Shown here in pieces: positions 1 to 52,937 of a stretch of 52,937 bases of DNA. The notes below the pieces were generated by a model. That model had not been told where the DNA came from. It searched no databases and saw only the letters and a program-made list of their open reading frames with translations. This stretch comes from a virus. The stretch spans positions 1 to 52,937 of IMG/VR virus record IMGVR_UViG_3300025652_000098; one strand, written 5' to 3'. Within the stretch, counting starts at the first letter, position 1. Each line of letters opens with the position of its first letter. Made by a program: the position numbers and the translations under genes.

Positions 1-166
1 CGTTAACAATAGTTGTTTTGCCGGTACCATTGCGGCTGCCATCTCCGCCAAGGTCAACATTGTTGCCCATAACCAGAGTTAGTCCGCTATCGGAGAATCT
101 TACGGCTTGGGTGATATTGCCACAACTCATAAAGTTCTTTATTGTTAGGTCTTTAATAATAATCAT
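1..166 (-). CDS. 46: Recombination endonuclease subunit gp46 (SbcC/Rad50-like), N-terminal part
   Basis: The first 55 codons of a minus-strand gene are present; the rest lies beyond base 1. The translation begins MIIIKDLTIKNFMSCGN and runs into a Walker A P-loop (GSRNGTGKTT), the layout of the Rad50/SbcC/gp46 ATPase N-terminus, where an 'I.NF.S.G' strand precedes the nucleotide-binding loop. In T4, gp46 pairs with the gp47 nuclease to resect DNA ends for recombination-dependent replication, and gp47 is encoded just upstream here. The ATG at 166-164 overlaps the TGA of the HNH gene (ATGA), so the two are probably translationally coupled. Identity is firm although only the N-terminus is visible. 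Confidence 0.88.
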   Translation of the reverse strand, partial: MIIIKDLTIKNFMSCGNITQAVRFSDSGLTLVMGNNVDLGGDGSRNGTGKTTIVN

Positions 167-990
167 TTGTCAAAGTTTCTCATAAGGTTTTCTTTCCAAG
201 GTAACATTCTTAGATTTTCTATTGATGATGCTTCGGCAATACTGATTCCCTTGCTGAAGCATTCGGTGACTGGCTTAATATGATCTAGTTGCCATCCATT
301 TTCTACTCCCATACGAGTTCTGGTGTGGTTGTCTGGATTGATGACATCTATATTATTATTATACACTATATTACTCATCTTGTAAACCATTTTCTTATAG
401 TCTTTATATTCATCTAGGTCATAATCGGAGGGATATCTTTCGCGGTATAGAACTGGACCTTGATCTTCGCCATATTTTTCTATATAGTATTCTACAGTAT
501 TTGTATACCGCTGTCTCTCGGCCATCTTAGTATACTTTTCTAGTCCAACCTCGTCTCCGAACCGTTCACAATAACCTACTAATGTGTTTCGGTCGGATCT
601 TTTCTGTTTTCCAGCATCCCAGATCCTCTTGCCTTCCACTTCGCCATGGCGCAATATATAGGTTTCTTCGTTCTGAATCGATAGTTTGTTTCTTTTTTCC
701 CATGCTGTATTGGCATTATCGCCATACAGTAGAATATAATGCTCTAATGAGTTTCTCACAACACTGCCAATGGCTGATAGGTTGTTGACATAATCATGGA
801 CACCATTCCGAATCATAAGCGGAATGGTGTCATTTATTGTTCTTATAGATAATGGTGATTTTGTTCTGTTGAATACATAGTCTCCGTGGTATTCAACTAG
901 TTGACGTAATCCTTCGTATTGATCCGGACTGACCGAATCAATCTTTTGTCGGATTGATTTTCTATTTAAGTATTCATCTATAATCTTCAT
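163..990 (-). CDS. Free-standing HNH endonuclease between gp47 and gp46
   Basis: A 275-residue protein. The C-terminus carries an HNH-type signature: LDHIKPV (the Asp-His pair), then an 'ENLRMLPWKENL' segment with the conserved Asn residues, as in phage HNH nucleases. Residues of about 110-200 hold repeated short motifs of the form 'YG/HGE..G...+', seen in several phage HNH proteins as probable DNA-binding elements. It sits between gp47 and gp46 on the same strand and overlaps the gp46 start by 4 nt. By analogy with T4-type intergenic homing nucleases it may be a mobile gene, but nothing here shows activity or a recognition site. No consensus promoter was found upstream, so it is probably read through from gp47. 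Confidence 0.75.
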   Translation of the reverse strand: MKIIDEYLNRKSIRQKIDSVSPDQYEGLRQLVEYHGDYVFNRTKSPLSIRTINDTIPLMIRNGVHDYVNNLSAIGSVVRNSLEHYILLYGDNANTAWEKRNKLSIQNEETYILRHGEVEGKRIWDAGKQKRSDRNTLVGYCERFGDEVGLEKYTKMAERQRYTNTVEYYIEKYGEDQGPVLYRERYPSDYDLDEYKDYKKMVYKMSNIVYNNNIDVINPDNHTRTRMGVENGWQLDHIKPVTECFSKGISIAEASSIENLRMLPWKENLMRNFDK

Positions 991-1045
991 AAGTCACTTT
1001 CCCCAACAACACTGTCAGTCGGTAATGTTATTTATGCGTTAATAA

Positions 1046-2053
1046 TCATAATGTGTTATAAATGTCCACTAGTAGTTTCTTGTCAATCATTTCACTTTCA
1101 ACAGCATTCAGGCTATTGTATACAATCTGGTCTACATTCTCGACTTCAAAGTCATCCATGCTAACACCTTCTTGTGCGAGTTCGTCTTTTTTACTGGGCA
1201 TAAGTGTGATTTCACGCAGACTGTATTGCTCAGCAAATGTTTCTTTAATAAAGCTTGCCTCTTCGTATGTGATATTCACATCTAAAATAGCTCTACAATA
1301 TGTTTTATGATCCAAGATATTATCCGAATCGTCTATCAGTTGGCTTAAAGGAACAGTGCGATATCGTGGACCGTCATACGTAATATGCTGTGGTTCACCG
1401 CCCCATTCTAGTGTCATCATGCCGCGATCATCGTCCCAAGCATCCGCATAGTTGTGCGGAAAAGGCGATCCAAGATAATGGATGTTACCCTTGGTTTGGC
1501 GCTTGTGGAAGTGACCACTAAAAACATATTCAGGAGATGATAGGTGACTGGTGTTTAGTCCACCATGGTCTGGCATTTCGACCATGGCATTCATTTTAAA
1601 GTACGGGAGTTCAAAGTGGCCAAACATATACTGACATTTGATGTCCTGTAAAGCCTTCCATTCGTCGCCAACTAACCAAGGCACAAGAGCAACACCATCT
1701 TGTACGATAATATCCTCAATGAGTGTGACATTATCAAAAACATCAGCATATGGGAGACTGTTTAGTTCACGCTTTTCACGATAATATAGATCATGGTTGC
1801 CCATAATCATATAAACCTTTTCAAAGTTTTCACTTAGTTTCTTTACTGCCTTTACACTATGATTAAGAGTGCTGACATTGATGCCTGATCTATGGTGATG
1901 AAAATCACCTAGAAAAATACAGGTCTCACAGTCTTTGCTGTTTTCGATAAACCAATCAATAAAATCATTACAATCTTCATTGTATTGCTTGCTGTTGTTT
2001 TTCTGACCATAGTGTATGTCAGAAAAACACGCTGCTTTTTTAAAAAAACTCAT
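1046..2053 (-). CDS. 47: Recombination endonuclease subunit gp47 (Mre11/SbcD-like)
   Basis: A 335-residue calcineurin-like metallophosphoesterase. The metal-binding motifs are in order: SDIHYG near residue 11 (DxH), LGDFHHH near 48 (GD), MGNHD near 85 (GNHD), and GHF plus SGHFHK in the middle of the protein (GHxH). These are the residues that bind the two metal ions in Mre11/SbcD/gp47. Length is close to T4 gp47. With gp46 it forms the end-processing nuclease used in recombination-dependent replication and host DNA breakdown. A consensus sigma70-like promoter (2104-2132) lies directly upstream, giving it a transcription start of its own behind gp55. Confidence 0.93.
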   Translation of the reverse strand: MSFFKKAACFSDIHYGQKNNSKQYNEDCNDFIDWFIENSKDCETCIFLGDFHHHRSGINVSTLNHSVKAVKKLSENFEKVYMIMGNHDLYYREKRELNSLPYADVFDNVTLIEDIIVQDGVALVPWLVGDEWKALQDIKCQYMFGHFELPYFKMNAMVEMPDHGGLNTSHLSSPEYVFSGHFHKRQTKGNIHYLGSPFPHNYADAWDDDRGMMTLEWGGEPQHITYDGPRYRTVPLSQLIDDSDNILDHKTYCRAILDVNITYEEASFIKETFAEQYSLREITLMPSKKDELAQEGVSMDDFEVENVDQIVYNSLNAVESEMIDKKLLVDIYNTL

Positions 2054-2103
2054 TGTTATCCATTTTCGTTAGAGGAGTCGCACCACGTTATGGTACTATA
2101 TTC

Positions 2104-2132
2104 AATATACTACAAAAATATTAGGTTGTCAA
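2104..2132 (-). promoter_or_regulatory. Sigma70-like promoter for gp47
   Basis: Read on the minus strand, TTGACA (2132-2127) is followed by exactly 17 nt and TATATT (2109-2104). The -35 box begins one base after the gp55 stop codon. The spacing and the perfect -35 match make chance unlikely in this AT-rich DNA. It would drive gp47, the HNH gene and gp46 as an early unit. Confidence 0.75.
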
Positions 2133-3011
2133 CTAGAAATTTGTTCCAGATTGCTCTTTACGCTCTTTTTCTATATTTTCGTCGTATTTTGCTTTTTCGC
2201 CAGGAGCCTGGTCAAACTGTCTGTTCCAACTTGGCGCTTGTCCTGATTCTTGTAAAAGGTCATCTCGAATATTCTGATTACGCTTTTCTAAGTTCAGTAC
2301 TCGTGTAAACGAATTTGTAACTGCCGCAGTGTAATACGCAAATGGATTCTGACTTTTAAGTTCGTTGAACTGTAATCCAATTTGGCTTAGTTGGAGAAGT
2401 GCTTGATTGCGCATCTCGTCTACATATGTATATCCACGCCAGTTAGAGCGCATACTATATCTTTCACAAAGTTTAATGTACATAGTAGCTAACTTGCTTG
2501 AAGTCTGGCCATGGTCGCAACTAAAGCCGCCATTATCAATTCCACCTTCCCAATGACTACGCACAACTTCCTTCATTTCACCACGTACTGTTGCGTACTG
2601 CTTGAATGGAGGAAAGTTACATTTAGCATGTAAATCAGCCGTAGTTTTTGGCTTGTTTTTTCTACCTGGTGCTTCTGGCACATGGTCAAAGGTCATTACA
2701 CGAAATATCAAGCTGTCAGGAGTAATATCTTCTGCTGTTACTCTTGTTTCTGCCTGTTTGGGCTTATCTTTAGCTTTTCTAGATCCAACATACCAAGCAT
2801 TATACGCTGCTTCATAGGCATCCGCACTTAACTGATATGCTCTGTTGACTCTTGCCTGTTCGATAATTTCAGGATCAAAAATATCTTCGTACACTTCTAC
2901 GATGATATCATAACGCTCGTGTTCTGAATCAAGTAAATAGCAATAGGACATTTTACTTTTGTGTATTTCTTCAAGCATGTCTTTATTATTGAGATAATTC
3001 TGTCTTTTCAT
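2133..3011 (-). CDS. 55: Late-transcription sigma factor gp55, enlarged
   Basis: A 292-residue protein resembling T4 gp55 in two separated blocks. The N-terminal block (YLNNKDMLEEI, residues 5-16) matches the T4 gp55 start (YVNNKELLQAI). The C-terminal block (about residues 165-255), including GYTYVDEMRN and NPFAYYTAAVTNSFTRV, matches the T4 'GYTQSWKQEM...NPHAYITQACFNAFV' region, the sigma domain-2-like part that reads the late promoter. T4 gp55 is about 185 residues. Here roughly 110-130 extra residues lie between the blocks, with a Lys/Pro-rich stretch near 80-90 and 118-124. It directs RNA polymerase to TATAAATA-type late promoters, several candidates for which occur in this window. An AAGGA ribosome-binding site precedes the ATG, and a consensus early promoter lies upstream. 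Confidence 0.85.
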   Translation of the reverse strand: MKRQNYLNNKDMLEEIHKSKMSYCYLLDSEHERYDIIVEVYEDIFDPEIIEQARVNRAYQLSADAYEAAYNAWYVGSRKAKDKPKQAETRVTAEDITPDSLIFRVMTFDHVPEAPGRKNKPKTTADLHAKCNFPPFKQYATVRGEMKEVVRSHWEGGIDNGGFSCDHGQTSSKLATMYIKLCERYSMRSNWRGYTYVDEMRNQALLQLSQIGLQFNELKSQNPFAYYTAAVTNSFTRVLNLEKRNQNIRDDLLQESGQAPSWNRQFDQAPGEKAKYDENIEKERKEQSGTNF

Positions 3012-3035
3012 GATAATTCCTTATATGTTAACTAT

Positions 3036-3064
3036 ATTATAGCATACTCCTAGATTGCTGTCAA
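3036..3064 (-). promoter_or_regulatory. Sigma70-like promoter for gp55
   Basis: On the minus strand TTGACA (3064-3059), a 17-nt spacer and TATAAT (3041-3036) form a perfect consensus. One base after the -10 box is TAGTTAAC (3034-3027), which recurs just after the -10 box of the promoter at 26872. The likely role is early expression of the late sigma factor. Confidence 0.85.
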
Positions 3065-3089
3065 GCATTAAAACAGTGTTTAATATTGT

Positions 3090-3097
3090 AATAAATA
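3090..3097 (+). promoter_or_regulatory. Candidate T4-type late promoter (AATAAATA)
   Basis: AATAAATA differs from the T4 late box TATAAATA at one base and sits in the context TAATAAATATATA, which is repeated at 23101. A start site about six bases downstream would fall at the AAGGAG ribosome-binding site of the nucleotidyltransferase gene, giving a very short leader. It faces away from the gp55 early promoter, so this gap would be an early/late divergent switch. Confidence 0.5.
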
Positions 3098-3115
3098 TAT
3101 ACAAGGAGAATGCGA

Positions 3116-3697
3116 ATGAGATATACACAGTTGACAGAGGCAGTGGCAGACGATATTATGGTTGCATATGGCGGGCGTTTTCAGCCTATGCACAGTGGTC
3201 ATCATCAAGTATATATGGATCTTGTTGACAAGTTTGGTAGTGATAACGTATTTATCGTCACCACAGTTAGCAAAACTGCCAGCCCTGAGAAGGATCCATT
3301 TGACTTCGCCGAGAAGAAAAAGATTATGACTGATATGTTTGGCATACCGGCTGATAAGATTTTGAACACTCAGCCATATAAACCAGATGTCAGAATGACA
3401 GGCAAGAATCCAGACAACACCGCGATACTATTGGTATTCAGCGAAAAAGATGCTGGACGATTGAAAACTGGTGGCTATCTAAAAATGTATCAGGAGAATG
3501 AGCCATTAATCACTAGTGATGACGCTGGTTACATTTATCCTGTACCTGTTAAGGACGACGGCCGCAGCGCTACTACATTTAGAAATGCGATGCGTATGGA
3601 TATTGATGACGCCAAAAAGCGTGAAGTATTTACAGATTTCTTTGGCAACTTTAATGAAGAAGTCTATAAATTTGTATTGGATAAAATAAATGGTTAA
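3116..3697 (+). CDS. HxGH-type nucleotidyltransferase (cytidylyltransferase/NMNAT superfamily)
   Basis: About 193 residues. The N-terminus has the superfamily signature GGRFQPMHSGH (HxGH at residues 26-29), which binds the NTP phosphates, and near residue 150 an 'SATTFRNAM' segment stands in for the usual 'S(T/S)xxR' ATP-binding motif. The family transfers a nucleotidyl group to a phosphorylated substrate or to NMN; the acceptor cannot be told from the sequence. The upstream ATG at 3110 is only one base from the AAGGAG (3103-3108), so the ATG at 3116, with a 7-nt spacer, is the better start. The 3' end overlaps the gp48-like gene by 8 nt, tying it to the baseplate transcript. It could be a virion-associated enzyme. 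Confidence 0.75.
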   Translation: MRYTQLTEAVADDIMVAYGGRFQPMHSGHHQVYMDLVDKFGSDNVFIVTTVSKTASPEKDPFDFAEKKKIMTDMFGIPADKILNTQPYKPDVRMTGKNPDNTAILLVFSEKDAGRLKTGGYLKMYQENEPLITSDDAGYIYPVPVKDDGRSATTFRNAMRMDIDDAKKREVFTDFFGNFNEEVYKFVLDKING

Positions 3698-4262
3698 TGT
3701 ACCTAGCACTGATAACAGAGCACGCCTTGTTGCTCCTCGCAGTTATATTCCGGATTCACTCCGTCCAACAAACGGCTTGATATTTCCGTATACTCCGATG
3801 ATTTCATACAGCCAATCGGTAAGCTATAGTGGCTATGACATGGTTCACACCAATTATACGACACACGCTTACAGTAATACTCCGAGTCCTAGTATTAGTG
3901 TATCGGGACAGTTTACTACAACAACACAGGCAGAGCATGAATATACATTAGCGGCTATACAGTTTTTTCGTAATGTCACCAAGATGCGCTACGGAGAAAG
4001 TTCTGCGCCCGGAACACCACCGCCGGTATGTAGATTCTCTGGCATGGGAGATAAAATATTTAATAACGTTCCTGTACTAGTAGCAGACTTCGGCACGACA
4101 TTTGAGAACAGCGTTGATCTTATTACTCATGAGGGCCAAAGTCTGCCTGCCATGCTAACGCTCACTGTTACTCTGATGGTACATATTAATCCTGCTAAGC
4201 AAAAACAGTTTGATATTGATAAATTCGCAAGTGGCGAGTTATACAGCAAAGGCTTCATCTAA
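3690..4262 (+). CDS. 48: Baseplate tail-tube cap protein, gp48-like
   Basis: A 190-residue protein. The 'NGLIFPYTPMISYSQSV' and 'YDMVHTNY' segments, the central 'HEYTLAAIQFFRNVTKMRYG' stretch, GTPPP and 'LPAMLTLTVTLMV' resemble the gp48/gp54 tube-initiator family of marine T4-like phages as I remember it. T4 gp48 is about 364 residues, so this is a short version of the core. It would cap the baseplate hub and prime tail-tube polymerisation. It overlaps the preceding gene, and its TAA overlaps the ATG of gp53 (TAATG). The choice between gp48 and gp54 is not certain. Confidence 0.65.
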   Translation: MVNVPSTDNRARLVAPRSYIPDSLRPTNGLIFPYTPMISYSQSVSYSGYDMVHTNYTTHAYSNTPSPSISVSGQFTTTTQAEHEYTLAAIQFFRNVTKMRYGESSAPGTPPPVCRFSGMGDKIFNNVPVLVADFGTTFENSVDLITHEGQSLPAMLTLTVTLMVHINPAKQKQFDIDKFASGELYSKGFI

Positions 4263-4549
4263 TGACAACATACAGCAGTAATAGCAATTATTTTAATACT
4301 AAATTAAATTCTAAATATTTAGAGTTGTACAGTCCTGTATTATCAATCGACAATCTTAGCGCAAACACCAGAGAAGTTGAAATATCGGACAAATATGACA
4401 GGCGCCCCGATCTACTATCGCATGACTTGTATGGCACATCTGCAAAATGGTGGGTGCTGGTTCATTACAATAGAGATTTGCTAAAAGATCCTATCAACGA
4501 CTTTAGATCCGGAATGACTATAGTTGTTCCTAAAACACTCAGTATATAA
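4262..4549 (+). CDS. 53: Baseplate wedge protein gp53 (short, LysM-like core)
   Basis: A 95-residue protein. The pattern RRPDLLSHDLYGTSAKWWVL followed by 'N..LLKDPINDFRSGMTIVVP' is the gp53 core: a short LysM-like unit where 'YG...WW.L...N.....P...L..G..I.VP' is typical. T4 gp53 is about 196 residues, so the outer parts are missing, as in other short marine-phage forms. It helps close the wedge ring. The start overlaps the gp48-like stop codon (TAATG). Confidence 0.8.
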   Translation: MTTYSSNSNYFNTKLNSKYLELYSPVLSIDNLSANTREVEISDKYDRRPDLLSHDLYGTSAKWWVLVHYNRDLLKDPINDFRSGMTIVVPKTLSI

Positions 4550-4563
4550 AGGTACATATCACA

Positions 4564-6591
4564 TTGTCGTATGAAGAAAATCTGCTTAACAAGTATAATA
4601 ATTATACATACAAATGGAAAATAATGATAGTTGATCCGCTGAATGACGGCGGCGGAACAAAATATGTATTGGCAGAATCTGGCGTAGATAATGAAGTAGG
4701 AATAAACTCGGTACAGCACGACTTCCATCTGGCATTCAATGCGGAAAATAGAAGCAATGCTGGATCTTATTTCCAAGTACAATTGATTGAGCCTAATGGG
4801 CTATCACTGTTTAGTAGAATTGCCTATATCGCATCACAATTGAGTATTGCTAATCACATTCACGCATTGTATATTCTTGAACTAAAACTTATAGGATGGT
4901 CAGACGATGATGATCCTAAACCAACTGAGATACATACACAGGAGTGGCTAACAAAGTGTTATGGTATTCAGCATAGTTTTGCTGATAACACTAGTCAGTA
5001 CACCATGACCATGATAGAAACAAAAGAGGGTGTATATGACCGAGTAGATTTTAACTTTCCTGTGGAGACATCGGTAGAGGCAAGCAATCTCGGAGAATTT
5101 GCCACGAAACTACAAACAGAAATCAACAAAGCAGCAAAGGTCAGAGCAGACCTTGACCCATCCTCCATCCTGCCGACGTTATTTAAATTTTCAGTACCAA
5201 CCGCGTGGAAAGATTGGCAGTTTTCTACTGTAATTAATGACGCCGATGGCAGTGGAAGACAAGTAAGTATCACTGGCTCTGGTAGTCTGAAATTTGTTTT
5301 TCCTGCCGGTACCGCTATCACAAACATGTTGGCAGAAGCATCATATGCGACAGAACAATTCAGAAAGATTCCGACTACGGTGGGTAAATTTGCGGGCAAG
5401 TCCATTGTGGTAGATGCTAAGGAGTTGGCTAATATAATAAATTGGATAAGTTTCGATGTTAATGTTAAATTTGTCAAATTCGACAGTCTGGCAAATCGTT
5501 ATCAGAGAGAATTAACCTTCAACATGATACCATATGCGACAACTCAGGCAATTATTGATAAGAATAGTCACAAGGAGTTAATCGATAGTAAAGATTTACA
5601 GAAAAAACGACTAGCACAAGCTCTTACCCTGGGATTATTAAAGAAGCGTTTTGACTATTATCTAACAGGACAAAACACAGAAGTTCTTGATTTGAGTATA
5701 CAGTTCAACAATGCCTATTATGTGCTTCAGCCCCTTCATAGTGGGATTACACAAGACCCGGCGAGTACATTAACAGAGAGTGGTGGGCCCGGAGATAACA
5801 TTCTGGAAAATCTGGCTCAACAAGTATCCACTCTGACTCAGAATATACAGGACCTAAGATTAAAAATTCCAGACAGTGCTGATCAGGCTATAAACCTAGG
5901 CAATCAGATACGCACATTAGTGTCAAACAAAACAGCACTAGAAACCCGAGTAAACAGTATAAATGACCTTGCTCAGGGTAATTCATCAAATTTAAATGGT
6001 GTTGGTCCACGTGATTCTGCGAGTGGCGAGCCAAAATACATAACACAACAGGATGTTATAGGCCTAGGACTAGATCCTACTAGTCATGTAACTTTTAACA
6101 ATTATTCGTTAAACAGCAATGGCCCAGAGAACAGTGGCTCTAACCAGGCGAGTCAATTTCAGGCGAGACTGGGTGCTCTTAAATTAAATCTAAACGGTAG
6201 CGGCGATATGCTATCTATAAATATATCTGTTAGGGGTGATCCTTACTGGCTAGCTAAAGCGGGAACATTCGATAACGGAGGTCCGTTATTCTTTCTTAAT
6301 GTGAATTTCCCTAGCTATTCCGCAGATGGCGATTATACAGCAACTACGAGCGAAGATTTGAATCTGGCTGGGTTATATAACGTCATCAAAGTAACATCTC
6401 AATATCAGAATGGACAATTTATAATGACATTACATGCTAATCGAAATTTACCAACAAACAGTGGGTTAATTTATGAACAGTTAGCCTTGGGACAGATTAC
6501 CGATTCACAGGCTGCTAACCAAGTAGAAGCACTAGACCTTAGACAAATCAGTCTAGCTTCTATAGCTTCGGACGCGAGTGGACCACGATGA
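4564..6591 (+). CDS. Baseplate hub protein candidate (gp27 position)
   Basis: A 675-residue protein. It lies immediately before, and overlaps by 4 nt, the gp5 spike gene, the position of the hub in contractile tails. The N-terminal 'NLLNKYNNYTYKW' segment and the following beta-rich region (to about residue 390) fit a large hub or tail structural protein. Residues of about 415-480 contain heptad-like stretches (ENLAQQVSTLTQNIQDL, NQIRTLVSNKTAL) that could form a coiled coil, and the C-terminal part is beta-rich. The reading frame begins with TTG at 4564 behind an AAAGG; an in-frame ATG at 4624 would lose the first 20 residues, which look family-like, so TTG is preferred. The gp27 assignment rests mainly on context. 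Confidence 0.5.
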   Translation: MSYEENLLNKYNNYTYKWKIMIVDPLNDGGGTKYVLAESGVDNEVGINSVQHDFHLAFNAENRSNAGSYFQVQLIEPNGLSLFSRIAYIASQLSIANHIHALYILELKLIGWSDDDDPKPTEIHTQEWLTKCYGIQHSFADNTSQYTMTMIETKEGVYDRVDFNFPVETSVEASNLGEFATKLQTEINKAAKVRADLDPSSILPTLFKFSVPTAWKDWQFSTVINDADGSGRQVSITGSGSLKFVFPAGTAITNMLAEASYATEQFRKIPTTVGKFAGKSIVVDAKELANIINWISFDVNVKFVKFDSLANRYQRELTFNMIPYATTQAIIDKNSHKELIDSKDLQKKRLAQALTLGLLKKRFDYYLTGQNTEVLDLSIQFNNAYYVLQPLHSGITQDPASTLTESGGPGDNILENLAQQVSTLTQNIQDLRLKIPDSADQAINLGNQIRTLVSNKTALETRVNSINDLAQGNSSNLNGVGPRDSASGEPKYITQQDVIGLGLDPTSHVTFNNYSLNSNGPENSGSNQASQFQARLGALKLNLNGSGDMLSINISVRGDPYWLAKAGTFDNGGPLFFLNVNFPSYSADGDYTATTSEDLNLAGLYNVIKVTSQYQNGQFIMTLHANRNLPTNSGLIYEQLALGQITDSQAANQVEALDLRQISLASIASDASGPR

Positions 6592-7877
6592 GCAATAGAG
6601 ATTCAGATAGACAGCACCGAGGACTTAATACTCCATCTGTGGGCATTCCCTCGGCGGAGTCTCCTGGCACTAATAATATGCAAGGCGTACATCTTGCGAG
6701 AGTGGTTGACATCGCTGATCCAGATTACAACAATAATATATGGGTTGAAATCATTGGTCAGCATCGCTTAGATAGCCAAGACACACAGGAAGATCGGCAC
6801 CGTTATAATAAAATAAGAACAATAAATCCATTAGGCGGCACTATAAATGGGTCAAACTATAGTTCTCCTTATGGAGCAAGTTTTCCTCCTCCTGCTCCTG
6901 GTACAGAAGTTTTGGTCGCCTTTGCTGCTAACCAACAGGAAGGCTTCCTAATAGGAGCATTAACTCCTGCTGGCAGAAATTCTAGTATCCCTGGTCTATC
7001 CGCAAATCCGGTCAAGGGCGAAGAAAACATCATTGCTCCTACGTTAGATAGTAGCGGATCAGAGGCACAGAAAAACAATGCCAAAGTCAGACATCCTAGT
7101 GCTGACGCAATCGCTCAGCAAGGTATCCCATTAGATCCAATCCGCGGCGTAGGCAGTAGTGGTGCTAGAAGAGAATCGCCAAGTAATGTATCTGGCTTCA
7201 ACTCACCCGCTGGTCATAGTTTTATTATGGATGACGGCACAGTAGAATACGCTGAGGATATCAATCACGTACCGGACCAATCCAGAGAAGCAGGCAAGAA
7301 TAATCTGGTCAGGCTGCGCAGCGCCGGCGGAGCTCAACTATTATTAAATGACAGTGCTGGAATCGTTTATATCATTAGTCAGAGCGGCAAAAGCTGGATG
7401 CAAATGGACGCGGAAGGCAACGTGGATGTATTTGCTGAAGGCAGTATAAGCTATCGAGCCGAAGATAGTATTAATTTTTATGCGGATGACAGCTTTAATA
7501 TCGAGGCAAGCACCGTCAATATCAAAGCAACAGGCGCAGATGGTGTCAAGGTTGAATCAAGTGCTGGTGGAATAGATTTGTTCAGTCAAAAAGAATTAAA
7601 ATTACACACTGAGGTAGACGGACATATAAGCGCACGAGGAAACTTGAACGTGACTACATCTGGAAACATAGAACTGAACAGTCCTGGATCTCGTGCCGCT
7701 GTGGCAGACAAGCCAACATCTGAGCCGATGCCTGTTAATAGAGTCGTCAAAGAAAGTATTAACGGAAGAGTTCCTGAGCATGAGCCATATGGCGGACATA
7801 TTACCAATGATTCAACTATTGCCGCTCAAGCACCAAGTACACTGACACCTACCCAAGATGATTATGATGTGTCGTAA
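6588..7877 (+). CDS. 5: Central spike protein gp5 (OB fold and beta-helix, no lysozyme domain)
   Basis: A 429-residue protein. Residues of about 33-130 form the gp5/VgrG OB domain (HLARVVDIADPDYNNN, then 'PPPAPGTEVLVAFAANQQEGFLIG'). After a Ser/Gly/Pro-rich linker, residues of about 195-375 carry the short repeating 'D..GNVDVFAEGSISYRAE' and 'INFYADDSFNIEAS' strands of the triangular beta-helix needle. T4 gp5 is 575 residues and holds a lysozyme domain between these parts; no such domain is visible here. The trimer forms the membrane-puncturing needle under the hub. The ATG overlaps the hub stop (ATGA). Confidence 0.85.
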   Translation: MSNRDSDRQHRGLNTPSVGIPSAESPGTNNMQGVHLARVVDIADPDYNNNIWVEIIGQHRLDSQDTQEDRHRYNKIRTINPLGGTINGSNYSSPYGASFPPPAPGTEVLVAFAANQQEGFLIGALTPAGRNSSIPGLSANPVKGEENIIAPTLDSSGSEAQKNNAKVRHPSADAIAQQGIPLDPIRGVGSSGARRESPSNVSGFNSPAGHSFIMDDGTVEYAEDINHVPDQSREAGKNNLVRLRSAGGAQLLLNDSAGIVYIISQSGKSWMQMDAEGNVDVFAEGSISYRAEDSINFYADDSFNIEASTVNIKATGADGVKVESSAGGIDLFSQKELKLHTEVDGHISARGNLNVTTSGNIELNSPGSRAAVADKPTSEPMPVNRVVKESINGRVPEHEPYGGHITNDSTIAAQAPSTLTPTQDDYDVS

Positions 7878-7888
7878 AGGTAATAAAA

Positions 7889-8833
7889 ATGGCAAAACTT
7901 AAAAAACAATTAACAACAGTAGCACAGCGATACAACACCGTGTGGGAAGACTTTACTGTGGCAGATGCGACCAAAACTGTACCAACAGATTTGAGTATTA
8001 TGTGGACATCAAGTGAGGTCGCTGATATCGCATTGAATTTTAAAAGATACACAGGATATAATAAAACTGCGTATGGAGTACCCACAGATACCGATAGAGG
8101 GATGACTGAACAAGAGTCATTTGATGTATGGATAGTTAAATTCAACACAACACAGGCAAAATTCAAGAAATTGATATCTTCACTAGGAATAAATTCAATA
8201 ACACAGTTGCCGCAATGCGTTTATGATGGATTGTATTTGTATTATTGGTTTACCGGTTCTCTTACCGAGAGTGTTGCGATTGAGGGAGTTTACGATTTCA
8301 AATCAGCAATACACGACAGCGACTGGGATACTGTTGCTAGTATGATTATTCGTAACTACGAATTCAAAGAACAAGCGATTGAGTGCGCCAAAATACTAAG
8401 ACTTGCGGTCTATACCAAAACAAAATCCAGAAGCTGGTTGCGCCAAATGGGCATATTCAAGTTACGTGATAAAAACGAACTGTTCAAGTTCGGAACATTC
8501 ACAACTGAGGAATTACAGCGTGCTAGATTTTCATACTATGCCGAAACACAGAAATTCTTGCCATATACACCAGAAGGCATTAAGAGAGATATTATTAATC
8601 GATATGCTGAGACACTAACAAATGAGTTAGTCACATTTGACGGAACAACAACTGTGTATACACTTCAAAAGGAACCAAGTATGTATCCGGTCGAGAAACT
8701 AGAGGTGTATGTAAATGGAACCAGAATTCAGCATTTATTCGACTTTACAGTTAGTGGCAACACACTAACATTGCTACATCCTGAGAAAATTACACTAGCG
8801 AACTCTGAATTGAAGTTTGTTATTAGAATATAA
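7889..8833 (+). CDS. Virion protein with possible degenerate lysozyme-like domain
   Basis: A 314-residue protein behind an AAAGG ribosome-binding site. Residues of about 45-125 loosely follow a T4-lysozyme-type layout: 'NFKRYTGYNKTAYGVP' (compare 'I..FEG....AY'), then a helix, then 'LPQCVYDGLYLYYWFTG' (compare 'Q.DAL..F..N.G'). The catalytic Glu expected in the first motif is not evident, so any enzyme activity is doubtful. The C-terminal 80 residues are a small beta domain (TTVYTLQ...VEKLEVYVNGT...FTVSGNTLTLL) common in phage structural proteins. Between gp5 and gp25 it is almost surely a baseplate component. It could be a relocated relic of the tail lysozyme missing from gp5. Confidence 0.4.
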   Translation: MAKLKKQLTTVAQRYNTVWEDFTVADATKTVPTDLSIMWTSSEVADIALNFKRYTGYNKTAYGVPTDTDRGMTEQESFDVWIVKFNTTQAKFKKLISSLGINSITQLPQCVYDGLYLYYWFTGSLTESVAIEGVYDFKSAIHDSDWDTVASMIIRNYEFKEQAIECAKILRLAVYTKTKSRSWLRQMGIFKLRDKNELFKFGTFTTEELQRARFSYYAETQKFLPYTPEGIKRDIINRYAETLTNELVTFDGTTTVYTLQKEPSMYPVEKLEVYVNGTRIQHLFDFTVSGNTLTLLHPEKITLANSELKFVIRI

Positions 8834-8852
8834 ACATAGTAGTTAAAACTTC

Positions 8853-8860
8853 TATAAATA
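8853..8860 (+). promoter_or_regulatory. Perfect TATAAATA late box before gp25
   Basis: An exact T4 late-promoter octamer lies in the 32-base gap between the preceding gene and gp25. With T4 geometry (box ending near -6), transcription would start at about 8866, which is the A of the gp25 ATG. If used, it would yield a leaderless or near-leaderless message. It may also be a chance match in AT-rich DNA. Confidence 0.4.
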
Positions 8861-8865
8861 GTTAT

Positions 8866-9231
8866 ATGGCAAAGTATTATGGTTTTAGTAGTGTAAATAA
8901 AAGATCAGGCAGCACGGTTCTAGTTGATTCAGAACTTGCTAAACGTGACCTGTTGAATCATTTTTATACAAAGAAAGGTGAGCGTGTGATGAATCCAGCT
9001 TTTGGAAGCATCATATGGGATCTGTTATTTGACCCAATGGACGACTATACTCGTTCACTGGCGAAGGATGACGTTGAGCGCATCATCGGATTAGATCCAC
9101 GCTGGAGTATTAACGAAGTTTTTATTATCAGCGAGCGTGAACATTCTATAGAGGTAAGAGCTAATATAGTTTATGTATCGACTGGATCAGTGGAACAATT
9201 ATACTTAAATTTTGAGAGTGAGACAATCTAA
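8866..9231 (+). CDS. 25: Baseplate wedge protein gp25
   Basis: A 121-residue protein of the gp25-like wedge family. Family features include 'LLNHFYTKKGERVMNPAFG', where the Gly-Glu-Arg-x-x-x-P-x-F-G core is strongly conserved, followed by 'IWDLLFDPMDD' and a central beta region. Length is close to T4 gp25 (132). In contractile systems gp25 joins wedges to the sheath initiator. No clear Shine-Dalgarno is visible upstream, which fits the late box placed right at the start codon. Its TAA overlaps the ATG of gp6 (TAATG). Confidence 0.92.
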   Translation: MAKYYGFSSVNKRSGSTVLVDSELAKRDLLNHFYTKKGERVMNPAFGSIIWDLLFDPMDDYTRSLAKDDVERIIGLDPRWSINEVFIISEREHSIEVRANIVYVSTGSVEQLYLNFESETI

Positions 9232-12200
9232 TGGCACAAGGTGCAAGACAGAGCAGTTTATTTGCTGCCGAAGACTTCAGCGTAGTATACGAGAGTTTTA
9301 GCCAAGCTAATTTTCAGGCGTATGACTTTGATACAATCAGGTCTGCCATGGTGGATTATGTAAGAGCTAACTACCCGGAAGATTTTAACGACTGGATCAG
9401 CAGTAGTGAATTTGTAAGTTTAATTGAACTTATGGCATTCTTAGGTCACAACTTGGCTTTCCGAGCTGACCTTGCTAGCCGTGAAAACTATCTGAGTACT
9501 GCCGAGCGCCGTGAAAGCGCATTGCGTATTGCTGAATTCTTGGGATATGAACCAACAAGAAACGTTGTCGCTGATGGCTATTTGAAAATCAATAGTATCA
9601 AGACAAGTGAAAGATTATATGATGCCGAAGGATCAAGTCTTGCCAACAAAGATATTTTCTTTGAAGATGTGACTAACCCTGACACGTATCAAGACTTCTT
9701 GACTATTATGAATAGTATTTTCACTACTAGTAACCAATTCGGCACACCTTTTGCTAAGTTTAATCAATCTGGTGTTGTGAACGAAGTATACAAGACTAGT
9801 ACAGCAAATAACTCGGTAGTAGAGTCATTTAACTCAACTATCAGTGGACAAAGTCTGGGATTTGAACTATACAGTGTATATTACAATCAAAATGTAAATG
9901 TGATAGAAGAGCGCACGCCTGAACCAAATAAAAGTATTGACATTCTGTACAAGAATGATAATAGTGGTTTCACAAGTCCAAATACTGGATTCTTTATGGG
10001 CTTTAAGCAGGGCACGTTAAACTTTCAAGATTTTAATGTTGACACTGGCTTAGCCAACTTGGTACTAGACGTTACCGGTACTAATATTGCTAATGGTAAT
10101 ATCTGGGTACAAACAATCGGATTAGACGGCACCATCTCTACAAACTGGACACTTGTTGACAGACAATACGGAACCAACGCAATCTATAATAGTGTTTCAA
10201 ACAACCAACGAGATATCTTTACTGTGAGCAGTAGAGAAGATGACCAGATTAGTATTGTATTTGGTGACGGAAGTTTCGCAAACATTCCTCGTGGTATAAT
10301 TCGTGTTTGGTACAGAACAGGCGCCAATCTTAACTATGTTATTAATCCAAATAATATGTCAAGCATTACAAAGAACTTTAGATACACAGGAATTGATGGC
10401 AATGAATATACAGCTACAATTAATCTAGGTCTAAAAGAAACTGTAAGCAATGCGAGTATTAGAGAATCACTAAAGAGCATCAAGGATAACGCTGGTAGAT
10501 TCTATAGCGCACAGGACCGCATGGTTACTGCTGATGATTATAGCTTATTCCCACTAACAGTTAGTGAAAATGTTAGCAAGATTAAAAGTATTAACCGAGT
10601 ACATAGTGGGCACAGTCGCTTTAGAGATTTTTATGATCCTACTGCTACTTACAGTGACGCAAGTATGTATATGGATGATGGCTATCTTTATAAAGATGAC
10701 GCAACAGTAAGAAGTTTAATCGGATTACCTTCGTCATTAACATCTGAGCAAATATTTAATCGACATGTTGCTCCATTATTGAATGATCCTGAACTTACCA
10801 ACTTTTACTTTCATCGCCAGTTTTACGGAACAAATATCAGTTTGGACGGCGCAGTACCAGGTTTATATGACGCATATCAGCATTACAGTAACACAACTGG
10901 ATTGATTAATTTTTATAATGTAAATGGCAGTATCGACGATGTGTATCGTTGGAACCAAATCACTTCTGGTAATAGTAGCTCGACAGGGTATATCACTCTG
11001 AATGGCGTAGTTCAGAATTTCGGCACAGCCGCCGCTGCTCCATTAGACAAACTATCCGAGAATGGATTAGTTGAATTCATTACATCACCATTTGTTGAAG
11101 GTTATATTTCTCGTATTGAGCTTGTCAATCAGGGAAGCGGATACACAAGTGCTCCTACGATATCTATTGATGGCATCGGCACAGGAGCAACAGCAGAGGC
11201 AACTCTTACTGGTGATTCAATATCAAGTATATCTGTCACAGCAGCAGGCTCGGAATACAACTCAGCAACAAACATTACTATCACGGGCGGCGGCGGAAGC
11301 GGCGGCGTTGCTAAAGTATATGTAACCAGTGCTGACACAAAATGGGTAAAAATAGTCAGTCTTGGCAACAATGGACTTGGTGAAGATAGTGCTTCTGGAA
11401 TCCCAACAGGCATTACACTTGACAGTCGAGGTTCAGTCGCACTAGGCGGCGTTGTTCCAACTGGCGCAAGAATTAAACGAATTGTCCCAACATACAGCAT
11501 GGACACTACAACAGCAGTTAAAGCTGAAATAAAAAATGCGATTGATAATCGAAATAGCTTTGGTTTACGTTACGATATTCCTACTAGAGGATGGGCATTG
11601 GTGGCATCAGGCGATCTTCCTGGCAATAGTATTGCGTCTACAGACGTTAGTAGTTGGAGCAGACAATTCGAAGGTGATATTACAGCTGGATCATTGGATC
11701 AGAGTTGGATAATCAGATTTGATTATAGTTCTACCGATTGGGAAATACTTGTTAGAAAAACGAGGTTTGTTTTTGGTAGTGACACAACAGTTAGATTTAA
11801 CAATCTCAACTTCGAAGAAACATTTAGTAGTGCGACATCCAAGCCTAGAAGAGATAATCTAGAAGTACTTGATATTAATAATGTCTCCTCTAGTGATTAT
11901 ACACCATTGGGCAAGAAATACAAGTTTAATGTTAGCGGATACTACAAATATAGTGACGGCTATACTGATAATCATAAAGTAAAAGTTACGTTGGCTGATC
12001 CAGATAACGATAACTATCCAGATACGCCAGATGCGTTTCAGCAGGTTGTCAGAGACCAGACGATTAATCTTGGCACGATCACGGAAAATGGATATGATTA
12101 CACTGTAAGAGCCGCCACCGGCACTAATACTGGCGGACGCGAAGCAATACACACAAGATATAATAGAATTGCTGACTTAAATCAGGTAATTGATCCATCC

Positions 12201-12776
12201 AGAACTAACATCATTGATACATATGTTCTTCTTAGAAGTTACGACACTGAGTTCAGAACATGGGCAGCATATGATGGTAGATCATTTACTCAGCCAGCTG
12301 CTCCGACAGTTAATGGACTTAGTAAATTGTTTACTAGTCTGTCCACCAAGAAAACAATAAGTGACCAGATAATTTATAGACCTGTCAAGTATAAAATACT
12401 ATTTGGAGATTTGGCGTCATCTGAGTTACAGGCAAACTTCAAGATTACAAAAACAGTAAATAGTACATTGAGTGATACAGAAATCAAACAAACAGTAGTA
12501 CAACTAATAAATGAATATTTTAGTATTGACAACTGGGACTTTGGCGAGACATTTTATTTTACTGAACTTGCGTCATACGTTCATAACAACTTGATAGGGC
12601 AAATAAGTCAGATTAATATTGTTCCAATTGACAACAGATTTGGTTCAACGCTTTATGAGATTAATTCACAAAGTGACGAACTATTCCTGCCAGTTCTAAC
12701 ATCTGCTAATGTCATTGTGGAATCAAGTAACAACGCTAATCTAACTACTATAACATCAAACTCCGGAGTTAATTAA
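9231..12776 (+). CDS. 6: Baseplate wedge protein gp6, enlarged
   Basis: An 1181-residue protein. The N-terminal region (YPEDFNDWISSSEFVSLIEL, then 'LAFRADLASRENYLSTAERRES') is a clear gp6 signature and the middle retains a gp6/J-like layout. T4 gp6 is 660 residues. Part of the extra length is a glycine-rich module at about residues 625-700 (SRIELVNQGSGYTSAPTIS, then a GGGGSGG stretch) that resembles a segment in the next protein. gp6 dimers form the iris that ties baseplate wedges together. The start overlaps the gp25 stop, and the stop overlaps the next ATG, so gp25, gp6 and the giant wedge protein are coupled. Confidence 0.88.
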   Translation: MAQGARQSSLFAAEDFSVVYESFSQANFQAYDFDTIRSAMVDYVRANYPEDFNDWISSSEFVSLIELMAFLGHNLAFRADLASRENYLSTAERRESALRIAEFLGYEPTRNVVADGYLKINSIKTSERLYDAEGSSLANKDIFFEDVTNPDTYQDFLTIMNSIFTTSNQFGTPFAKFNQSGVVNEVYKTSTANNSVVESFNSTISGQSLGFELYSVYYNQNVNVIEERTPEPNKSIDILYKNDNSGFTSPNTGFFMGFKQGTLNFQDFNVDTGLANLVLDVTGTNIANGNIWVQTIGLDGTISTNWTLVDRQYGTNAIYNSVSNNQRDIFTVSSREDDQISIVFGDGSFANIPRGIIRVWYRTGANLNYVINPNNMSSITKNFRYTGIDGNEYTATINLGLKETVSNASIRESLKSIKDNAGRFYSAQDRMVTADDYSLFPLTVSENVSKIKSINRVHSGHSRFRDFYDPTATYSDASMYMDDGYLYKDDATVRSLIGLPSSLTSEQIFNRHVAPLLNDPELTNFYFHRQFYGTNISLDGAVPGLYDAYQHYSNTTGLINFYNVNGSIDDVYRWNQITSGNSSSTGYITLNGVVQNFGTAAAAPLDKLSENGLVEFITSPFVEGYISRIELVNQGSGYTSAPTISIDGIGTGATAEATLTGDSISSISVTAAGSEYNSATNITITGGGGSGGVAKVYVTSADTKWVKIVSLGNNGLGEDSASGIPTGITLDSRGSVALGGVVPTGARIKRIVPTYSMDTTTAVKAEIKNAIDNRNSFGLRYDIPTRGWALVASGDLPGNSIASTDVSSWSRQFEGDITAGSLDQSWIIRFDYSSTDWEILVRKTRFVFGSDTTVRFNNLNFEETFSSATSKPRRDNLEVLDINNVSSSDYTPLGKKYKFNVSGYYKYSDGYTDNHKVKVTLADPDNDNYPDTPDAFQQVVRDQTINLGTITENGYDYTVRAATGTNTGGREAIHTRYNRIADLNQVIDPSRTNIIDTYVLLRSYDTEFRTWAAYDGRSFTQPAAPTVNGLSKLFTSLSTKKTISDQIIYRPVKYKILFGDLASSELQANFKITKTVNSTLSDTEIKQTVVQLINEYFSIDNWDFGETFYFTELASYVHNNLIGQISQINIVPIDNRFGSTLYEINSQSDELFLPVLTSANVIVESSNNANLTTITSNSGVN
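11103..11329 (+). repeat. Glycine-rich inserted module in gp6, related to one in the next gene
   Basis: These codons encode two half-repeats of the form 'V...GSGYTSAPT+.I.G.GTGA.A.A', ending in a GGGGSGG run. A similar pair (TITVTNGGTYATAPVLTV and 'VSIDNPGGNFTGRPTIV') occurs near 17017-17230 in the gp7-like protein. The module lies between regions expected in gp6, so it looks like an acquired surface domain. Confidence 0.55.
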
Positions 12777-15700
12777 TGAGCCAGAACTATCAAGCGAATC
12801 CTACTGATGCCCCACTAATCACACGACCAGGCGAAAGTAAGGAAAGATTGGGTACGACAAATGTTACGGGACTATTGCCTGACATTTTCAGAACTCATAT
12901 AAACAAAAAGTTTCTGAACAGTACGCTAGAACAATTACTATCCAGCGGCAGTTTACAGGCAATAAATTCGCTTGTTGGTTCAAACAACGGCTATAGAAAA
13001 GCGTCGGACATATACGACAGTAGCAATAGATTTGCGGACAACTATCAGTTTACTCCTTCGTTGGTTAATAAAAATGACAACAACGAGATTACGGATGTGC
13101 TTTCTTATGATGATTTTATATCAGCATTGGAATTCAACGGCGTTGATGTAAACAACCACAACAATATCTTAAATGAAAATGGTTATACTCTTAGACTGCC
13201 GATCAACTACGATATGTTTATCAACTATCACAAATACTTTTGGGCACTCAATACTGTGCCTGTATGCGAACTTGATTATGGATCAGGACCTCTAGCAGAG
13301 GCGCTCCTGATTGATGATATTGATGGACTTCTGCTTGGCTCAACATACACTACTCCTACTTTAGCTAACGGCAAGACACTAACATTAGAAAATGGTATGC
13401 GTGTTAAGTTCATTGGTGATAATGTATCTGGCGTAAACTATGCCAAAGATATAACCTACATTGTAGACAACGTTGGTCAACCAAGTGGCATCAAGCTCAC
13501 GGAACAATATGATGCCACTGGCACAAAAACATGGATCAATAAAACAATCTACAACTACAGCGATCCTATCAGAGATTATGTAGTAGAGCCTAGATTTGCT
13601 CCCGAGCAGAGCGCATGGTCGAGAACTAATCTATGGGTAAAAGACAGCGTAGTTATATCTGCCTGTGATTATAATGATTTAGATTCCAGCGACTACGCAA
13701 TTGAAACAGCACGAGCGGTCAGACCTATTATTGAATTCTTTGCTGATTGTGAGAAGTTTGACTTCGGTACAGAACACTTAATGAATGTGTCACACGCATT
13801 TGAGAACATCGTTGCTCCTGGTACGGATATTATAGGCGCTACCAATTTCAATCTTGCTTCGCATCTAGCAACAACTATATGGTCATTGACTGGGTTCGAC
13901 AAGGGTGATAAAGTATACGTTGATTCAGACGGTGAACTTACATACTGGGAATGTGCGCAAACCCACAACGATGCCAAGAACCCTACTTTCTACATGAATA
14001 GTGAATATTGGAAACAGATCGTTGCTAAAACAGTGGTAGACGGCGACACTATATTGTTCATATCTAGCACCGATGTAGCATATAATAATACTATTCGTAC
14101 AGCAGTCGTTGATGGCACTGGACTGATTACGGCATTAACGCCGTTACACGACAGCGGAACATTAACCCCTGGTGACAAGATTGTTGTGACAGTTGGTTAC
14201 AACGAAGTGTTCGGTGATGAATATCCAAATGATATATGGAGTGGCAGTGAATGGTACTGGGATAACACTACATGGGTATACGGACAACAAAAAGACTATC
14301 GCAGTGAAGGAATGTTATTTCAGGCATACGATATAGATTTGAATAAATTAGATGACGCCGCTGTTTATCCAAACAGCAGTTTTGCCGGTGATCCAATCTT
14401 TGATTACAGCAAGAGTACATCGTCAATCTATGATTTTGCGCTTGGCTTTAAGCCAAAGTATGCCGAGTATGGCAACAACCCAGGTTTTGAATTTACATTG
14501 GGCAGTGGCAGTATAAGATACGCATACAACAAAGTCAATACAAATGTTAACTTATCAAACTCAAGTGTATCAAATGAATTTGAAATTGCCGGCTTCTATT
14601 ACTTCAAGAACATCAATACTGGCAAATTTACAAATAACTGGACTGAAGTACGTGGCGGACAGCCGGTAAGAAGACACTACCAGAATATCTTCGGTACCCC
14701 TAGTGACTCAATGATTGTCGATCTTGGCACGAACGATGTCCATAATTACGACAGCTTTCGTGTGTTGAGTAAAGGTAGCGAACTAGAATTCCATACACAC
14801 AGTAATCAAAATTCTGTCACTACATTCAACAGAGTGAACGGAACTAATCCGGTGTTGTTTATGGCAAGAAACAAGACTTATACATTCAAGACTGTATTTG
14901 ATAGTGATGACCTACAATTTAAGGATGTCTCTGGCAATAATATTCCTGGACTTACTCGCAGCCCAGCTATTGATAATGAGTTCACGATATCTCTTGATGG
15001 AACTGTTACCGATGCTCTTATAAAATATACTCTTCCCGGAGTAGATACAGGATGGATCAGTCTGTCCGATATTAAAGAATACAATGTTGATGTGACTATT
15101 AGAAATGACAGTGGCGACACTGTTCTGCCAGAGACTGCTTATGTTATCTCGGACAATCACTTAACCATCACGCATGATTTTGCTGCTGATGATGTGGTTG
15201 ATGTTACCTGGCACACTGATGGCAAATTAACTAGCTCCGCACAGGGTTCTTTTTTACCTGCTGATACTCATATTCTTAATCCACAGAACGAGCTTGTGAC
15301 AACAGTAGAATATAGTGACCTACAGCACCATATCAAAAGTCAGATGACTTCTATTCCTGGCTTTAGTGACAGCTTTTTTGGTACAAACAACTATACAGCA
15401 TTACCGATGTTGAACCAATTTGGCGGCACGATTAGGCAGCAGGCGTTTAGTACAGAGTTACTAACCCAAACACTCAGCAACACTGATTCTAATCCATTCA
15501 GTAGTCTACGGTTTGTGTCACAGCGATATAATAGATTTAAGTCACAATTTACTCAAAAAGTAAAACAGCTACACAACACAACAGATACTAGTATTCCAGT
15601 ATATGAGTTGGTTGATCGTGCTCTAAGAGAAATGAATCTAGGCAAGAATCGCAACAGTGATTTTTCTCAAAGTGACATGGCATTTTATAATGGCTATGAA

Positions 15701-18700
15701 AGTGTAGATGTAAACTGGTATGATGGCGACAGTAATGTATTCTCATTGCCACAAACAATCAACACATTCGATGACACAGTTAACCATGTTCAGTTATGGC
15801 TAAAAGATGTTGATGGCAATGGCGTTGCTCGTTGGAGAGCATTGATCAAGGACATCGATTACACACTAACAAACTATAATGTGACAATTAATACATCAGT
15901 GACCTTTGATGGTGATAGTAGAGCATACGCCCACATTCGTTGGTATCCACAAAATAGCAGCAGCTTTATCCCACCAAGCGCAGCGAAGATGGGTCTGGTA
16001 CGACCTACTAAACTAAGCCAGTTATCTAATTTTTATATTGATGCTGGATATATCACTGGTCAGGATGACTTTGTTGCTCCTACTGTTGGCACATACACAG
16101 ATGCGCTTCAGTTACATGACGGCAGTATTCATGTTAGAATGGGCACAGAACTATATAACAGAAATAGTTCAGAATTTAATATCGTTGACGCCGCTATCTG
16201 GGAACTTGATACCAGAATAGAAAACAATCTATCAGATGCCCTTAACACGGTAGTTGATTATAAAACAATAATGCCTACAGCACATCGCAGCACCAGTTAT
16301 TCTTGGGATGACATGTCCAACGCTATGCGTGATGACTTCAATAGATGGAAAACTAGAAATAGTGTTACCGTACTAAACTCCGCGTCTTATTACGATGCCG
16401 GCGATAAGTTTACTTGGAACTACAGTAGTGTAGGACCAGGCATTGGCGGCTGGAAAGGCGTGTACACATACTACTTTAATACTGATAGACCACACACTCA
16501 TCCATGGGAGATGTTTGGCTACAACACACAACCAACATGGTGGATAGTATATTATGACTGGACAGATGTCAATAAGAAAGCAGCACTGATCACAGCATTG
16601 AAAACTGGACACTATAACAATCCAGCAGATACACCGAAATATAGTATAGATTACGCATACACAAACTATGATTGGGATACTAACACACTAGTTGATATCA
16701 CTAATGTATTGCTTGATCCTGTTGCGGCAGCCGTTGTTACTGCTCCTGTAAGTGTTGAAGCATCAAAAGACTTTGTATTTGGAGATTTAGGTCCAATCGA
16801 ATCATCATGGAGAAATAGTAGCGAGTATAAAATTAACTTGTTTAGTACACTAATGAAATTACAGCCATTGTGGACTATCAATACATATTTCAGAAGTCTT
16901 ACCAGAAGCATAATTTCGAATCCTGATATAGATACTGTACAGCATTACTTCAAAGACACAAAGAACTTAGGAAATAATAAGAACGCAAACTTCACATATT
17001 TGCCGTTCGCTGACAACATTCTTAGTACTATTACTGTAACAAATGGCGGCACTTATGCGACCGCGCCAGTATTGACAGTATTCAGTAACTTTGGTGATGA
17101 CGCAACTGTTACCGCCCATGTTAATAACGGCACAATGGCAGCAGTATCAATCGACAATCCAGGTGGCAACTTCACGGGAAGACCGACTATCGTAACAAGC
17201 GAAGGCAATGCGACATTCAATGTTACTACGATTGCTGGAGCAACAAGATACTTCGGCGGCATGGGTAATGCTATAGTTGAATTTGCCAAATATAATAACA
17301 CACCGGTTGACACATTGGTTGAAAGATTTAATAATATGGGATATTCTCCTATTGTTAAGGCTTCTGGCTTTGTCAACAACGATCAAAACTTTATATTGGA
17401 AAGTAGCCACGATAAGGGTCGTGTTTATTATCCAGCAGACAGTCATACAACAATTCTTTACACAAGTCAACCAAAAGATGAAAAATTCTTTAGTTCGGTA
17501 AAAATTACGAAATTAGCACAGGGCTTTTCTGTATCAGGAATGGACAATGTAGGACAGACATTTAGTTATTATGCTCCTATAACTACTTCTAGCAAGATTG
17601 CGGTTGACATTAATAATAAACTGTATTACAATTACAGTAAATACGACACCACGGCTACTCAATTGGCTTATAGTAGTGTGTTAGACGACACACAGGCAGT
17701 TTATAATTTCATTCTAGGCTACGAGAAATATCTATTGGCACAGGGTTGGAAAACAGCCGCGTGGGCAGCAGAGGCACAGAAATTTGTTGAATGGAATGCT
17801 ACAGCAGCAGCGGGCGATTATGTATTCGCTAAGCCAGATACCTCTAGACTAGAGATAACTGAGCCTACGTTGGGATATTATGACAGCCTATCAACAAAAT
17901 ATGATGGCGCATACAATCTGGTAGATGCTGATGGAAAATTAATCTCCAATGATAAGGTGCTAATCAGTAGAAATATTGAAACCAGCACTGGTATTAACAC
18001 GGTAATGGAAAGAAAAGACAACGACACAATCATCCATGGTATAAGATTCTACACAGTAGAATTAGAGCACGTTATCGTATTCGACAACGAAAGTTTGTTT
18101 AATGATGTAGTTTATCAGCCAGCGATGGGTAACCTGCGAGATCGTATTACTTGGAGAGGCACTAGAACAAAAGACTGGAACGGCAAACTATATGCTCCTG
18201 GCTTCGTAGTTACTGGCGACAGAATTGTTAATAACTTCGACACGGTAGCAAGAGAACTAGACCAGTATTATGGACCTGGCAATACATTGTCAAATCAACA
18301 AATGCTTGACGTAGCCCGCTTTAATGTGGGATACAATCGTCCAGCATGGGCAGATAGTCTGACATTAGATGACGACACAGTGTGGAATTTTGTTAAAGGT
18401 ACATACAAGTATAGTGGCACAGAGAATGCTCTTAACGCATTACTGCGCACAACTGCGTTATATGATACCGTTGCTGATGTCACCCTACACGAAGATTGGG
18501 CAATTAGAACTGCTGATTATGGCGATACACGTTCGAATGAAACATTGGAATTTGTATTAACCCGTGACTTAGTTAAAACAAACCCTCAGCCGATTAGATT
18601 TACAGATGGAATTCGCAATGACGTTCTGACTGACTTTGTGGTTGATGTGGATTCAAACAGTAATCTATTGGTCACCGGTACGGCAGGAAATAATTTCCAA

Positions 18701-21700
18701 ACACGAGCACCGAAACAATACAATAATACTACGTCAACAACCTTTGCTGATTTGACTCTTGTAGAGAATGACTTTAGTGACGCAGGCTTGCCACTACTTA
18801 CTGAGGCAGACTATCGTGTACTAAACAGAGATGATTTTGTTCAATTCCCGACAGAAGTAAAAGATGCGTATGACTTCTCTGGCGAATGGCAGTCTATAGG
18901 ACAATGGGATAACAAAACATCCTATAAGTTCGGCGACAAAGTGATTTATCAAGGCAGCGTATTCCAGATGGTTGACTCTTCTGGAGCAACAGGAATAACA
19001 AGACCAAATAATCCTATTGACGTTGTTGGTACCGCGGTATTGCCGATCATCAGTAAAGCCGGCGGCACATTCATTATAGGCGAATCTTCGGGAACAGCCA
19101 CGACAATCAATATCGTGAATACAACAACGACTACAAATTATAATCCTATAGCCATATCTGGAACCGAAGTTAATCCCGTGCTTGCTCAGAACACTACGTT
19201 GGTCATCGCTTCTGATGACAATGAGTTGGTAACCGTGACTTTCGCTAATATTTCTGATGTTATCGTGTATGATTCGCCTACCTCAACAGGTGACGATGTA
19301 GTTAATCCCGTTGTATCAACGCCAGGCGGCACACTCATCGTAGACGGAACAACGATAACGTTTAATGACATAGATAATAACAATATCAATGCCGAATCAG
19401 CATTGCTGGATGTTATCAATGGTTCATTAACAGTAGCACGCATAAACGCAATCGAGGCACTAAGATTGGTATATCCTTCTGGTACATGGGGCGCATTCCT
19501 TGCTTCTTACTTTGCTACTAGTGTTGCTGGATTGGATATTACTTTCTTGTTGACTGAGCGTGGAACACCAGCCTATGAGGCAGAAATCGACGCATTGATT
19601 ACCAATGATGTTAATATTATTAATAGCTTACAAGGAACTGTATATAGTCCTACACTTGTGATTGCTGGAACAGAAACAGTTGCTCCGCAAGATAGTACAG
19701 CGGCACAAACAGATATGGAAGCTGGGACATATATAGATGATGTATCGATTTGGCTTGCTGCTAATCTTACGACTGTCTTTAGTTCTAGCACAGTAGTCGC
19801 ATCACAATCAACTAACAGAGTGTATAATCTTGCTGCTATCATTCAGAAAATTACAGCAGCGGCTATTCCTAATATTGTTGCGAGTAACAGCAGCAATCAA
19901 TTGAAAATAACTAAAACAAATGTGGACACTTCTACTGCCGCGACACTAATCATAGGCGAGGGTACATTGAATACCACACTTGGCTTTCCTATTGTTGGCG
20001 AAACAGTTGTGAGTACAGGTATCGCTGTGCCGACTGCGGGTATTATCGACTTAACAAGTATAGTTTCTCAAATAAACACCGCGGTAATACCGGGCATTAG
20101 TGCGCAGGCATCTTTGAACAATACCCTAACAATATCAAGTAATTCTACACAGGTCGTAATCGATGCTTCGAGCACTGCGTTGACCGCGTTGGGAATTGTT
20201 TCAGGAACAATTCTAGCAACATCTAACGTATCGTCAACTAGTTCAACCAACGACATTGATGACATTGTTAGTCTAATCAACGCAGAAGGATTAAGTGGCA
20301 TTTTAGCAGCCAATTCCAATAACAGATTAAAAATTACTAGCACTGCTAGTACATTATATATTGGTCCAGGCACGATTAACAGTGTGGTTGGTTTACAATC
20401 CAATACATACACAGCGTCTCAGACCGTTGTTAGCAATACATTCCAGGCTATTCGTTCTGAGAATGGCGACGAGATTCAAGTATTCTTAGAGTTGGAAAAT
20501 GATCCAGCCGTGTTTAGTATCTGGGTAGCAGACGATAGTAGTCTTGATGGGCTAGGCAACTTTGGCTATGATGTTCATCAGTCGATGGACTTCGGCATGT
20601 ATGTTTCACGAGCATGTGCTGGTATTACAGAGGCAGACAACGCCGAGATTACTGTGTCTCTTGCCTCTGATGTAACTAATAACAAAGGAAACAGTCTTCA
20701 CAACCTCACAGTCGGAGACTATGTTCTAATTACAGGAAGTAATACTACTCCGAAAATTGACGGTATACACAAGGTAGTCGAGATCGATGCGAACAATAAA
20801 AGAAGATTCTTCATTGATGAGTTTATCGAAAAAGAAGGCAACGTGGGCAATATTTATCCACTGAGAAGTGTCCGTTTCGACACGATTGATAGCCTGTTGT
20901 CTGAGTATAACTCATTCACAACAGTAGACGGACTAAGCATTCCGAAATATAACTTCGCAGGATTCAGACAGAATAATAGTCTTCGTCCAATCTACGCATT
21001 CGTTAACTCTGATGACCTTGGCAGACCAGCAGTATATCGCTGGACTGGCAGATTTGGAATGACTGATGGCAATACTTACGGCGATTGGGTAAAAGTACGA
21101 GTAACATACGACCAGGCAAGAAATGACCTGATTGAAAATGTTAAGATATTCGACGCAGAGAACCAAACGTATATCAATAACATTGAAATCTTTGACCCAT
21201 TCAAAGGAATCATTCCAGGATTTGCTGAGAGAGAAATAGATTATAAATCTACCAATGACATTGCTATCTATAACTTCAATAATGCTAGCGGCAGTATTGT
21301 AACGGATAACGCATGGAAAGATTCCCATGTTGATGAGCGCTGGTGGGATCTTAGATCCGCTGTTTATCTGAACTATGAGCAGGGAAATATTGACTATAAG
21401 AGATCACATTGGGGTAGATTGTTTGATGGCGCAAGTATAGACATTTATGAATGGACACGTAGTCCTTCATTGCCAGAAGAATGGGAAACTCTTGTAACAA
21501 ATGGCGCTGTTGTGGATGGTAAAACAGCATCTGGGGAAGCGTACAGTTATGAACTAAATAATGAGACCATATATCAGTGGACTGAGTCTGTATATTACAA
21601 TCCAGACAAGAACCGCACTGAAACAACATATTACTTCTGGGTTAAAAATAAAACAACAACTGCTAATAATCGTAACTACAACGTATCACAGTTGAGAGAA

Positions 21701-23074
21701 TTGTTGACAAATCCGTCTTCGTTCGATATTTCTTGGGCAGCAGCAGCAGGAGCGGATGAGTTAATTCTTTCGAATGTGTATAACTTTACTAGTGACAATT
21801 CCGTTGTTCAAGTAAATCAGAAATATGAAAGCGAGACGCTGACTAATAGTGAGTATGTGTTACTTTCAGAAAAAGAGAATAAAAAACTAATACCGGAATA
21901 TCTACATATCAAAATGCGTGATAGTCTTGTTGGCTATAATCGTTATAGTGAAAGATACACATATACTTCGTATGATGTGGTAACAACATACAGTGTTTCT
22001 GATGTGGTACTAAGTGGCAATGATTATTATATAAGTCTACGTGATGTGAATACTGGCAACACACCTAATGCTACTGAGGAATTCTGGAGAAGAATATACG
22101 ATTATGAATTACCAGCAGAAACTCAAGCAACTGACATTGATGTATTGTCTCCTATTCTGTTGCCTAACATTAGGCTTCATCCTTATAACAGATTTGGTCA
22201 CTTGACCAGACCTGCTCAGAGTCTTATCAGAAATAAATCAGAAGCAAGACAGAACTTCATTGAAGCATTTAATTCTATAACTGCTGATATTGTTATGGTA
22301 TCAGAATATCCTAATCTAGAAGATTATATTGGACAAACTTTCGTCGAGGGTGAAGTCACATATAACCCGAGAGATTTCTGGAATTATGTTGACTATACAA
22401 AACGCACATACAACACATCCGGCGATATGGATTATATGTTTAATACTGACACTGTTGTCAACTATCGTGTGGACTCGTTGACAGATATTAGAGAAGAAAA
22501 TATATCTGGAACATACCAGAATGGTGATTTGGTTTACGTGAGTAGCATTATTCATAGTGACGGATTGACCAGACCTGCTATATATCGCAGACTTGATAAC
22601 GACTGGGTATTAGAATGGAAGAAGAACGGAACAATCGAATTTAGTGAAGAACTATGGAACGTAAATAAGTATGGACATGGGTTTGATGTAACTGGGTTTG
22701 ACTCTGTTGGGTTTGATTCCGATCCAAGTAACATATTATATCATTTGATTGAGCAAGTTAGAAACAAAATGTTCTTGACAAAACCAGAATTATATAATAA
22801 ACTATGGTTTAGTTGGTTACATCAAGCGGTGACAGAAAACACCACTAGTGACTTTGCGTTCAAGACAACATATACTTCCATGGATATTTCGTATCCGTTG
22901 AATACTACCGCGAAACTTTATCAGCCACAGAACACAGATGTGTTGGAAGGGTTCTTTAACGATATCAAACCATTCCATACTAAGCTGAGAAAGATTAACG
23001 AAAACCCAACACACGACGAAACATCTAAATTAGAGATTAGCGAGACATATTCGATAGGAATAGTTACTCCTTGA
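12776..23074 (+). CDS. Giant baseplate wedge/structural protein (gp7 position)
   Basis: A 3432-residue protein, the largest in the window and more than three times T4 gp7 (1032). It follows gp6 with a TAATG overlap, where gp7 lies in T4-like phages. A segment near residues 505-545 (SEGMLFQAYDIDLNKL, then 'VYPNSSFAGDPIF') resembles, from memory, very long baseplate-associated proteins of marine T4-like phages. Much of the protein is beta-rich, with modules spaced along it: a GGTYATAP module near 1414-1485 and three related repeats near 2340-2545. The C-terminus (FFNDIKPFHTKLRK) is 'IKPFHTK'-like, a motif I associate with this family. It probably builds the outer wedge and fibre attachments. 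The gp7 name is by position and is tentative. Confidence 0.6.
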   Translation: MSQNYQANPTDAPLITRPGESKERLGTTNVTGLLPDIFRTHINKKFLNSTLEQLLSSGSLQAINSLVGSNNGYRKASDIYDSSNRFADNYQFTPSLVNKNDNNEITDVLSYDDFISALEFNGVDVNNHNNILNENGYTLRLPINYDMFINYHKYFWALNTVPVCELDYGSGPLAEALLIDDIDGLLLGSTYTTPTLANGKTLTLENGMRVKFIGDNVSGVNYAKDITYIVDNVGQPSGIKLTEQYDATGTKTWINKTIYNYSDPIRDYVVEPRFAPEQSAWSRTNLWVKDSVVISACDYNDLDSSDYAIETARAVRPIIEFFADCEKFDFGTEHLMNVSHAFENIVAPGTDIIGATNFNLASHLATTIWSLTGFDKGDKVYVDSDGELTYWECAQTHNDAKNPTFYMNSEYWKQIVAKTVVDGDTILFISSTDVAYNNTIRTAVVDGTGLITALTPLHDSGTLTPGDKIVVTVGYNEVFGDEYPNDIWSGSEWYWDNTTWVYGQQKDYRSEGMLFQAYDIDLNKLDDAAVYPNSSFAGDPIFDYSKSTSSIYDFALGFKPKYAEYGNNPGFEFTLGSGSIRYAYNKVNTNVNLSNSSVSNEFEIAGFYYFKNINTGKFTNNWTEVRGGQPVRRHYQNIFGTPSDSMIVDLGTNDVHNYDSFRVLSKGSELEFHTHSNQNSVTTFNRVNGTNPVLFMARNKTYTFKTVFDSDDLQFKDVSGNNIPGLTRSPAIDNEFTISLDGTVTDALIKYTLPGVDTGWISLSDIKEYNVDVTIRNDSGDTVLPETAYVISDNHLTITHDFAADDVVDVTWHTDGKLTSSAQGSFLPADTHILNPQNELVTTVEYSDLQHHIKSQMTSIPGFSDSFFGTNNYTALPMLNQFGGTIRQQAFSTELLTQTLSNTDSNPFSSLRFVSQRYNRFKSQFTQKVKQLHNTTDTSIPVYELVDRALREMNLGKNRNSDFSQSDMAFYNGYESVDVNWYDGDSNVFSLPQTINTFDDTVNHVQLWLKDVDGNGVARWRALIKDIDYTLTNYNVTINTSVTFDGDSRAYAHIRWYPQNSSSFIPPSAAKMGLVRPTKLSQLSNFYIDAGYITGQDDFVAPTVGTYTDALQLHDGSIHVRMGTELYNRNSSEFNIVDAAIWELDTRIENNLSDALNTVVDYKTIMPTAHRSTSYSWDDMSNAMRDDFNRWKTRNSVTVLNSASYYDAGDKFTWNYSSVGPGIGGWKGVYTYYFNTDRPHTHPWEMFGYNTQPTWWIVYYDWTDVNKKAALITALKTGHYNNPADTPKYSIDYAYTNYDWDTNTLVDITNVLLDPVAAAVVTAPVSVEASKDFVFGDLGPIESSWRNSSEYKINLFSTLMKLQPLWTINTYFRSLTRSIISNPDIDTVQHYFKDTKNLGNNKNANFTYLPFADNILSTITVTNGGTYATAPVLTVFSNFGDDATVTAHVNNGTMAAVSIDNPGGNFTGRPTIVTSEGNATFNVTTIAGATRYFGGMGNAIVEFAKYNNTPVDTLVERFNNMGYSPIVKASGFVNNDQNFILESSHDKGRVYYPADSHTTILYTSQPKDEKFFSSVKITKLAQGFSVSGMDNVGQTFSYYAPITTSSKIAVDINNKLYYNYSKYDTTATQLAYSSVLDDTQAVYNFILGYEKYLLAQGWKTAAWAAEAQKFVEWNATAAAGDYVFAKPDTSRLEITEPTLGYYDSLSTKYDGAYNLVDADGKLISNDKVLISRNIETSTGINTVMERKDNDTIIHGIRFYTVELEHVIVFDNESLFNDVVYQPAMGNLRDRITWRGTRTKDWNGKLYAPGFVVTGDRIVNNFDTVARELDQYYGPGNTLSNQQMLDVARFNVGYNRPAWADSLTLDDDTVWNFVKGTYKYSGTENALNALLRTTALYDTVADVTLHEDWAIRTADYGDTRSNETLEFVLTRDLVKTNPQPIRFTDGIRNDVLTDFVVDVDSNSNLLVTGTAGNNFQTRAPKQYNNTTSTTFADLTLVENDFSDAGLPLLTEADYRVLNRDDFVQFPTEVKDAYDFSGEWQSIGQWDNKTSYKFGDKVIYQGSVFQMVDSSGATGITRPNNPIDVVGTAVLPIISKAGGTFIIGESSGTATTINIVNTTTTTNYNPIAISGTEVNPVLAQNTTLVIASDDNELVTVTFANISDVIVYDSPTSTGDDVVNPVVSTPGGTLIVDGTTITFNDIDNNNINAESALLDVINGSLTVARINAIEALRLVYPSGTWGAFLASYFATSVAGLDITFLLTERGTPAYEAEIDALITNDVNIINSLQGTVYSPTLVIAGTETVAPQDSTAAQTDMEAGTYIDDVSIWLAANLTTVFSSSTVVASQSTNRVYNLAAIIQKITAAAIPNIVASNSSNQLKITKTNVDTSTAATLIIGEGTLNTTLGFPIVGETVVSTGIAVPTAGIIDLTSIVSQINTAVIPGISAQASLNNTLTISSNSTQVVIDASSTALTALGIVSGTILATSNVSSTSSTNDIDDIVSLINAEGLSGILAANSNNRLKITSTASTLYIGPGTINSVVGLQSNTYTASQTVVSNTFQAIRSENGDEIQVFLELENDPAVFSIWVADDSSLDGLGNFGYDVHQSMDFGMYVSRACAGITEADNAEITVSLASDVTNNKGNSLHNLTVGDYVLITGSNTTPKIDGIHKVVEIDANNKRRFFIDEFIEKEGNVGNIYPLRSVRFDTIDSLLSEYNSFTTVDGLSIPKYNFAGFRQNNSLRPIYAFVNSDDLGRPAVYRWTGRFGMTDGNTYGDWVKVRVTYDQARNDLIENVKIFDAENQTYINNIEIFDPFKGIIPGFAEREIDYKSTNDIAIYNFNNASGSIVTDNAWKDSHVDERWWDLRSAVYLNYEQGNIDYKRSHWGRLFDGASIDIYEWTRSPSLPEEWETLVTNGAVVDGKTASGEAYSYELNNETIYQWTESVYYNPDKNRTETTYYFWVKNKTTTANNRNYNVSQLRELLTNPSSFDISWAAAAGADELILSNVYNFTSDNSVVQVNQKYESETLTNSEYVLLSEKENKKLIPEYLHIKMRDSLVGYNRYSERYTYTSYDVVTTYSVSDVVLSGNDYYISLRDVNTGNTPNATEEFWRRIYDYELPAETQATDIDVLSPILLPNIRLHPYNRFGHLTRPAQSLIRNKSEARQNFIEAFNSITADIVMVSEYPNLEDYIGQTFVEGEVTYNPRDFWNYVDYTKRTYNTSGDMDYMFNTDTVVNYRVDSLTDIREENISGTYQNGDLVYVSSIIHSDGLTRPAIYRRLDNDWVLEWKKNGTIEFSEELWNVNKYGHGFDVTGFDSVGFDSDPSNILYHLIEQVRNKMFLTKPELYNKLWFSWLHQAVTENTTSDFAFKTTYTSMDISYPLNTTAKLYQPQNTDVLEGFFNDIKPFHTKLRKINENPTHDETSKLEISETYSIGIVTP
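19810..20400 (+). repeat. Three degenerate protein repeats of about 70 residues within the giant wedge protein
   Basis: Three successive segments share the plan 'I..I...INTA.IPGI.A..S.NN.L.I.S....++I..G..N..LGI': beginning near 19830 (LAAIIQKITAAAIPNI), near 20048 (LTSIVSQINTAVIPGI) and near 20254 (DIDDIVSLINAEGLSGI), each followed by an 'N.LKIT.T' strand and a 'GT.N..+G' end. The plan recalls flagellin/hook-type 'IN' motifs, but this is only a resemblance. Confidence 0.55.
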
Positions 23075-23101
23075 TGGGAATAAAGTAGAGTTTAATTTTT
23101 T

Positions 23102-23109
23102 AATAAATA
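23102..23109 (+). promoter_or_regulatory. Candidate late promoter (AATAAATA) before the fibre genes
   Basis: AATAAATA occurs inside TAATAAATATATA, the same 13-base string as at 3089-3100 apart from the final base region. It is in the 51-base gap after the giant wedge gene, with a predicted start near 23115, just upstream of the next ATG. It would launch a separate late transcript for the three structural genes up to 26863. Confidence 0.5.
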
Positions 23110-23125
23110 TATAAAATGGAATGAA

Positions 23126-23722
23126 ATGAAAATGGATCTGACAAACAACGAAAATTCTAGATTAAGTATCGAAGGTCATATTAAGATTATTGACCCGGAT
23201 ACTGGCGAGGTCATTCTTTCTAAGAGAAATGCTATTAACTTTGAAAACATGAGTGTTACTATTGCTAATCTATTGGCAAACAATGCTGGAACTTCTGGAT
23301 CTTATGTAATCTCGAATATCAGATTCGGTAATGGCGGCACACTCATAGATAGTGATGGCAACATTACGTATAAAACAACAAACACGGACATTACCAGTGG
23401 CGCACTGTATAATCAAACATATAAACAAACAGTAGATGATACAGTCACCCAGTCAAGCGATAACCAGGTAGTGGTATCACATACATCTAATACAGATTAT
23501 AGTGATGTGACTATTACTTGCCTTGTTGCGACAGGTTATCCTACTGGCGAAGACACTACTGATGTGGGGAATAGTGCGGACTATATCTTCGACGAAGTCG
23601 CAGTGTACAACGCAAATGGCGAGATGCTAACTCATGTTATCTTTGTGCCTAGAACAAAAGAATCTGCTCAACAGATTCAAATAACATATACGATAAGAAT
23701 AAAGACAACACTCGGAACATAA
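23126..23722 (+). CDS. Virion structural protein, unknown (baseplate or fibre associated)
   Basis: A 198-residue protein. The opening 'IEGHIKIIDPDTGEVILSKR' followed by 'AINFENMSVTIANLLA' and 'ISNIRFGNGGT' is typical of small phage tail proteins with a conserved N-terminal beta hairpin and 'FGNGG' turn, and the C-terminal half has 'IFDEVAVYNANGEMLTHVIF', also fibre-like. No catalytic motif is seen. It could be a fibre connector comparable in role to gp9 or gp10, but I cannot assign it to a T4 gene. Starts at 23126 and 23132 are both possible; 23126 has a GGA five bases upstream. Confidence 0.5.
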   Translation: MKMDLTNNENSRLSIEGHIKIIDPDTGEVILSKRNAINFENMSVTIANLLANNAGTSGSYVISNIRFGNGGTLIDSDGNITYKTTNTDITSGALYNQTYKQTVDDTVTQSSDNQVVVSHTSNTDYSDVTITCLVATGYPTGEDTTDVGNSADYIFDEVAVYNANGEMLTHVIFVPRTKESAQQIQITYTIRIKTTLGT

Positions 23723-23735
23723 CGAAGGAAACAAT

Positions 23736-24650
23736 ATGCCATATAACATAAACTATTCAGATGCGAGTAAGCCTAATATCATCATCGCAGACGGCACACT
23801 AGATACAAGCACAAGTCTTGTGTTGCTTGGTAAAAATTCTTCAAACATCGGAGAATATTCTAACGAAAATCTTCTACATCTTTTGGAGAATTTCTCTTCT
23901 GGAGTTGAGCCCGTTAATCCAGTAGACGGTCAGCAATGGTACGACAGCTCTACGAATCAGGTAAAAATTCACGATACTGGAAAATGGTATGTGATTGGGT
24001 TTACAGGAAACACAAGAATCGAAGTAAGAAATCGTTTAGACACACAGGACATTCTTCATAAAACAATCGAAAATATTGTTGATGATGTGATTGTAACAAT
24101 CACGGTTGATGACACTACCTCATGGACGCCTGCTGCTAGTGAATTTCTAGAGGATGGTGTAACTCGGCTTGATACACAGTTCCCCACAATCCAGGCTGGT
24201 ATCAATATGAATACCACTAATAACTATAAGTTCAGAGGCACCGCTACTAGTGCTGAGTACGCCGATCTCGCGGAACGTTATGCCGCTGATAAGGTATTAG
24301 AACCAGGAACAGTTGTAAAGATTGGTGGTTCAGCAGAAATAACACAAACACTACAACAAAACGATACTGATGTATTTGGTGTAATCTCTACCGCGCCAGC
24401 ATTTGAAATGAATAGCTCAGCTGGTACAGATGACAGTCATCCATATGTTGCGCTTGCTGGACGTGTTCCTTGTAAGGTAGTCGGCAGAATACTCAAGGGA
24501 GAAAGACTAGTTACTAGTAATGTTCCTGGTCATGCTAAGTCAGCCTATATGACAGATGTGCTAGATTACAGAGCCATAATCGGTAGAGCACTAGAGGATC
24601 ATCTAGTCGAGAGCACCGGAACAATAGAGATAGTCGTAGGGACAAAGTAA
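23736..24650 (+). CDS. Tail fibre-like structural protein
   Basis: A 304-residue protein behind GAAGGAAA. The N-terminal part has 'NPVDGQQWYDSSTNQVKIHD' and 'GKWYVIG', a motif set common in marine myovirus fibre proteins. The C-terminal half (from about residue 168: ATSAEYADLAERYAADKVLE, then PGTVVKIGG and 'PYVALAGRVPCKVVG') looks like the fibre-tip or intramolecular-chaperone-like domain found at the end of phage fibres, in which 'YADLAE.Y' and 'PG.VV..GG' recur. Whether it self-cleaves cannot be judged. It lies 3 nt before the next gene and probably shares its transcript. Confidence 0.6.
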   Translation: MPYNINYSDASKPNIIIADGTLDTSTSLVLLGKNSSNIGEYSNENLLHLLENFSSGVEPVNPVDGQQWYDSSTNQVKIHDTGKWYVIGFTGNTRIEVRNRLDTQDILHKTIENIVDDVIVTITVDDTTSWTPAASEFLEDGVTRLDTQFPTIQAGINMNTTNNYKFRGTATSAEYADLAERYAADKVLEPGTVVKIGGSAEITQTLQQNDTDVFGVISTAPAFEMNSSAGTDDSHPYVALAGRVPCKVVGRILKGERLVTSNVPGHAKSAYMTDVLDYRAIIGRALEDHLVESTGTIEIVVGTK

Positions 24651-24652
24651 AA

Positions 24653-26863
24653 ATGGCTGTCAACCAAGGTAATACAGTAAACGCTAGTGAGTACAATACT
24701 ATCGCAACACTTGTGAATAAAGTGTTTGGCGACAACTATTCTGCTGCTACGGTTCAGGATGGCGCAGCTATCCATGTTATCGCTGACGGAACAACTGGTA
24801 TATTGGATGTCAATTTAGTCGTGGATGACACCACTGGACTAGTACCTGGACAACAAGCCACTGGTGCTGGGTACAGAAGTGCTCAGTCAATTGTGAGTGT
24901 AGATAGCTCTACACAAATCACGATGTCCGCAATTGCCGACGCTGTTGTCGAGCGTAGTTATGTATCTGGCGGGTCTAGCGGGTTCAGCCTACCAACTTTG
25001 ACAGTGAACGACACTACAGATTTACGTCAAGGCATGGTTGTTACAGGCACTGGATATTCTAGTGGTCAAACCATTCTTCACATAATTAACGGAACAACTC
25101 TTACTATGTCGGATTTGACTGATGTGGCTATTTCAGCTACCTATGTCTCTGGCGGTCTTCAAACCACTACATTAATCGTTGATGATACTACTGGAATTAT
25201 TCCAGGAATGGGCGTCACGGGTGATGGATACACCGACGGACAAACAGTCAGTGCGGTGATTGATGGAACGACACTTACGATATCCGCGTTGCCGGACGCT
25301 GTGCGCTTGGTTTCATATGTTGGTGGCGGGTTTATTAATACCACTCTGACAGTGGGCGAGACTGCGGGAATGACAGTGGGAATGATGGTATCCGGAACTG
25401 GATACACTAGCGGACAGACTATTGTTGGTGTAATCAATGAAACAACTCTTATAATGTCTGCGGTAGCAGATGTGCTGCCAGATGGGGTATTGTCATTCCG
25501 CGCCGCACCCACTGGCGTATTAGACTTTCATAGTCTGATCTCTGGTACATTGAGCTTTGGACCAGCGCCAGAAAATAGACTTTATTTTCTTCCTGCTGTA
25601 GCATTCAGTAGAAAAGATGTTCACAAATTTGGTTGGGGCGCTACTAATATAGACGCTGCTGTTAAGCCGACCATAACAATAACTGGCGCAGTTGGCAACG
25701 GCAGCACGATAACATATACTACTGATGTGGACCACGAATTTGCCAACAACACACATGTTGATATAACTGGCATTGTTTCAGATGGATCAGATCCATCAAG
25801 TCTTAATGCGACGAAAGATATTATTATTGCCATACCTACGCCAACTACATTTACTGTTGAAAGCATTGTAACAGACACGTATATCTCTGGCGGCGCAGTA
25901 TCCGCACATATAGTAATAACCGCTGATAGATTGGTTAAGTTACTTGACCGTACAAACGTAATGATAGATCATTGTGATATTGACGACACTATATTGATAT
26001 TTGCCGAGCCTGAAAATAGAACAACCATTTTGACTAGAACACTTGTTCGAGCAGAAGATTTGAATGTAATCGAATCTAAAATAAACAATTCCATTATTGC
26101 TAATAATACACATGCGTCGGTAGATGTAGAAAACGTAACTACTCTGCCTGAAATTACTGAGATTATTGAACGTACTACTCCGTGGGAAGACAAGCTAGAA
26201 TGTGAATGGACATGGACCTTCTCGGATTATAATGCCGCTCGTTATTTCTTTAATAGTGGTGGACAGTTACGTCTCAGTATGGATATAGCAGGCGGGTCAA
26301 CGATAGGATATTATAACTGGGCTGACGCGATATTCGACCTAGGAACGTTAAATTTTAACTGGGATACAGTATCTCAGGCAACAAATAGAGATCCGGGAAC
26401 ATCATATGGACGAGGATTCTATAATCTGACAGAAAACTATGGCGACGGATCAGATACCAACAGCGGCGAAGGGTTACTATTCGTAGGAGCAGCGTCCAAC
26501 GTAGGCGGATATGGCTATGGATATACTGGCAGTAGTATTAGTAATTACAGCGGCGGATATAGTGGCGGATATAGTGGCGGCTACAGCGGCGGATATAGTG
26601 GCGGCTACGGGTATGGATACAGTAACTACAGTACTCGTCGCATTAAATTATACGGAAAATATTCTGGTTCAGGTGAAGTGATTCACTTTAAGATAGTTCT
26701 GGACGATAGTGTGTATGATTCGCCTGTGGATGGCATAATCTCTACGAACTTTGAACTGTATATGCCTACTATAATCACATCCCCTAATGATTCTACTGTT
26801 ATCTTTGATGTGTCACCAGCTCCGACATTTATAATAACGAATGATTTCTCAGACGATATATAA
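24653..26863 (+). CDS. Repeat-rich fibre/adhesin-like structural protein with a YSGG tract
   Basis: A 736-residue protein. Residues 53-277 hold four tandem repeats of about 55-60 residues with the plan 'TL.VDDTTG+..GM.VTGTGY.SGQTI..VI.GTTL.MS...DA', each like a small beta module. The middle (about 275-500) has another 'I.GAVGNG..ITY..D.DH.F..N..V.I.GI' element, common in phage receptor-binding proteins. Near 618-660 lies a Gly/Tyr/Ser tract: five YSGG units flanked by GYGYGY on both sides. Such glycine-rich stretches occur in T-even adhesins, where they pack as polyglycine helices. The C-terminus is beta-rich. It is the last virion gene before the accessory cluster and a likely host-contact protein. 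Confidence 0.6.
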   Translation: MAVNQGNTVNASEYNTIATLVNKVFGDNYSAATVQDGAAIHVIADGTTGILDVNLVVDDTTGLVPGQQATGAGYRSAQSIVSVDSSTQITMSAIADAVVERSYVSGGSSGFSLPTLTVNDTTDLRQGMVVTGTGYSSGQTILHIINGTTLTMSDLTDVAISATYVSGGLQTTTLIVDDTTGIIPGMGVTGDGYTDGQTVSAVIDGTTLTISALPDAVRLVSYVGGGFINTTLTVGETAGMTVGMMVSGTGYTSGQTIVGVINETTLIMSAVADVLPDGVLSFRAAPTGVLDFHSLISGTLSFGPAPENRLYFLPAVAFSRKDVHKFGWGATNIDAAVKPTITITGAVGNGSTITYTTDVDHEFANNTHVDITGIVSDGSDPSSLNATKDIIIAIPTPTTFTVESIVTDTYISGGAVSAHIVITADRLVKLLDRTNVMIDHCDIDDTILIFAEPENRTTILTRTLVRAEDLNVIESKINNSIIANNTHASVDVENVTTLPEITEIIERTTPWEDKLECEWTWTFSDYNAARYFFNSGGQLRLSMDIAGGSTIGYYNWADAIFDLGTLNFNWDTVSQATNRDPGTSYGRGFYNLTENYGDGSDTNSGEGLLFVGAASNVGGYGYGYTGSSISNYSGGYSGGYSGGYSGGYSGGYGYGYSNYSTRRIKLYGKYSGSGEVIHFKIVLDDSVYDSPVDGIISTNFELYMPTIITSPNDSTVIFDVSPAPTFIITNDFSDDI
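26549..26608 (+). repeat. Five 12-bp tandem repeats encoding Ser-Gly-Gly-Tyr
   Basis: Five in-frame units AGYGGCGGNTAY occupy 26549-26608, differing only at third codon positions. Each encodes Ser-Gly-Gly-Tyr. Flanking sequence (26505-26548 and 26609-26633) encodes further Gly-Tyr dipeptides. The tract could expand or contract by slippage in 12-bp steps without a frameshift. Confidence 0.9.
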
Positions 26864-26871
26864 AAAAACAC

Positions 26872-26900
26872 TTGACAACCCATACTAAATAAGTTATAGT
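26872..26900 (+). promoter_or_regulatory. Sigma70-like promoter opening the accessory cluster
   Basis: TTGACA (26872-26877), 17 nt and TATAGT (26895-26900). Two bases further on is the perfect palindrome TAGTTAACTA (26903-26912), then AGGAG (26917-26921) and the ATG at 26929. The promoter shares its architecture, including TAGTTAAC at the start site, with the gp55 promoter at 3036. It suggests early transcription of the downstream gene run. Confidence 0.85.
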
Positions 26901-26902
26901 AG

Positions 26903-26912
26903 TAGTTAACTA
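26903..26912 (+). promoter_or_regulatory. TAGTTAACTA palindrome at the transcription start
   Basis: A 10-bp perfect palindrome lies just after the -10 box, spanning the expected start site. The same TAGTTAAC core lies at the matching place in the gp55 promoter (3034-3027, minus strand). It could be an operator or a discriminator element. Two occurrences are suggestive, not proof. Confidence 0.45.
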
Positions 26913-26928
26913 TAATAGGAGAAATCGT

Positions 26929-27276
26929 ATGGATGAGAGACTTGAAAAGGCTCTTGAGTTTGGTAACTATCGTCAAACACTCGCTAATCAAAAAAGAAAT
27001 ATTAAGGCTAGAATGGAGGTACTACAACTAGTACCTTATGAGGGCGGAACATTTTCTGCCACTCCGTTGCTAATCAGCTTTGTCGGAACACTGATGACCG
27101 CTAAAAAAACAACAGCTATTGTACTAGACATCAAAGAGAAACCTGTCAAGATTGCGGATCTCTCTGATTTTCTAGAGGTGCTAATCAGTTCTTATACGGA
27201 AGCATCAAACGAATTCAGCACACACATGGAAAAAATTAATAAAGCACGAAACATTAAGAAAATCATGGATTGGTAA
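26929..27276 (+). CDS. Small protein of unknown function
   Basis: A 115-residue protein that I do not recognise. The first 35 residues and the last 30 are charged and helical in appearance (ERLEKALEFGNYRQTLANQ; HMEKINKARNIKKIM), and the middle 'GGTFSATPLLISFVGTLMTA' is more hydrophobic, with a weak membrane-like stretch. It is the first gene after the sigma70-like promoter, with an AGGAG 7 nt before the ATG, so it should be strongly translated early. Its TAA overlaps the next ATG (TAATG), coupling it to the first glycosyltransferase-like gene. Confidence 0.65.
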   Translation: MDERLEKALEFGNYRQTLANQKRNIKARMEVLQLVPYEGGTFSATPLLISFVGTLMTAKKTTAIVLDIKEKPVKIADLSDFLEVLISSYTEASNEFSTHMEKINKARNIKKIMDW

Positions 27277-28178
27277 TGGACGAAGTAAAAAAAGAAGGCA
27301 CAGGTGTTTGTTTCTTTGCTTATAATAACGAAAAAATTGACTATATTAGATTAGCTCATATTGCCGCGGCATATGTTAAAAAAAGCATGAAGAACAACCG
27401 CACATGCCTTATCACCGATGAGGGAAGTCTTGGTTGGATCAAAGAGTCCATTGACGCAACATGGCATGATGAAGTTTTCGATCATGTTATTGTTACGCCT
27501 AGGCCAACAAATCATAACCCACGCAGACATCACGATAGCCCATGGACTGAGTTCAGCGCACCATTCTTCAATGATAACAAGAATGGAGTCGTTGACTACA
27601 CACCGTTCGAAAAGACATTGCTTGTAGATATCGATTACTTTATTCAGAATGATTTTTATGATTATATTTTTGATACCGATGTTCCTGTATCTATGCACAG
27701 GACTGCACGGTATCTAGAACACCAGGGACCTTATGCCAATGAGCGTGAACTAAATGAAGCAGGCATTCACCACTGGTGGAGCACTGTGGTTTATTTTGAT
27801 CAGAGCGAAGAAAGCAGAATATTCTTTGGCATATGGGAACATGTTAAGGAAAACTGGGACTATTATGCGTTACTTTATCAGTTTCCCCATGCTCTCTTTA
27901 GAACAGATTTTTGTGTTAGTGTCGCTGCCCACATGATGAATGGATTTAATAACGATACATTCGTGGATGACTTTATGGGTGTTGACTTAATCAATATGGA
28001 TCAAAAAGATGATCTGATTGAGGTAAAAGACATTGATGACCTGATACTGTTGGTACACAACAGAAGAGAACCATGGAAGAATATTCTGACTAGAATACAG
28101 AATACAAATATTCATCTGATGAATAAAATGTCGATTCAACGACAATCTGATGAATTAATCAAGCATTTGAGAACATAA
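27276..28178 (+). CDS. GT-A-like glycosyltransferase candidate
   Basis: About 300 residues. The visible signature is a hydrophobic strand ending in an Asp-x-Asp (KTLLVDIDYF; D118-I-D120), the metal/nucleotide-sugar site of GT-A folds, preceded by a Rossmann-like half (FFAYNNEKIDYIRLA near the start). Later 'WWSTVVYFDQSEES' and 'FRTDFCVSVAAHMMNG' fit the acceptor half of GT8-like proteins. The donor and acceptor are unknown. An upstream in-frame TTG at 27270 would add two residues; the ATG at 27276, overlapping the preceding stop, is more likely. It heads a run of three consecutive genes ending in another glycosyltransferase. Confidence 0.6.
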   Translation: MDEVKKEGTGVCFFAYNNEKIDYIRLAHIAAAYVKKSMKNNRTCLITDEGSLGWIKESIDATWHDEVFDHVIVTPRPTNHNPRRHHDSPWTEFSAPFFNDNKNGVVDYTPFEKTLLVDIDYFIQNDFYDYIFDTDVPVSMHRTARYLEHQGPYANERELNEAGIHHWWSTVVYFDQSEESRIFFGIWEHVKENWDYYALLYQFPHALFRTDFCVSVAAHMMNGFNNDTFVDDFMGVDLINMDQKDDLIEVKDIDDLILLVHNRREPWKNILTRIQNTNIHLMNKMSIQRQSDELIKHLRT

Positions 28179-28179
28179 C

Positions 28180-29106
28180 ATGACACATGATATTGATAAG
28201 AATTTTGTAAAAGATTCAGAAGATTCCACTAGAGGATTTGTAACGATTGGCATTGATACCGATACTGACCAGATCAAGTATAATTATTTACTAGCAACTA
28301 GTATAAAATTGTCTGATCCCAATGCTTCAGTATGCTTAATCGTAGACAAAAATAAGTCTGATCTTGTACCGAAAAAATATCTTCACATATTTGATTATAT
28401 TGCTGAACTGCCGTTTGGTAATACCGGTCATAGAGATGGGTTTCATGGTAGTAATTTATGGCAAATTATTCATTGTACTCCGTATGACGAAACGATTTAT
28501 GTGGACAACGATACATTATTTTTGAATGTTGATATAGACCTATTATGGGACAAATGTTCTTCTTATGATTTAGCAATGCCAAGCACTGCGTTGACATTTA
28601 GAAATCATAGATTTGATAAGAGACATATGTTCAATGTGGAAGAGACCTATGATCTTCCGACCTTGTTTAGCAACTTTATATATTTCAAAGGAGCAGCTCC
28701 TCTAGCATTAGAATGGTTCAAAATGGCGGATCCAGTATATCAGAACTGGAGAGATGCCTACAAGAATATATTTAAAGATATTAAGCCCTTATCATTTGAT
28801 AAGACAGTTATTGCTAATATAGTTACTTCCTTGTTGGATGTAGAAAAGGAAGTCTCTGTTGACCTATCTTTCTTTTATGATTTACAGAATACGGGCCAGA
28901 GACTCTGGTCAAATGATATACCAAGCAAATGGACTGATATGCTTAATCATTGGATTGTTGGCACTAAGGAAGTTATTATAGAGACTAGCGCCATCACTGG
29001 TGGAATAATTCATTATAGAGATGATTCATTTGCTACGAAAGGACTTATAGATGAATTCGTTAAACAATTTGATACGGAAGACAAGCGTAGAAAAATCGCC
29101 GACTAA
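28180..29106 (+). CDS. GT-A-like glycosyltransferase candidate
   Basis: A 308-residue protein. 'DETIYVDNDTLFL' gives a clear D109-N-D111 metal site at the end of a beta strand, and 'NYLLATSIKLSDPNASVCLI' supplies the preceding Rossmann strand and helix, as in GT8/GT-A enzymes. 'HGSNLWQIIHCTPY' precedes the Asp motif, as in glycogenin-type proteins. It follows the previous gene by one base. The donor sugar cannot be predicted. Paired with the gene before it, it suggests sequential sugar additions. Confidence 0.65.
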   Translation: MTHDIDKNFVKDSEDSTRGFVTIGIDTDTDQIKYNYLLATSIKLSDPNASVCLIVDKNKSDLVPKKYLHIFDYIAELPFGNTGHRDGFHGSNLWQIIHCTPYDETIYVDNDTLFLNVDIDLLWDKCSSYDLAMPSTALTFRNHRFDKRHMFNVEETYDLPTLFSNFIYFKGAAPLALEWFKMADPVYQNWRDAYKNIFKDIKPLSFDKTVIANIVTSLLDVEKEVSVDLSFFYDLQNTGQRLWSNDIPSKWTDMLNHWIVGTKEVIIETSAITGGIIHYRDDSFATKGLIDEFVKQFDTEDKRRKIAD

Positions 29107-30064
29107 GTTCTTTGTTCATTATGACGAATGGACCGGCAATATCTTAAATATTTCGACTAAGTTAGCCGAGACCAACCACTCCATGATACGCACGGAATCA
29201 TCGATTGCGCGTGATATTCTTAAAGGAAAAATTAGTAAGAAGTCATTCGTTGTCGCGGAGTTTTCTGGTGTAAAACAGATAGTCTCCAGAAATGAAGTAT
29301 TGGCAATCAAAAAACAAGAAAATATACTGACAAAAATACCACAACGGGGCATGTCGTTCTCTGCTGATATTAATCTTGTACTATACAAACAAGATTGGAT
29401 GCTGGAAATAAACTTGAATCAGGACACTATGCAGTCATTGACTGGCGGTAAACATCATTCGGCAAATATTGACAAGAGTATGATAAATGGACATGATAAT
29501 GTTGTGTTATATTGTATTGAACACAACCGTCCATTTAATCTGTTTGAAAAAATAGAAATTGATCCTGTCGATCTTGTGAATAACGGATACATGTTGGTTG
29601 ACTTGAATCATCTACGAAACAAGGTAGCTATTGCTGACTTAGAATTCTTAACAAAGCGAATTTTTAAAAATTATAACTTGAAAATTAAAGATAAGTATGT
29701 TAGTATTGATTATCACTCACGCACAAGCCAACGTAGAGGTTATACCACGATAACATCAGACGAAAAACAATCAACCAATTTCATCATTAGTCCTAGTACT
29801 AATGGATGGATTATTAAAAGTAATTTCGATGATCCTCTAGAACACAAAATATATAGAGATATTAAAATATTTTTAGTAGATGGTGGACCGTTTGGATTAG
29901 TTGATAAAATAGTGTTGCCGCACAATAAAATAGGCCAACATAGAGAAATATTAGTAAGCACCAAAGTTGATCCTAGAGACTGTTTTATGCTTATGCCCGC
30001 AGAAAATAAGAATATTACATTTAGATATGAGGAAATAAAATATGCCAAACCTGGTAAGTATTAA
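29051..30064 (+). CDS. Hypothetical protein in the glycosyltransferase run
   Basis: A 337-residue protein with no family that I recognise. It begins inside the previous gene (56-nt overlap from the ATG at 29051; an in-frame TTG at 29069 would shorten the overlap). No strong ribosome-binding site precedes either, so the start is uncertain, and residues 16-22 (SPTKFFV) mark the point where the overlap ends. The sequence is mixed alpha/beta with many charged residues, and no catalytic motif or membrane segment is obvious. The next gene starts 23 nt before its end, so it belongs to the same operon. Confidence 0.6.
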   Translation: MNSLNNLIRKTSVEKSPTKFFVHYDEWTGNILNISTKLAETNHSMIRTESSIARDILKGKISKKSFVVAEFSGVKQIVSRNEVLAIKKQENILTKIPQRGMSFSADINLVLYKQDWMLEINLNQDTMQSLTGGKHHSANIDKSMINGHDNVVLYCIEHNRPFNLFEKIEIDPVDLVNNGYMLVDLNHLRNKVAIADLEFLTKRIFKNYNLKIKDKYVSIDYHSRTSQRRGYTTITSDEKQSTNFIISPSTNGWIIKSNFDDPLEHKIYRDIKIFLVDGGPFGLVDKIVLPHNKIGQHREILVSTKVDPRDCFMLMPAENKNITFRYEEIKYAKPGKY

Positions 30065-31025
30065 CGAATTCGATATTATTTACATTAGCTATGATGAGCC
30101 GAACGCAGAAGAAAACTGGGCTGATCTACAAGATAAATGTCCATGGGCTAAGCGCAGCCATGGAGTATGGGGCAGTGATGCCGCACACAAAGCAGCAGCC
30201 GCTATTAGTGAAACAGAGCGATTTGTCACGATTGACGCAGACAATATTGTCAATGAAGATTTTTTTAATATCGAACTAGATATGGATAGAATCGCAGGAG
30301 ATGATGTTATTAGCTTTGCTGCTAAGAATAAAATAAACGGTCTAGTGTATGGCAATGGCGGCATCAAAATGTGGCCAGTTGACGTTGTTAATCGTATGCG
30401 CACTCATGAAGCAGCAGCAGAAAATGATAAACGAGCACAGGTAGACTTTTGCTGGAATATCAACTATGTACAAATGAATAACTGGTACAGCTGGGTTCAC
30501 AATCACGGTAGTCCACTCCAAGCATGGCGCGCTGGCTTTCGTGAAGGCGTTAAGATGGGATTAGAGAACGGCGATGTCGTTGATCCTGCGAAGATCAAGC
30601 AGATTCATAACGAGAACTATCGTAGGCTTATGGTGTGGATGACAGTTGGCGAAGATGTGACCAATGGACTATGGGCAATATATGGTGCTCGTCTTGGTTG
30701 TTATATGACAAATGTACAGCGCACAGACTGGGACTGGAAAAATGTTCGGGACTTTGATTGGTTGACAAACTACTTTAACACCGAACTGGCTCCTCAGTTT
30801 GAAGATGGCAACGAACTATGCCCGCGAACTGGTTATAGCTGGAACATTGATAAACTTAAAGCAAGTACTGTTGATTTGGGTGACAAACTCCGTGGCACAT
30901 TGGACTTAGAAATCGCAGACATCGGTGCTAGTGGCAGTAGATTCTTTAAAACAGTCTATCGCAACCCTAGCAGGCTTGGACCACAAGTAACAGAAGATCG
31001 TGTAATCAATAGTATTGAAGGATAA
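30042..31025 (+). CDS. Glycosyltransferase-like protein, paralogue of the gene at 49114
   Basis: A 327-residue protein. The N-terminus (FDIIYISYDEPNAEENW, then 'SDAAHKAAAAISETERFVTI' and 'DADNIV') has a GT-A-like strand-helix layout with D65-A-D67 as a possible metal site. 'INGLVYGNGGIKMWP' and 'SPLQAWRAGFREGVKMG' recur in altered form in the gene at 49114 (VNDLVYGYGGAKLFP; 'PFETWKSAFREC'), so the two are paralogues. I know this family as a common protein of marine myoviruses; its function has not been shown. A GAGGA lies upstream of the ATG. It sits four bases before the first radical SAM gene. Confidence 0.65.
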   Translation: MPNLVSINEFDIIYISYDEPNAEENWADLQDKCPWAKRSHGVWGSDAAHKAAAAISETERFVTIDADNIVNEDFFNIELDMDRIAGDDVISFAAKNKINGLVYGNGGIKMWPVDVVNRMRTHEAAAENDKRAQVDFCWNINYVQMNNWYSWVHNHGSPLQAWRAGFREGVKMGLENGDVVDPAKIKQIHNENYRRLMVWMTVGEDVTNGLWAIYGARLGCYMTNVQRTDWDWKNVRDFDWLTNYFNTELAPQFEDGNELCPRTGYSWNIDKLKASTVDLGDKLRGTLDLEIADIGASGSRFFKTVYRNPSRLGPQVTEDRVINSIEG

Positions 31026-31028
31026 ATC

Positions 31029-32597
31029 ATGTCGAACTACGATGATGACGCACGAGATACTCGTGACAAACTGAACTCCTTGTCATCATCCATGTGTATG
31101 GCAAAGTGGTTACAGGTTAGTTTGCATTTGCCACAAGGCAGAACACATAGTTGTTATCATCCGCCAACTCATCCTATTCCACTGGATGAACTCAAGGCAA
31201 ACCCGAACGCTCTTCATAACACCAAGTTCAAGCTAAACGAGCGTAAGCAAATGAAGAACGGCGAACGACCAAGTGGGTGTCAGTACTGCTGGAACGTAGA
31301 AGACGCCAAGGATGCTCCAAAAGAAGGTAGACTTAGTGATAGACACTATCGTTCAAGTGAGTGGTGGGTTAAAGACGCATGGGAAGAGGTAGTTAAACAG
31401 CCCTGGGATCATGATATTAAACCGCGTTACGTTGAGGTAAATTTCAATCAAGCATGTAACCTAAAGTGTAGTTATTGTAGTCCCCACTTGAGCACTGCTT
31501 GGGAAGACGACATTAATGAACACGGCGGCTTCCGATTTGCGGATGGCGGTGGACATAACGATATTGATTACTTGCGTGATACCGGCATGATGCCACTTGA
31601 GGTAGCACGAAAGGATAATCCATATATCGACGCATTCTGGAAATGGTTCCCTGATACATACAAAGACTTGAAAGTATTTCGTATGACCGGTGGTGAGCCG
31701 TTGATGGACAAGAATACATTTAAGGTTCTTGATTACGTCAATGAGAATCCTAACTCATCTATCGATCTGAGTATTACTTCTAATATGTCACCACCAACTC
31801 CTGCTTTAATGGATCGTTTCATCGAAAAGTTAAAAAAGATTGAAGAGGTAAGAGTATGGGAAGATACAACACGTATCAATCCTCACACTGGCAACAACTG
31901 GTATGTATCCCCAGCATGTAAACATTTTTCATTATTTGTGAGTGTTGACGGCGTAGGCAAGCAGGCGGAATATATGCGAGACGGATTAGACTTTGATACA
32001 ATGTACGAGAATTGTCGCAGAGTTCTTAGAGAAACAAACGGTACTGAGATATCATTCATCAATACGTTCAATTTGTTGAGTATTCCAAACCTGCGTGGAT
32101 TCTTAGACATGATACTAGCACTGCGTGAAGAATTTGGATATGAAAATCAGGAAGATATTATTATCACTCCGCCTGATCATAATGGGTTCAAGCATCCGGA
32201 GTTTGTTCGCAAGAAGCGTCAGCGCATATGGTTTGATATTCCTTATCTTCATTTTCCAGACTGGATGACTATTCAGTTGGCTTCACCCGAGATGTTGGAG
32301 ATAATCGAAGATAATATCGAGTATATGAAAGCAAATATTCTACCAGATGATCTATACGGTCGCAAGTATACGGGCTTCAAAAACTACGAGGTACTGAAAC
32401 TGGAACGAGATTTAGCATGGGCTAAAGAAGGACTAAATATAAGTGAGACAGAATTAAGTAACAAGTTAATTCGGTTCTACGAATATTTCACACAATATGA
32501 TAAACGCAGAAATTTAAATTTTCTAGAAACATTTCCAGAGATGGCAGATTTCTGGAATAAAGCCAAAGAAGAGAAAGAGGCAAAATATGGGTCGTAA
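31029..32597 (+). CDS. Radical SAM protein 1 with N-terminal Cys/His (twitch-like) segment
   Basis: A 522-residue protein. The radical SAM motif is C143-x3-C147-x2-C150 (QACNLKCSYC), followed by TGGEP at about 220-224, which binds S-adenosylmethionine. Before the core lies a Cys-bearing segment: MCMAKW, 'GRTHSCYHPP', and 'GERPSGCQYCW', the layout of proteins with an N-terminal 'twitch' auxiliary-cluster region. It is closest in this window to the next gene, with which it shares the CYHPP/CHHPP form. Radical SAM enzymes reduce SAM to a 5'-deoxyadenosyl radical and abstract hydrogen from a substrate; the substrate here is unknown. Confidence 0.85.
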   Translation: MSNYDDDARDTRDKLNSLSSSMCMAKWLQVSLHLPQGRTHSCYHPPTHPIPLDELKANPNALHNTKFKLNERKQMKNGERPSGCQYCWNVEDAKDAPKEGRLSDRHYRSSEWWVKDAWEEVVKQPWDHDIKPRYVEVNFNQACNLKCSYCSPHLSTAWEDDINEHGGFRFADGGGHNDIDYLRDTGMMPLEVARKDNPYIDAFWKWFPDTYKDLKVFRMTGGEPLMDKNTFKVLDYVNENPNSSIDLSITSNMSPPTPALMDRFIEKLKKIEEVRVWEDTTRINPHTGNNWYVSPACKHFSLFVSVDGVGKQAEYMRDGLDFDTMYENCRRVLRETNGTEISFINTFNLLSIPNLRGFLDMILALREEFGYENQEDIIITPPDHNGFKHPEFVRKKRQRIWFDIPYLHFPDWMTIQLASPEMLEIIEDNIEYMKANILPDDLYGRKYTGFKNYEVLKLERDLAWAKEGLNISETELSNKLIRFYEYFTQYDKRRNLNFLETFPEMADFWNKAKEEKEAKYGS

Positions 32598-34137
32598 GCA
32601 CTCTGAAGGCGAAACCCTTCACAAATACAAAGAACGCATGATTGACAGTGTTAGTAAAAGTTACTGTGCCGCTAAATGGTATAACGCAACGATTTGGTTG
32701 GGACATGGACAAACGACTAGTTGCCATCACCCACCCGGACATTGGATTCCTTTGGATGAACTTAAAGACAACTACACTGCTATCCATAATACATCACACA
32801 AGAAAAAAATGCGAAAAATGATGCAAGAAGGCGAGAGACCTGCTGAGTGTGAATACTGTTGGAAAATAGAAGACCTTGGCAAAGATCACATCAGTGACCG
32901 TGTCTTTAAGACTGAAATTTTCAAAGACGAGGACGTAGCAGCTAGCGCAACTGCCGACTGGCAAGAAGATACCATGTTGCGTACACTTGAAATTTCGTTT
33001 GATCGTGCTTGTAACTTAAAATGCAGTTACTGTAACCCCGCATTCTCTACAGCATGGGTCAAGGATATTAATGACTACGGCGCTTATCAAAATATTCAAA
33101 GTGACGGTCGTGGACACTTTATGGACACTGCTCCATGGGCAGAATCGGCAACAAAGAAGGCCGAGGATAATCCTTATATACAAGCGTTTCACAAATGGTG
33201 GGAAAATGGACTTGCTGACAATTTAGAAGAGATCCGTATTACTGGTGGTGAACCTATTATGCACTCCGGAACATGGAAACTATTTGACTGGTTTAAGCAG
33301 AATCCAACTCGCGGCAGACAGATGCGTTTCGCTATCAACTCTAATCTATCGCCAGAAACCCCCAAGGTACTAGACAAGTTGATTGAGAAGTCGTGGCATG
33401 TTCCTAACTTTGAAATTTATACTAGTATGGAAGCAACAAAGGACCAAGCAGAATACATTCGTGATGGTCTTGATTATGGTAAATGGATGGATAGTATTCA
33501 TCGTGTTCTTCGTGAATCTAACGTAGCTAAGTTACACATGATGATGACAATCAATTCGTTGTGCTTAACAACTATCACTGATTTCATGGACGAAATGCTA
33601 GACTTGCGTGAAGAGTATAAGAATAGAGCGCCAACAATGACACTAAACATTCTACGTTTCCCGTCATTTCAAAGTGCTGCTATTTTGCCTGAACATATCA
33701 AGACATTTTATAAAGATAAACTAGAAGCATGGTTTAATAGTGAACGTCCACAAAAAATGTTAACAGAGGGCGAAATCGCAAGTATTCAACGATTGATTGA
33801 TTATATTGATATTGTTAAAACTCCACACAAGAACACAGCGAATCAAGACAAGCTGTACAATGACTTCAAAGCATTCTTTGTACAATATGATATTCGTCGT
33901 AGTAAAAACTTTTCGGCTACTTTTCCTGGTCTATTGTCAGAATGGTTTGATAGTATCGAAGCAGAAACTCCGTCGGTAGAGCAGATTCTTGGTAAAGAAC
34001 TTGTATTCACCAATTCAGATCGTACCGGAGACCCTGCTACTATTGAATCATATGATGGTGGCGACGACGAACATGAAGCTGTTGGCGGCTGGGATACCGA
34101 GACTGATGCCCTTGGTGGCGTAGTGGTAGAGGATTAA
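32587..34137 (+). CDS. Radical SAM protein 2 (same subtype as protein 1)
   Basis: A 516-residue protein. C142-x3-C146-x2-C149 (RACNLKCSYC) and TGGEP near 219-223 form the SAM-binding core. The N-terminal Cys segment matches protein 1: CAAKW, 'GQTTSCHHPPGHWIPLDELK', and 'ECEYCW'. The C-terminal 50 residues are acidic, including GGDDEHEA and TDALGG, and lack a known motif. The gene overlaps protein 1 by 11 nt, and the two are probably co-translated. A recent duplication is plausible from the shared order of motifs, but the proteins are well diverged. Confidence 0.85.
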   Translation: MGRKHSEGETLHKYKERMIDSVSKSYCAAKWYNATIWLGHGQTTSCHHPPGHWIPLDELKDNYTAIHNTSHKKKMRKMMQEGERPAECEYCWKIEDLGKDHISDRVFKTEIFKDEDVAASATADWQEDTMLRTLEISFDRACNLKCSYCNPAFSTAWVKDINDYGAYQNIQSDGRGHFMDTAPWAESATKKAEDNPYIQAFHKWWENGLADNLEEIRITGGEPIMHSGTWKLFDWFKQNPTRGRQMRFAINSNLSPETPKVLDKLIEKSWHVPNFEIYTSMEATKDQAEYIRDGLDYGKWMDSIHRVLRESNVAKLHMMMTINSLCLTTITDFMDEMLDLREEYKNRAPTMTLNILRFPSFQSAAILPEHIKTFYKDKLEAWFNSERPQKMLTEGEIASIQRLIDYIDIVKTPHKNTANQDKLYNDFKAFFVQYDIRRSKNFSATFPGLLSEWFDSIEAETPSVEQILGKELVFTNSDRTGDPATIESYDGGDDEHEAVGGWDTETDALGGVVVED

Positions 34138-34916
34138 TGTATGATACTCTGTGGATAGGCTGTAGTCACAGTTCTGGGTTATACGATTATAAGAATCGTA
34201 TAATCGACTCACGATGTGGTATCGCATCTCGTATCGCGGATCATTATAAGCAATCGTGGAAAATATTATCATTTCCCGGCGATGGCAATCACACCTTTAT
34301 GGAAATTGTAAAGACACTAGATGATCTGGACGAGCTTAAAAAATTTAAGAACATAATAGTGCAGCAAACATATGAGCCTAGGCTTAACTTTTATGAACAG
34401 GCAGCCCACCAGGACCGCATGACAGCAGTAATAGATTTCATACAATCTGATAACCATGAGAAGAACGATGTATTGAATGCCGCCATCCGCGGGCATGATA
34501 AGAAAGTTTTTTCTTTAATTGCCCGTGAATTATTTACCCAACATGGCTGGAAGTTTACTAAGGAAAATATTAACTTTATTGATGTAATACGACACATCGT
34601 AGACAATATAGACCCACGCAATAGTTCATTGCCACATGGTTCTATTTGGACTAAAGCAGCGATAGATTATATTGAACTCGTTTCTGAAAAGAATGGATGT
34701 AATTTTTATACATTTAAATGGGTGGGTAGCTACTGTACACAGTCTGATCCTGGTGTCACTGGATTATTCAAAGGCAATCAAGATTTACTCCAATTAATTA
34801 AAGAAGCAAATCTACAATCTGAGCTTAGTAAATTGGGGTGTCACCCCACAGAAAAAATAATTCAGTTCGCATTAGATATTTTAGTAAGGGAGTTAGACGA
34901 AATTGGGTACAAATAA
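34137..34916 (+). CDS. SGNH/GDSL-like hydrolase candidate
   Basis: A 259-residue protein. The opening 'TLWIGCSHSSG' resembles SGNH block I (the GDS/GCS turn with the nucleophilic Ser), 'FPGDGNHT' could supply the Gly/Asn of blocks II-III, and near the end 'LGCHPTEK' (H236) resembles the catalytic His block. The family removes acyl groups from sugars or lipids. A second protein of this kind (50984) occurs later in the cluster. The start overlaps the preceding TAA (TAATG). The catalytic Asp is not obvious, so this is a tentative call. Confidence 0.5.
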   Translation: MYDTLWIGCSHSSGLYDYKNRIIDSRCGIASRIADHYKQSWKILSFPGDGNHTFMEIVKTLDDLDELKKFKNIIVQQTYEPRLNFYEQAAHQDRMTAVIDFIQSDNHEKNDVLNAAIRGHDKKVFSLIARELFTQHGWKFTKENINFIDVIRHIVDNIDPRNSSLPHGSIWTKAAIDYIELVSEKNGCNFYTFKWVGSYCTQSDPGVTGLFKGNQDLLQLIKEANLQSELSKLGCHPTEKIIQFALDILVRELDEIGYK

Positions 34917-36090
34917 TAAAGCATTCTGTATTGCACCGTGGATGCATATGCACGTTGAGCCAGACGGTGATGTGCAGCTATGTTGTGCTTCTAACTGGAA
35001 GCATGAGCATCAGCGCAGCTTGGGCAATCTTAACGAACAGTCACCTGAAGAGATTTGGAATAGCAGTCAATATAAAATGATTCGCAAGAATATGTTGGCA
35101 GGCAAAGAAATGCCACAATATTGCTCACCGTGTTATACCAGAGAAGACGGCGGAATAAATCAGACTGAGCGCCAACGACTCAATGAAGAATTCAAAGATA
35201 CATTTTCTCTTGTAGACACTACACTAGAGGATGGTACGTTAGAAACACTCAAGTTGAAATATCTTGATATACGATTTAACAATTTGTGTAACTTAAAGTG
35301 TAGGACGTGTGGACCGGACTGGAGCACTAGTTGGGCTAACGAGCTGGGCATTAAAAAGCCATTATTGTACAATAATACATGGCGCAAATTATTGCCCTAC
35401 TTAGATCAACTAGAAAAGGTATACTTTGCTGGCGGCGAGCCGTTGATGACAATGGAACACTATGACTTCATAGAACAGTTAGTTGAAGTTAATCCAGATA
35501 TTGAATTACTATATACTAGCAATTTCAGCAGACTATCACTTAAAAATCGGCACGTACTGGACTATTGGCCTAAATTTAGAAAAGTAAATGCAATTGCGAG
35601 TATTGATCATTATGGTGAATATTCATCATATGTTAGGACCAATAGTGATTATCAAGTTATACTGGATAACTTACAATATATCAGAGACGCTGGTCATAGT
35701 AATATCCATCCTGCCGTAACTAGCGTATATTCAATATATAACGCAACTAAGTTGGGAGACTTTATTATTCGGCTGTTCGAAGATGGAGCAATCGAGAATA
35801 TGAATCAGATTGTATTCAATATTCTCGTGAATCCTGATTATCAAATGGCAACTATTATGCCAGATCGGGCACTAGAAACTGCAATTGAGAATACGCAAAA
35901 AGGGATTGATTATCTATTGGCGCGTGGCGAAGATCCGCAGAAGTTACAGAGTGCTATCGGGTGGTTGACAAACAATCATAAATATGACGAGACTAAGTTT
36001 GATAAATTTGTTAAGTATAACATGGCATTAGACAAAATACGAAATTCAGACTTCGGCCATATGTACCCAGAATATACAGGAGTGGCATAA
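34903..36090 (+). CDS. Radical SAM protein 3 with N-terminal twitch-like Cys motif
   Basis: A 395-residue protein starting with TTG at 34903, with AAGGGAG about 10 nt upstream and a 14-nt overlap with the previous gene. The N-terminus has 'FCIAPWMHMHVEPDGDVQLCC' split by short gaps and later CSPCY, the four-Cys pattern of an auxiliary cluster. The core is C129-x3-C133-x2-C136 (NLCNLKCRTC) and AGGEP near 176-180. It is most like protein 5 in this window (AFC/TFC.LPWIHMH). A decayed copy of the end of this subtype lies at 39805-39945. The substrate is unknown. Confidence 0.85.
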   Translation: MGTNNKAFCIAPWMHMHVEPDGDVQLCCASNWKHEHQRSLGNLNEQSPEEIWNSSQYKMIRKNMLAGKEMPQYCSPCYTREDGGINQTERQRLNEEFKDTFSLVDTTLEDGTLETLKLKYLDIRFNNLCNLKCRTCGPDWSTSWANELGIKKPLLYNNTWRKLLPYLDQLEKVYFAGGEPLMTMEHYDFIEQLVEVNPDIELLYTSNFSRLSLKNRHVLDYWPKFRKVNAIASIDHYGEYSSYVRTNSDYQVILDNLQYIRDAGHSNIHPAVTSVYSIYNATKLGDFIIRLFEDGAIENMNQIVFNILVNPDYQMATIMPDRALETAIENTQKGIDYLLARGEDPQKLQSAIGWLTNNHKYDETKFDKFVKYNMALDKIRNSDFGHMYPEYTGVA

Positions 36091-36095
36091 ACAAG

Positions 36096-37262
36096 ATGAA
36101 AAATTATTGCCCTCACGCATTTAATGCTCTAGAAATAAACACAAGTGGCGTATTTAAGCCGTGCTGTATTAGTTCTAAAACTTTTACCGACGCAGACGGC
36201 AATAAATGCAACGCGGCATCTCATCGTATATCAGAAGTGTACGCAAGCGATAGCAGAAGAGAATGGATTGAAAACTTTGACGATACATTCGCTACGGATT
36301 GTAATCAGTGTTATCAGATTGAAAAAAGCGGCGGTGAAAGTAAACGCCTAAGAGAAATAAAGTGTTGGGAAGGATACTACGGAGGAAAGAGTAAAGTTCC
36401 GATTTTGTCGTCCGATAGTGCGCTAGAGGTGTTGGATTTAAAATTAGGAAACACCTGTAATTTGGCATGTGCAACGTGCCATTCTGATAGTAGCTCAAAG
36501 TGGAATAGCCTATACAAGCAGCATACTGGTGAATTCAATTGGCCCAAACAAGACTGGCAAGACACTGATGAGTTTTGGGAAGACCTGATTACGCAGGTTC
36601 AACGTATCAAAAAGATTGAAATTGCTGGTGGCGAACCTTTTATGAATAAGAAACAGCGAAAGCTGATAAATTATCTTGTTGATAATGATCTAGCAAAAGA
36701 TATTGATATATGCTGGATTACTAACAGTACGTTTTACAATGAAGATATAATCTCTAAATTTAAACATTTTAAATTAGTGCGAGTTATGATAAGTTTAGAC
36801 AACACACATGAGCAATTTGAGTTCATGCGTTACCCGGCTATTTGGAGTGACAGTTATAAAATATTTTCAAAGTTTAATAAACTTGCGAAGGAAGGCAAAA
36901 TTGAAATTGGTATTAGTCATAGTATCAGCGCATTAAATGTTTATCATTTACCAGAGATGTGGGAGTTCGGAAGAGAACACCGCGTGCCAGTGTATAATAA
37001 TATAGTTATGGCTCCATTCTGTATGCAAGACTTGCCTGCTGAGTTTAAGCAAACAGTTAAAGAAAAATTAGAATGTGTAACCGATCCGTCATATCAAACA
37101 AATCCGGCAGCAGGTCCAGATAATTGGATTGTTGAATTTATGATGCGAGAAAAGGGCAATACGAAAAACCCATTGTCTCATTTAGAGTTTGTCAGAAATA
37201 CACGTCCTGGCTTATTCGAAAAGGCATTTCCAGAATTAATCTCAGCATATAATCTCAGATAA
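36096..37262 (+). CDS. Radical SAM protein 4 with N-terminal twitch-like Cys motif
   Basis: A 388-residue protein. The N-terminal segment 'NYCPHAFNALEI' and 'KPCCISS' with a later 'DCNQCY' gives the auxiliary Cys pattern of the 'GxxxxCC' subtype, shared with proteins 6 and 8. The core is C121-x3-C125-x2-C128 (NTCNLACATC) followed by 'EIAGGEPFMN'. The start is five bases after the previous stop; the AGGAG near the end of the previous gene serves as its ribosome-binding site. A 51-base gap without promoter features follows. Confidence 0.85.
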   Translation: MKNYCPHAFNALEINTSGVFKPCCISSKTFTDADGNKCNAASHRISEVYASDSRREWIENFDDTFATDCNQCYQIEKSGGESKRLREIKCWEGYYGGKSKVPILSSDSALEVLDLKLGNTCNLACATCHSDSSSKWNSLYKQHTGEFNWPKQDWQDTDEFWEDLITQVQRIKKIEIAGGEPFMNKKQRKLINYLVDNDLAKDIDICWITNSTFYNEDIISKFKHFKLVRVMISLDNTHEQFEFMRYPAIWSDSYKIFSKFNKLAKEGKIEIGISHSISALNVYHLPEMWEFGREHRVPVYNNIVMAPFCMQDLPAEFKQTVKEKLECVTDPSYQTNPAAGPDNWIVEFMMREKGNTKNPLSHLEFVRNTRPGLFEKAFPELISAYNLR

Positions 37263-37313
37263 TATCCAGATACCAGATTGATTAACCGATAAAAAGAGAA
37301 AAGAGAAATAAAA

Positions 37314-38537
37314 ATGAGTGATTCCACTGAGTTAAATAATAATACATTTTGTATGCTGCCGTGGATCCATATGCATATATGGCCAACTGGTAGTACCTAT
37401 CCGTGTTGTTTAGCAGAGAATAATTTTGTAATTGGTAACACTAATAAATCCTCTTTCATGGAACTGTGGAACAGTGAGCGTATGCGTGAACTAAGACGGA
37501 ATATGTTAGATAATAAACCAACAAGTGGATGTTCCCGCTGTTATGAACATGAAGATAATGGCGCTCCTTCGATGCGTAAGGATATGAACAGAGGATATGC
37601 ACACCATTATAATAGAACAGAACTTACTCATCCGGACGGCTCATTGGATGAAATATATATGGCATATATGGATATTCGTTTTTCTAATATCTGTAATATG
37701 AAGTGTCGTACATGTGGTCCCGAGTTATCCTCTCTTTGGGTAGATGACGCGGTTAAAATGGGCAGGTATTCCAAAGAAGCACCGCGTATTTTAAAAATCA
37801 AACCAACATTAGAATCGTTTTGGAGTGATGTTGAGCCTTGGATTGACACCGTTGAGTGTATTTACTTTGCTGGTGGCGAGCCACTTATCATGGACGAACA
37901 CTATAAAATTTTAGAGCACCTAATCGACATAGGCAAAACAGATATTCATATCACGTACAACACTAACTTCAGTAAGTTAAAGTATAAGCAAAAAGATGTG
38001 ATTGAACTGTGGAAAAACTTTAAGCACGTTCGTGTTGGAGCCTCCCTTGACGCAATGGGTCCACGAGCAGAGCTTATGCGGGCAGGCACCAAGTGGGATG
38101 AAATTATGCGGAATAGAGAGCGATTGCTAGAAGAAGCACCACATGTACAATTTCAAATTAGTTCTACTGTTAGTGCTTATAATGCGTGGCATGCCGCGGA
38201 TTTTTATTCCGATTGGATCAATAGAGGATGGGTGACACCTGATCAGGTTGATATTAATATTCTGTTATTCCCCGAGTGGCAACGTCCTGAGATTTTGCCG
38301 AAAGCATTTAGAAAAGAAATTCAAGAAAAATTAAAATCTTATTCAGCGCAGTACGATGTTAAGAATGTCGATAAGAATGGGAGAAGTTATTCCGCATTGA
38401 GCGCACTTATAGAATGTCTAAATAAAGACAAGAGTGATCTTATACCAGAGTTTCTTTCCCAGAATGATCTCATGGATCAGGTTAGAACGGAAAAAATGAT
38501 GGATGTATTCCCAGAATTGAGAGTTTTAAATGTCTAA
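37314..38537 (+). CDS. Radical SAM protein 5 with N-terminal twitch-like Cys motif
   Basis: A 407-residue protein. 'TFCMLPWIHMHIWP' followed by 'STYPCCL' and 'GCSRCYEHEDNG' makes it the same subtype as protein 3. The core is C127-x3-C131-x2-C134 (NICNMKCRTC) with 'IYFAGGEP' further on. Both proteins also share 'GNxNxSsxxElWNS'-type spacing between the Cys groups. A purine-rich AAGAGAAATAAAA lies directly before the ATG. The next gene starts 8 nt before its end. Confidence 0.85.
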   Translation: MSDSTELNNNTFCMLPWIHMHIWPTGSTYPCCLAENNFVIGNTNKSSFMELWNSERMRELRRNMLDNKPTSGCSRCYEHEDNGAPSMRKDMNRGYAHHYNRTELTHPDGSLDEIYMAYMDIRFSNICNMKCRTCGPELSSLWVDDAVKMGRYSKEAPRILKIKPTLESFWSDVEPWIDTVECIYFAGGEPLIMDEHYKILEHLIDIGKTDIHITYNTNFSKLKYKQKDVIELWKNFKHVRVGASLDAMGPRAELMRAGTKWDEIMRNRERLLEEAPHVQFQISSTVSAYNAWHAADFYSDWINRGWVTPDQVDINILLFPEWQRPEILPKAFRKEIQEKLKSYSAQYDVKNVDKNGRSYSALSALIECLNKDKSDLIPEFLSQNDLMDQVRTEKMMDVFPELRVLNV

Positions 38538-39789
38538 CACAAATTGTGTACTTGCCTGGACCCACACGAGTTCCGAGCCAGTCGGCACATGTCGTAGTTG
38601 CTGTATCGCACGAGAACATATCACACATGAAGATGGTACTATATACTCTATTGCCGATTCCACATTTAATGAAATCTTAAACAGTACGTATATGCAGGAA
38701 TTGCGTGCCGATATGCGCGAAGGAAATAAGCCTAAGAATTGCACAACGTGCTGGGAAGATGAGTCTCAAGGTAAAGAAAGTAAGCGTGAGTTTTATAATA
38801 ATCTCATTATCAATAGCTACGGAATAGATGTAGATTTCAATGAAGAACCAGAACAGCCGAAAGATTTACAGATTGCTATTAGCAACGTGTGTAATTTAAA
38901 ATGTAGAACGTGTGCCGCGCCATATTCTTCTAAATGGGTAAAAGAATCAAATGATAGAAAAATCAAAGTCTGGACCGCGCCGACCAAATCTGATGTTCAT
39001 AATTTCGAAACAAGTAAGTTTTGGAGTGATATAGATAATTGGTCTAAGAGTGTTAGGCGATTAGAGATTATGGGCGGCGAGCCATTCTACACAAAAGAGT
39101 TTAAGAAGCTAATAGATCATCTAATCGCCAATGGCACTAGCAAAAACATTAATCTTAATCTGAGTACAAATGGTACAATATTCGATGAAGAGTTAATAGA
39201 TAAGATCATAACTAATTTCAATGGTCTTGGGTTTAATATCAGCATTGACGGAATCGGAGATCATTTTGATCTTATTCGGCATGGCAATAATTGGAATAAT
39301 GTTAAATCTAATTTAGATAAGTTCTATGACCTGTATATGAAACAAGAGTGTACGGAGGCGGAAGTTTGGAAATTGTCAAAATTGTCAATTGGTATTACAA
39401 TAACGATTAGTAATATGAATTTTCATTACTTGCGTGATATCCACGCATTCTTTGAAGATAACTGCCCTAAATTTAAGATATGGAATAATTCAGTATACTT
39501 TCCGGAACATTATTCAAGTAATAATATACCAGATCACCTGAAGGCAAAGTATATAGATAGAGTTATTAATCCTGAAAACTACGGGCTGCCCAAGTGGGAT
39601 GATGCCAAATTTAAAGACTGTATACAGCCACTAGTCAATCACGCTACGAAAGAATACAACAAGAACAGCTGGAGTGCATTTGTGAAAGAATCTACCGCCG
39701 CTGTCGCCTATAGACAAGAGAAATTCGAAAATACATTTCCAGAATTATTCGATATAGTTAAGCCGGCATGGACCACCCGCTTGGCTTGA
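38530..39789 (+). CDS. Radical SAM protein 6 with N-terminal twitch-like Cys motif
   Basis: A 419-residue protein. The N-terminus 'NCVLAWTHTSSEPVGTCRSCC' (read with gaps) and 'NCTTCWEDESQG' are the auxiliary Cys sites. The core is C121-x3-C125-x2-C128 (NVCNLKCRTC) followed by 'EIMGGEPF'. 'SQGKESKRE' after the Cys pair resembles 'SGGESKRL' in protein 4 and 'AKGMQSKRL' in protein 8, supporting a shared subfamily. It overlaps protein 5 by 8 nt. It is followed by a 159-base gap that holds the remains of another radical SAM gene. Confidence 0.85.
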   Translation: MSNTNCVLAWTHTSSEPVGTCRSCCIAREHITHEDGTIYSIADSTFNEILNSTYMQELRADMREGNKPKNCTTCWEDESQGKESKREFYNNLIINSYGIDVDFNEEPEQPKDLQIAISNVCNLKCRTCAAPYSSKWVKESNDRKIKVWTAPTKSDVHNFETSKFWSDIDNWSKSVRRLEIMGGEPFYTKEFKKLIDHLIANGTSKNINLNLSTNGTIFDEELIDKIITNFNGLGFNISIDGIGDHFDLIRHGNNWNNVKSNLDKFYDLYMKQECTEAEVWKLSKLSIGITITISNMNFHYLRDIHAFFEDNCPKFKIWNNSVYFPEHYSSNNIPDHLKAKYIDRVINPENYGLPKWDDAKFKDCIQPLVNHATKEYNKNSWSAFVKESTAAVAYRQEKFENTFPELFDIVKPAWTTRLA

Positions 39790-39804
39790 TACCTAAAACA
39801 TTAA

Positions 39805-39945
39805 TGCTTGGCTATTGGACAATGACAGTCTATTAAATGGTTGACAATCAATAATAAGTATGATAGGCTTAAATTTGATAAATTCATTGATTATAATGAA
39901 ATATTCAGAGTACGATCACGGTGAATCACATATATCAGGAGTATA
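39805..39945 (+). pseudogene. Decayed 3' end of a lost radical SAM gene (protein-3 type)
   Basis: In the frame from 39838, translation reads WLTINNKYDRLKFDKFIDYN, matching 14 of 20 positions of the end of protein 3 (WLTNNHKYDETKFDKFVKYN, from 35962). Upstream, 'CAGTCTATTAAATGG' aligns with 'CAGAGTGCTATCGGGTGG' of protein 3 with one codon missing and an in-frame TGA before it; downstream, a TGA at 39922 breaks the frame while 'CAGGAGT' near the end aligns with the parent's 'ACAGGAGT'. No start or SAM motif remains. That retained AGGAG now precedes the next gene. This is a deletion scar of a former radical SAM copy. Confidence 0.7.
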
Positions 39946-39948
39946 CAG

Positions 39949-40557
39949 ATGTTGTATGACAATATAAAAAATTCCGCAATGATAGTGGAAAATTATGAAA
40001 CAACTAAAATGGAATGGTTGTTCATTGAACCAATGATCAGTGAAGAAATGTACACTGAATTGTTGAGCATATCTGGACCTGACAGGGCAGCACGATTAGT
40101 AGATATATTTAATGATGAAGAAATCATACAATTACTATATCAAAAATTTGCTAATACTGAGGTGAGAAGTGATACGATTAAAAGTATATACGCATTCCAT
40201 CAAGTTCATGGCGCTGGGTATACACTTAAACCACACGTAGATAGTTATCCTAGAGTCTTTACTGTGGTCATGTATTTCGCAAAAGACAATGATACTCCAG
40301 AGGCTGGCACCGTTGTGTACAATATTATAGATATTGAGAAAAAAGAATACGAAACCTCCGGCATTGCGCCATTCCGAAGAAATTCTGGCATGATTATAAG
40401 TCCAACAGACTCATCTTGGCATGGAGTGGATATGCTCACAAAGGAATTGGAGCGTGAAAGTGTAGTATTAGTCTTTAGTGCTGAACCGTGGAATGATTCA
40501 CAAATGCATTATGCTGATTGGAAACCAGGAGTTACAGTTGACTATAAAAAAATATAA
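39949..40557 (+). CDS. 2-oxoglutarate/Fe(II)-type oxygenase-like protein
   Basis: A 202-residue protein. The double-stranded beta-helix metal triad is visible: H96-x-D98 in 'LKPHVDSYPRVFTVVMYF' and H158 in 'DSSWHGVD', followed by an Arg (R169) before 'SVVLVFS', where the 2-oxoglutarate-binding Arg is expected. 'GTVVYN' between them also fits the family. Such enzymes hydroxylate proteins, sugars or small molecules using oxygen, iron and 2-oxoglutarate. The first AGGAG upstream comes from the decayed radical SAM gene. It overlaps the next gene. Confidence 0.65.
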   Translation: MLYDNIKNSAMIVENYETTKMEWLFIEPMISEEMYTELLSISGPDRAARLVDIFNDEEIIQLLYQKFANTEVRSDTIKSIYAFHQVHGAGYTLKPHVDSYPRVFTVVMYFAKDNDTPEAGTVVYNIIDIEKKEYETSGIAPFRRNSGMIISPTDSSWHGVDMLTKELERESVVLVFSAEPWNDSQMHYADWKPGVTVDYKKI

Positions 40558-41098
40558 AAATTCTTTGGCATATCTTGTTGAATTTAACAATCTAGTTGAT
40601 GGCAATTATGAGTACACAGTAGGTAACGAAGTCGTAAGTTTATATACTATATTCAGTGACCGCAGCGGTTGGATAGAAGTTGCTAATGTAAGTAGCTCTG
40701 CTGATACTCATTTATGTGCTGATGCAGTTGATGGCGTCAAGTTGTCTGATGAGATGATTAATATTCTACGCACAGACAGATATAAATATAACGTAAGAGC
40801 ATCTGCTGAGACATTTACTCCAAGAAATAATGAATGGTTGACATATCCGCACACCATGTATGTTCATAATAGCATGAGTACATTTTCAAGTGTTCTGCGA
40901 ACATGCGATAATCCAAATTCTAATCTAGTGTCATTATCTACGGACACCGATCCAGTGCGAGTACGCCAAGGAATGAGTAGCGTAGGGTTTGGAGAATCAG
41001 ATTGCGGAGATACATTCTTTAGTTATGGTTCCGAGAACCATAATGGATTCTATCAGAGTTTCAGCGGTAATGCTAGTGGAAAGGTTTATATAAGGTAA
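40538..41098 (+). CDS. Hypothetical protein, Tyr/Ser-rich (TTG start)
   Basis: About 186 residues. A longer reading from an ATG at 40478 would overlap the previous gene by 80 nt; a TTG at 40538 has AGGAG six bases upstream and is the better start. Residues after 'YTVGNEVVSLYTIFSDRSGW' include 'LCADAVDGVKLSDEMINILR', 'SVGFGESDCGDTFFSYG' and 'NHNGFYQSFSG'. It is rich in Ser, Asn and aromatics, and looks like a secreted or binding-type beta protein, possibly a lectin-like or fibrinogen-like fold, though no family was recognised. No signal peptide is evident. Confidence 0.55.
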   Translation: MTIKKYKNSLAYLVEFNNLVDGNYEYTVGNEVVSLYTIFSDRSGWIEVANVSSSADTHLCADAVDGVKLSDEMINILRTDRYKYNVRASAETFTPRNNEWLTYPHTMYVHNSMSTFSSVLRTCDNPNSNLVSLSTDTDPVRVRQGMSSVGFGESDCGDTFFSYGSENHNGFYQSFSGNASGKVYIR

Positions 41099-41108
41099 AT
41101 GAATAGAA

Positions 41109-42515
41109 ATGTTACTTGGGAAAACAATGACTAGAAAAATACCAATTTGGAATGATGACGGAAGTTGTGCAGAAGAGAGTGAGAACAAAACTTTCTGTAT
41201 GGCGCCGTGGTCCCATACTTATATTAGTCCACAGGGCGAGAGAAGAATGTGTTGTGCTAGTAGAGAAGAGCATAGTTTTCAAAAACAATATATAGACGCT
41301 ACTAATGATGAAAAGTATGGAGAGATACGTGAAAGCGAAACTGATGCTGACAAGTTTAATCCAGTATCATTAGAAGAACATTGGAACAGTGAGTATATGC
41401 GAGACATACGCAAAAAGCTTATGGCAGGTGAACGCATCAGTCAGTGTGATGTATGCAACGATGATATTCTGAGCGTTAGTAGCTATCGTAAATGGTTTAC
41501 CGGATGTCTGTTCAAGGATAAAATAGAAGAAGCATTTGAATCGACGGACGACGACGGGTATACATCTATGCCTGTTATTTCGTTCGATTATCGTTATAGT
41601 AATTTGTGTAACTTTAAGTGCCGTATGTGTGGCGAACAATTAAGTAGCGCATGGGAAGCCGAAAAGAAAAAGAATGATATGTGGAGCCCCGAGCAACAGC
41701 CATTTATGATTCCTGAAGTTAAAAAGAAAATGAATGACTTTCAAAAGCAGGTAGCTGAGCCTGAATTCAAACGTGCTATCAGTGATGGCATTGTGGAAGA
41801 GATTTACTGGGTAGGCGGTGAACCATTGATGTACGATATGCACTGGTGGGCATTAGAAGAAATGACACAAAACGGAAGCGCTGAGAAATGTTACTTGCGT
41901 TATAATAGTAATCTTTCTAGGATTGACTTCAGGGGAAAAAACTTGTACGATTACTTGCCGAAGTTCAAGGATTGGCTGATGTGTGCTAGCATCGACGGCA
42001 CGGGCGATATTGTTGAATTTATTCGCAAAGGCATAGTATGGGAAGAATGGCTAACGAACTTTAAGCTAGGGTTAGAGTTACCAGGCGGCAAGGAAAAAAT
42101 GCGATTTGACCTAACTATCACTGGACCAGGTATGTTTAGTTTGAAAGACTTGTTTGACCTAAGTTTAGAACTGGATGTAAGTATGGAAACTAAAATAATG
42201 TTTGCGTTTCATGCTGATATCATAATGAGTCCGTTTGCTTGGCCACGTCACATATTAGATAGGACCATAGACGAGCTTCTTGAATATATGGAACCACGTG
42301 CTACTTTTAGACAACAAACGCTAGTTAATACATTACGTGAGATGAAAAATAGACCTACATTTGAAGAACAATTTCCTGACACACATGACCAGCAATTCAA
42401 GAATGGCAAAGGATATCAGGATAGACTAGACCAGATACGTCAGGAGCCACTTCGGTTAGAAGACATCTACAAGGCAGATTCGGAATTGTACGATTGGTGG
42501 ACTAGACATGGGTAA
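41109..42515 (+). CDS. Radical SAM protein 7 with N-terminal twitch-like Cys motif
   Basis: A 468-residue protein. The N-terminus 'TFCMAPWSHTYISPQGERRM' followed by CC, and 'QCDVCND' near 115-121, is the same subtype as proteins 3 and 5, with a longer stretch between the Cys groups. The core is C167-x3-C171-x2-C174 (NLCNFKCRMC) followed by 'YWVGGEP'. 'FCMAPWSH' is the most canonical form of the motif in the array. The ATG at 41127 is an alternative start six codons in. The next gene begins 8 nt before its stop. Confidence 0.85.
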   Translation: MLLGKTMTRKIPIWNDDGSCAEESENKTFCMAPWSHTYISPQGERRMCCASREEHSFQKQYIDATNDEKYGEIRESETDADKFNPVSLEEHWNSEYMRDIRKKLMAGERISQCDVCNDDILSVSSYRKWFTGCLFKDKIEEAFESTDDDGYTSMPVISFDYRYSNLCNFKCRMCGEQLSSAWEAEKKKNDMWSPEQQPFMIPEVKKKMNDFQKQVAEPEFKRAISDGIVEEIYWVGGEPLMYDMHWWALEEMTQNGSAEKCYLRYNSNLSRIDFRGKNLYDYLPKFKDWLMCASIDGTGDIVEFIRKGIVWEEWLTNFKLGLELPGGKEKMRFDLTITGPGMFSLKDLFDLSLELDVSMETKIMFAFHADIIMSPFAWPRHILDRTIDELLEYMEPRATFRQQTLVNTLREMKNRPTFEEQFPDTHDQQFKNGKGYQDRLDQIRQEPLRLEDIYKADSELYDWWTRHG

Positions 42516-44802
42516 TACTGAGGATTATCATCTAGACAGTCCGATGTTATCTGTATACCATTTAATTGTGCGATTTATTACAGATGAGATAGAATCAAAG
42601 AGTGGACTGGGCATCAGTAAGATTGTAGAGACTACCATTAGTGACCTAGCAGCAGAAATATATGCCGATGTGTTAAGGCTTCTTCCCGAATCAGAAAGAG
42701 TGAGACTGGAAATAGAAACACCGCGGTCTCATCGCATCAATGGTGATTATTGTTTTTATAAAGCAAATAACTATAATCTATTGTTATTGGGACAGTTTAC
42801 GAAGATCAAAATATTTCTGGGGCTAAACGCAATAGTTGCTAAAGAAAATTATACGGTAGCAAAGAGTGTATATCCGAATTACACATATTTACATGAACAC
42901 TTTAGCGCATGTGATAAGCCTGGTTATAGAATAGAATTAAACAAGGTAATACCGGGTATTACACCAGAATGCGTGGTGTCTCGTTTCCATTTAGGATCCA
43001 CCGCGAATCATGGCAATGATGCTATAATAAACTATTTAATAAATGAAACTCAAAACCCAATTACAGTAGTCACTGATTTGTTTTTGGCGCATATTATTGA
43101 TCTCTATTATTCAGAAAAAGATATAGTGGTGTATCCAAATGATAATAACATATGCAACTTTATAATCACGAATAAGATAAAAAACTACATTGATGATCCC
43201 GACAATGTTCCTTTACACACCGTGTTTGTTCAGATAGATTGGGACCATGTAAATTTTTCAACTAGCGATGCTATGGTCCATAATGTGGCATGGCAATTTT
43301 TTGGTCGTATATATGATGAGCATCTCTATAGTGATGATGAGGCGACTGCTCACGCAATACAATGGAGAAAAGAACGCACATTACATGATCGAATAAAAGA
43401 TTTTAAGGAAGACTTTTATAGAAGAACCAACCAACCGGATCGTATCGGATGTACCGACGAAAATAAAGTTGATCTCGGATTCTTAAATAATTCGTCGTAC
43501 CTGGCAGAACTAGTAAATAATAGTGAAGCAATTGAGCCAACACATAAAGGTGGAAATAAAAAAATGAGTTATGAATATTTAAAATTAGATGGCGCCAATC
43601 CTATGTTTGAAAAAATGGCAGATGTTATTAAAGAAAAAGAGTGTACTAGTATACTTGATCTCGGTTGCGGATACAGCAGAATAAATGAATTCTTGGATGA
43701 TTATGAATATACACTACTAGGAGTTGATAATGATTTAGATGTTATCGCGGAGTGTAATGCTAACTATGATGATATTGACAGTATCAGTTTTACTACGGCA
43801 GGCATTTTAGATTTTGTAGAGAATGATACACGTACAGAATTCGATTGTGTTGTCTTGTCGGGTCTCCTGTATTATTTTAAGCAAGACACTTATGCCTGGT
43901 CAGCGCATGAACTTATTTCTAATATAGTTAAAAAATATAATCCTAAAACTATAATAATATCTGAACCACGACCTAGTGTAGTATACAAGACAAGTGACCT
44001 TAGTGAGATATTTTCAACATGGGCATACGAGTCGTGGTTCTTTGAGCTTGACATACGCATGGGAGATCGTGTAGTATATGCGTTAGAAACTGATCGTCCA
44101 CGTTCAATATTCAATAGAAAAATCAAAGCAGAGTTTAATAGTACTAGCGAACATAGTCACCAAAAAGAAACAGTTTGGAAAGATGATTTACTTTCTCAAG
44201 GAGTTTACTTAACAAATACAGAAACATTGGATGACGTTGTGTCGGGTAATGCTGACCACTATATTAGTGTGAGTGCGGGATTTAAAAGTTTGTATCAAGC
44301 ATGTATGGACTGGTATCCTGAAAAGGATCAGCAATTTACATATATTGACGTTGTTCCTACGGCGATTGATTATCGTATGTATTTTGACCAAATGTATCCT
44401 AAATTACATAGTGCCACTGAGGTATTCGAATATTATCAACGTGAAATTAATCCAGCAATCATGCCTATAGTAGGCGACAATAGGTCACCAGACGAATTGG
44501 ACACAATTGTCGATGAACAATTGTCATACTTGAACATTAGCCGAGATAAATGGAATGACTTTATTGAAGCATATAGTATTGCGCCCAAGACATACATAAG
44601 AGTAGATGCTGTCAATGACATCAAGATACTCAATAAACTTATTAGTAAGTATGCCACAGTGAAGTATTTTAACTATAGTAATATACATGATTGGCATCAG
44701 TTTAGGTTTACCGAAGAGACGTTTTATGCGTGGCATAAATATCTGGCTGACAGAAACAATATAACATTTGTCGGTAAAATCCCGCCATTCACAAGCATGT
44801 AA
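42508..44802 (+). CDS. Three-part protein with a central SAM-dependent methyltransferase domain
   Basis: A 764-residue protein. Residues of about 385-500 contain class I methyltransferase motifs: 'SILDLGCGYSRINEF' (motif I), 'LLGVDNDLDVIAEC' (acidic residue after strand 2) and 'FDCVVLSGLLYYF' (motif IV region). The N-terminal 350 residues (with 'ESERVRLEIETPRSHRINGD') and the C-terminal 240 residues ('FTYIDVVPTAIDYRMYFDQM') have no family that I recognise; the latter has a Rossmann-like beginning. An AUG at 43564, with 'GGTGGAAATAAAAAA' before it, marks the start of the methyltransferase unit and may be an internal start or a fusion joint. It overlaps protein 7 by 8 nt. Confidence 0.65.
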   Translation: MGNTEDYHLDSPMLSVYHLIVRFITDEIESKSGLGISKIVETTISDLAAEIYADVLRLLPESERVRLEIETPRSHRINGDYCFYKANNYNLLLLGQFTKIKIFLGLNAIVAKENYTVAKSVYPNYTYLHEHFSACDKPGYRIELNKVIPGITPECVVSRFHLGSTANHGNDAIINYLINETQNPITVVTDLFLAHIIDLYYSEKDIVVYPNDNNICNFIITNKIKNYIDDPDNVPLHTVFVQIDWDHVNFSTSDAMVHNVAWQFFGRIYDEHLYSDDEATAHAIQWRKERTLHDRIKDFKEDFYRRTNQPDRIGCTDENKVDLGFLNNSSYLAELVNNSEAIEPTHKGGNKKMSYEYLKLDGANPMFEKMADVIKEKECTSILDLGCGYSRINEFLDDYEYTLLGVDNDLDVIAECNANYDDIDSISFTTAGILDFVENDTRTEFDCVVLSGLLYYFKQDTYAWSAHELISNIVKKYNPKTIIISEPRPSVVYKTSDLSEIFSTWAYESWFFELDIRMGDRVVYALETDRPRSIFNRKIKAEFNSTSEHSHQKETVWKDDLLSQGVYLTNTETLDDVVSGNADHYISVSAGFKSLYQACMDWYPEKDQQFTYIDVVPTAIDYRMYFDQMYPKLHSATEVFEYYQREINPAIMPIVGDNRSPDELDTIVDEQLSYLNISRDKWNDFIEAYSIAPKTYIRVDAVNDIKILNKLISKYATVKYFNYSNIHDWHQFRFTEETFYAWHKYLADRNNITFVGKIPPFTSM

Positions 44803-44814
44803 CGAGTTAAACAT

Positions 44815-46014
44815 ATGAGCACATTTTGTCCACTACTATTTCAACACCTAGCAACGCACCCACACGGCGGCGTTACCCATTGTTGCATTGCTGACCATCG
44901 CAAAGCAATCAGCAGTAGCCGAGATAACACAGAGACAGGTCATCGTTATTATAATTTAAACAATGATACTGTACATGATACTATGAACAGTGAAAGTTAT
45001 CGTACGGCTAGATTGGAAGTGCTTGACGATAAGAAACCAAGAGCATGTATGCGGTGCTATAGTGAAGAAGCTAAAGGTATGCAAAGTAAGCGACTTGAGG
45101 AAATAAAAAACTATCCAGAATACACTCACGATGTGGCACAATCGGTGACTGATGCACAGGGTTACATACATGACGTTCAACTAGAATTTGTAGAACTCCG
45201 ATTAGGTAATACCTGTAATGTTGCATGTCGTACTTGTAATCCAGCAAGTAGTAGTAAATGGCGAAATGATTATGATAAGTTACAAGCAGACTTGAAATTT
45301 GATTTAACAAGCTATGACACAATGCAGGGATTTCGTTGGCCAGAACGTGAGAGCTTCTGGGAGGATTTACTCAAGCATTGTGACAGTGTAAAGACATTTT
45401 ACATCAATGGCGGTGAGCCTACTATGATCAAGCAACACTTTAAGTTTTTAGAACGTTTAGTTGACATGGGAAAAACAGATGTTAAACTATGGTATAACAT
45501 CAATATGACTCGTATGAGTGAAGAGATGATAGAACTATGGCGCAAGTTTGATCATGTAAAGGTATCGTGTAGCATTGATGATTTGGCTGAACGTAATGAG
45601 TACATAAGGCATCCTACCAAGTGGGATGATGTGATGAAAAACTTCCTACGTCTTAAAGATGAAGACTTCGAAGTAGATGTGACTCAAACTGTGAGCTTTA
45701 TGAATTATAGTACACTAGGAGACTTTTATGATTTCTTCCATAATCAACACGGCGTGTGGGTACATCATAACTACGTGTATGATCCTTCCATTCTCAGCCC
45801 AGCAGTAATACCAAAGCAGATGCGTGATAATATACATGCCAGATTGGATAATATATTACCAGCTGAGAAAGTTAATGAGTTGCGGAATATGTTTGGCGGA
45901 CCAGATAATCCAGAACAATGGCGTAAAGCAATGCTTTACACAAAAAGTTTAGATAGAATAAGAAAACAGTCCATTGGAGACTGGTTGCCAGAATTTAAAC
46001 TCGGACAAAACTGA
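44815..46014 (+). CDS. Radical SAM protein 8 with N-terminal twitch-like Cys motif
   Basis: A 399-residue protein. 'TFCPLLFQHLATHPHGGVTH' then CCI and 'ACMRCYSEEAKGMQSKRLEE' are the auxiliary Cys sites, as in proteins 4 and 6. The core is C134-x3-C138-x2-C141 (NTCNVACRTC) followed by 'YINGGEPTM'. The spacing and the 'LRLGNTCN' entry strand are near-identical to protein 4 (LKLGNTCN), so these two are close paralogues despite lying 8.7 kb apart. Confidence 0.85.
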   Translation: MSTFCPLLFQHLATHPHGGVTHCCIADHRKAISSSRDNTETGHRYYNLNNDTVHDTMNSESYRTARLEVLDDKKPRACMRCYSEEAKGMQSKRLEEIKNYPEYTHDVAQSVTDAQGYIHDVQLEFVELRLGNTCNVACRTCNPASSSKWRNDYDKLQADLKFDLTSYDTMQGFRWPERESFWEDLLKHCDSVKTFYINGGEPTMIKQHFKFLERLVDMGKTDVKLWYNINMTRMSEEMIELWRKFDHVKVSCSIDDLAERNEYIRHPTKWDDVMKNFLRLKDEDFEVDVTQTVSFMNYSTLGDFYDFFHNQHGVWVHHNYVYDPSILSPAVIPKQMRDNIHARLDNILPAEKVNELRNMFGGPDNPEQWRKAMLYTKSLDRIRKQSIGDWLPEFKLGQN

Positions 46015-46021
46015 AGAATTT

Positions 46022-47407
46022 ATGATTAGAAACTTATTAATACCATGTAGTGGACCTGGCACCCGCAGTGCTGGTTACACTAAATTTCATAAAACTCTTA
46101 ATCGCATAGGAAACTGTGCGGTAATAGATCACATCATCGCCAGCTATACTGACATTGACACAATATACGTAACTCTGGGCTATCAAGGAGACCTGGTGCG
46201 TGAATACTTAACACATGCTGGTTATACAAACATAGAGTATATTGAAATTGACAACTGGAGCGAAGGTCAGATTGCCAGCTTCAAGCAGATACCAGAGTAT
46301 GTATTTGATAATCCACTGTATTATAACGCATGTGATAATTGGAGTACTAGTGTACCTGTAGTAGATGATAATACATTTTTTACTTGTGCTCCTGAAAACA
46401 GCACACACTATGACACTGACGACGATTTAGTTTACAGTGGTATTAGTTTTATGCGAGACAGCACTGACTATTATCAGGCAATACGCAGTGCTACACACAA
46501 TCGCAATGACTTGTTGTTAATGAAAGAACTCAGCAGTTTACAGCATCTTGCTCTAGAAGATTGGTATGATGTAGGTAACAGAGAAAGTAATTCAAACACC
46601 AAATTAAATTTCAAGGAAGACTTTTCAGTACTTGACAAAACACATCAAGAAGTATATAAAGTAAACAATCGCATTGTTAAACTGTTTGACCTGGCAACTG
46701 ATATTAATGTACACAACAATACATTCCCGCACCCACAGCCTGTACTAAAGACCAGCAATGCGCTAAGTTATCCATATGCCAATGGAACAGTTAATCCATA
46801 CGGAGATGACTTTTTAAAGTTGTTGGATAATCTCAGACGACTTTGGAAGTATAGTTTAACTAACAATGCTCCAGTGTTTACCAGAGAACTATGGCAAGAC
46901 AAGACATGGCAACGATTTGAGATGATGTGTCAGTTAGATGAAAAGTATGCTGATGTAATAACTATTGACGGCGTAGATGTTGATTGTACTAAAGTAGTTG
47001 AATCAATCGATTGGGATATTCTTAACACTGGAACACTAGGACCATGTCATGGTGACTTGACTGTTGATAATATCGTTGTGTCTGACACTAATATATATTA
47101 TATAGACCATCGACAAGGTAAAGTCAATGATGTATTTTATGATGTTTGTAAGTTTTATCAGAGCTTGCATGTACACAGTAATAATCTAGCTAACTTAGTA
47201 GCAGGCAAAGATTTCATTACCCGTGACGATGCTGCTAGACTAGAACTTTTTAGAGACAGTGATGTATATAAAAACAACAAACATAAGATAGAATTAGGAG
47301 TTGGATGTCTGTGGCTGTGTATGGCACCTCTTAATGTTGACTCACAACTCAATCATCAATTGTTTACGTGGGCCATGAAACATTTATATTATCATTCTGC
47401 CAATTAA
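46022..47407 (+). CDS. Bifunctional nucleotidyltransferase and choline/aminoglycoside-kinase-like protein (LicC-LicA type)
   Basis: About 461 residues. The first ~220 residues are a sugar-nucleotidyltransferase-like Rossmann domain: 'LLIPCSGPGTRSAGYTKFHK' gives the 'GxGTR...K' substrate loop, 'YNACDNW' the probable metal site. The last ~220 are a choline kinase/aminoglycoside-phosphotransferase fold: 'PCHGDLTVDNIVV' (Brenner box with the catalytic Asp) and 'YYIDHRQGKV' (metal Asp). The pairing resembles LicC (CTP:phosphocholine cytidylyltransferase) plus LicA (choline kinase), used in bacteria to add phosphocholine to surface glycans, but other phosphoalcohols are possible. The ATG at 46022 fits better than an upstream one inside the radical SAM gene. 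Confidence 0.7.
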   Translation: MIRNLLIPCSGPGTRSAGYTKFHKTLNRIGNCAVIDHIIASYTDIDTIYVTLGYQGDLVREYLTHAGYTNIEYIEIDNWSEGQIASFKQIPEYVFDNPLYYNACDNWSTSVPVVDDNTFFTCAPENSTHYDTDDDLVYSGISFMRDSTDYYQAIRSATHNRNDLLLMKELSSLQHLALEDWYDVGNRESNSNTKLNFKEDFSVLDKTHQEVYKVNNRIVKLFDLATDINVHNNTFPHPQPVLKTSNALSYPYANGTVNPYGDDFLKLLDNLRRLWKYSLTNNAPVFTRELWQDKTWQRFEMMCQLDEKYADVITIDGVDVDCTKVVESIDWDILNTGTLGPCHGDLTVDNIVVSDTNIYYIDHRQGKVNDVFYDVCKFYQSLHVHSNNLANLVAGKDFITRDDAARLELFRDSDVYKNNKHKIELGVGCLWLCMAPLNVDSQLNHQLFTWAMKHLYYHSAN

Positions 47408-47417
47408 CTACAGCTAT

Positions 47418-47425
47418 AATAAATA
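47418..47425 (+). promoter_or_regulatory. Candidate late promoter (AATAAATA) before the carbamoyltransferase
   Basis: TATAATAAATA sits in the 39-base gap after the preceding stop and 22 bases before the ATG at 47447, with ATAGGAA as ribosome-binding site in between. Box and spacing parallel those at 3090 and 23102. It could add late expression to this part of the cluster. Confidence 0.4.
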
Positions 47426-47446
47426 AAGATAGATAGGAATACCGTA

Positions 47447-48964
47447 ATGATAATTTGGGGATGGTCTGGAATGGCACATGATGCTAGTTTAGCAGTATTT
47501 AAAAAAACAAAAAAAGGCTTGGGCATGATGTGCACAACCGAGTTGTTATTTGCCGCACACAGCGAGCGATACAGTCGTATCAAAAATGACAAGAATTTAC
47601 ATCTTGGGCTTATTAACGATGCTCTACAATTCGGCAAGCCTAACAAGATATATTATTACGAAAAGCCATTACTTAAAAAAACACGCCAGGTATGGGCTGG
47701 GCAATATAACCTACTTGGCAAAGAATCACCTACTAGGTATATGCGTAACTTCTATCCAGAAGCACCTAAAAGCTCTACATGTAGTCATCATTTAAGCCAT
47801 GCAGCAGCGGGATATTACACTAGTCCATACAAATCAGCCGCAGTTTTAGTCATTGACAGTATTGGCGAATGGGATACAATGAGTATATGGAATGGTAACC
47901 GCACAGAATTAAAGAAAAAGTGGAGCCAGTATTATCCTCATAGTATCGGAATTTGGTACAGTGCGATGACGCAGCGCATTGGCTTAAAGCCACAAGAACA
48001 CGAATACATCCTCATGGGAATGGCTGCTATAGGTGATGCTAGTAAGTATTATGATCTGATAAAAAGAGACTTCATTAAAAAATTGCCGTCACTTAAAGAT
48101 CCGCGTACATTATTTAAACTGAACTGTCACAGAGGATGTTTAGATTGGCGTCCAGATTTGAACAGTGTACAGGACGTAGCTGACATCGCCGCAGCCACCC
48201 AACTTATATATGAAGAAATATTTGAAGAGTATCTAAAGATTGTTCGTGACATGACGGGACAAGACAGTATTGTGTTGATGGGCGGCTGCGCTCTTAACTG
48301 TGTTGCGAATACTCTTGCTGCTCAATACTTTAAGAATGTATGGATTATGCCAAATCCAGGAGACGCGGGCAGCGCAATTGGATGTGTGTTAGCAAAAGAA
48401 AAAACATTTATTAAATTTGACCACGCATATCTAGGACATGACATCGTTGGTGATTATCCTATAGAGAACGTTATCGGGCAGTTACTTGAAAAGAAAATCA
48501 CAGCAGTCGCATGTGGAAGAGCCGAGTTTGGTCCAAGATCCTTGGGAAATCGCAGTATACTTGCTGACCCTAGAGGACCAGATGTCAAAGACAGAGTTAA
48601 TCAGATTAAACACCGAGAAGCGTTTCGTCCATTTGCTCCTATGATACTCGAAGAACACGCAGATACTTATTTTGATATGCCATCAAATGTATCCAATTCG
48701 CCGTTTATGCAGTTTGTGGTAGAGTGTAAGTATCCGGATAAGTTTCCTGCTATTGTGCATTTTGATAACACCAGTCGAGTACAAACAGTTGGCAAGGACG
48801 ATGGACCTGTTAGAGAATTATTAGAACAATGGTACAAGCGCACAGGTTGCCCGATACTATTGAACACCAGTCTGAATATAAGAAATGAACCGTTGGTGAA
48901 TACACGAGCGGATGCTCATCGATGGAGCGCACAATATGGAGTAGAAATATGTTTACCAGAGTAA
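47447..48964 (+). CDS. Carbamoyltransferase (NodU/CmcH/TobZ family)
   Basis: A 505-residue protein. The N-terminal half has 'SHHLSHAAAGYYTSPY' (the HxxxH metal site of the Kae1-like domain) and 'VLVIDSIGEWDT'; 'VLMGGCALNCVANT' is the phosphate-loop-like segment; the C-terminal half has 'GRAEFGPRSLGNRSILADPR', 'FRPFAPMILEE' and 'NTSLNIRNEPLVNT', all diagnostic of this family. These enzymes move a carbamoyl group from carbamoyl phosphate, via carbamoyl-AMP, to a hydroxyl on a sugar or antibiotic. In NodU the acceptor is a lipochitooligosaccharide. Here it fits decoration of a glycan made by the neighbouring glycosyltransferases. Homologues are known in marine myoviruses. Confidence 0.9.
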   Translation: MIIWGWSGMAHDASLAVFKKTKKGLGMMCTTELLFAAHSERYSRIKNDKNLHLGLINDALQFGKPNKIYYYEKPLLKKTRQVWAGQYNLLGKESPTRYMRNFYPEAPKSSTCSHHLSHAAAGYYTSPYKSAAVLVIDSIGEWDTMSIWNGNRTELKKKWSQYYPHSIGIWYSAMTQRIGLKPQEHEYILMGMAAIGDASKYYDLIKRDFIKKLPSLKDPRTLFKLNCHRGCLDWRPDLNSVQDVADIAAATQLIYEEIFEEYLKIVRDMTGQDSIVLMGGCALNCVANTLAAQYFKNVWIMPNPGDAGSAIGCVLAKEKTFIKFDHAYLGHDIVGDYPIENVIGQLLEKKITAVACGRAEFGPRSLGNRSILADPRGPDVKDRVNQIKHREAFRPFAPMILEEHADTYFDMPSNVSNSPFMQFVVECKYPDKFPAIVHFDNTSRVQTVGKDDGPVRELLEQWYKRTGCPILLNTSLNIRNEPLVNTRADAHRWSAQYGVEICLPE

Positions 48965-48975
48965 AGAATTTTATT

Positions 48976-49065
48976 ATGTGGCCTTGGACACGATACCAAG
49001 AAAAGAAAAGATTTAAGAAGCGTATGGAAGAACTCCGTAAGCGTGACCCATTCATTTATGATTGA
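48976..49065 (+). CDS. 29-residue basic small protein
   Basis: ATG at 48976, TGA at 49063, 29 residues: MWPWTRYQEKK, a basic helical-looking middle (RFKKRMEELRKR) and the end DPFIYD. The 'KRDPFIY' ending is one I associate with short conserved proteins of T4-like marine phages, though I cannot check. It fills the gap after the carbamoyltransferase. Its stop codon lies within the -35 box of the following promoter (TGA shared with TTGACA). No strong Shine-Dalgarno is seen. Confidence 0.55.
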   Translation: MWPWTRYQEKKRFKKRMEELRKRDPFIYD

Positions 49066-49090
49066 CAAGCATAGATGAATGTGTTACAAT
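49062..49090 (+). promoter_or_regulatory. Sigma70-like promoter before the second glycosyltransferase-like gene
   Basis: TTGACA (49062-49067), exactly 17 nt, then TACAAT (49085-49090). Four bases later comes TATAAATA (49094-49101), so this site may be read by both the host sigma factor and the phage late sigma factor. The gene start is at 49114, with GGAG at 49103-49106. Confidence 0.75.
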
Positions 49091-49093
49091 GAT

Positions 49094-49101
49094 TATAAAT
49101 A
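49094..49101 (+). promoter_or_regulatory. TATAAATA late box overlapping the early promoter region
   Basis: An exact T4 late octamer in the context GATTATAAATATGGAG. A late start would fall near 49107, immediately upstream of the ATG at 49114, leaving a leader too short to include the GGAG in full. Confidence 0.4.
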
Positions 49102-49113
49102 TGGAGAATCTAA

Positions 49114-49830
49114 ATGTTAGATGTGGTACAAATCAGCTACAATGAAGAACAAGCTGATGAAAATTTTGAAATCTTGAAAATGTTTGCGCCCGATGCTAAG
49201 CGTGTCGTAGGCGTAAAAGGTATTCTTAATGCTCACCGAGCAGCCGCGGAGATTGCTGAAACAAAACATTTTTATGTAATTGATGCCGACGCCATCATTG
49301 ACGAATCATTTAACTTTACATTTCGGCCTAATCCCAATAAAAAAGAATACGACCATATTCCGCAAACAGAATGTATATATGTTTGGCGCAGTAGAAATCC
49401 AGTAAATGACTTAGTGTATGGTTATGGCGGTGCAAAGTTATTCCCGCGCAAAGAAATGCTCCAAGCTAAAACATGGAATGTTGATATGACTACATCTATT
49501 GGTTGTGTGTTTGTGCCTAAATTCCAAGTCAGCAATATTACTGGGTTCAATACCAATCCATTCGAAACATGGAAAAGCGCATTTAGAGAATGTACTAAAT
49601 TGTCTAGTAGTGTTATTCCAAATGGAGATAATATGGACAACGAATACAGGTTGGATGTATGGTGTAGCAGAGGCGCTTCTCGTCCTTTTGGCGAGTATTG
49701 TATTATGGGCGCTAATCAAGGAAAAGACTTCGGAAATTATTATAGAAATTCTCCAAAGACACTTGCGAGAATCAATGACTTTGACTGGCTAAAAGAGCAA
49801 TATGATTTGGCTATGTGTGAGGAAGTATGA
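49114..49830 (+). CDS. Glycosyltransferase-like protein, paralogue of the gene at 30042
   Basis: A 238-residue protein. 'LDVVQISYNEEQADENFEIL', 'HFYVIDADAII' (D57-A-D59) and 'VNDLVYGYGGAKLFP' line up with the 30042 protein motif by motif. It is shorter at the C-terminus. The Asp-x-Asp at the end of a beta strand suggests a GT-A fold, but function is unproven. It has its own promoter, and its TGA overlaps the next ATG (ATGA). The two paralogues bracket most of the radical SAM array. Confidence 0.65.
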   Translation: MLDVVQISYNEEQADENFEILKMFAPDAKRVVGVKGILNAHRAAAEIAETKHFYVIDADAIIDESFNFTFRPNPNKKEYDHIPQTECIYVWRSRNPVNDLVYGYGGAKLFPRKEMLQAKTWNVDMTTSIGCVFVPKFQVSNITGFNTNPFETWKSAFRECTKLSSSVIPNGDNMDNEYRLDVWCSRGASRPFGEYCIMGANQGKDFGNYYRNSPKTLARINDFDWLKEQYDLAMCEEV

Positions 49831-50771
49831 TCGAAGACAATCCATCTTTGCCAATCGCTCTACATGAATTGCTAGACCGATACGAAATATTGTATCCGCA
49901 AATAGATGAGCTTGCTGATCTACGCCGGGCATACATCGACAAAGACCTTAGTAGTGTGTTTAGATTATTATCTGGTGATGTAACTGGCGACATTGAAGAA
50001 TTACGCAAGGCAGTTCTAGAACAAAACCTACATAGTATTTTTAGACTGGTTATAGACGAAGATTTGCGTAAATTATTACTAGAGGACAATACCTGGAAAC
50101 TGTGGCCAGTTTTGGACAGATATATTGATACGCAATTTACCGCAGCATTCAAAAGTTTTTATGTCAACAAAAAAGTTATTGACACCGATTGCTTTAGTCG
50201 AGGACAATTAGAAAGCAAGCAGTGGCTGGTTGACGAACTTAGCCAGTATCACTCACTTGATTTAGGCACAGTATTTCTTTGTGCTGGATGGTATGCTACA
50301 TTAGCTACTATGCTGTTTGAAAGCGACATTAAGGTAGACAAAATCCGCAGCTTTGATTTAGATCCTACTTGTGTAGACATTGCTGAAACATTTAACAAGC
50401 CATGGTTTATGAAACAATGGCGCTTCAAAAGTATCACACAAGATATCATGGACGTTGATTACGATGAACACACATGGGAATACTGGAGCAATGCCAATAA
50501 CAGAATGAGTCGACCTATAACAGATACGCCAGATACAATCATTAATACAAGCTGTGAACATATCCCTGACTTTGCTGAATGGTATGCTAAGATTCCAGCT
50601 GGCAAGTTAGTAGTGCTACAAAGCAACAACTTCTTTGAAGTAGAGGAGCATGTTAACTGCGTAAATGATATAGAAGAATTTAAAGCACAAGCACCTATGA
50701 CCAGGGTGTTGTATGATGGCAAACTAGAATTGCCCAAGTATACGAGGTTTATGTTAATTGGAAGAAAGTAG
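49827..50771 (+). CDS. Class I methyltransferase-fold protein
   Basis: A 314-residue protein. Residues 1-110 are helical with several 'DLSSVFRLL'/'NLHSIFRLV' repeats. The C-terminal two-thirds has a Rossmann methyltransferase layout: 'LDLGTVFLCAGWYATLATML' (strand 1 and loop), 'KIRSFDLDPTCVDIAE' (acidic ribose-binding residue after strand 2) and 'DTIINTSCEHI' (motif IV position). The glycine-rich loop is a variant (CAGWYA), so cofactor binding should not be assumed. The start is coupled to the preceding gene. Confidence 0.55.
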   Translation: MIEDNPSLPIALHELLDRYEILYPQIDELADLRRAYIDKDLSSVFRLLSGDVTGDIEELRKAVLEQNLHSIFRLVIDEDLRKLLLEDNTWKLWPVLDRYIDTQFTAAFKSFYVNKKVIDTDCFSRGQLESKQWLVDELSQYHSLDLGTVFLCAGWYATLATMLFESDIKVDKIRSFDLDPTCVDIAETFNKPWFMKQWRFKSITQDIMDVDYDEHTWEYWSNANNRMSRPITDTPDTIINTSCEHIPDFAEWYAKIPAGKLVVLQSNNFFEVEEHVNCVNDIEEFKAQAPMTRVLYDGKLELPKYTRFMLIGRK

Positions 50772-50991
50772 TATAAATGATTTAACATTGCGACAGTTAC
50801 AGACTGAAAGCGCAAGAGCATTAAGTACGATGGAAGCTACAAATAATAATATTTGGAAGTTTAATAAATTAGCACATCACGACAGTCAGAAATGGTATCG
50901 TGCTGTTATTGAATGGTACGTTGATGAATACGGTGGCTTGCCCAGTAAATATGGACCAGGCAAAGATGTAAAGTTGGTACTAGATGAGTAA
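50758..50991 (+). CDS. Small hypothetical protein (TTG start)
   Basis: About 77 residues from a TTG at 50758 that overlaps the previous gene by 14 nt; no ATG lies before residue 25, so the start is uncertain. The sequence is helical in the first half (DLTLRQLQTESARALSTM), then has 'IWKFNKLAHHDSQKWYRAV' and a Gly/Pro-rich end (YGGLPSKYGPGKD). I do not recognise a family. The next gene starts 8 nt before its end, so it is translated within the operon. Confidence 0.5.
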   Translation: MEESSINDLTLRQLQTESARALSTMEATNNNIWKFNKLAHHDSQKWYRAVIEWYVDEYGGLPSKYGPGKDVKLVLDE

Positions 50992-51679
50992 AACAATATT
51001 CGTAATAGGCTGTAGCTATAGTCATCACGATTCGAATTTAGAGCCGGAACAGTCTTGGCCAGCTATATTGGCAGAAACTACCGGATATAAAATTATTAAC
51101 GGGAGTCTTCCTGGCAGCAGCAATGACAGTTATTTTCGTAGACTATTAGAGATGGAATCTCTATTTGGAAAACCTGATCAGGTTATTATTCAGATTACGA
51201 GTCCTAACCGAATAATGAGTTTACGAGGTTTAGGACCAATGTATGAGATTGAGAAAATCAACAAAAACTACTACGCTGACCTTATTCAGTATATTAAACC
51301 GTCTGTGTTCTATATGACAGCAGGCGGAATAACAGACTCTCGCAGACTTGATAATATATGTAGAGATTATGACTTGCCAAAGCGACAGATAGAAAATTGG
51401 TATAGTATCGAGTCAGATGATCAACACGGAAAAATGAAAATGATTAAAGAAATAAAATTGCTAGAATTGTATTGTAATAATGTTGTTACGTTCCAATGGA
51501 ATCGTGATGATTCGGAAATTCTATTGGAACCAATAAATCATTTAGGATCTATACAACATACTATATTGAAGCATTCGTTTCATGATTATGTTGTTTCTAA
51601 ATATGATGATCATTACGATGATCATTTTACATTACTCGGTCACAAGAAGGTTGCAGAAATAATGGAAAACCATGTATAA
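50984..51679 (+). CDS. SGNH/GDSL-like hydrolase candidate
   Basis: A 231-residue protein. 'TIFVIGCSYSHH' gives the block I Ser, 'NGSLPGSSNDSYFRRLLE' resembles blocks II-III (Gly and Asn), and the end 'DDHFTLLGHKKVAEIM' has the Asp-x-His spacing of the catalytic pair plus a following GH helix. It is shorter than the SGNH-like protein at 34137 but of the same plan, and its motifs are more complete. An esterase that trims acetyl or acyl groups from the product of this cluster would fit. Confidence 0.6.
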   Translation: MSKTIFVIGCSYSHHDSNLEPEQSWPAILAETTGYKIINGSLPGSSNDSYFRRLLEMESLFGKPDQVIIQITSPNRIMSLRGLGPMYEIEKINKNYYADLIQYIKPSVFYMTAGGITDSRRLDNICRDYDLPKRQIENWYSIESDDQHGKMKMIKEIKLLELYCNNVVTFQWNRDDSEILLEPINHLGSIQHTILKHSFHDYVVSKYDDHYDDHFTLLGHKKVAEIMENHV

Positions 51680-52754
51680 CTATACTGATATACGAGAAGT
51701 GCACCTAGAAGTAACGCAAAGGTGCCAAGCAGCGTGTCCTATGTGTGACCGCAATGAGAATGGCGGCGCAGACAACAGGCATATTAATAACAGTGAGCTT
51801 AGTTTGGCTGACTGTAAACGTATCTTTCCGCCTGAGTTTATTAAACAGTTAAAGACAATGTACATGTGTGGCAACCTAGGTGATCCTATTGTTGCTAAAG
51901 ATACACTAGATATATTTCGTTACTTTAGACTACACAACCCTACGATGTGGCTAAGTATGAATACTAATGCGGGAGCAAAAGATGAACAATGGTGGAGAAA
52001 GTTGGCTGAAGTTTTTGGACGGATGGGCACTGTTATATTTTCGGTGGACGGTTTGCGTGATACTAATCATCTTTATAGGCAAAATGTCGTGTGGGACAAC
52101 GTGGAGCGAAACATGCGGGCCTTTATTGACGCGGGCGGTAGAGCACGTTGGGATTACATTATATTCGGGCACAACGAACACCAAGTAGCGGAAGCTGAAG
52201 CACTTGCCGCTGAATGGGGATGTGAAAAGTTTCAGAAGAAGAAAAGCGGTAGATTCTTCACTGCCAAGAATACAGGCAAAGACAAGCACCAAGCCCAAAA
52301 CCGTAAAGGTAATGACACGCAACTGATAGAAAAGCCAGCGGCAATAGACAATCAAAACTTAGCACTACTAAAACAAAAAGAGATCGAAAAGTCTTATGGC
52401 AGTATGCGTGAGTATTATGATACATGCGATATTAAATGTAAGGTAATTGAGAATAAAAGTATTTTCATTACGGCAGAGGGCTTATTAATGCCGTGCTGCT
52501 GGACTGCGGGACGCATGTATAAATGGTGGCACAAAGATTATCGTGTAGAACAAATATGGGATTTCATTGATGACGCCGGCGGCAAAGCGGGCATTAGCGT
52601 AATAGATAACACTATCGAATCAGTTATGAATGGAAGAATGCTTGACAAGATGGAACAAAGCTGGTACAAAGACAGCATCAGTAATGGCAAACTAGGCGTA
52701 TGTGCGCAGAAATGCGGAAGCGAGTTTGATCCATTTGGCGAACAGTTTAAGTAA
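51672..52754 (+). CDS. Radical SAM protein 9, SPASM type
   Basis: A 360-residue protein of different architecture from proteins 1-8: the core is at the N-terminus (C18-x3-C22-x2-C25, 'RCQAACPMC'), and the auxiliary Cys groups are at the C-terminus ('TCDIKCKVI', 'LLMPCCW', 'GVCAQKC'), as in SPASM-domain enzymes such as peptide-maturing or sulfatase-maturing types. 'MCGNLGDP' takes the place of the GGEP motif, as in some SPASM subfamilies, and 'FSVDGLRDTNHLYR' follows the expected order. It overlaps the SGNH-like gene by 8 nt. Confidence 0.85.
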   Translation: MYNYTDIREVHLEVTQRCQAACPMCDRNENGGADNRHINNSELSLADCKRIFPPEFIKQLKTMYMCGNLGDPIVAKDTLDIFRYFRLHNPTMWLSMNTNAGAKDEQWWRKLAEVFGRMGTVIFSVDGLRDTNHLYRQNVVWDNVERNMRAFIDAGGRARWDYIIFGHNEHQVAEAEALAAEWGCEKFQKKKSGRFFTAKNTGKDKHQAQNRKGNDTQLIEKPAAIDNQNLALLKQKEIEKSYGSMREYYDTCDIKCKVIENKSIFITAEGLLMPCCWTAGRMYKWWHKDYRVEQIWDFIDDAGGKAGISVIDNTIESVMNGRMLDKMEQSWYKDSISNGKLGVCAQKCGSEFDPFGEQFK

Positions 52755-52937
52755 TGTATACCAACGAGACTGTTAACATATTAGAAGTAGAACTAACTAC
52801 CTACTGTAACGCTCACTGTGGCGCATGTGATAGAAATATCCAGGGAGGAGCCTTTAATCCTAAACTACCATTGCGACACATGACATACGACACTTGGCGC
52901 AAATTAATCACCTCTGAAAATTTATCGCATGTGAGTA
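52754..52937 (+). CDS. Radical SAM protein 10, N-terminal part
   Basis: The first 61 codons of another radical SAM gene; it runs off the window. The core is C18-x3-C22-x2-C25 (YCNAHCGAC), at the same position as in protein 9, and 'DRNIQGGAFN' matches 'DRNENGGADN' there, so it is a tandem paralogue of protein 9. The ATG overlaps the previous stop (TAATG). Any C-terminal SPASM region lies outside the window. Confidence 0.85.
   Translation, partial: MYTNETVNILEVELTTYCNAHCGACDRNIQGGAFNPKLPLRHMTYDTWRKLITSENLSHVS

Follow-up and report, generated by a model that had tools for sequence, protein, structure and literature searches.

An array of N-twitch radical SAM genes behind a conserved, predicted glycosyltransferase core in a phage genome, with a possible role in glycan tailoring

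What would a phage do with a row of radical SAM genes? The question is raised by the virus record IMGVR_UViG_3300025652_000098, analysed here as one stretch of 52,937 nucleotides (the window). An initial annotation counted ten radical SAM proteins from position 31029 onwards and proposed a pathway for a decorated glycan or a modified peptide. Eight of these genes are full length and encode members of the N_Twi_rSAM family (NF033640), here termed W1 to W8. Their scores of 233–408 bits cover the whole model and all exceed its curated whole-protein cut-off of 170 bits, and since the E-values range from 1e-69 to 1e-122, a chance match can be dismissed. The Pfam Radical_SAM domain was also found in all eight, although in W2 it lies slightly under the cut-off (28.4 versus 29.5).

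31029..32597, + strand: W1, N-twitch radical SAM enzyme, CMAKW...CYHPP type (NF033640 315 bits; orthologues up to 86%)
32587..34137, + strand: W2, N-twitch radical SAM enzyme, CAAKW...CHHPP type (NF033640 315 bits)
34903..36090, + strand: W3, N-twitch radical SAM enzyme (NF033640 332 bits; Pfam SPASM at 9–78)
36096..37262, + strand: W4, N-twitch radical SAM enzyme (NF033640 233 bits)
37314..38537, + strand: W5, N-twitch radical SAM enzyme (NF033640 408 bits; model pLDDT 95, pTM 0.91)
38530..39789, + strand: W6, N-twitch radical SAM enzyme (NF033640 298 bits)
41109..42515, + strand: W7, N-twitch radical SAM enzyme (NF033640 319 bits)
44815..46014, + strand: W8, N-twitch radical SAM enzyme (NF033640 349 bits)

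In W5 numbering, the positions constant across W1 to W8 are C127, C131, C134, G187-G188-E189-P190, N218, S244 and R256 in the barrel and C13, G26, C31, C73 and C76 in the twitch region. The CX3CX2C cluster motif and the GGE SAM motif are likewise constant in a 56-sequence alignment of relatives, as are C13, C31, C73 and C76, all of which lie N-terminal to the barrel. These four cysteines form a predicted twitch-like domain, and in a profile comparison the N_Twi profile aligns over positions 1–79 with the twitch domain of BtrN (E 1e-7), in agreement with the Cys-rich N-terminal segment originally noted in eight proteins. BtrN, a dehydrogenase of the butirosin pathway, is itself a twitch radical SAM enzyme; its twitch is C-terminal to the barrel, however, whereas that of N_Twi_rSAM is N-terminal, and the reaction need not be common to both. 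Because the radical SAM cysteines, the GGE motif and the four twitch cysteines are all kept, none of the eight looks degenerate, and a reading of them as pseudo-enzymes is ruled out by the retention of every cluster ligand. A structure search with W5 matched only the common radical SAM core (TM ≤ 0.40 by query length) and thus says nothing about the substrate. The nearest solved structures to the N-twitch enzymes include the peptide-acting SkfB, CteB and anSME. We know of no substrate for any N_Twi_rSAM, and a literature search turned up no work on the function of this family.

The remaining two genes are of a different kind, so that the count of ten stands as eight N_Twi_rSAM enzymes, one enzyme of another type and one gene of which the window holds the first 61 residues.

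51672..52754, + strand: radical SAM no. 9, family F4, with an NLGDP motif and without an N-terminal twitch (Pfam Radical_SAM 35 bits, cut-off 29.5)
52754..52937, + strand: radical SAM no. 10, CNAHCGAC, 61 residues, cut by the window end (matches family F4)

With 41 bits against the cut-off of 170, no. 9 is not a member of N_Twi_rSAM; its best NCBIfam match, TIGR04317, is far under cut-off, and Pfam gave no SPASM match to back its earlier assignment to the SPASM type. From its sequence, no. 10 resembles the F4 family of no. 9 and not N_Twi_rSAM. The island therefore contains at least nine radical SAM enzymes and probably ten.

The tree indicates that W1 to W8 are eight distinct old paralogues and not recent duplicates. 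Their pairwise identity is 18–36%, while four comparisons of window members with orthologues in other phages gave 61–86%. Every one of them falls in an old orthogroup common to phages, which rules out recent duplication within this phage, a possibility raised at the outset. The subtypes first recognized by motif are partly recovered: {1,2} and {3,5,7} are backed by the tree and {4,6} weakly, but 8 is placed elsewhere.

The unit was initially taken to begin at W1 (31029). Its start is now placed at ∼26872, with the preceding core genes included, at an exact match to a sigma-70-type promoter in the gap (26864–26929) that follows the last tail gene.

26872..26900, + strand: sigma-70-type promoter, TTGACA-N17-TATAGT
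26929..27276, + strand: F3, 115-residue conserved first island gene (family in 13 of 20 contigs and most of 80 further contigs; no PHROGs match)
27270..28178, + strand: F1a, GT8-like glycosyltransferase (glycogenin-1 matched by a profile built from 24 relatives, E 3e-7; no match in a single-sequence Pfam search)
28180..29106, + strand: F1b, GT8-like glycosyltransferase, DxD in YVDNDT by eye (same profile as F1a)
29051..30064, + strand: F8, conserved 337-residue core protein (kept between glycosyltransferases in relatives; no Pfam match)
30042..31025, + strand: F2a, GT-A fold glycosyltransferase (AlphaFold model, Foldseek, DxD)
39841..39869, + strand: internal sigma-70-type promoter candidate, TTGACA-N17-TAGGCT (gap 39790–39949)
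49062..49090, + strand: sigma-70-type promoter candidate, TTGACA-N17-TACAAT, followed by the next entry
49094..49101, + strand: T4-like late motif TATAAATA (motif match)

The F2a model (pLDDT 88) gives SunS, TarP and WrtF as best Foldseek matches, and the DxD residues D65 and D67 are constant in the family alignment. The profile and the model thus support the predicted assignments of F1a and F1b as GT8-like and of F2a as GT-A. A TTGACA-type motif precedes F3 in 33 of 73 distinct relatives compared with 1.6% of control windows, mostly 19–28 nt before the start, and this conserved promoter argues that the island is its own transcription unit. As 4 of the 13 structural genes having a gap carry the same motif, the promoter leaves timing unfixed and an argument for early expression is weakened. 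The late motif TATAAATA is not enriched (4 seen versus 6.6 expected), and T4 late promoters were rejected as candidates. The island lies behind tail genes and the window ends inside it; upstream, a 3432-residue protein (12776–23074) matches the virion structural protein phrog_10938.

Independent contigs keep the order F3-F1-F1-F8-F2 with radical SAM genes after it, and in most of the 80 contigs surveyed the tail genes are directly followed by the core. Many relatives have the core without any radical SAM gene nearby, and some are minimal, with the core alone and then a strand switch. The conserved part is the glycosyltransferase core, which may or may not be extended by a radical SAM array. 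Downstream gene content and order vary strongly, with recurring sub-blocks; marine phage contigs carry up to 14 diverged N_Twi_rSAM members, and the arrays of relatives also contain UDP-glucose dehydrogenase, NAD epimerase and further SGNH candidates. The expectation that radical SAM genes and glycosyltransferases form one conserved neighbourhood was supported by this survey. A search for cultured close relatives gave no match to W1 and F2 among 50,697 phage records; W5 matched only Vibrio phages (∼20–23% identity). In the cultured Vibrio phage K566, the N_Twi_rSAM genes have GT8 genes and a weakly GT4-matching gene as neighbours, and the lipid A gene lpxC (E 1e-40) follows ∼1 kb past the cluster. 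The depositor's PagP label beside this cluster was unconfirmed by Pfam, the next gene being LpxC.

Candidate tailoring genes and small conserved proteins lie among and behind the radical SAM genes.

34137..34916, + strand: F12, SGNH-like hydrolase/acyltransferase candidate (IGCSHS by eye; kept in 6 contigs; no Pfam match)
39949..40557, + strand: F19, 2OG-Fe(II) oxygenase-like (PF13640 24.8 bits, slightly below the cut-off of 27; kept in 4 contigs)
40478..41098, + strand: F20, conserved protein (kept in 4 contigs; no Pfam match; start uncertain because it overlaps F19)
42508..44802, + strand: F21, 764 residues, central SAM methyltransferase domain (Methyltransf_25 above cut-off at 382–462)
45974..47407, + strand: nucleotidyltransferase-like and APH/LicA-like kinase fusion (APH below cut-off; bacterial homologue)
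47447..48964, + strand: F22, NodU/TobZ-type carbamoyltransferase (Carbam_trans_C 174 bits, Carbam_trans_N 125 bits)
48949..49065, + strand: 38-residue conserved micro-protein, C-terminal RDPFIYD (homologues in 7 loci, 1 on a Bdellovibrionota chromosome; no match in a plasmid search)
49114..49830, + strand: F2b, second GT-A family member (32% identical to F2a in the alignment)
49827..50771, + strand: F9, class I SAM methyltransferase-like (motif by eye; no curated family match)
50758..50991, + strand: 67–77-residue conserved small protein directly 3′ of F9 (67–79% identical in 3 other loci)
50984..51679, + strand: SGNH-like hydrolase/acyltransferase candidate (IGCSYS by eye; no curated family match)

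Among the neighbours first proposed, the carbamoyltransferase is certain, a methyltransferase domain is present and the glycosyltransferases are GT8-like by profile and GT-A by fold, but the 2OG oxygenase and the LicA-like kinase fall below Pfam cut-offs in the window. A Bdellovibrionota homologue of the kinase fusion (L133:3406-4860; 21% identical), near orthologues of W7, W8 and W2, reaches 41.7 bits for APH. The SGNH assignment is based on motifs seen by eye and on one relative slightly under cut-off. No hydrophobic membrane segments were found in 23 island ORFs, nor any flippase, polymerase or ligase, and only 5 of 485 ORFs around relatives' arrays have two or more hydrophobic segments.

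Bdellovibrionota chromosomes hold orthologous N_Twi_rSAM arrays (up to 20 copies per genome) linked to the GT-A gene F2 and other glycosyltransferases. Of 144 genomes sampled, 41 have N_Twi_rSAM and 9 have F2, and every genome with F2 is also one with N_Twi_rSAM (hypergeometric p 6e-6). Of the 20 F2 genes, at least 11 have an N_Twi_rSAM gene no more than 5 kb away. Besides a flavin amine-oxidase-like protein, these clusters encode GT2 enzymes and proteins that cross the membrane several times; no tail genes were recognized in them. F9 has chromosomal homologues (42–44%) adjoining N_Twi_rSAM genes. Elsewhere, one bacterial relative lies in a Paenibacillus cluster whose proteins are fatty-acid/polyketide-like by eye, and one bacterial array adjoins obg/rpmA-like genes without glycosyltransferases.

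We propose, with about even confidence, that the array forms the variable half, devoted to tailoring, of a phage island for glycan building, and that the product is likely placed on the envelope of the infected host. The core glycosyltransferases (two GT8-like and one GT-A) would lay a short sugar chain, and the N-twitch enzymes, together with the SGNH-like, methyl-, carbamoyl- and kinase/nucleotidyl gene products, would alter single sugars or substituents. Each paralogue would cleave SAM at its CX3CX2C cluster, while the twitch cluster could bind substrate or relay an electron, with epimerised, dehydrogenated or deoxygenated sugars as possible outputs. The finished glycan would go onto the host envelope (LPS-type), and since the island and the relatives' arrays are nearly devoid of membrane proteins, export must lean on host machinery. 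The altered envelope might then present a changed receptor to competing phages. What the sequences show directly is the genes and their order and conservation, the retained cluster ligands, the glycosyltransferase assignments and the linkage in other genomes; we infer the glycan substrate, the reactions, the acceptor on the host envelope and the benefit to the phage. In favour of the reading are the kept core order, the GT8 match of F1, the GT-A fold of F2, the sugar-nucleotide genes in relatives' arrays, the F2-radical SAM linkage in Bdellovibrionota, the lpxC neighbour in K566, the conserved island promoter, the O-chain interpretation of pelagimyophage islands (PMC7029224) and the LPS clusters of cyanophages (PMC3037559). 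The reading is weakened because the core often occurs without radical SAM genes, membrane proteins are lacking, adjacency to tail genes fits virion decoration and some bacterial relatives are in other settings (Paenibacillus; obg/rpmA-like).

That same adjacency, in most of 80 contigs, leads to the possible but less probable alternative that the glycan is attached in the cytosol to the tail fibre or adhesin of the phage itself, the core glycosyltransferases adding the sugar and the other enzymes, radical SAM included, modifying it. The island enzymes in the window are all soluble, the minimal versions ending in a strand switch lack a complete surface-glycan pathway, and the GT8 relative glycogenin glycosylates protein. 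The linkage of GT-A and radical SAM genes in Bdellovibrionota, whose chromosomal clusters showed no recognized tail genes, and the island's own promoter argue against it, however, and the sugar-nucleotide and carbamoyl genes and the K566 lpxC neighbour suggest an envelope glycan. We consider it unlikely that the island is a hypervariable landing zone for cassettes of unrelated roles with no single pathway, although such an island with cassette insertions has been published (PMC7029224) and downstream content and order differ strongly among relatives: eight orthogroups are kept in diverged phages without duplication or ligand loss, sub-blocks recur and the F2-radical SAM linkage in bacteria is non-random.

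Of the two substrates first suggested, the conserved neighbourhood with glycosyltransferases makes glycan the best reading and peptide the less likely one. Many SPASM/twitch radical SAM enzymes do act on peptides, as do SkfB, CteB and anSME, and the two small conserved proteins could be taken as substrates of RiPP-like modification, in which a ribosomal peptide or protein would be altered by the radical SAM enzymes and glycosylated by the glycosyltransferases. This is improbable, since the small proteins lack a precursor-like variable core (the 38-residue one is most constant at its C-terminus), their window copies have no Cys, they are present in few arrays only and a systematic small-ORF search gave no further shared candidate. 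Least probable of all is DNA hypermodification, with the enzymes making an elaborate base that carries sugar in the phage genome. Radical SAM and glycosyltransferase genes of phages do occur in such systems, and F19 is 2OG oxygenase-like, but bacterial chromosomes share the enzymes, and the UDP-glucose dehydrogenase and lpxC links suggest glycans. A search for Tet/JBP oxygenases in 8 related records gave no match; the control genomes gave none either, so this result carries no weight.

If the glycan reading is true, the islands would be a large source of unfamiliar sugar chemistry and a concrete route for ocean phages to alter host surfaces. More speculatively, and with less than even probability, marine T4-like phages and Bdellovibrionota may share an undescribed glycan-tailoring chemistry in which combinatorial N-twitch enzymes rewrite a core-laid chain into radical-modified glycans new to any organism. 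The orthogroups, the promoter and the bacterial counterparts make the reading testable, with defined enzymes, a small version near lpxC in K566 and, for comparison, relatives that have the core but no radical SAM genes.

The initial annotation knew of no phage pathway with so many such enzymes, a view that two reports do not support. The T4-like environmental genome TARA_ERS488813_N000010 was described in 2017 with 12 radical SAM genes (PMC5332604); it is likewise a marine T4-like phage rich in these genes, but in the parts of that account consulted they are treated as Fe–S proteins, with family, order and neighbours left unanalysed. The hypervariable host recognition cluster of pelagimyophages (PMC7029224, 2020), behind a VrlC-like giant baseplate gene and bounded by the neck gene gp14, contains tail genes, glycosyltransferases and radical SAM cassettes, and these islands were interpreted as modifying the O-chain. 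It resembles ours as a variable island with glycosyltransferases and radical SAM genes after tail genes; resolved here are the core order, the promoter, the radical SAM orthogroups and the bacterial counterparts. Cyanophages P-SSM2, S-SM2 and S-SSM7 also carry large glycan gene clusters, of the LPS type and thought to alter the host surface, but these are sited near hli03 or phoH, and the sections consulted do not mention radical SAM arrays (PMC3037559). Phage O-antigen/LPS clusters share the glycosyltransferases, and the window island differs in having no flippase, polymerase or ligase. W1 to W8 are all members of NF033640, yet the family name gives no hint of arrays with 8–14 diverged members in one phage contig. 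Islands of a similar kind, with radical SAM cassettes, were thus already published; what this analysis adds is the anatomy of the island, the recognition of old orthogroups and the counterparts in bacteria.

The window is a linear 52.9-kb stretch of a virus record. It carries genes for a T4-like tail and baseplate, among them gp25- and gp6-like ones recognised by eye, and one for a structural protein of 3432 aa with a match to phrog_10938. Behind these follows a gene block that lies on a single strand and is 97% coding. The C-terminal part of the putative tail protein at 24653-26863 contains a repeat rich in Gly and Tyr (GYSGGYSGGYSGGYSGGYGYG). The initial annotation began its gene unit at 31029; the neighbourhood is indeed conserved, but the unit is larger, as the order fixed across 20 contigs already starts at F3 (115 aa) behind the tail genes and continues with two F1 genes, F8 and F2 before the radical SAM genes. 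F1 is GT8-like and matches glycogenin, while F2 is predicted to adopt a GT-A glycosyltransferase fold. Of 80 further viral contigs found with F2, which show the same core behind tail genes, 75 have F1 upstream and 68 contain F3. The gene directly behind F2 belongs to the twitch domain-containing radical SAM family N_Twi_rSAM in 29 of the 80 and is a second F2 in 41, and the fetched flanks of F2 hold at least one N_Twi_rSAM in 43. What stays constant is thus the glycosyltransferase core, to which the radical SAM array is an optional addition. In the largest related records, several of which are near-identical copies of one another, 11-14 genes exceed the N_Twi_rSAM cut-off and matches total 17-21.

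Ten radical SAM genes had been counted in the window. Eight are full-length N_Twi_rSAM genes (W1-W8; 233-408 bits, cut-off 170) and a ninth is of another type; the tenth starts at 52754 and is only partly contained, continuing past the window end. The proposed N-terminal cysteine-rich segment is borne out: every one of W1-W8 retains the four twitch cysteines, the three radical SAM cysteines and GGEP, and positions 5-79 of the family profile match the twitch domain of BtrN. That domain is C-terminal in BtrN but N-terminal here, a reversal of the usual domain order. Across 56 aligned sequences of relatives both cysteine sets and GGE are invariant, but the P of GGEP is not. AlphaFold modelled W5 with high confidence (pLDDT 95, pTM 0.91), and a Foldseek search with the model indicated no substrate, matches being confined to the radical SAM core (in anSME, Tes, CteB, BlsE, viperin and DesII). 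Two bacterial genomes have ORFs that are apparent fusions of two N_Twi_rSAM units (L049, 1106 aa, ~9977-13297; G105:C28:4820-7672).

It had also been asked whether the paralogues duplicated within this phage lineage. Pairwise identity among W1-W8 is 18-36%, and in a 96-protein tree (FastTree, with several long branches and uncertain deeper groupings) the window copies do not cluster together, which rejects recent duplication. Each clusters instead with orthologues from other phages (best identities of 86, 81, 78 and 61% for the four detailed). The eight were thus already distinct before these phages diverged and were kept separately, which argues that each has a role of its own.

F3 is preceded, at a distance of 28 nt, by a consensus sigma-70 site (TTGACA-N17-TATAGT). 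The strict motif precedes F3 in 33 of 73 distinct relatives, usually by 19-28 nt, compared with 1.6% of control windows. Two more sigma-70-type sites occur in array gaps, one closely trailed by a late motif, TATAAATA. Together this makes it probable that the island is transcribed as a unit of its own. The promoter does not fix expression timing: among the 13 structural genes that have a gap, 4 also carry the motif.

Of 144 sampled Bdellovibrionota genomes, 41 contain N_Twi_rSAM, and one genome has as many as 20 copies. Large chromosomal arrays occur in Bdellovibrionota loci (L094, L106 and L129-L133), on which a literature search returned nothing relevant. A Bacteriovoracaceae contig (L051) carries relatives of W2, W7, W8, W5 and W1 at 37-54% identity, adjoining genes resembling obg and rpmA. 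L133, on a 2.66-Mb contig, has relatives of W7, W8 and W2 and a homologue of the window nucleotidyltransferase/kinase fusion. In L129, on a 2.04-Mb contig, the order is N_Twi_rSAM, F9 (methyltransferase-like), F4 (the family of the ninth radical SAM protein) and F2; the flanking genes encode GT2 enzymes, a protein with multiple membrane passes and one resembling flavin amine oxidases. F2 was found in nine of the 144 genomes, all of them among the 41 with N_Twi_rSAM (p = 6e-6, a value that ignores relatedness), and at least 11 of 20 F2 copies lie within 5 kb of N_Twi_rSAM. A Paenibacillus sp. has a lone N_Twi_rSAM (L057) amid acyl-carrier-protein, ketosynthase-like and AMP-ligase-like genes (assigned by eye), neighbours that suggest a different substrate class.

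Two small conserved proteins accompany the window genes:
48949-49065, 38-aa micro-protein with C-terminal DPFIY or DPHIY followed by one charged residue
50758-50991, conserved protein of 67-77 aa directly behind the F9 gene, also in L041, L036 and L107

The micro-protein is conserved in seven loci (the window, L036, L031, L041, L048, L107 and L132), one of them a Bdellovibrionota chromosome, and adjoins the carbamoyltransferase gene in several. The longer protein has no match in Pfam.

In the reading that we favour, and to which we give about even chances, the core glycosyltransferases would assemble a glycan that the array would then tailor by radical chemistry, most likely on the host envelope. 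The sequenced Vibrio phage K566 encodes N_Twi_rSAM, GT8, two further radical SAM proteins and a weak GT4 match, with one more radical SAM gene and a GT8 gene on the opposite strand. About 1 kb beyond this cluster lies LpxC (L217:5122-5928; E = 1.3e-40), which catalyses the committed step in making lipid A; of all the hints, this one points most directly to lipopolysaccharide. The chief rival, that the enzymes decorate the phage's own tail proteins, fits both the location of the island behind the tail genes and the complete absence of membrane proteins from its part in the window, and we judge it doubtful. That the island is a cassette landing zone appears improbable, there is a slim prospect that the array modifies a peptide, and modification of DNA would be very improbable.

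The initial annotation knew of no phage pathway with this many such enzymes. However, a 2017 paper reports 12 radical SAM genes in one environmental genome of T4-like type (PMC5332604), and a 2020 paper described islands in pelagimyophages that combine glycosyltransferases with radical SAM cassettes and proposed that the glycosyltransferases modify the O-chain (PMC7029224), so a radical SAM array in a phage is not a first. Cyanophage LPS clusters were also already known (PMC3037559, PMC2984593). Compared with these systems, what is new here is the anatomy of the array, its orthogroups, the promoter and the bacterial links.
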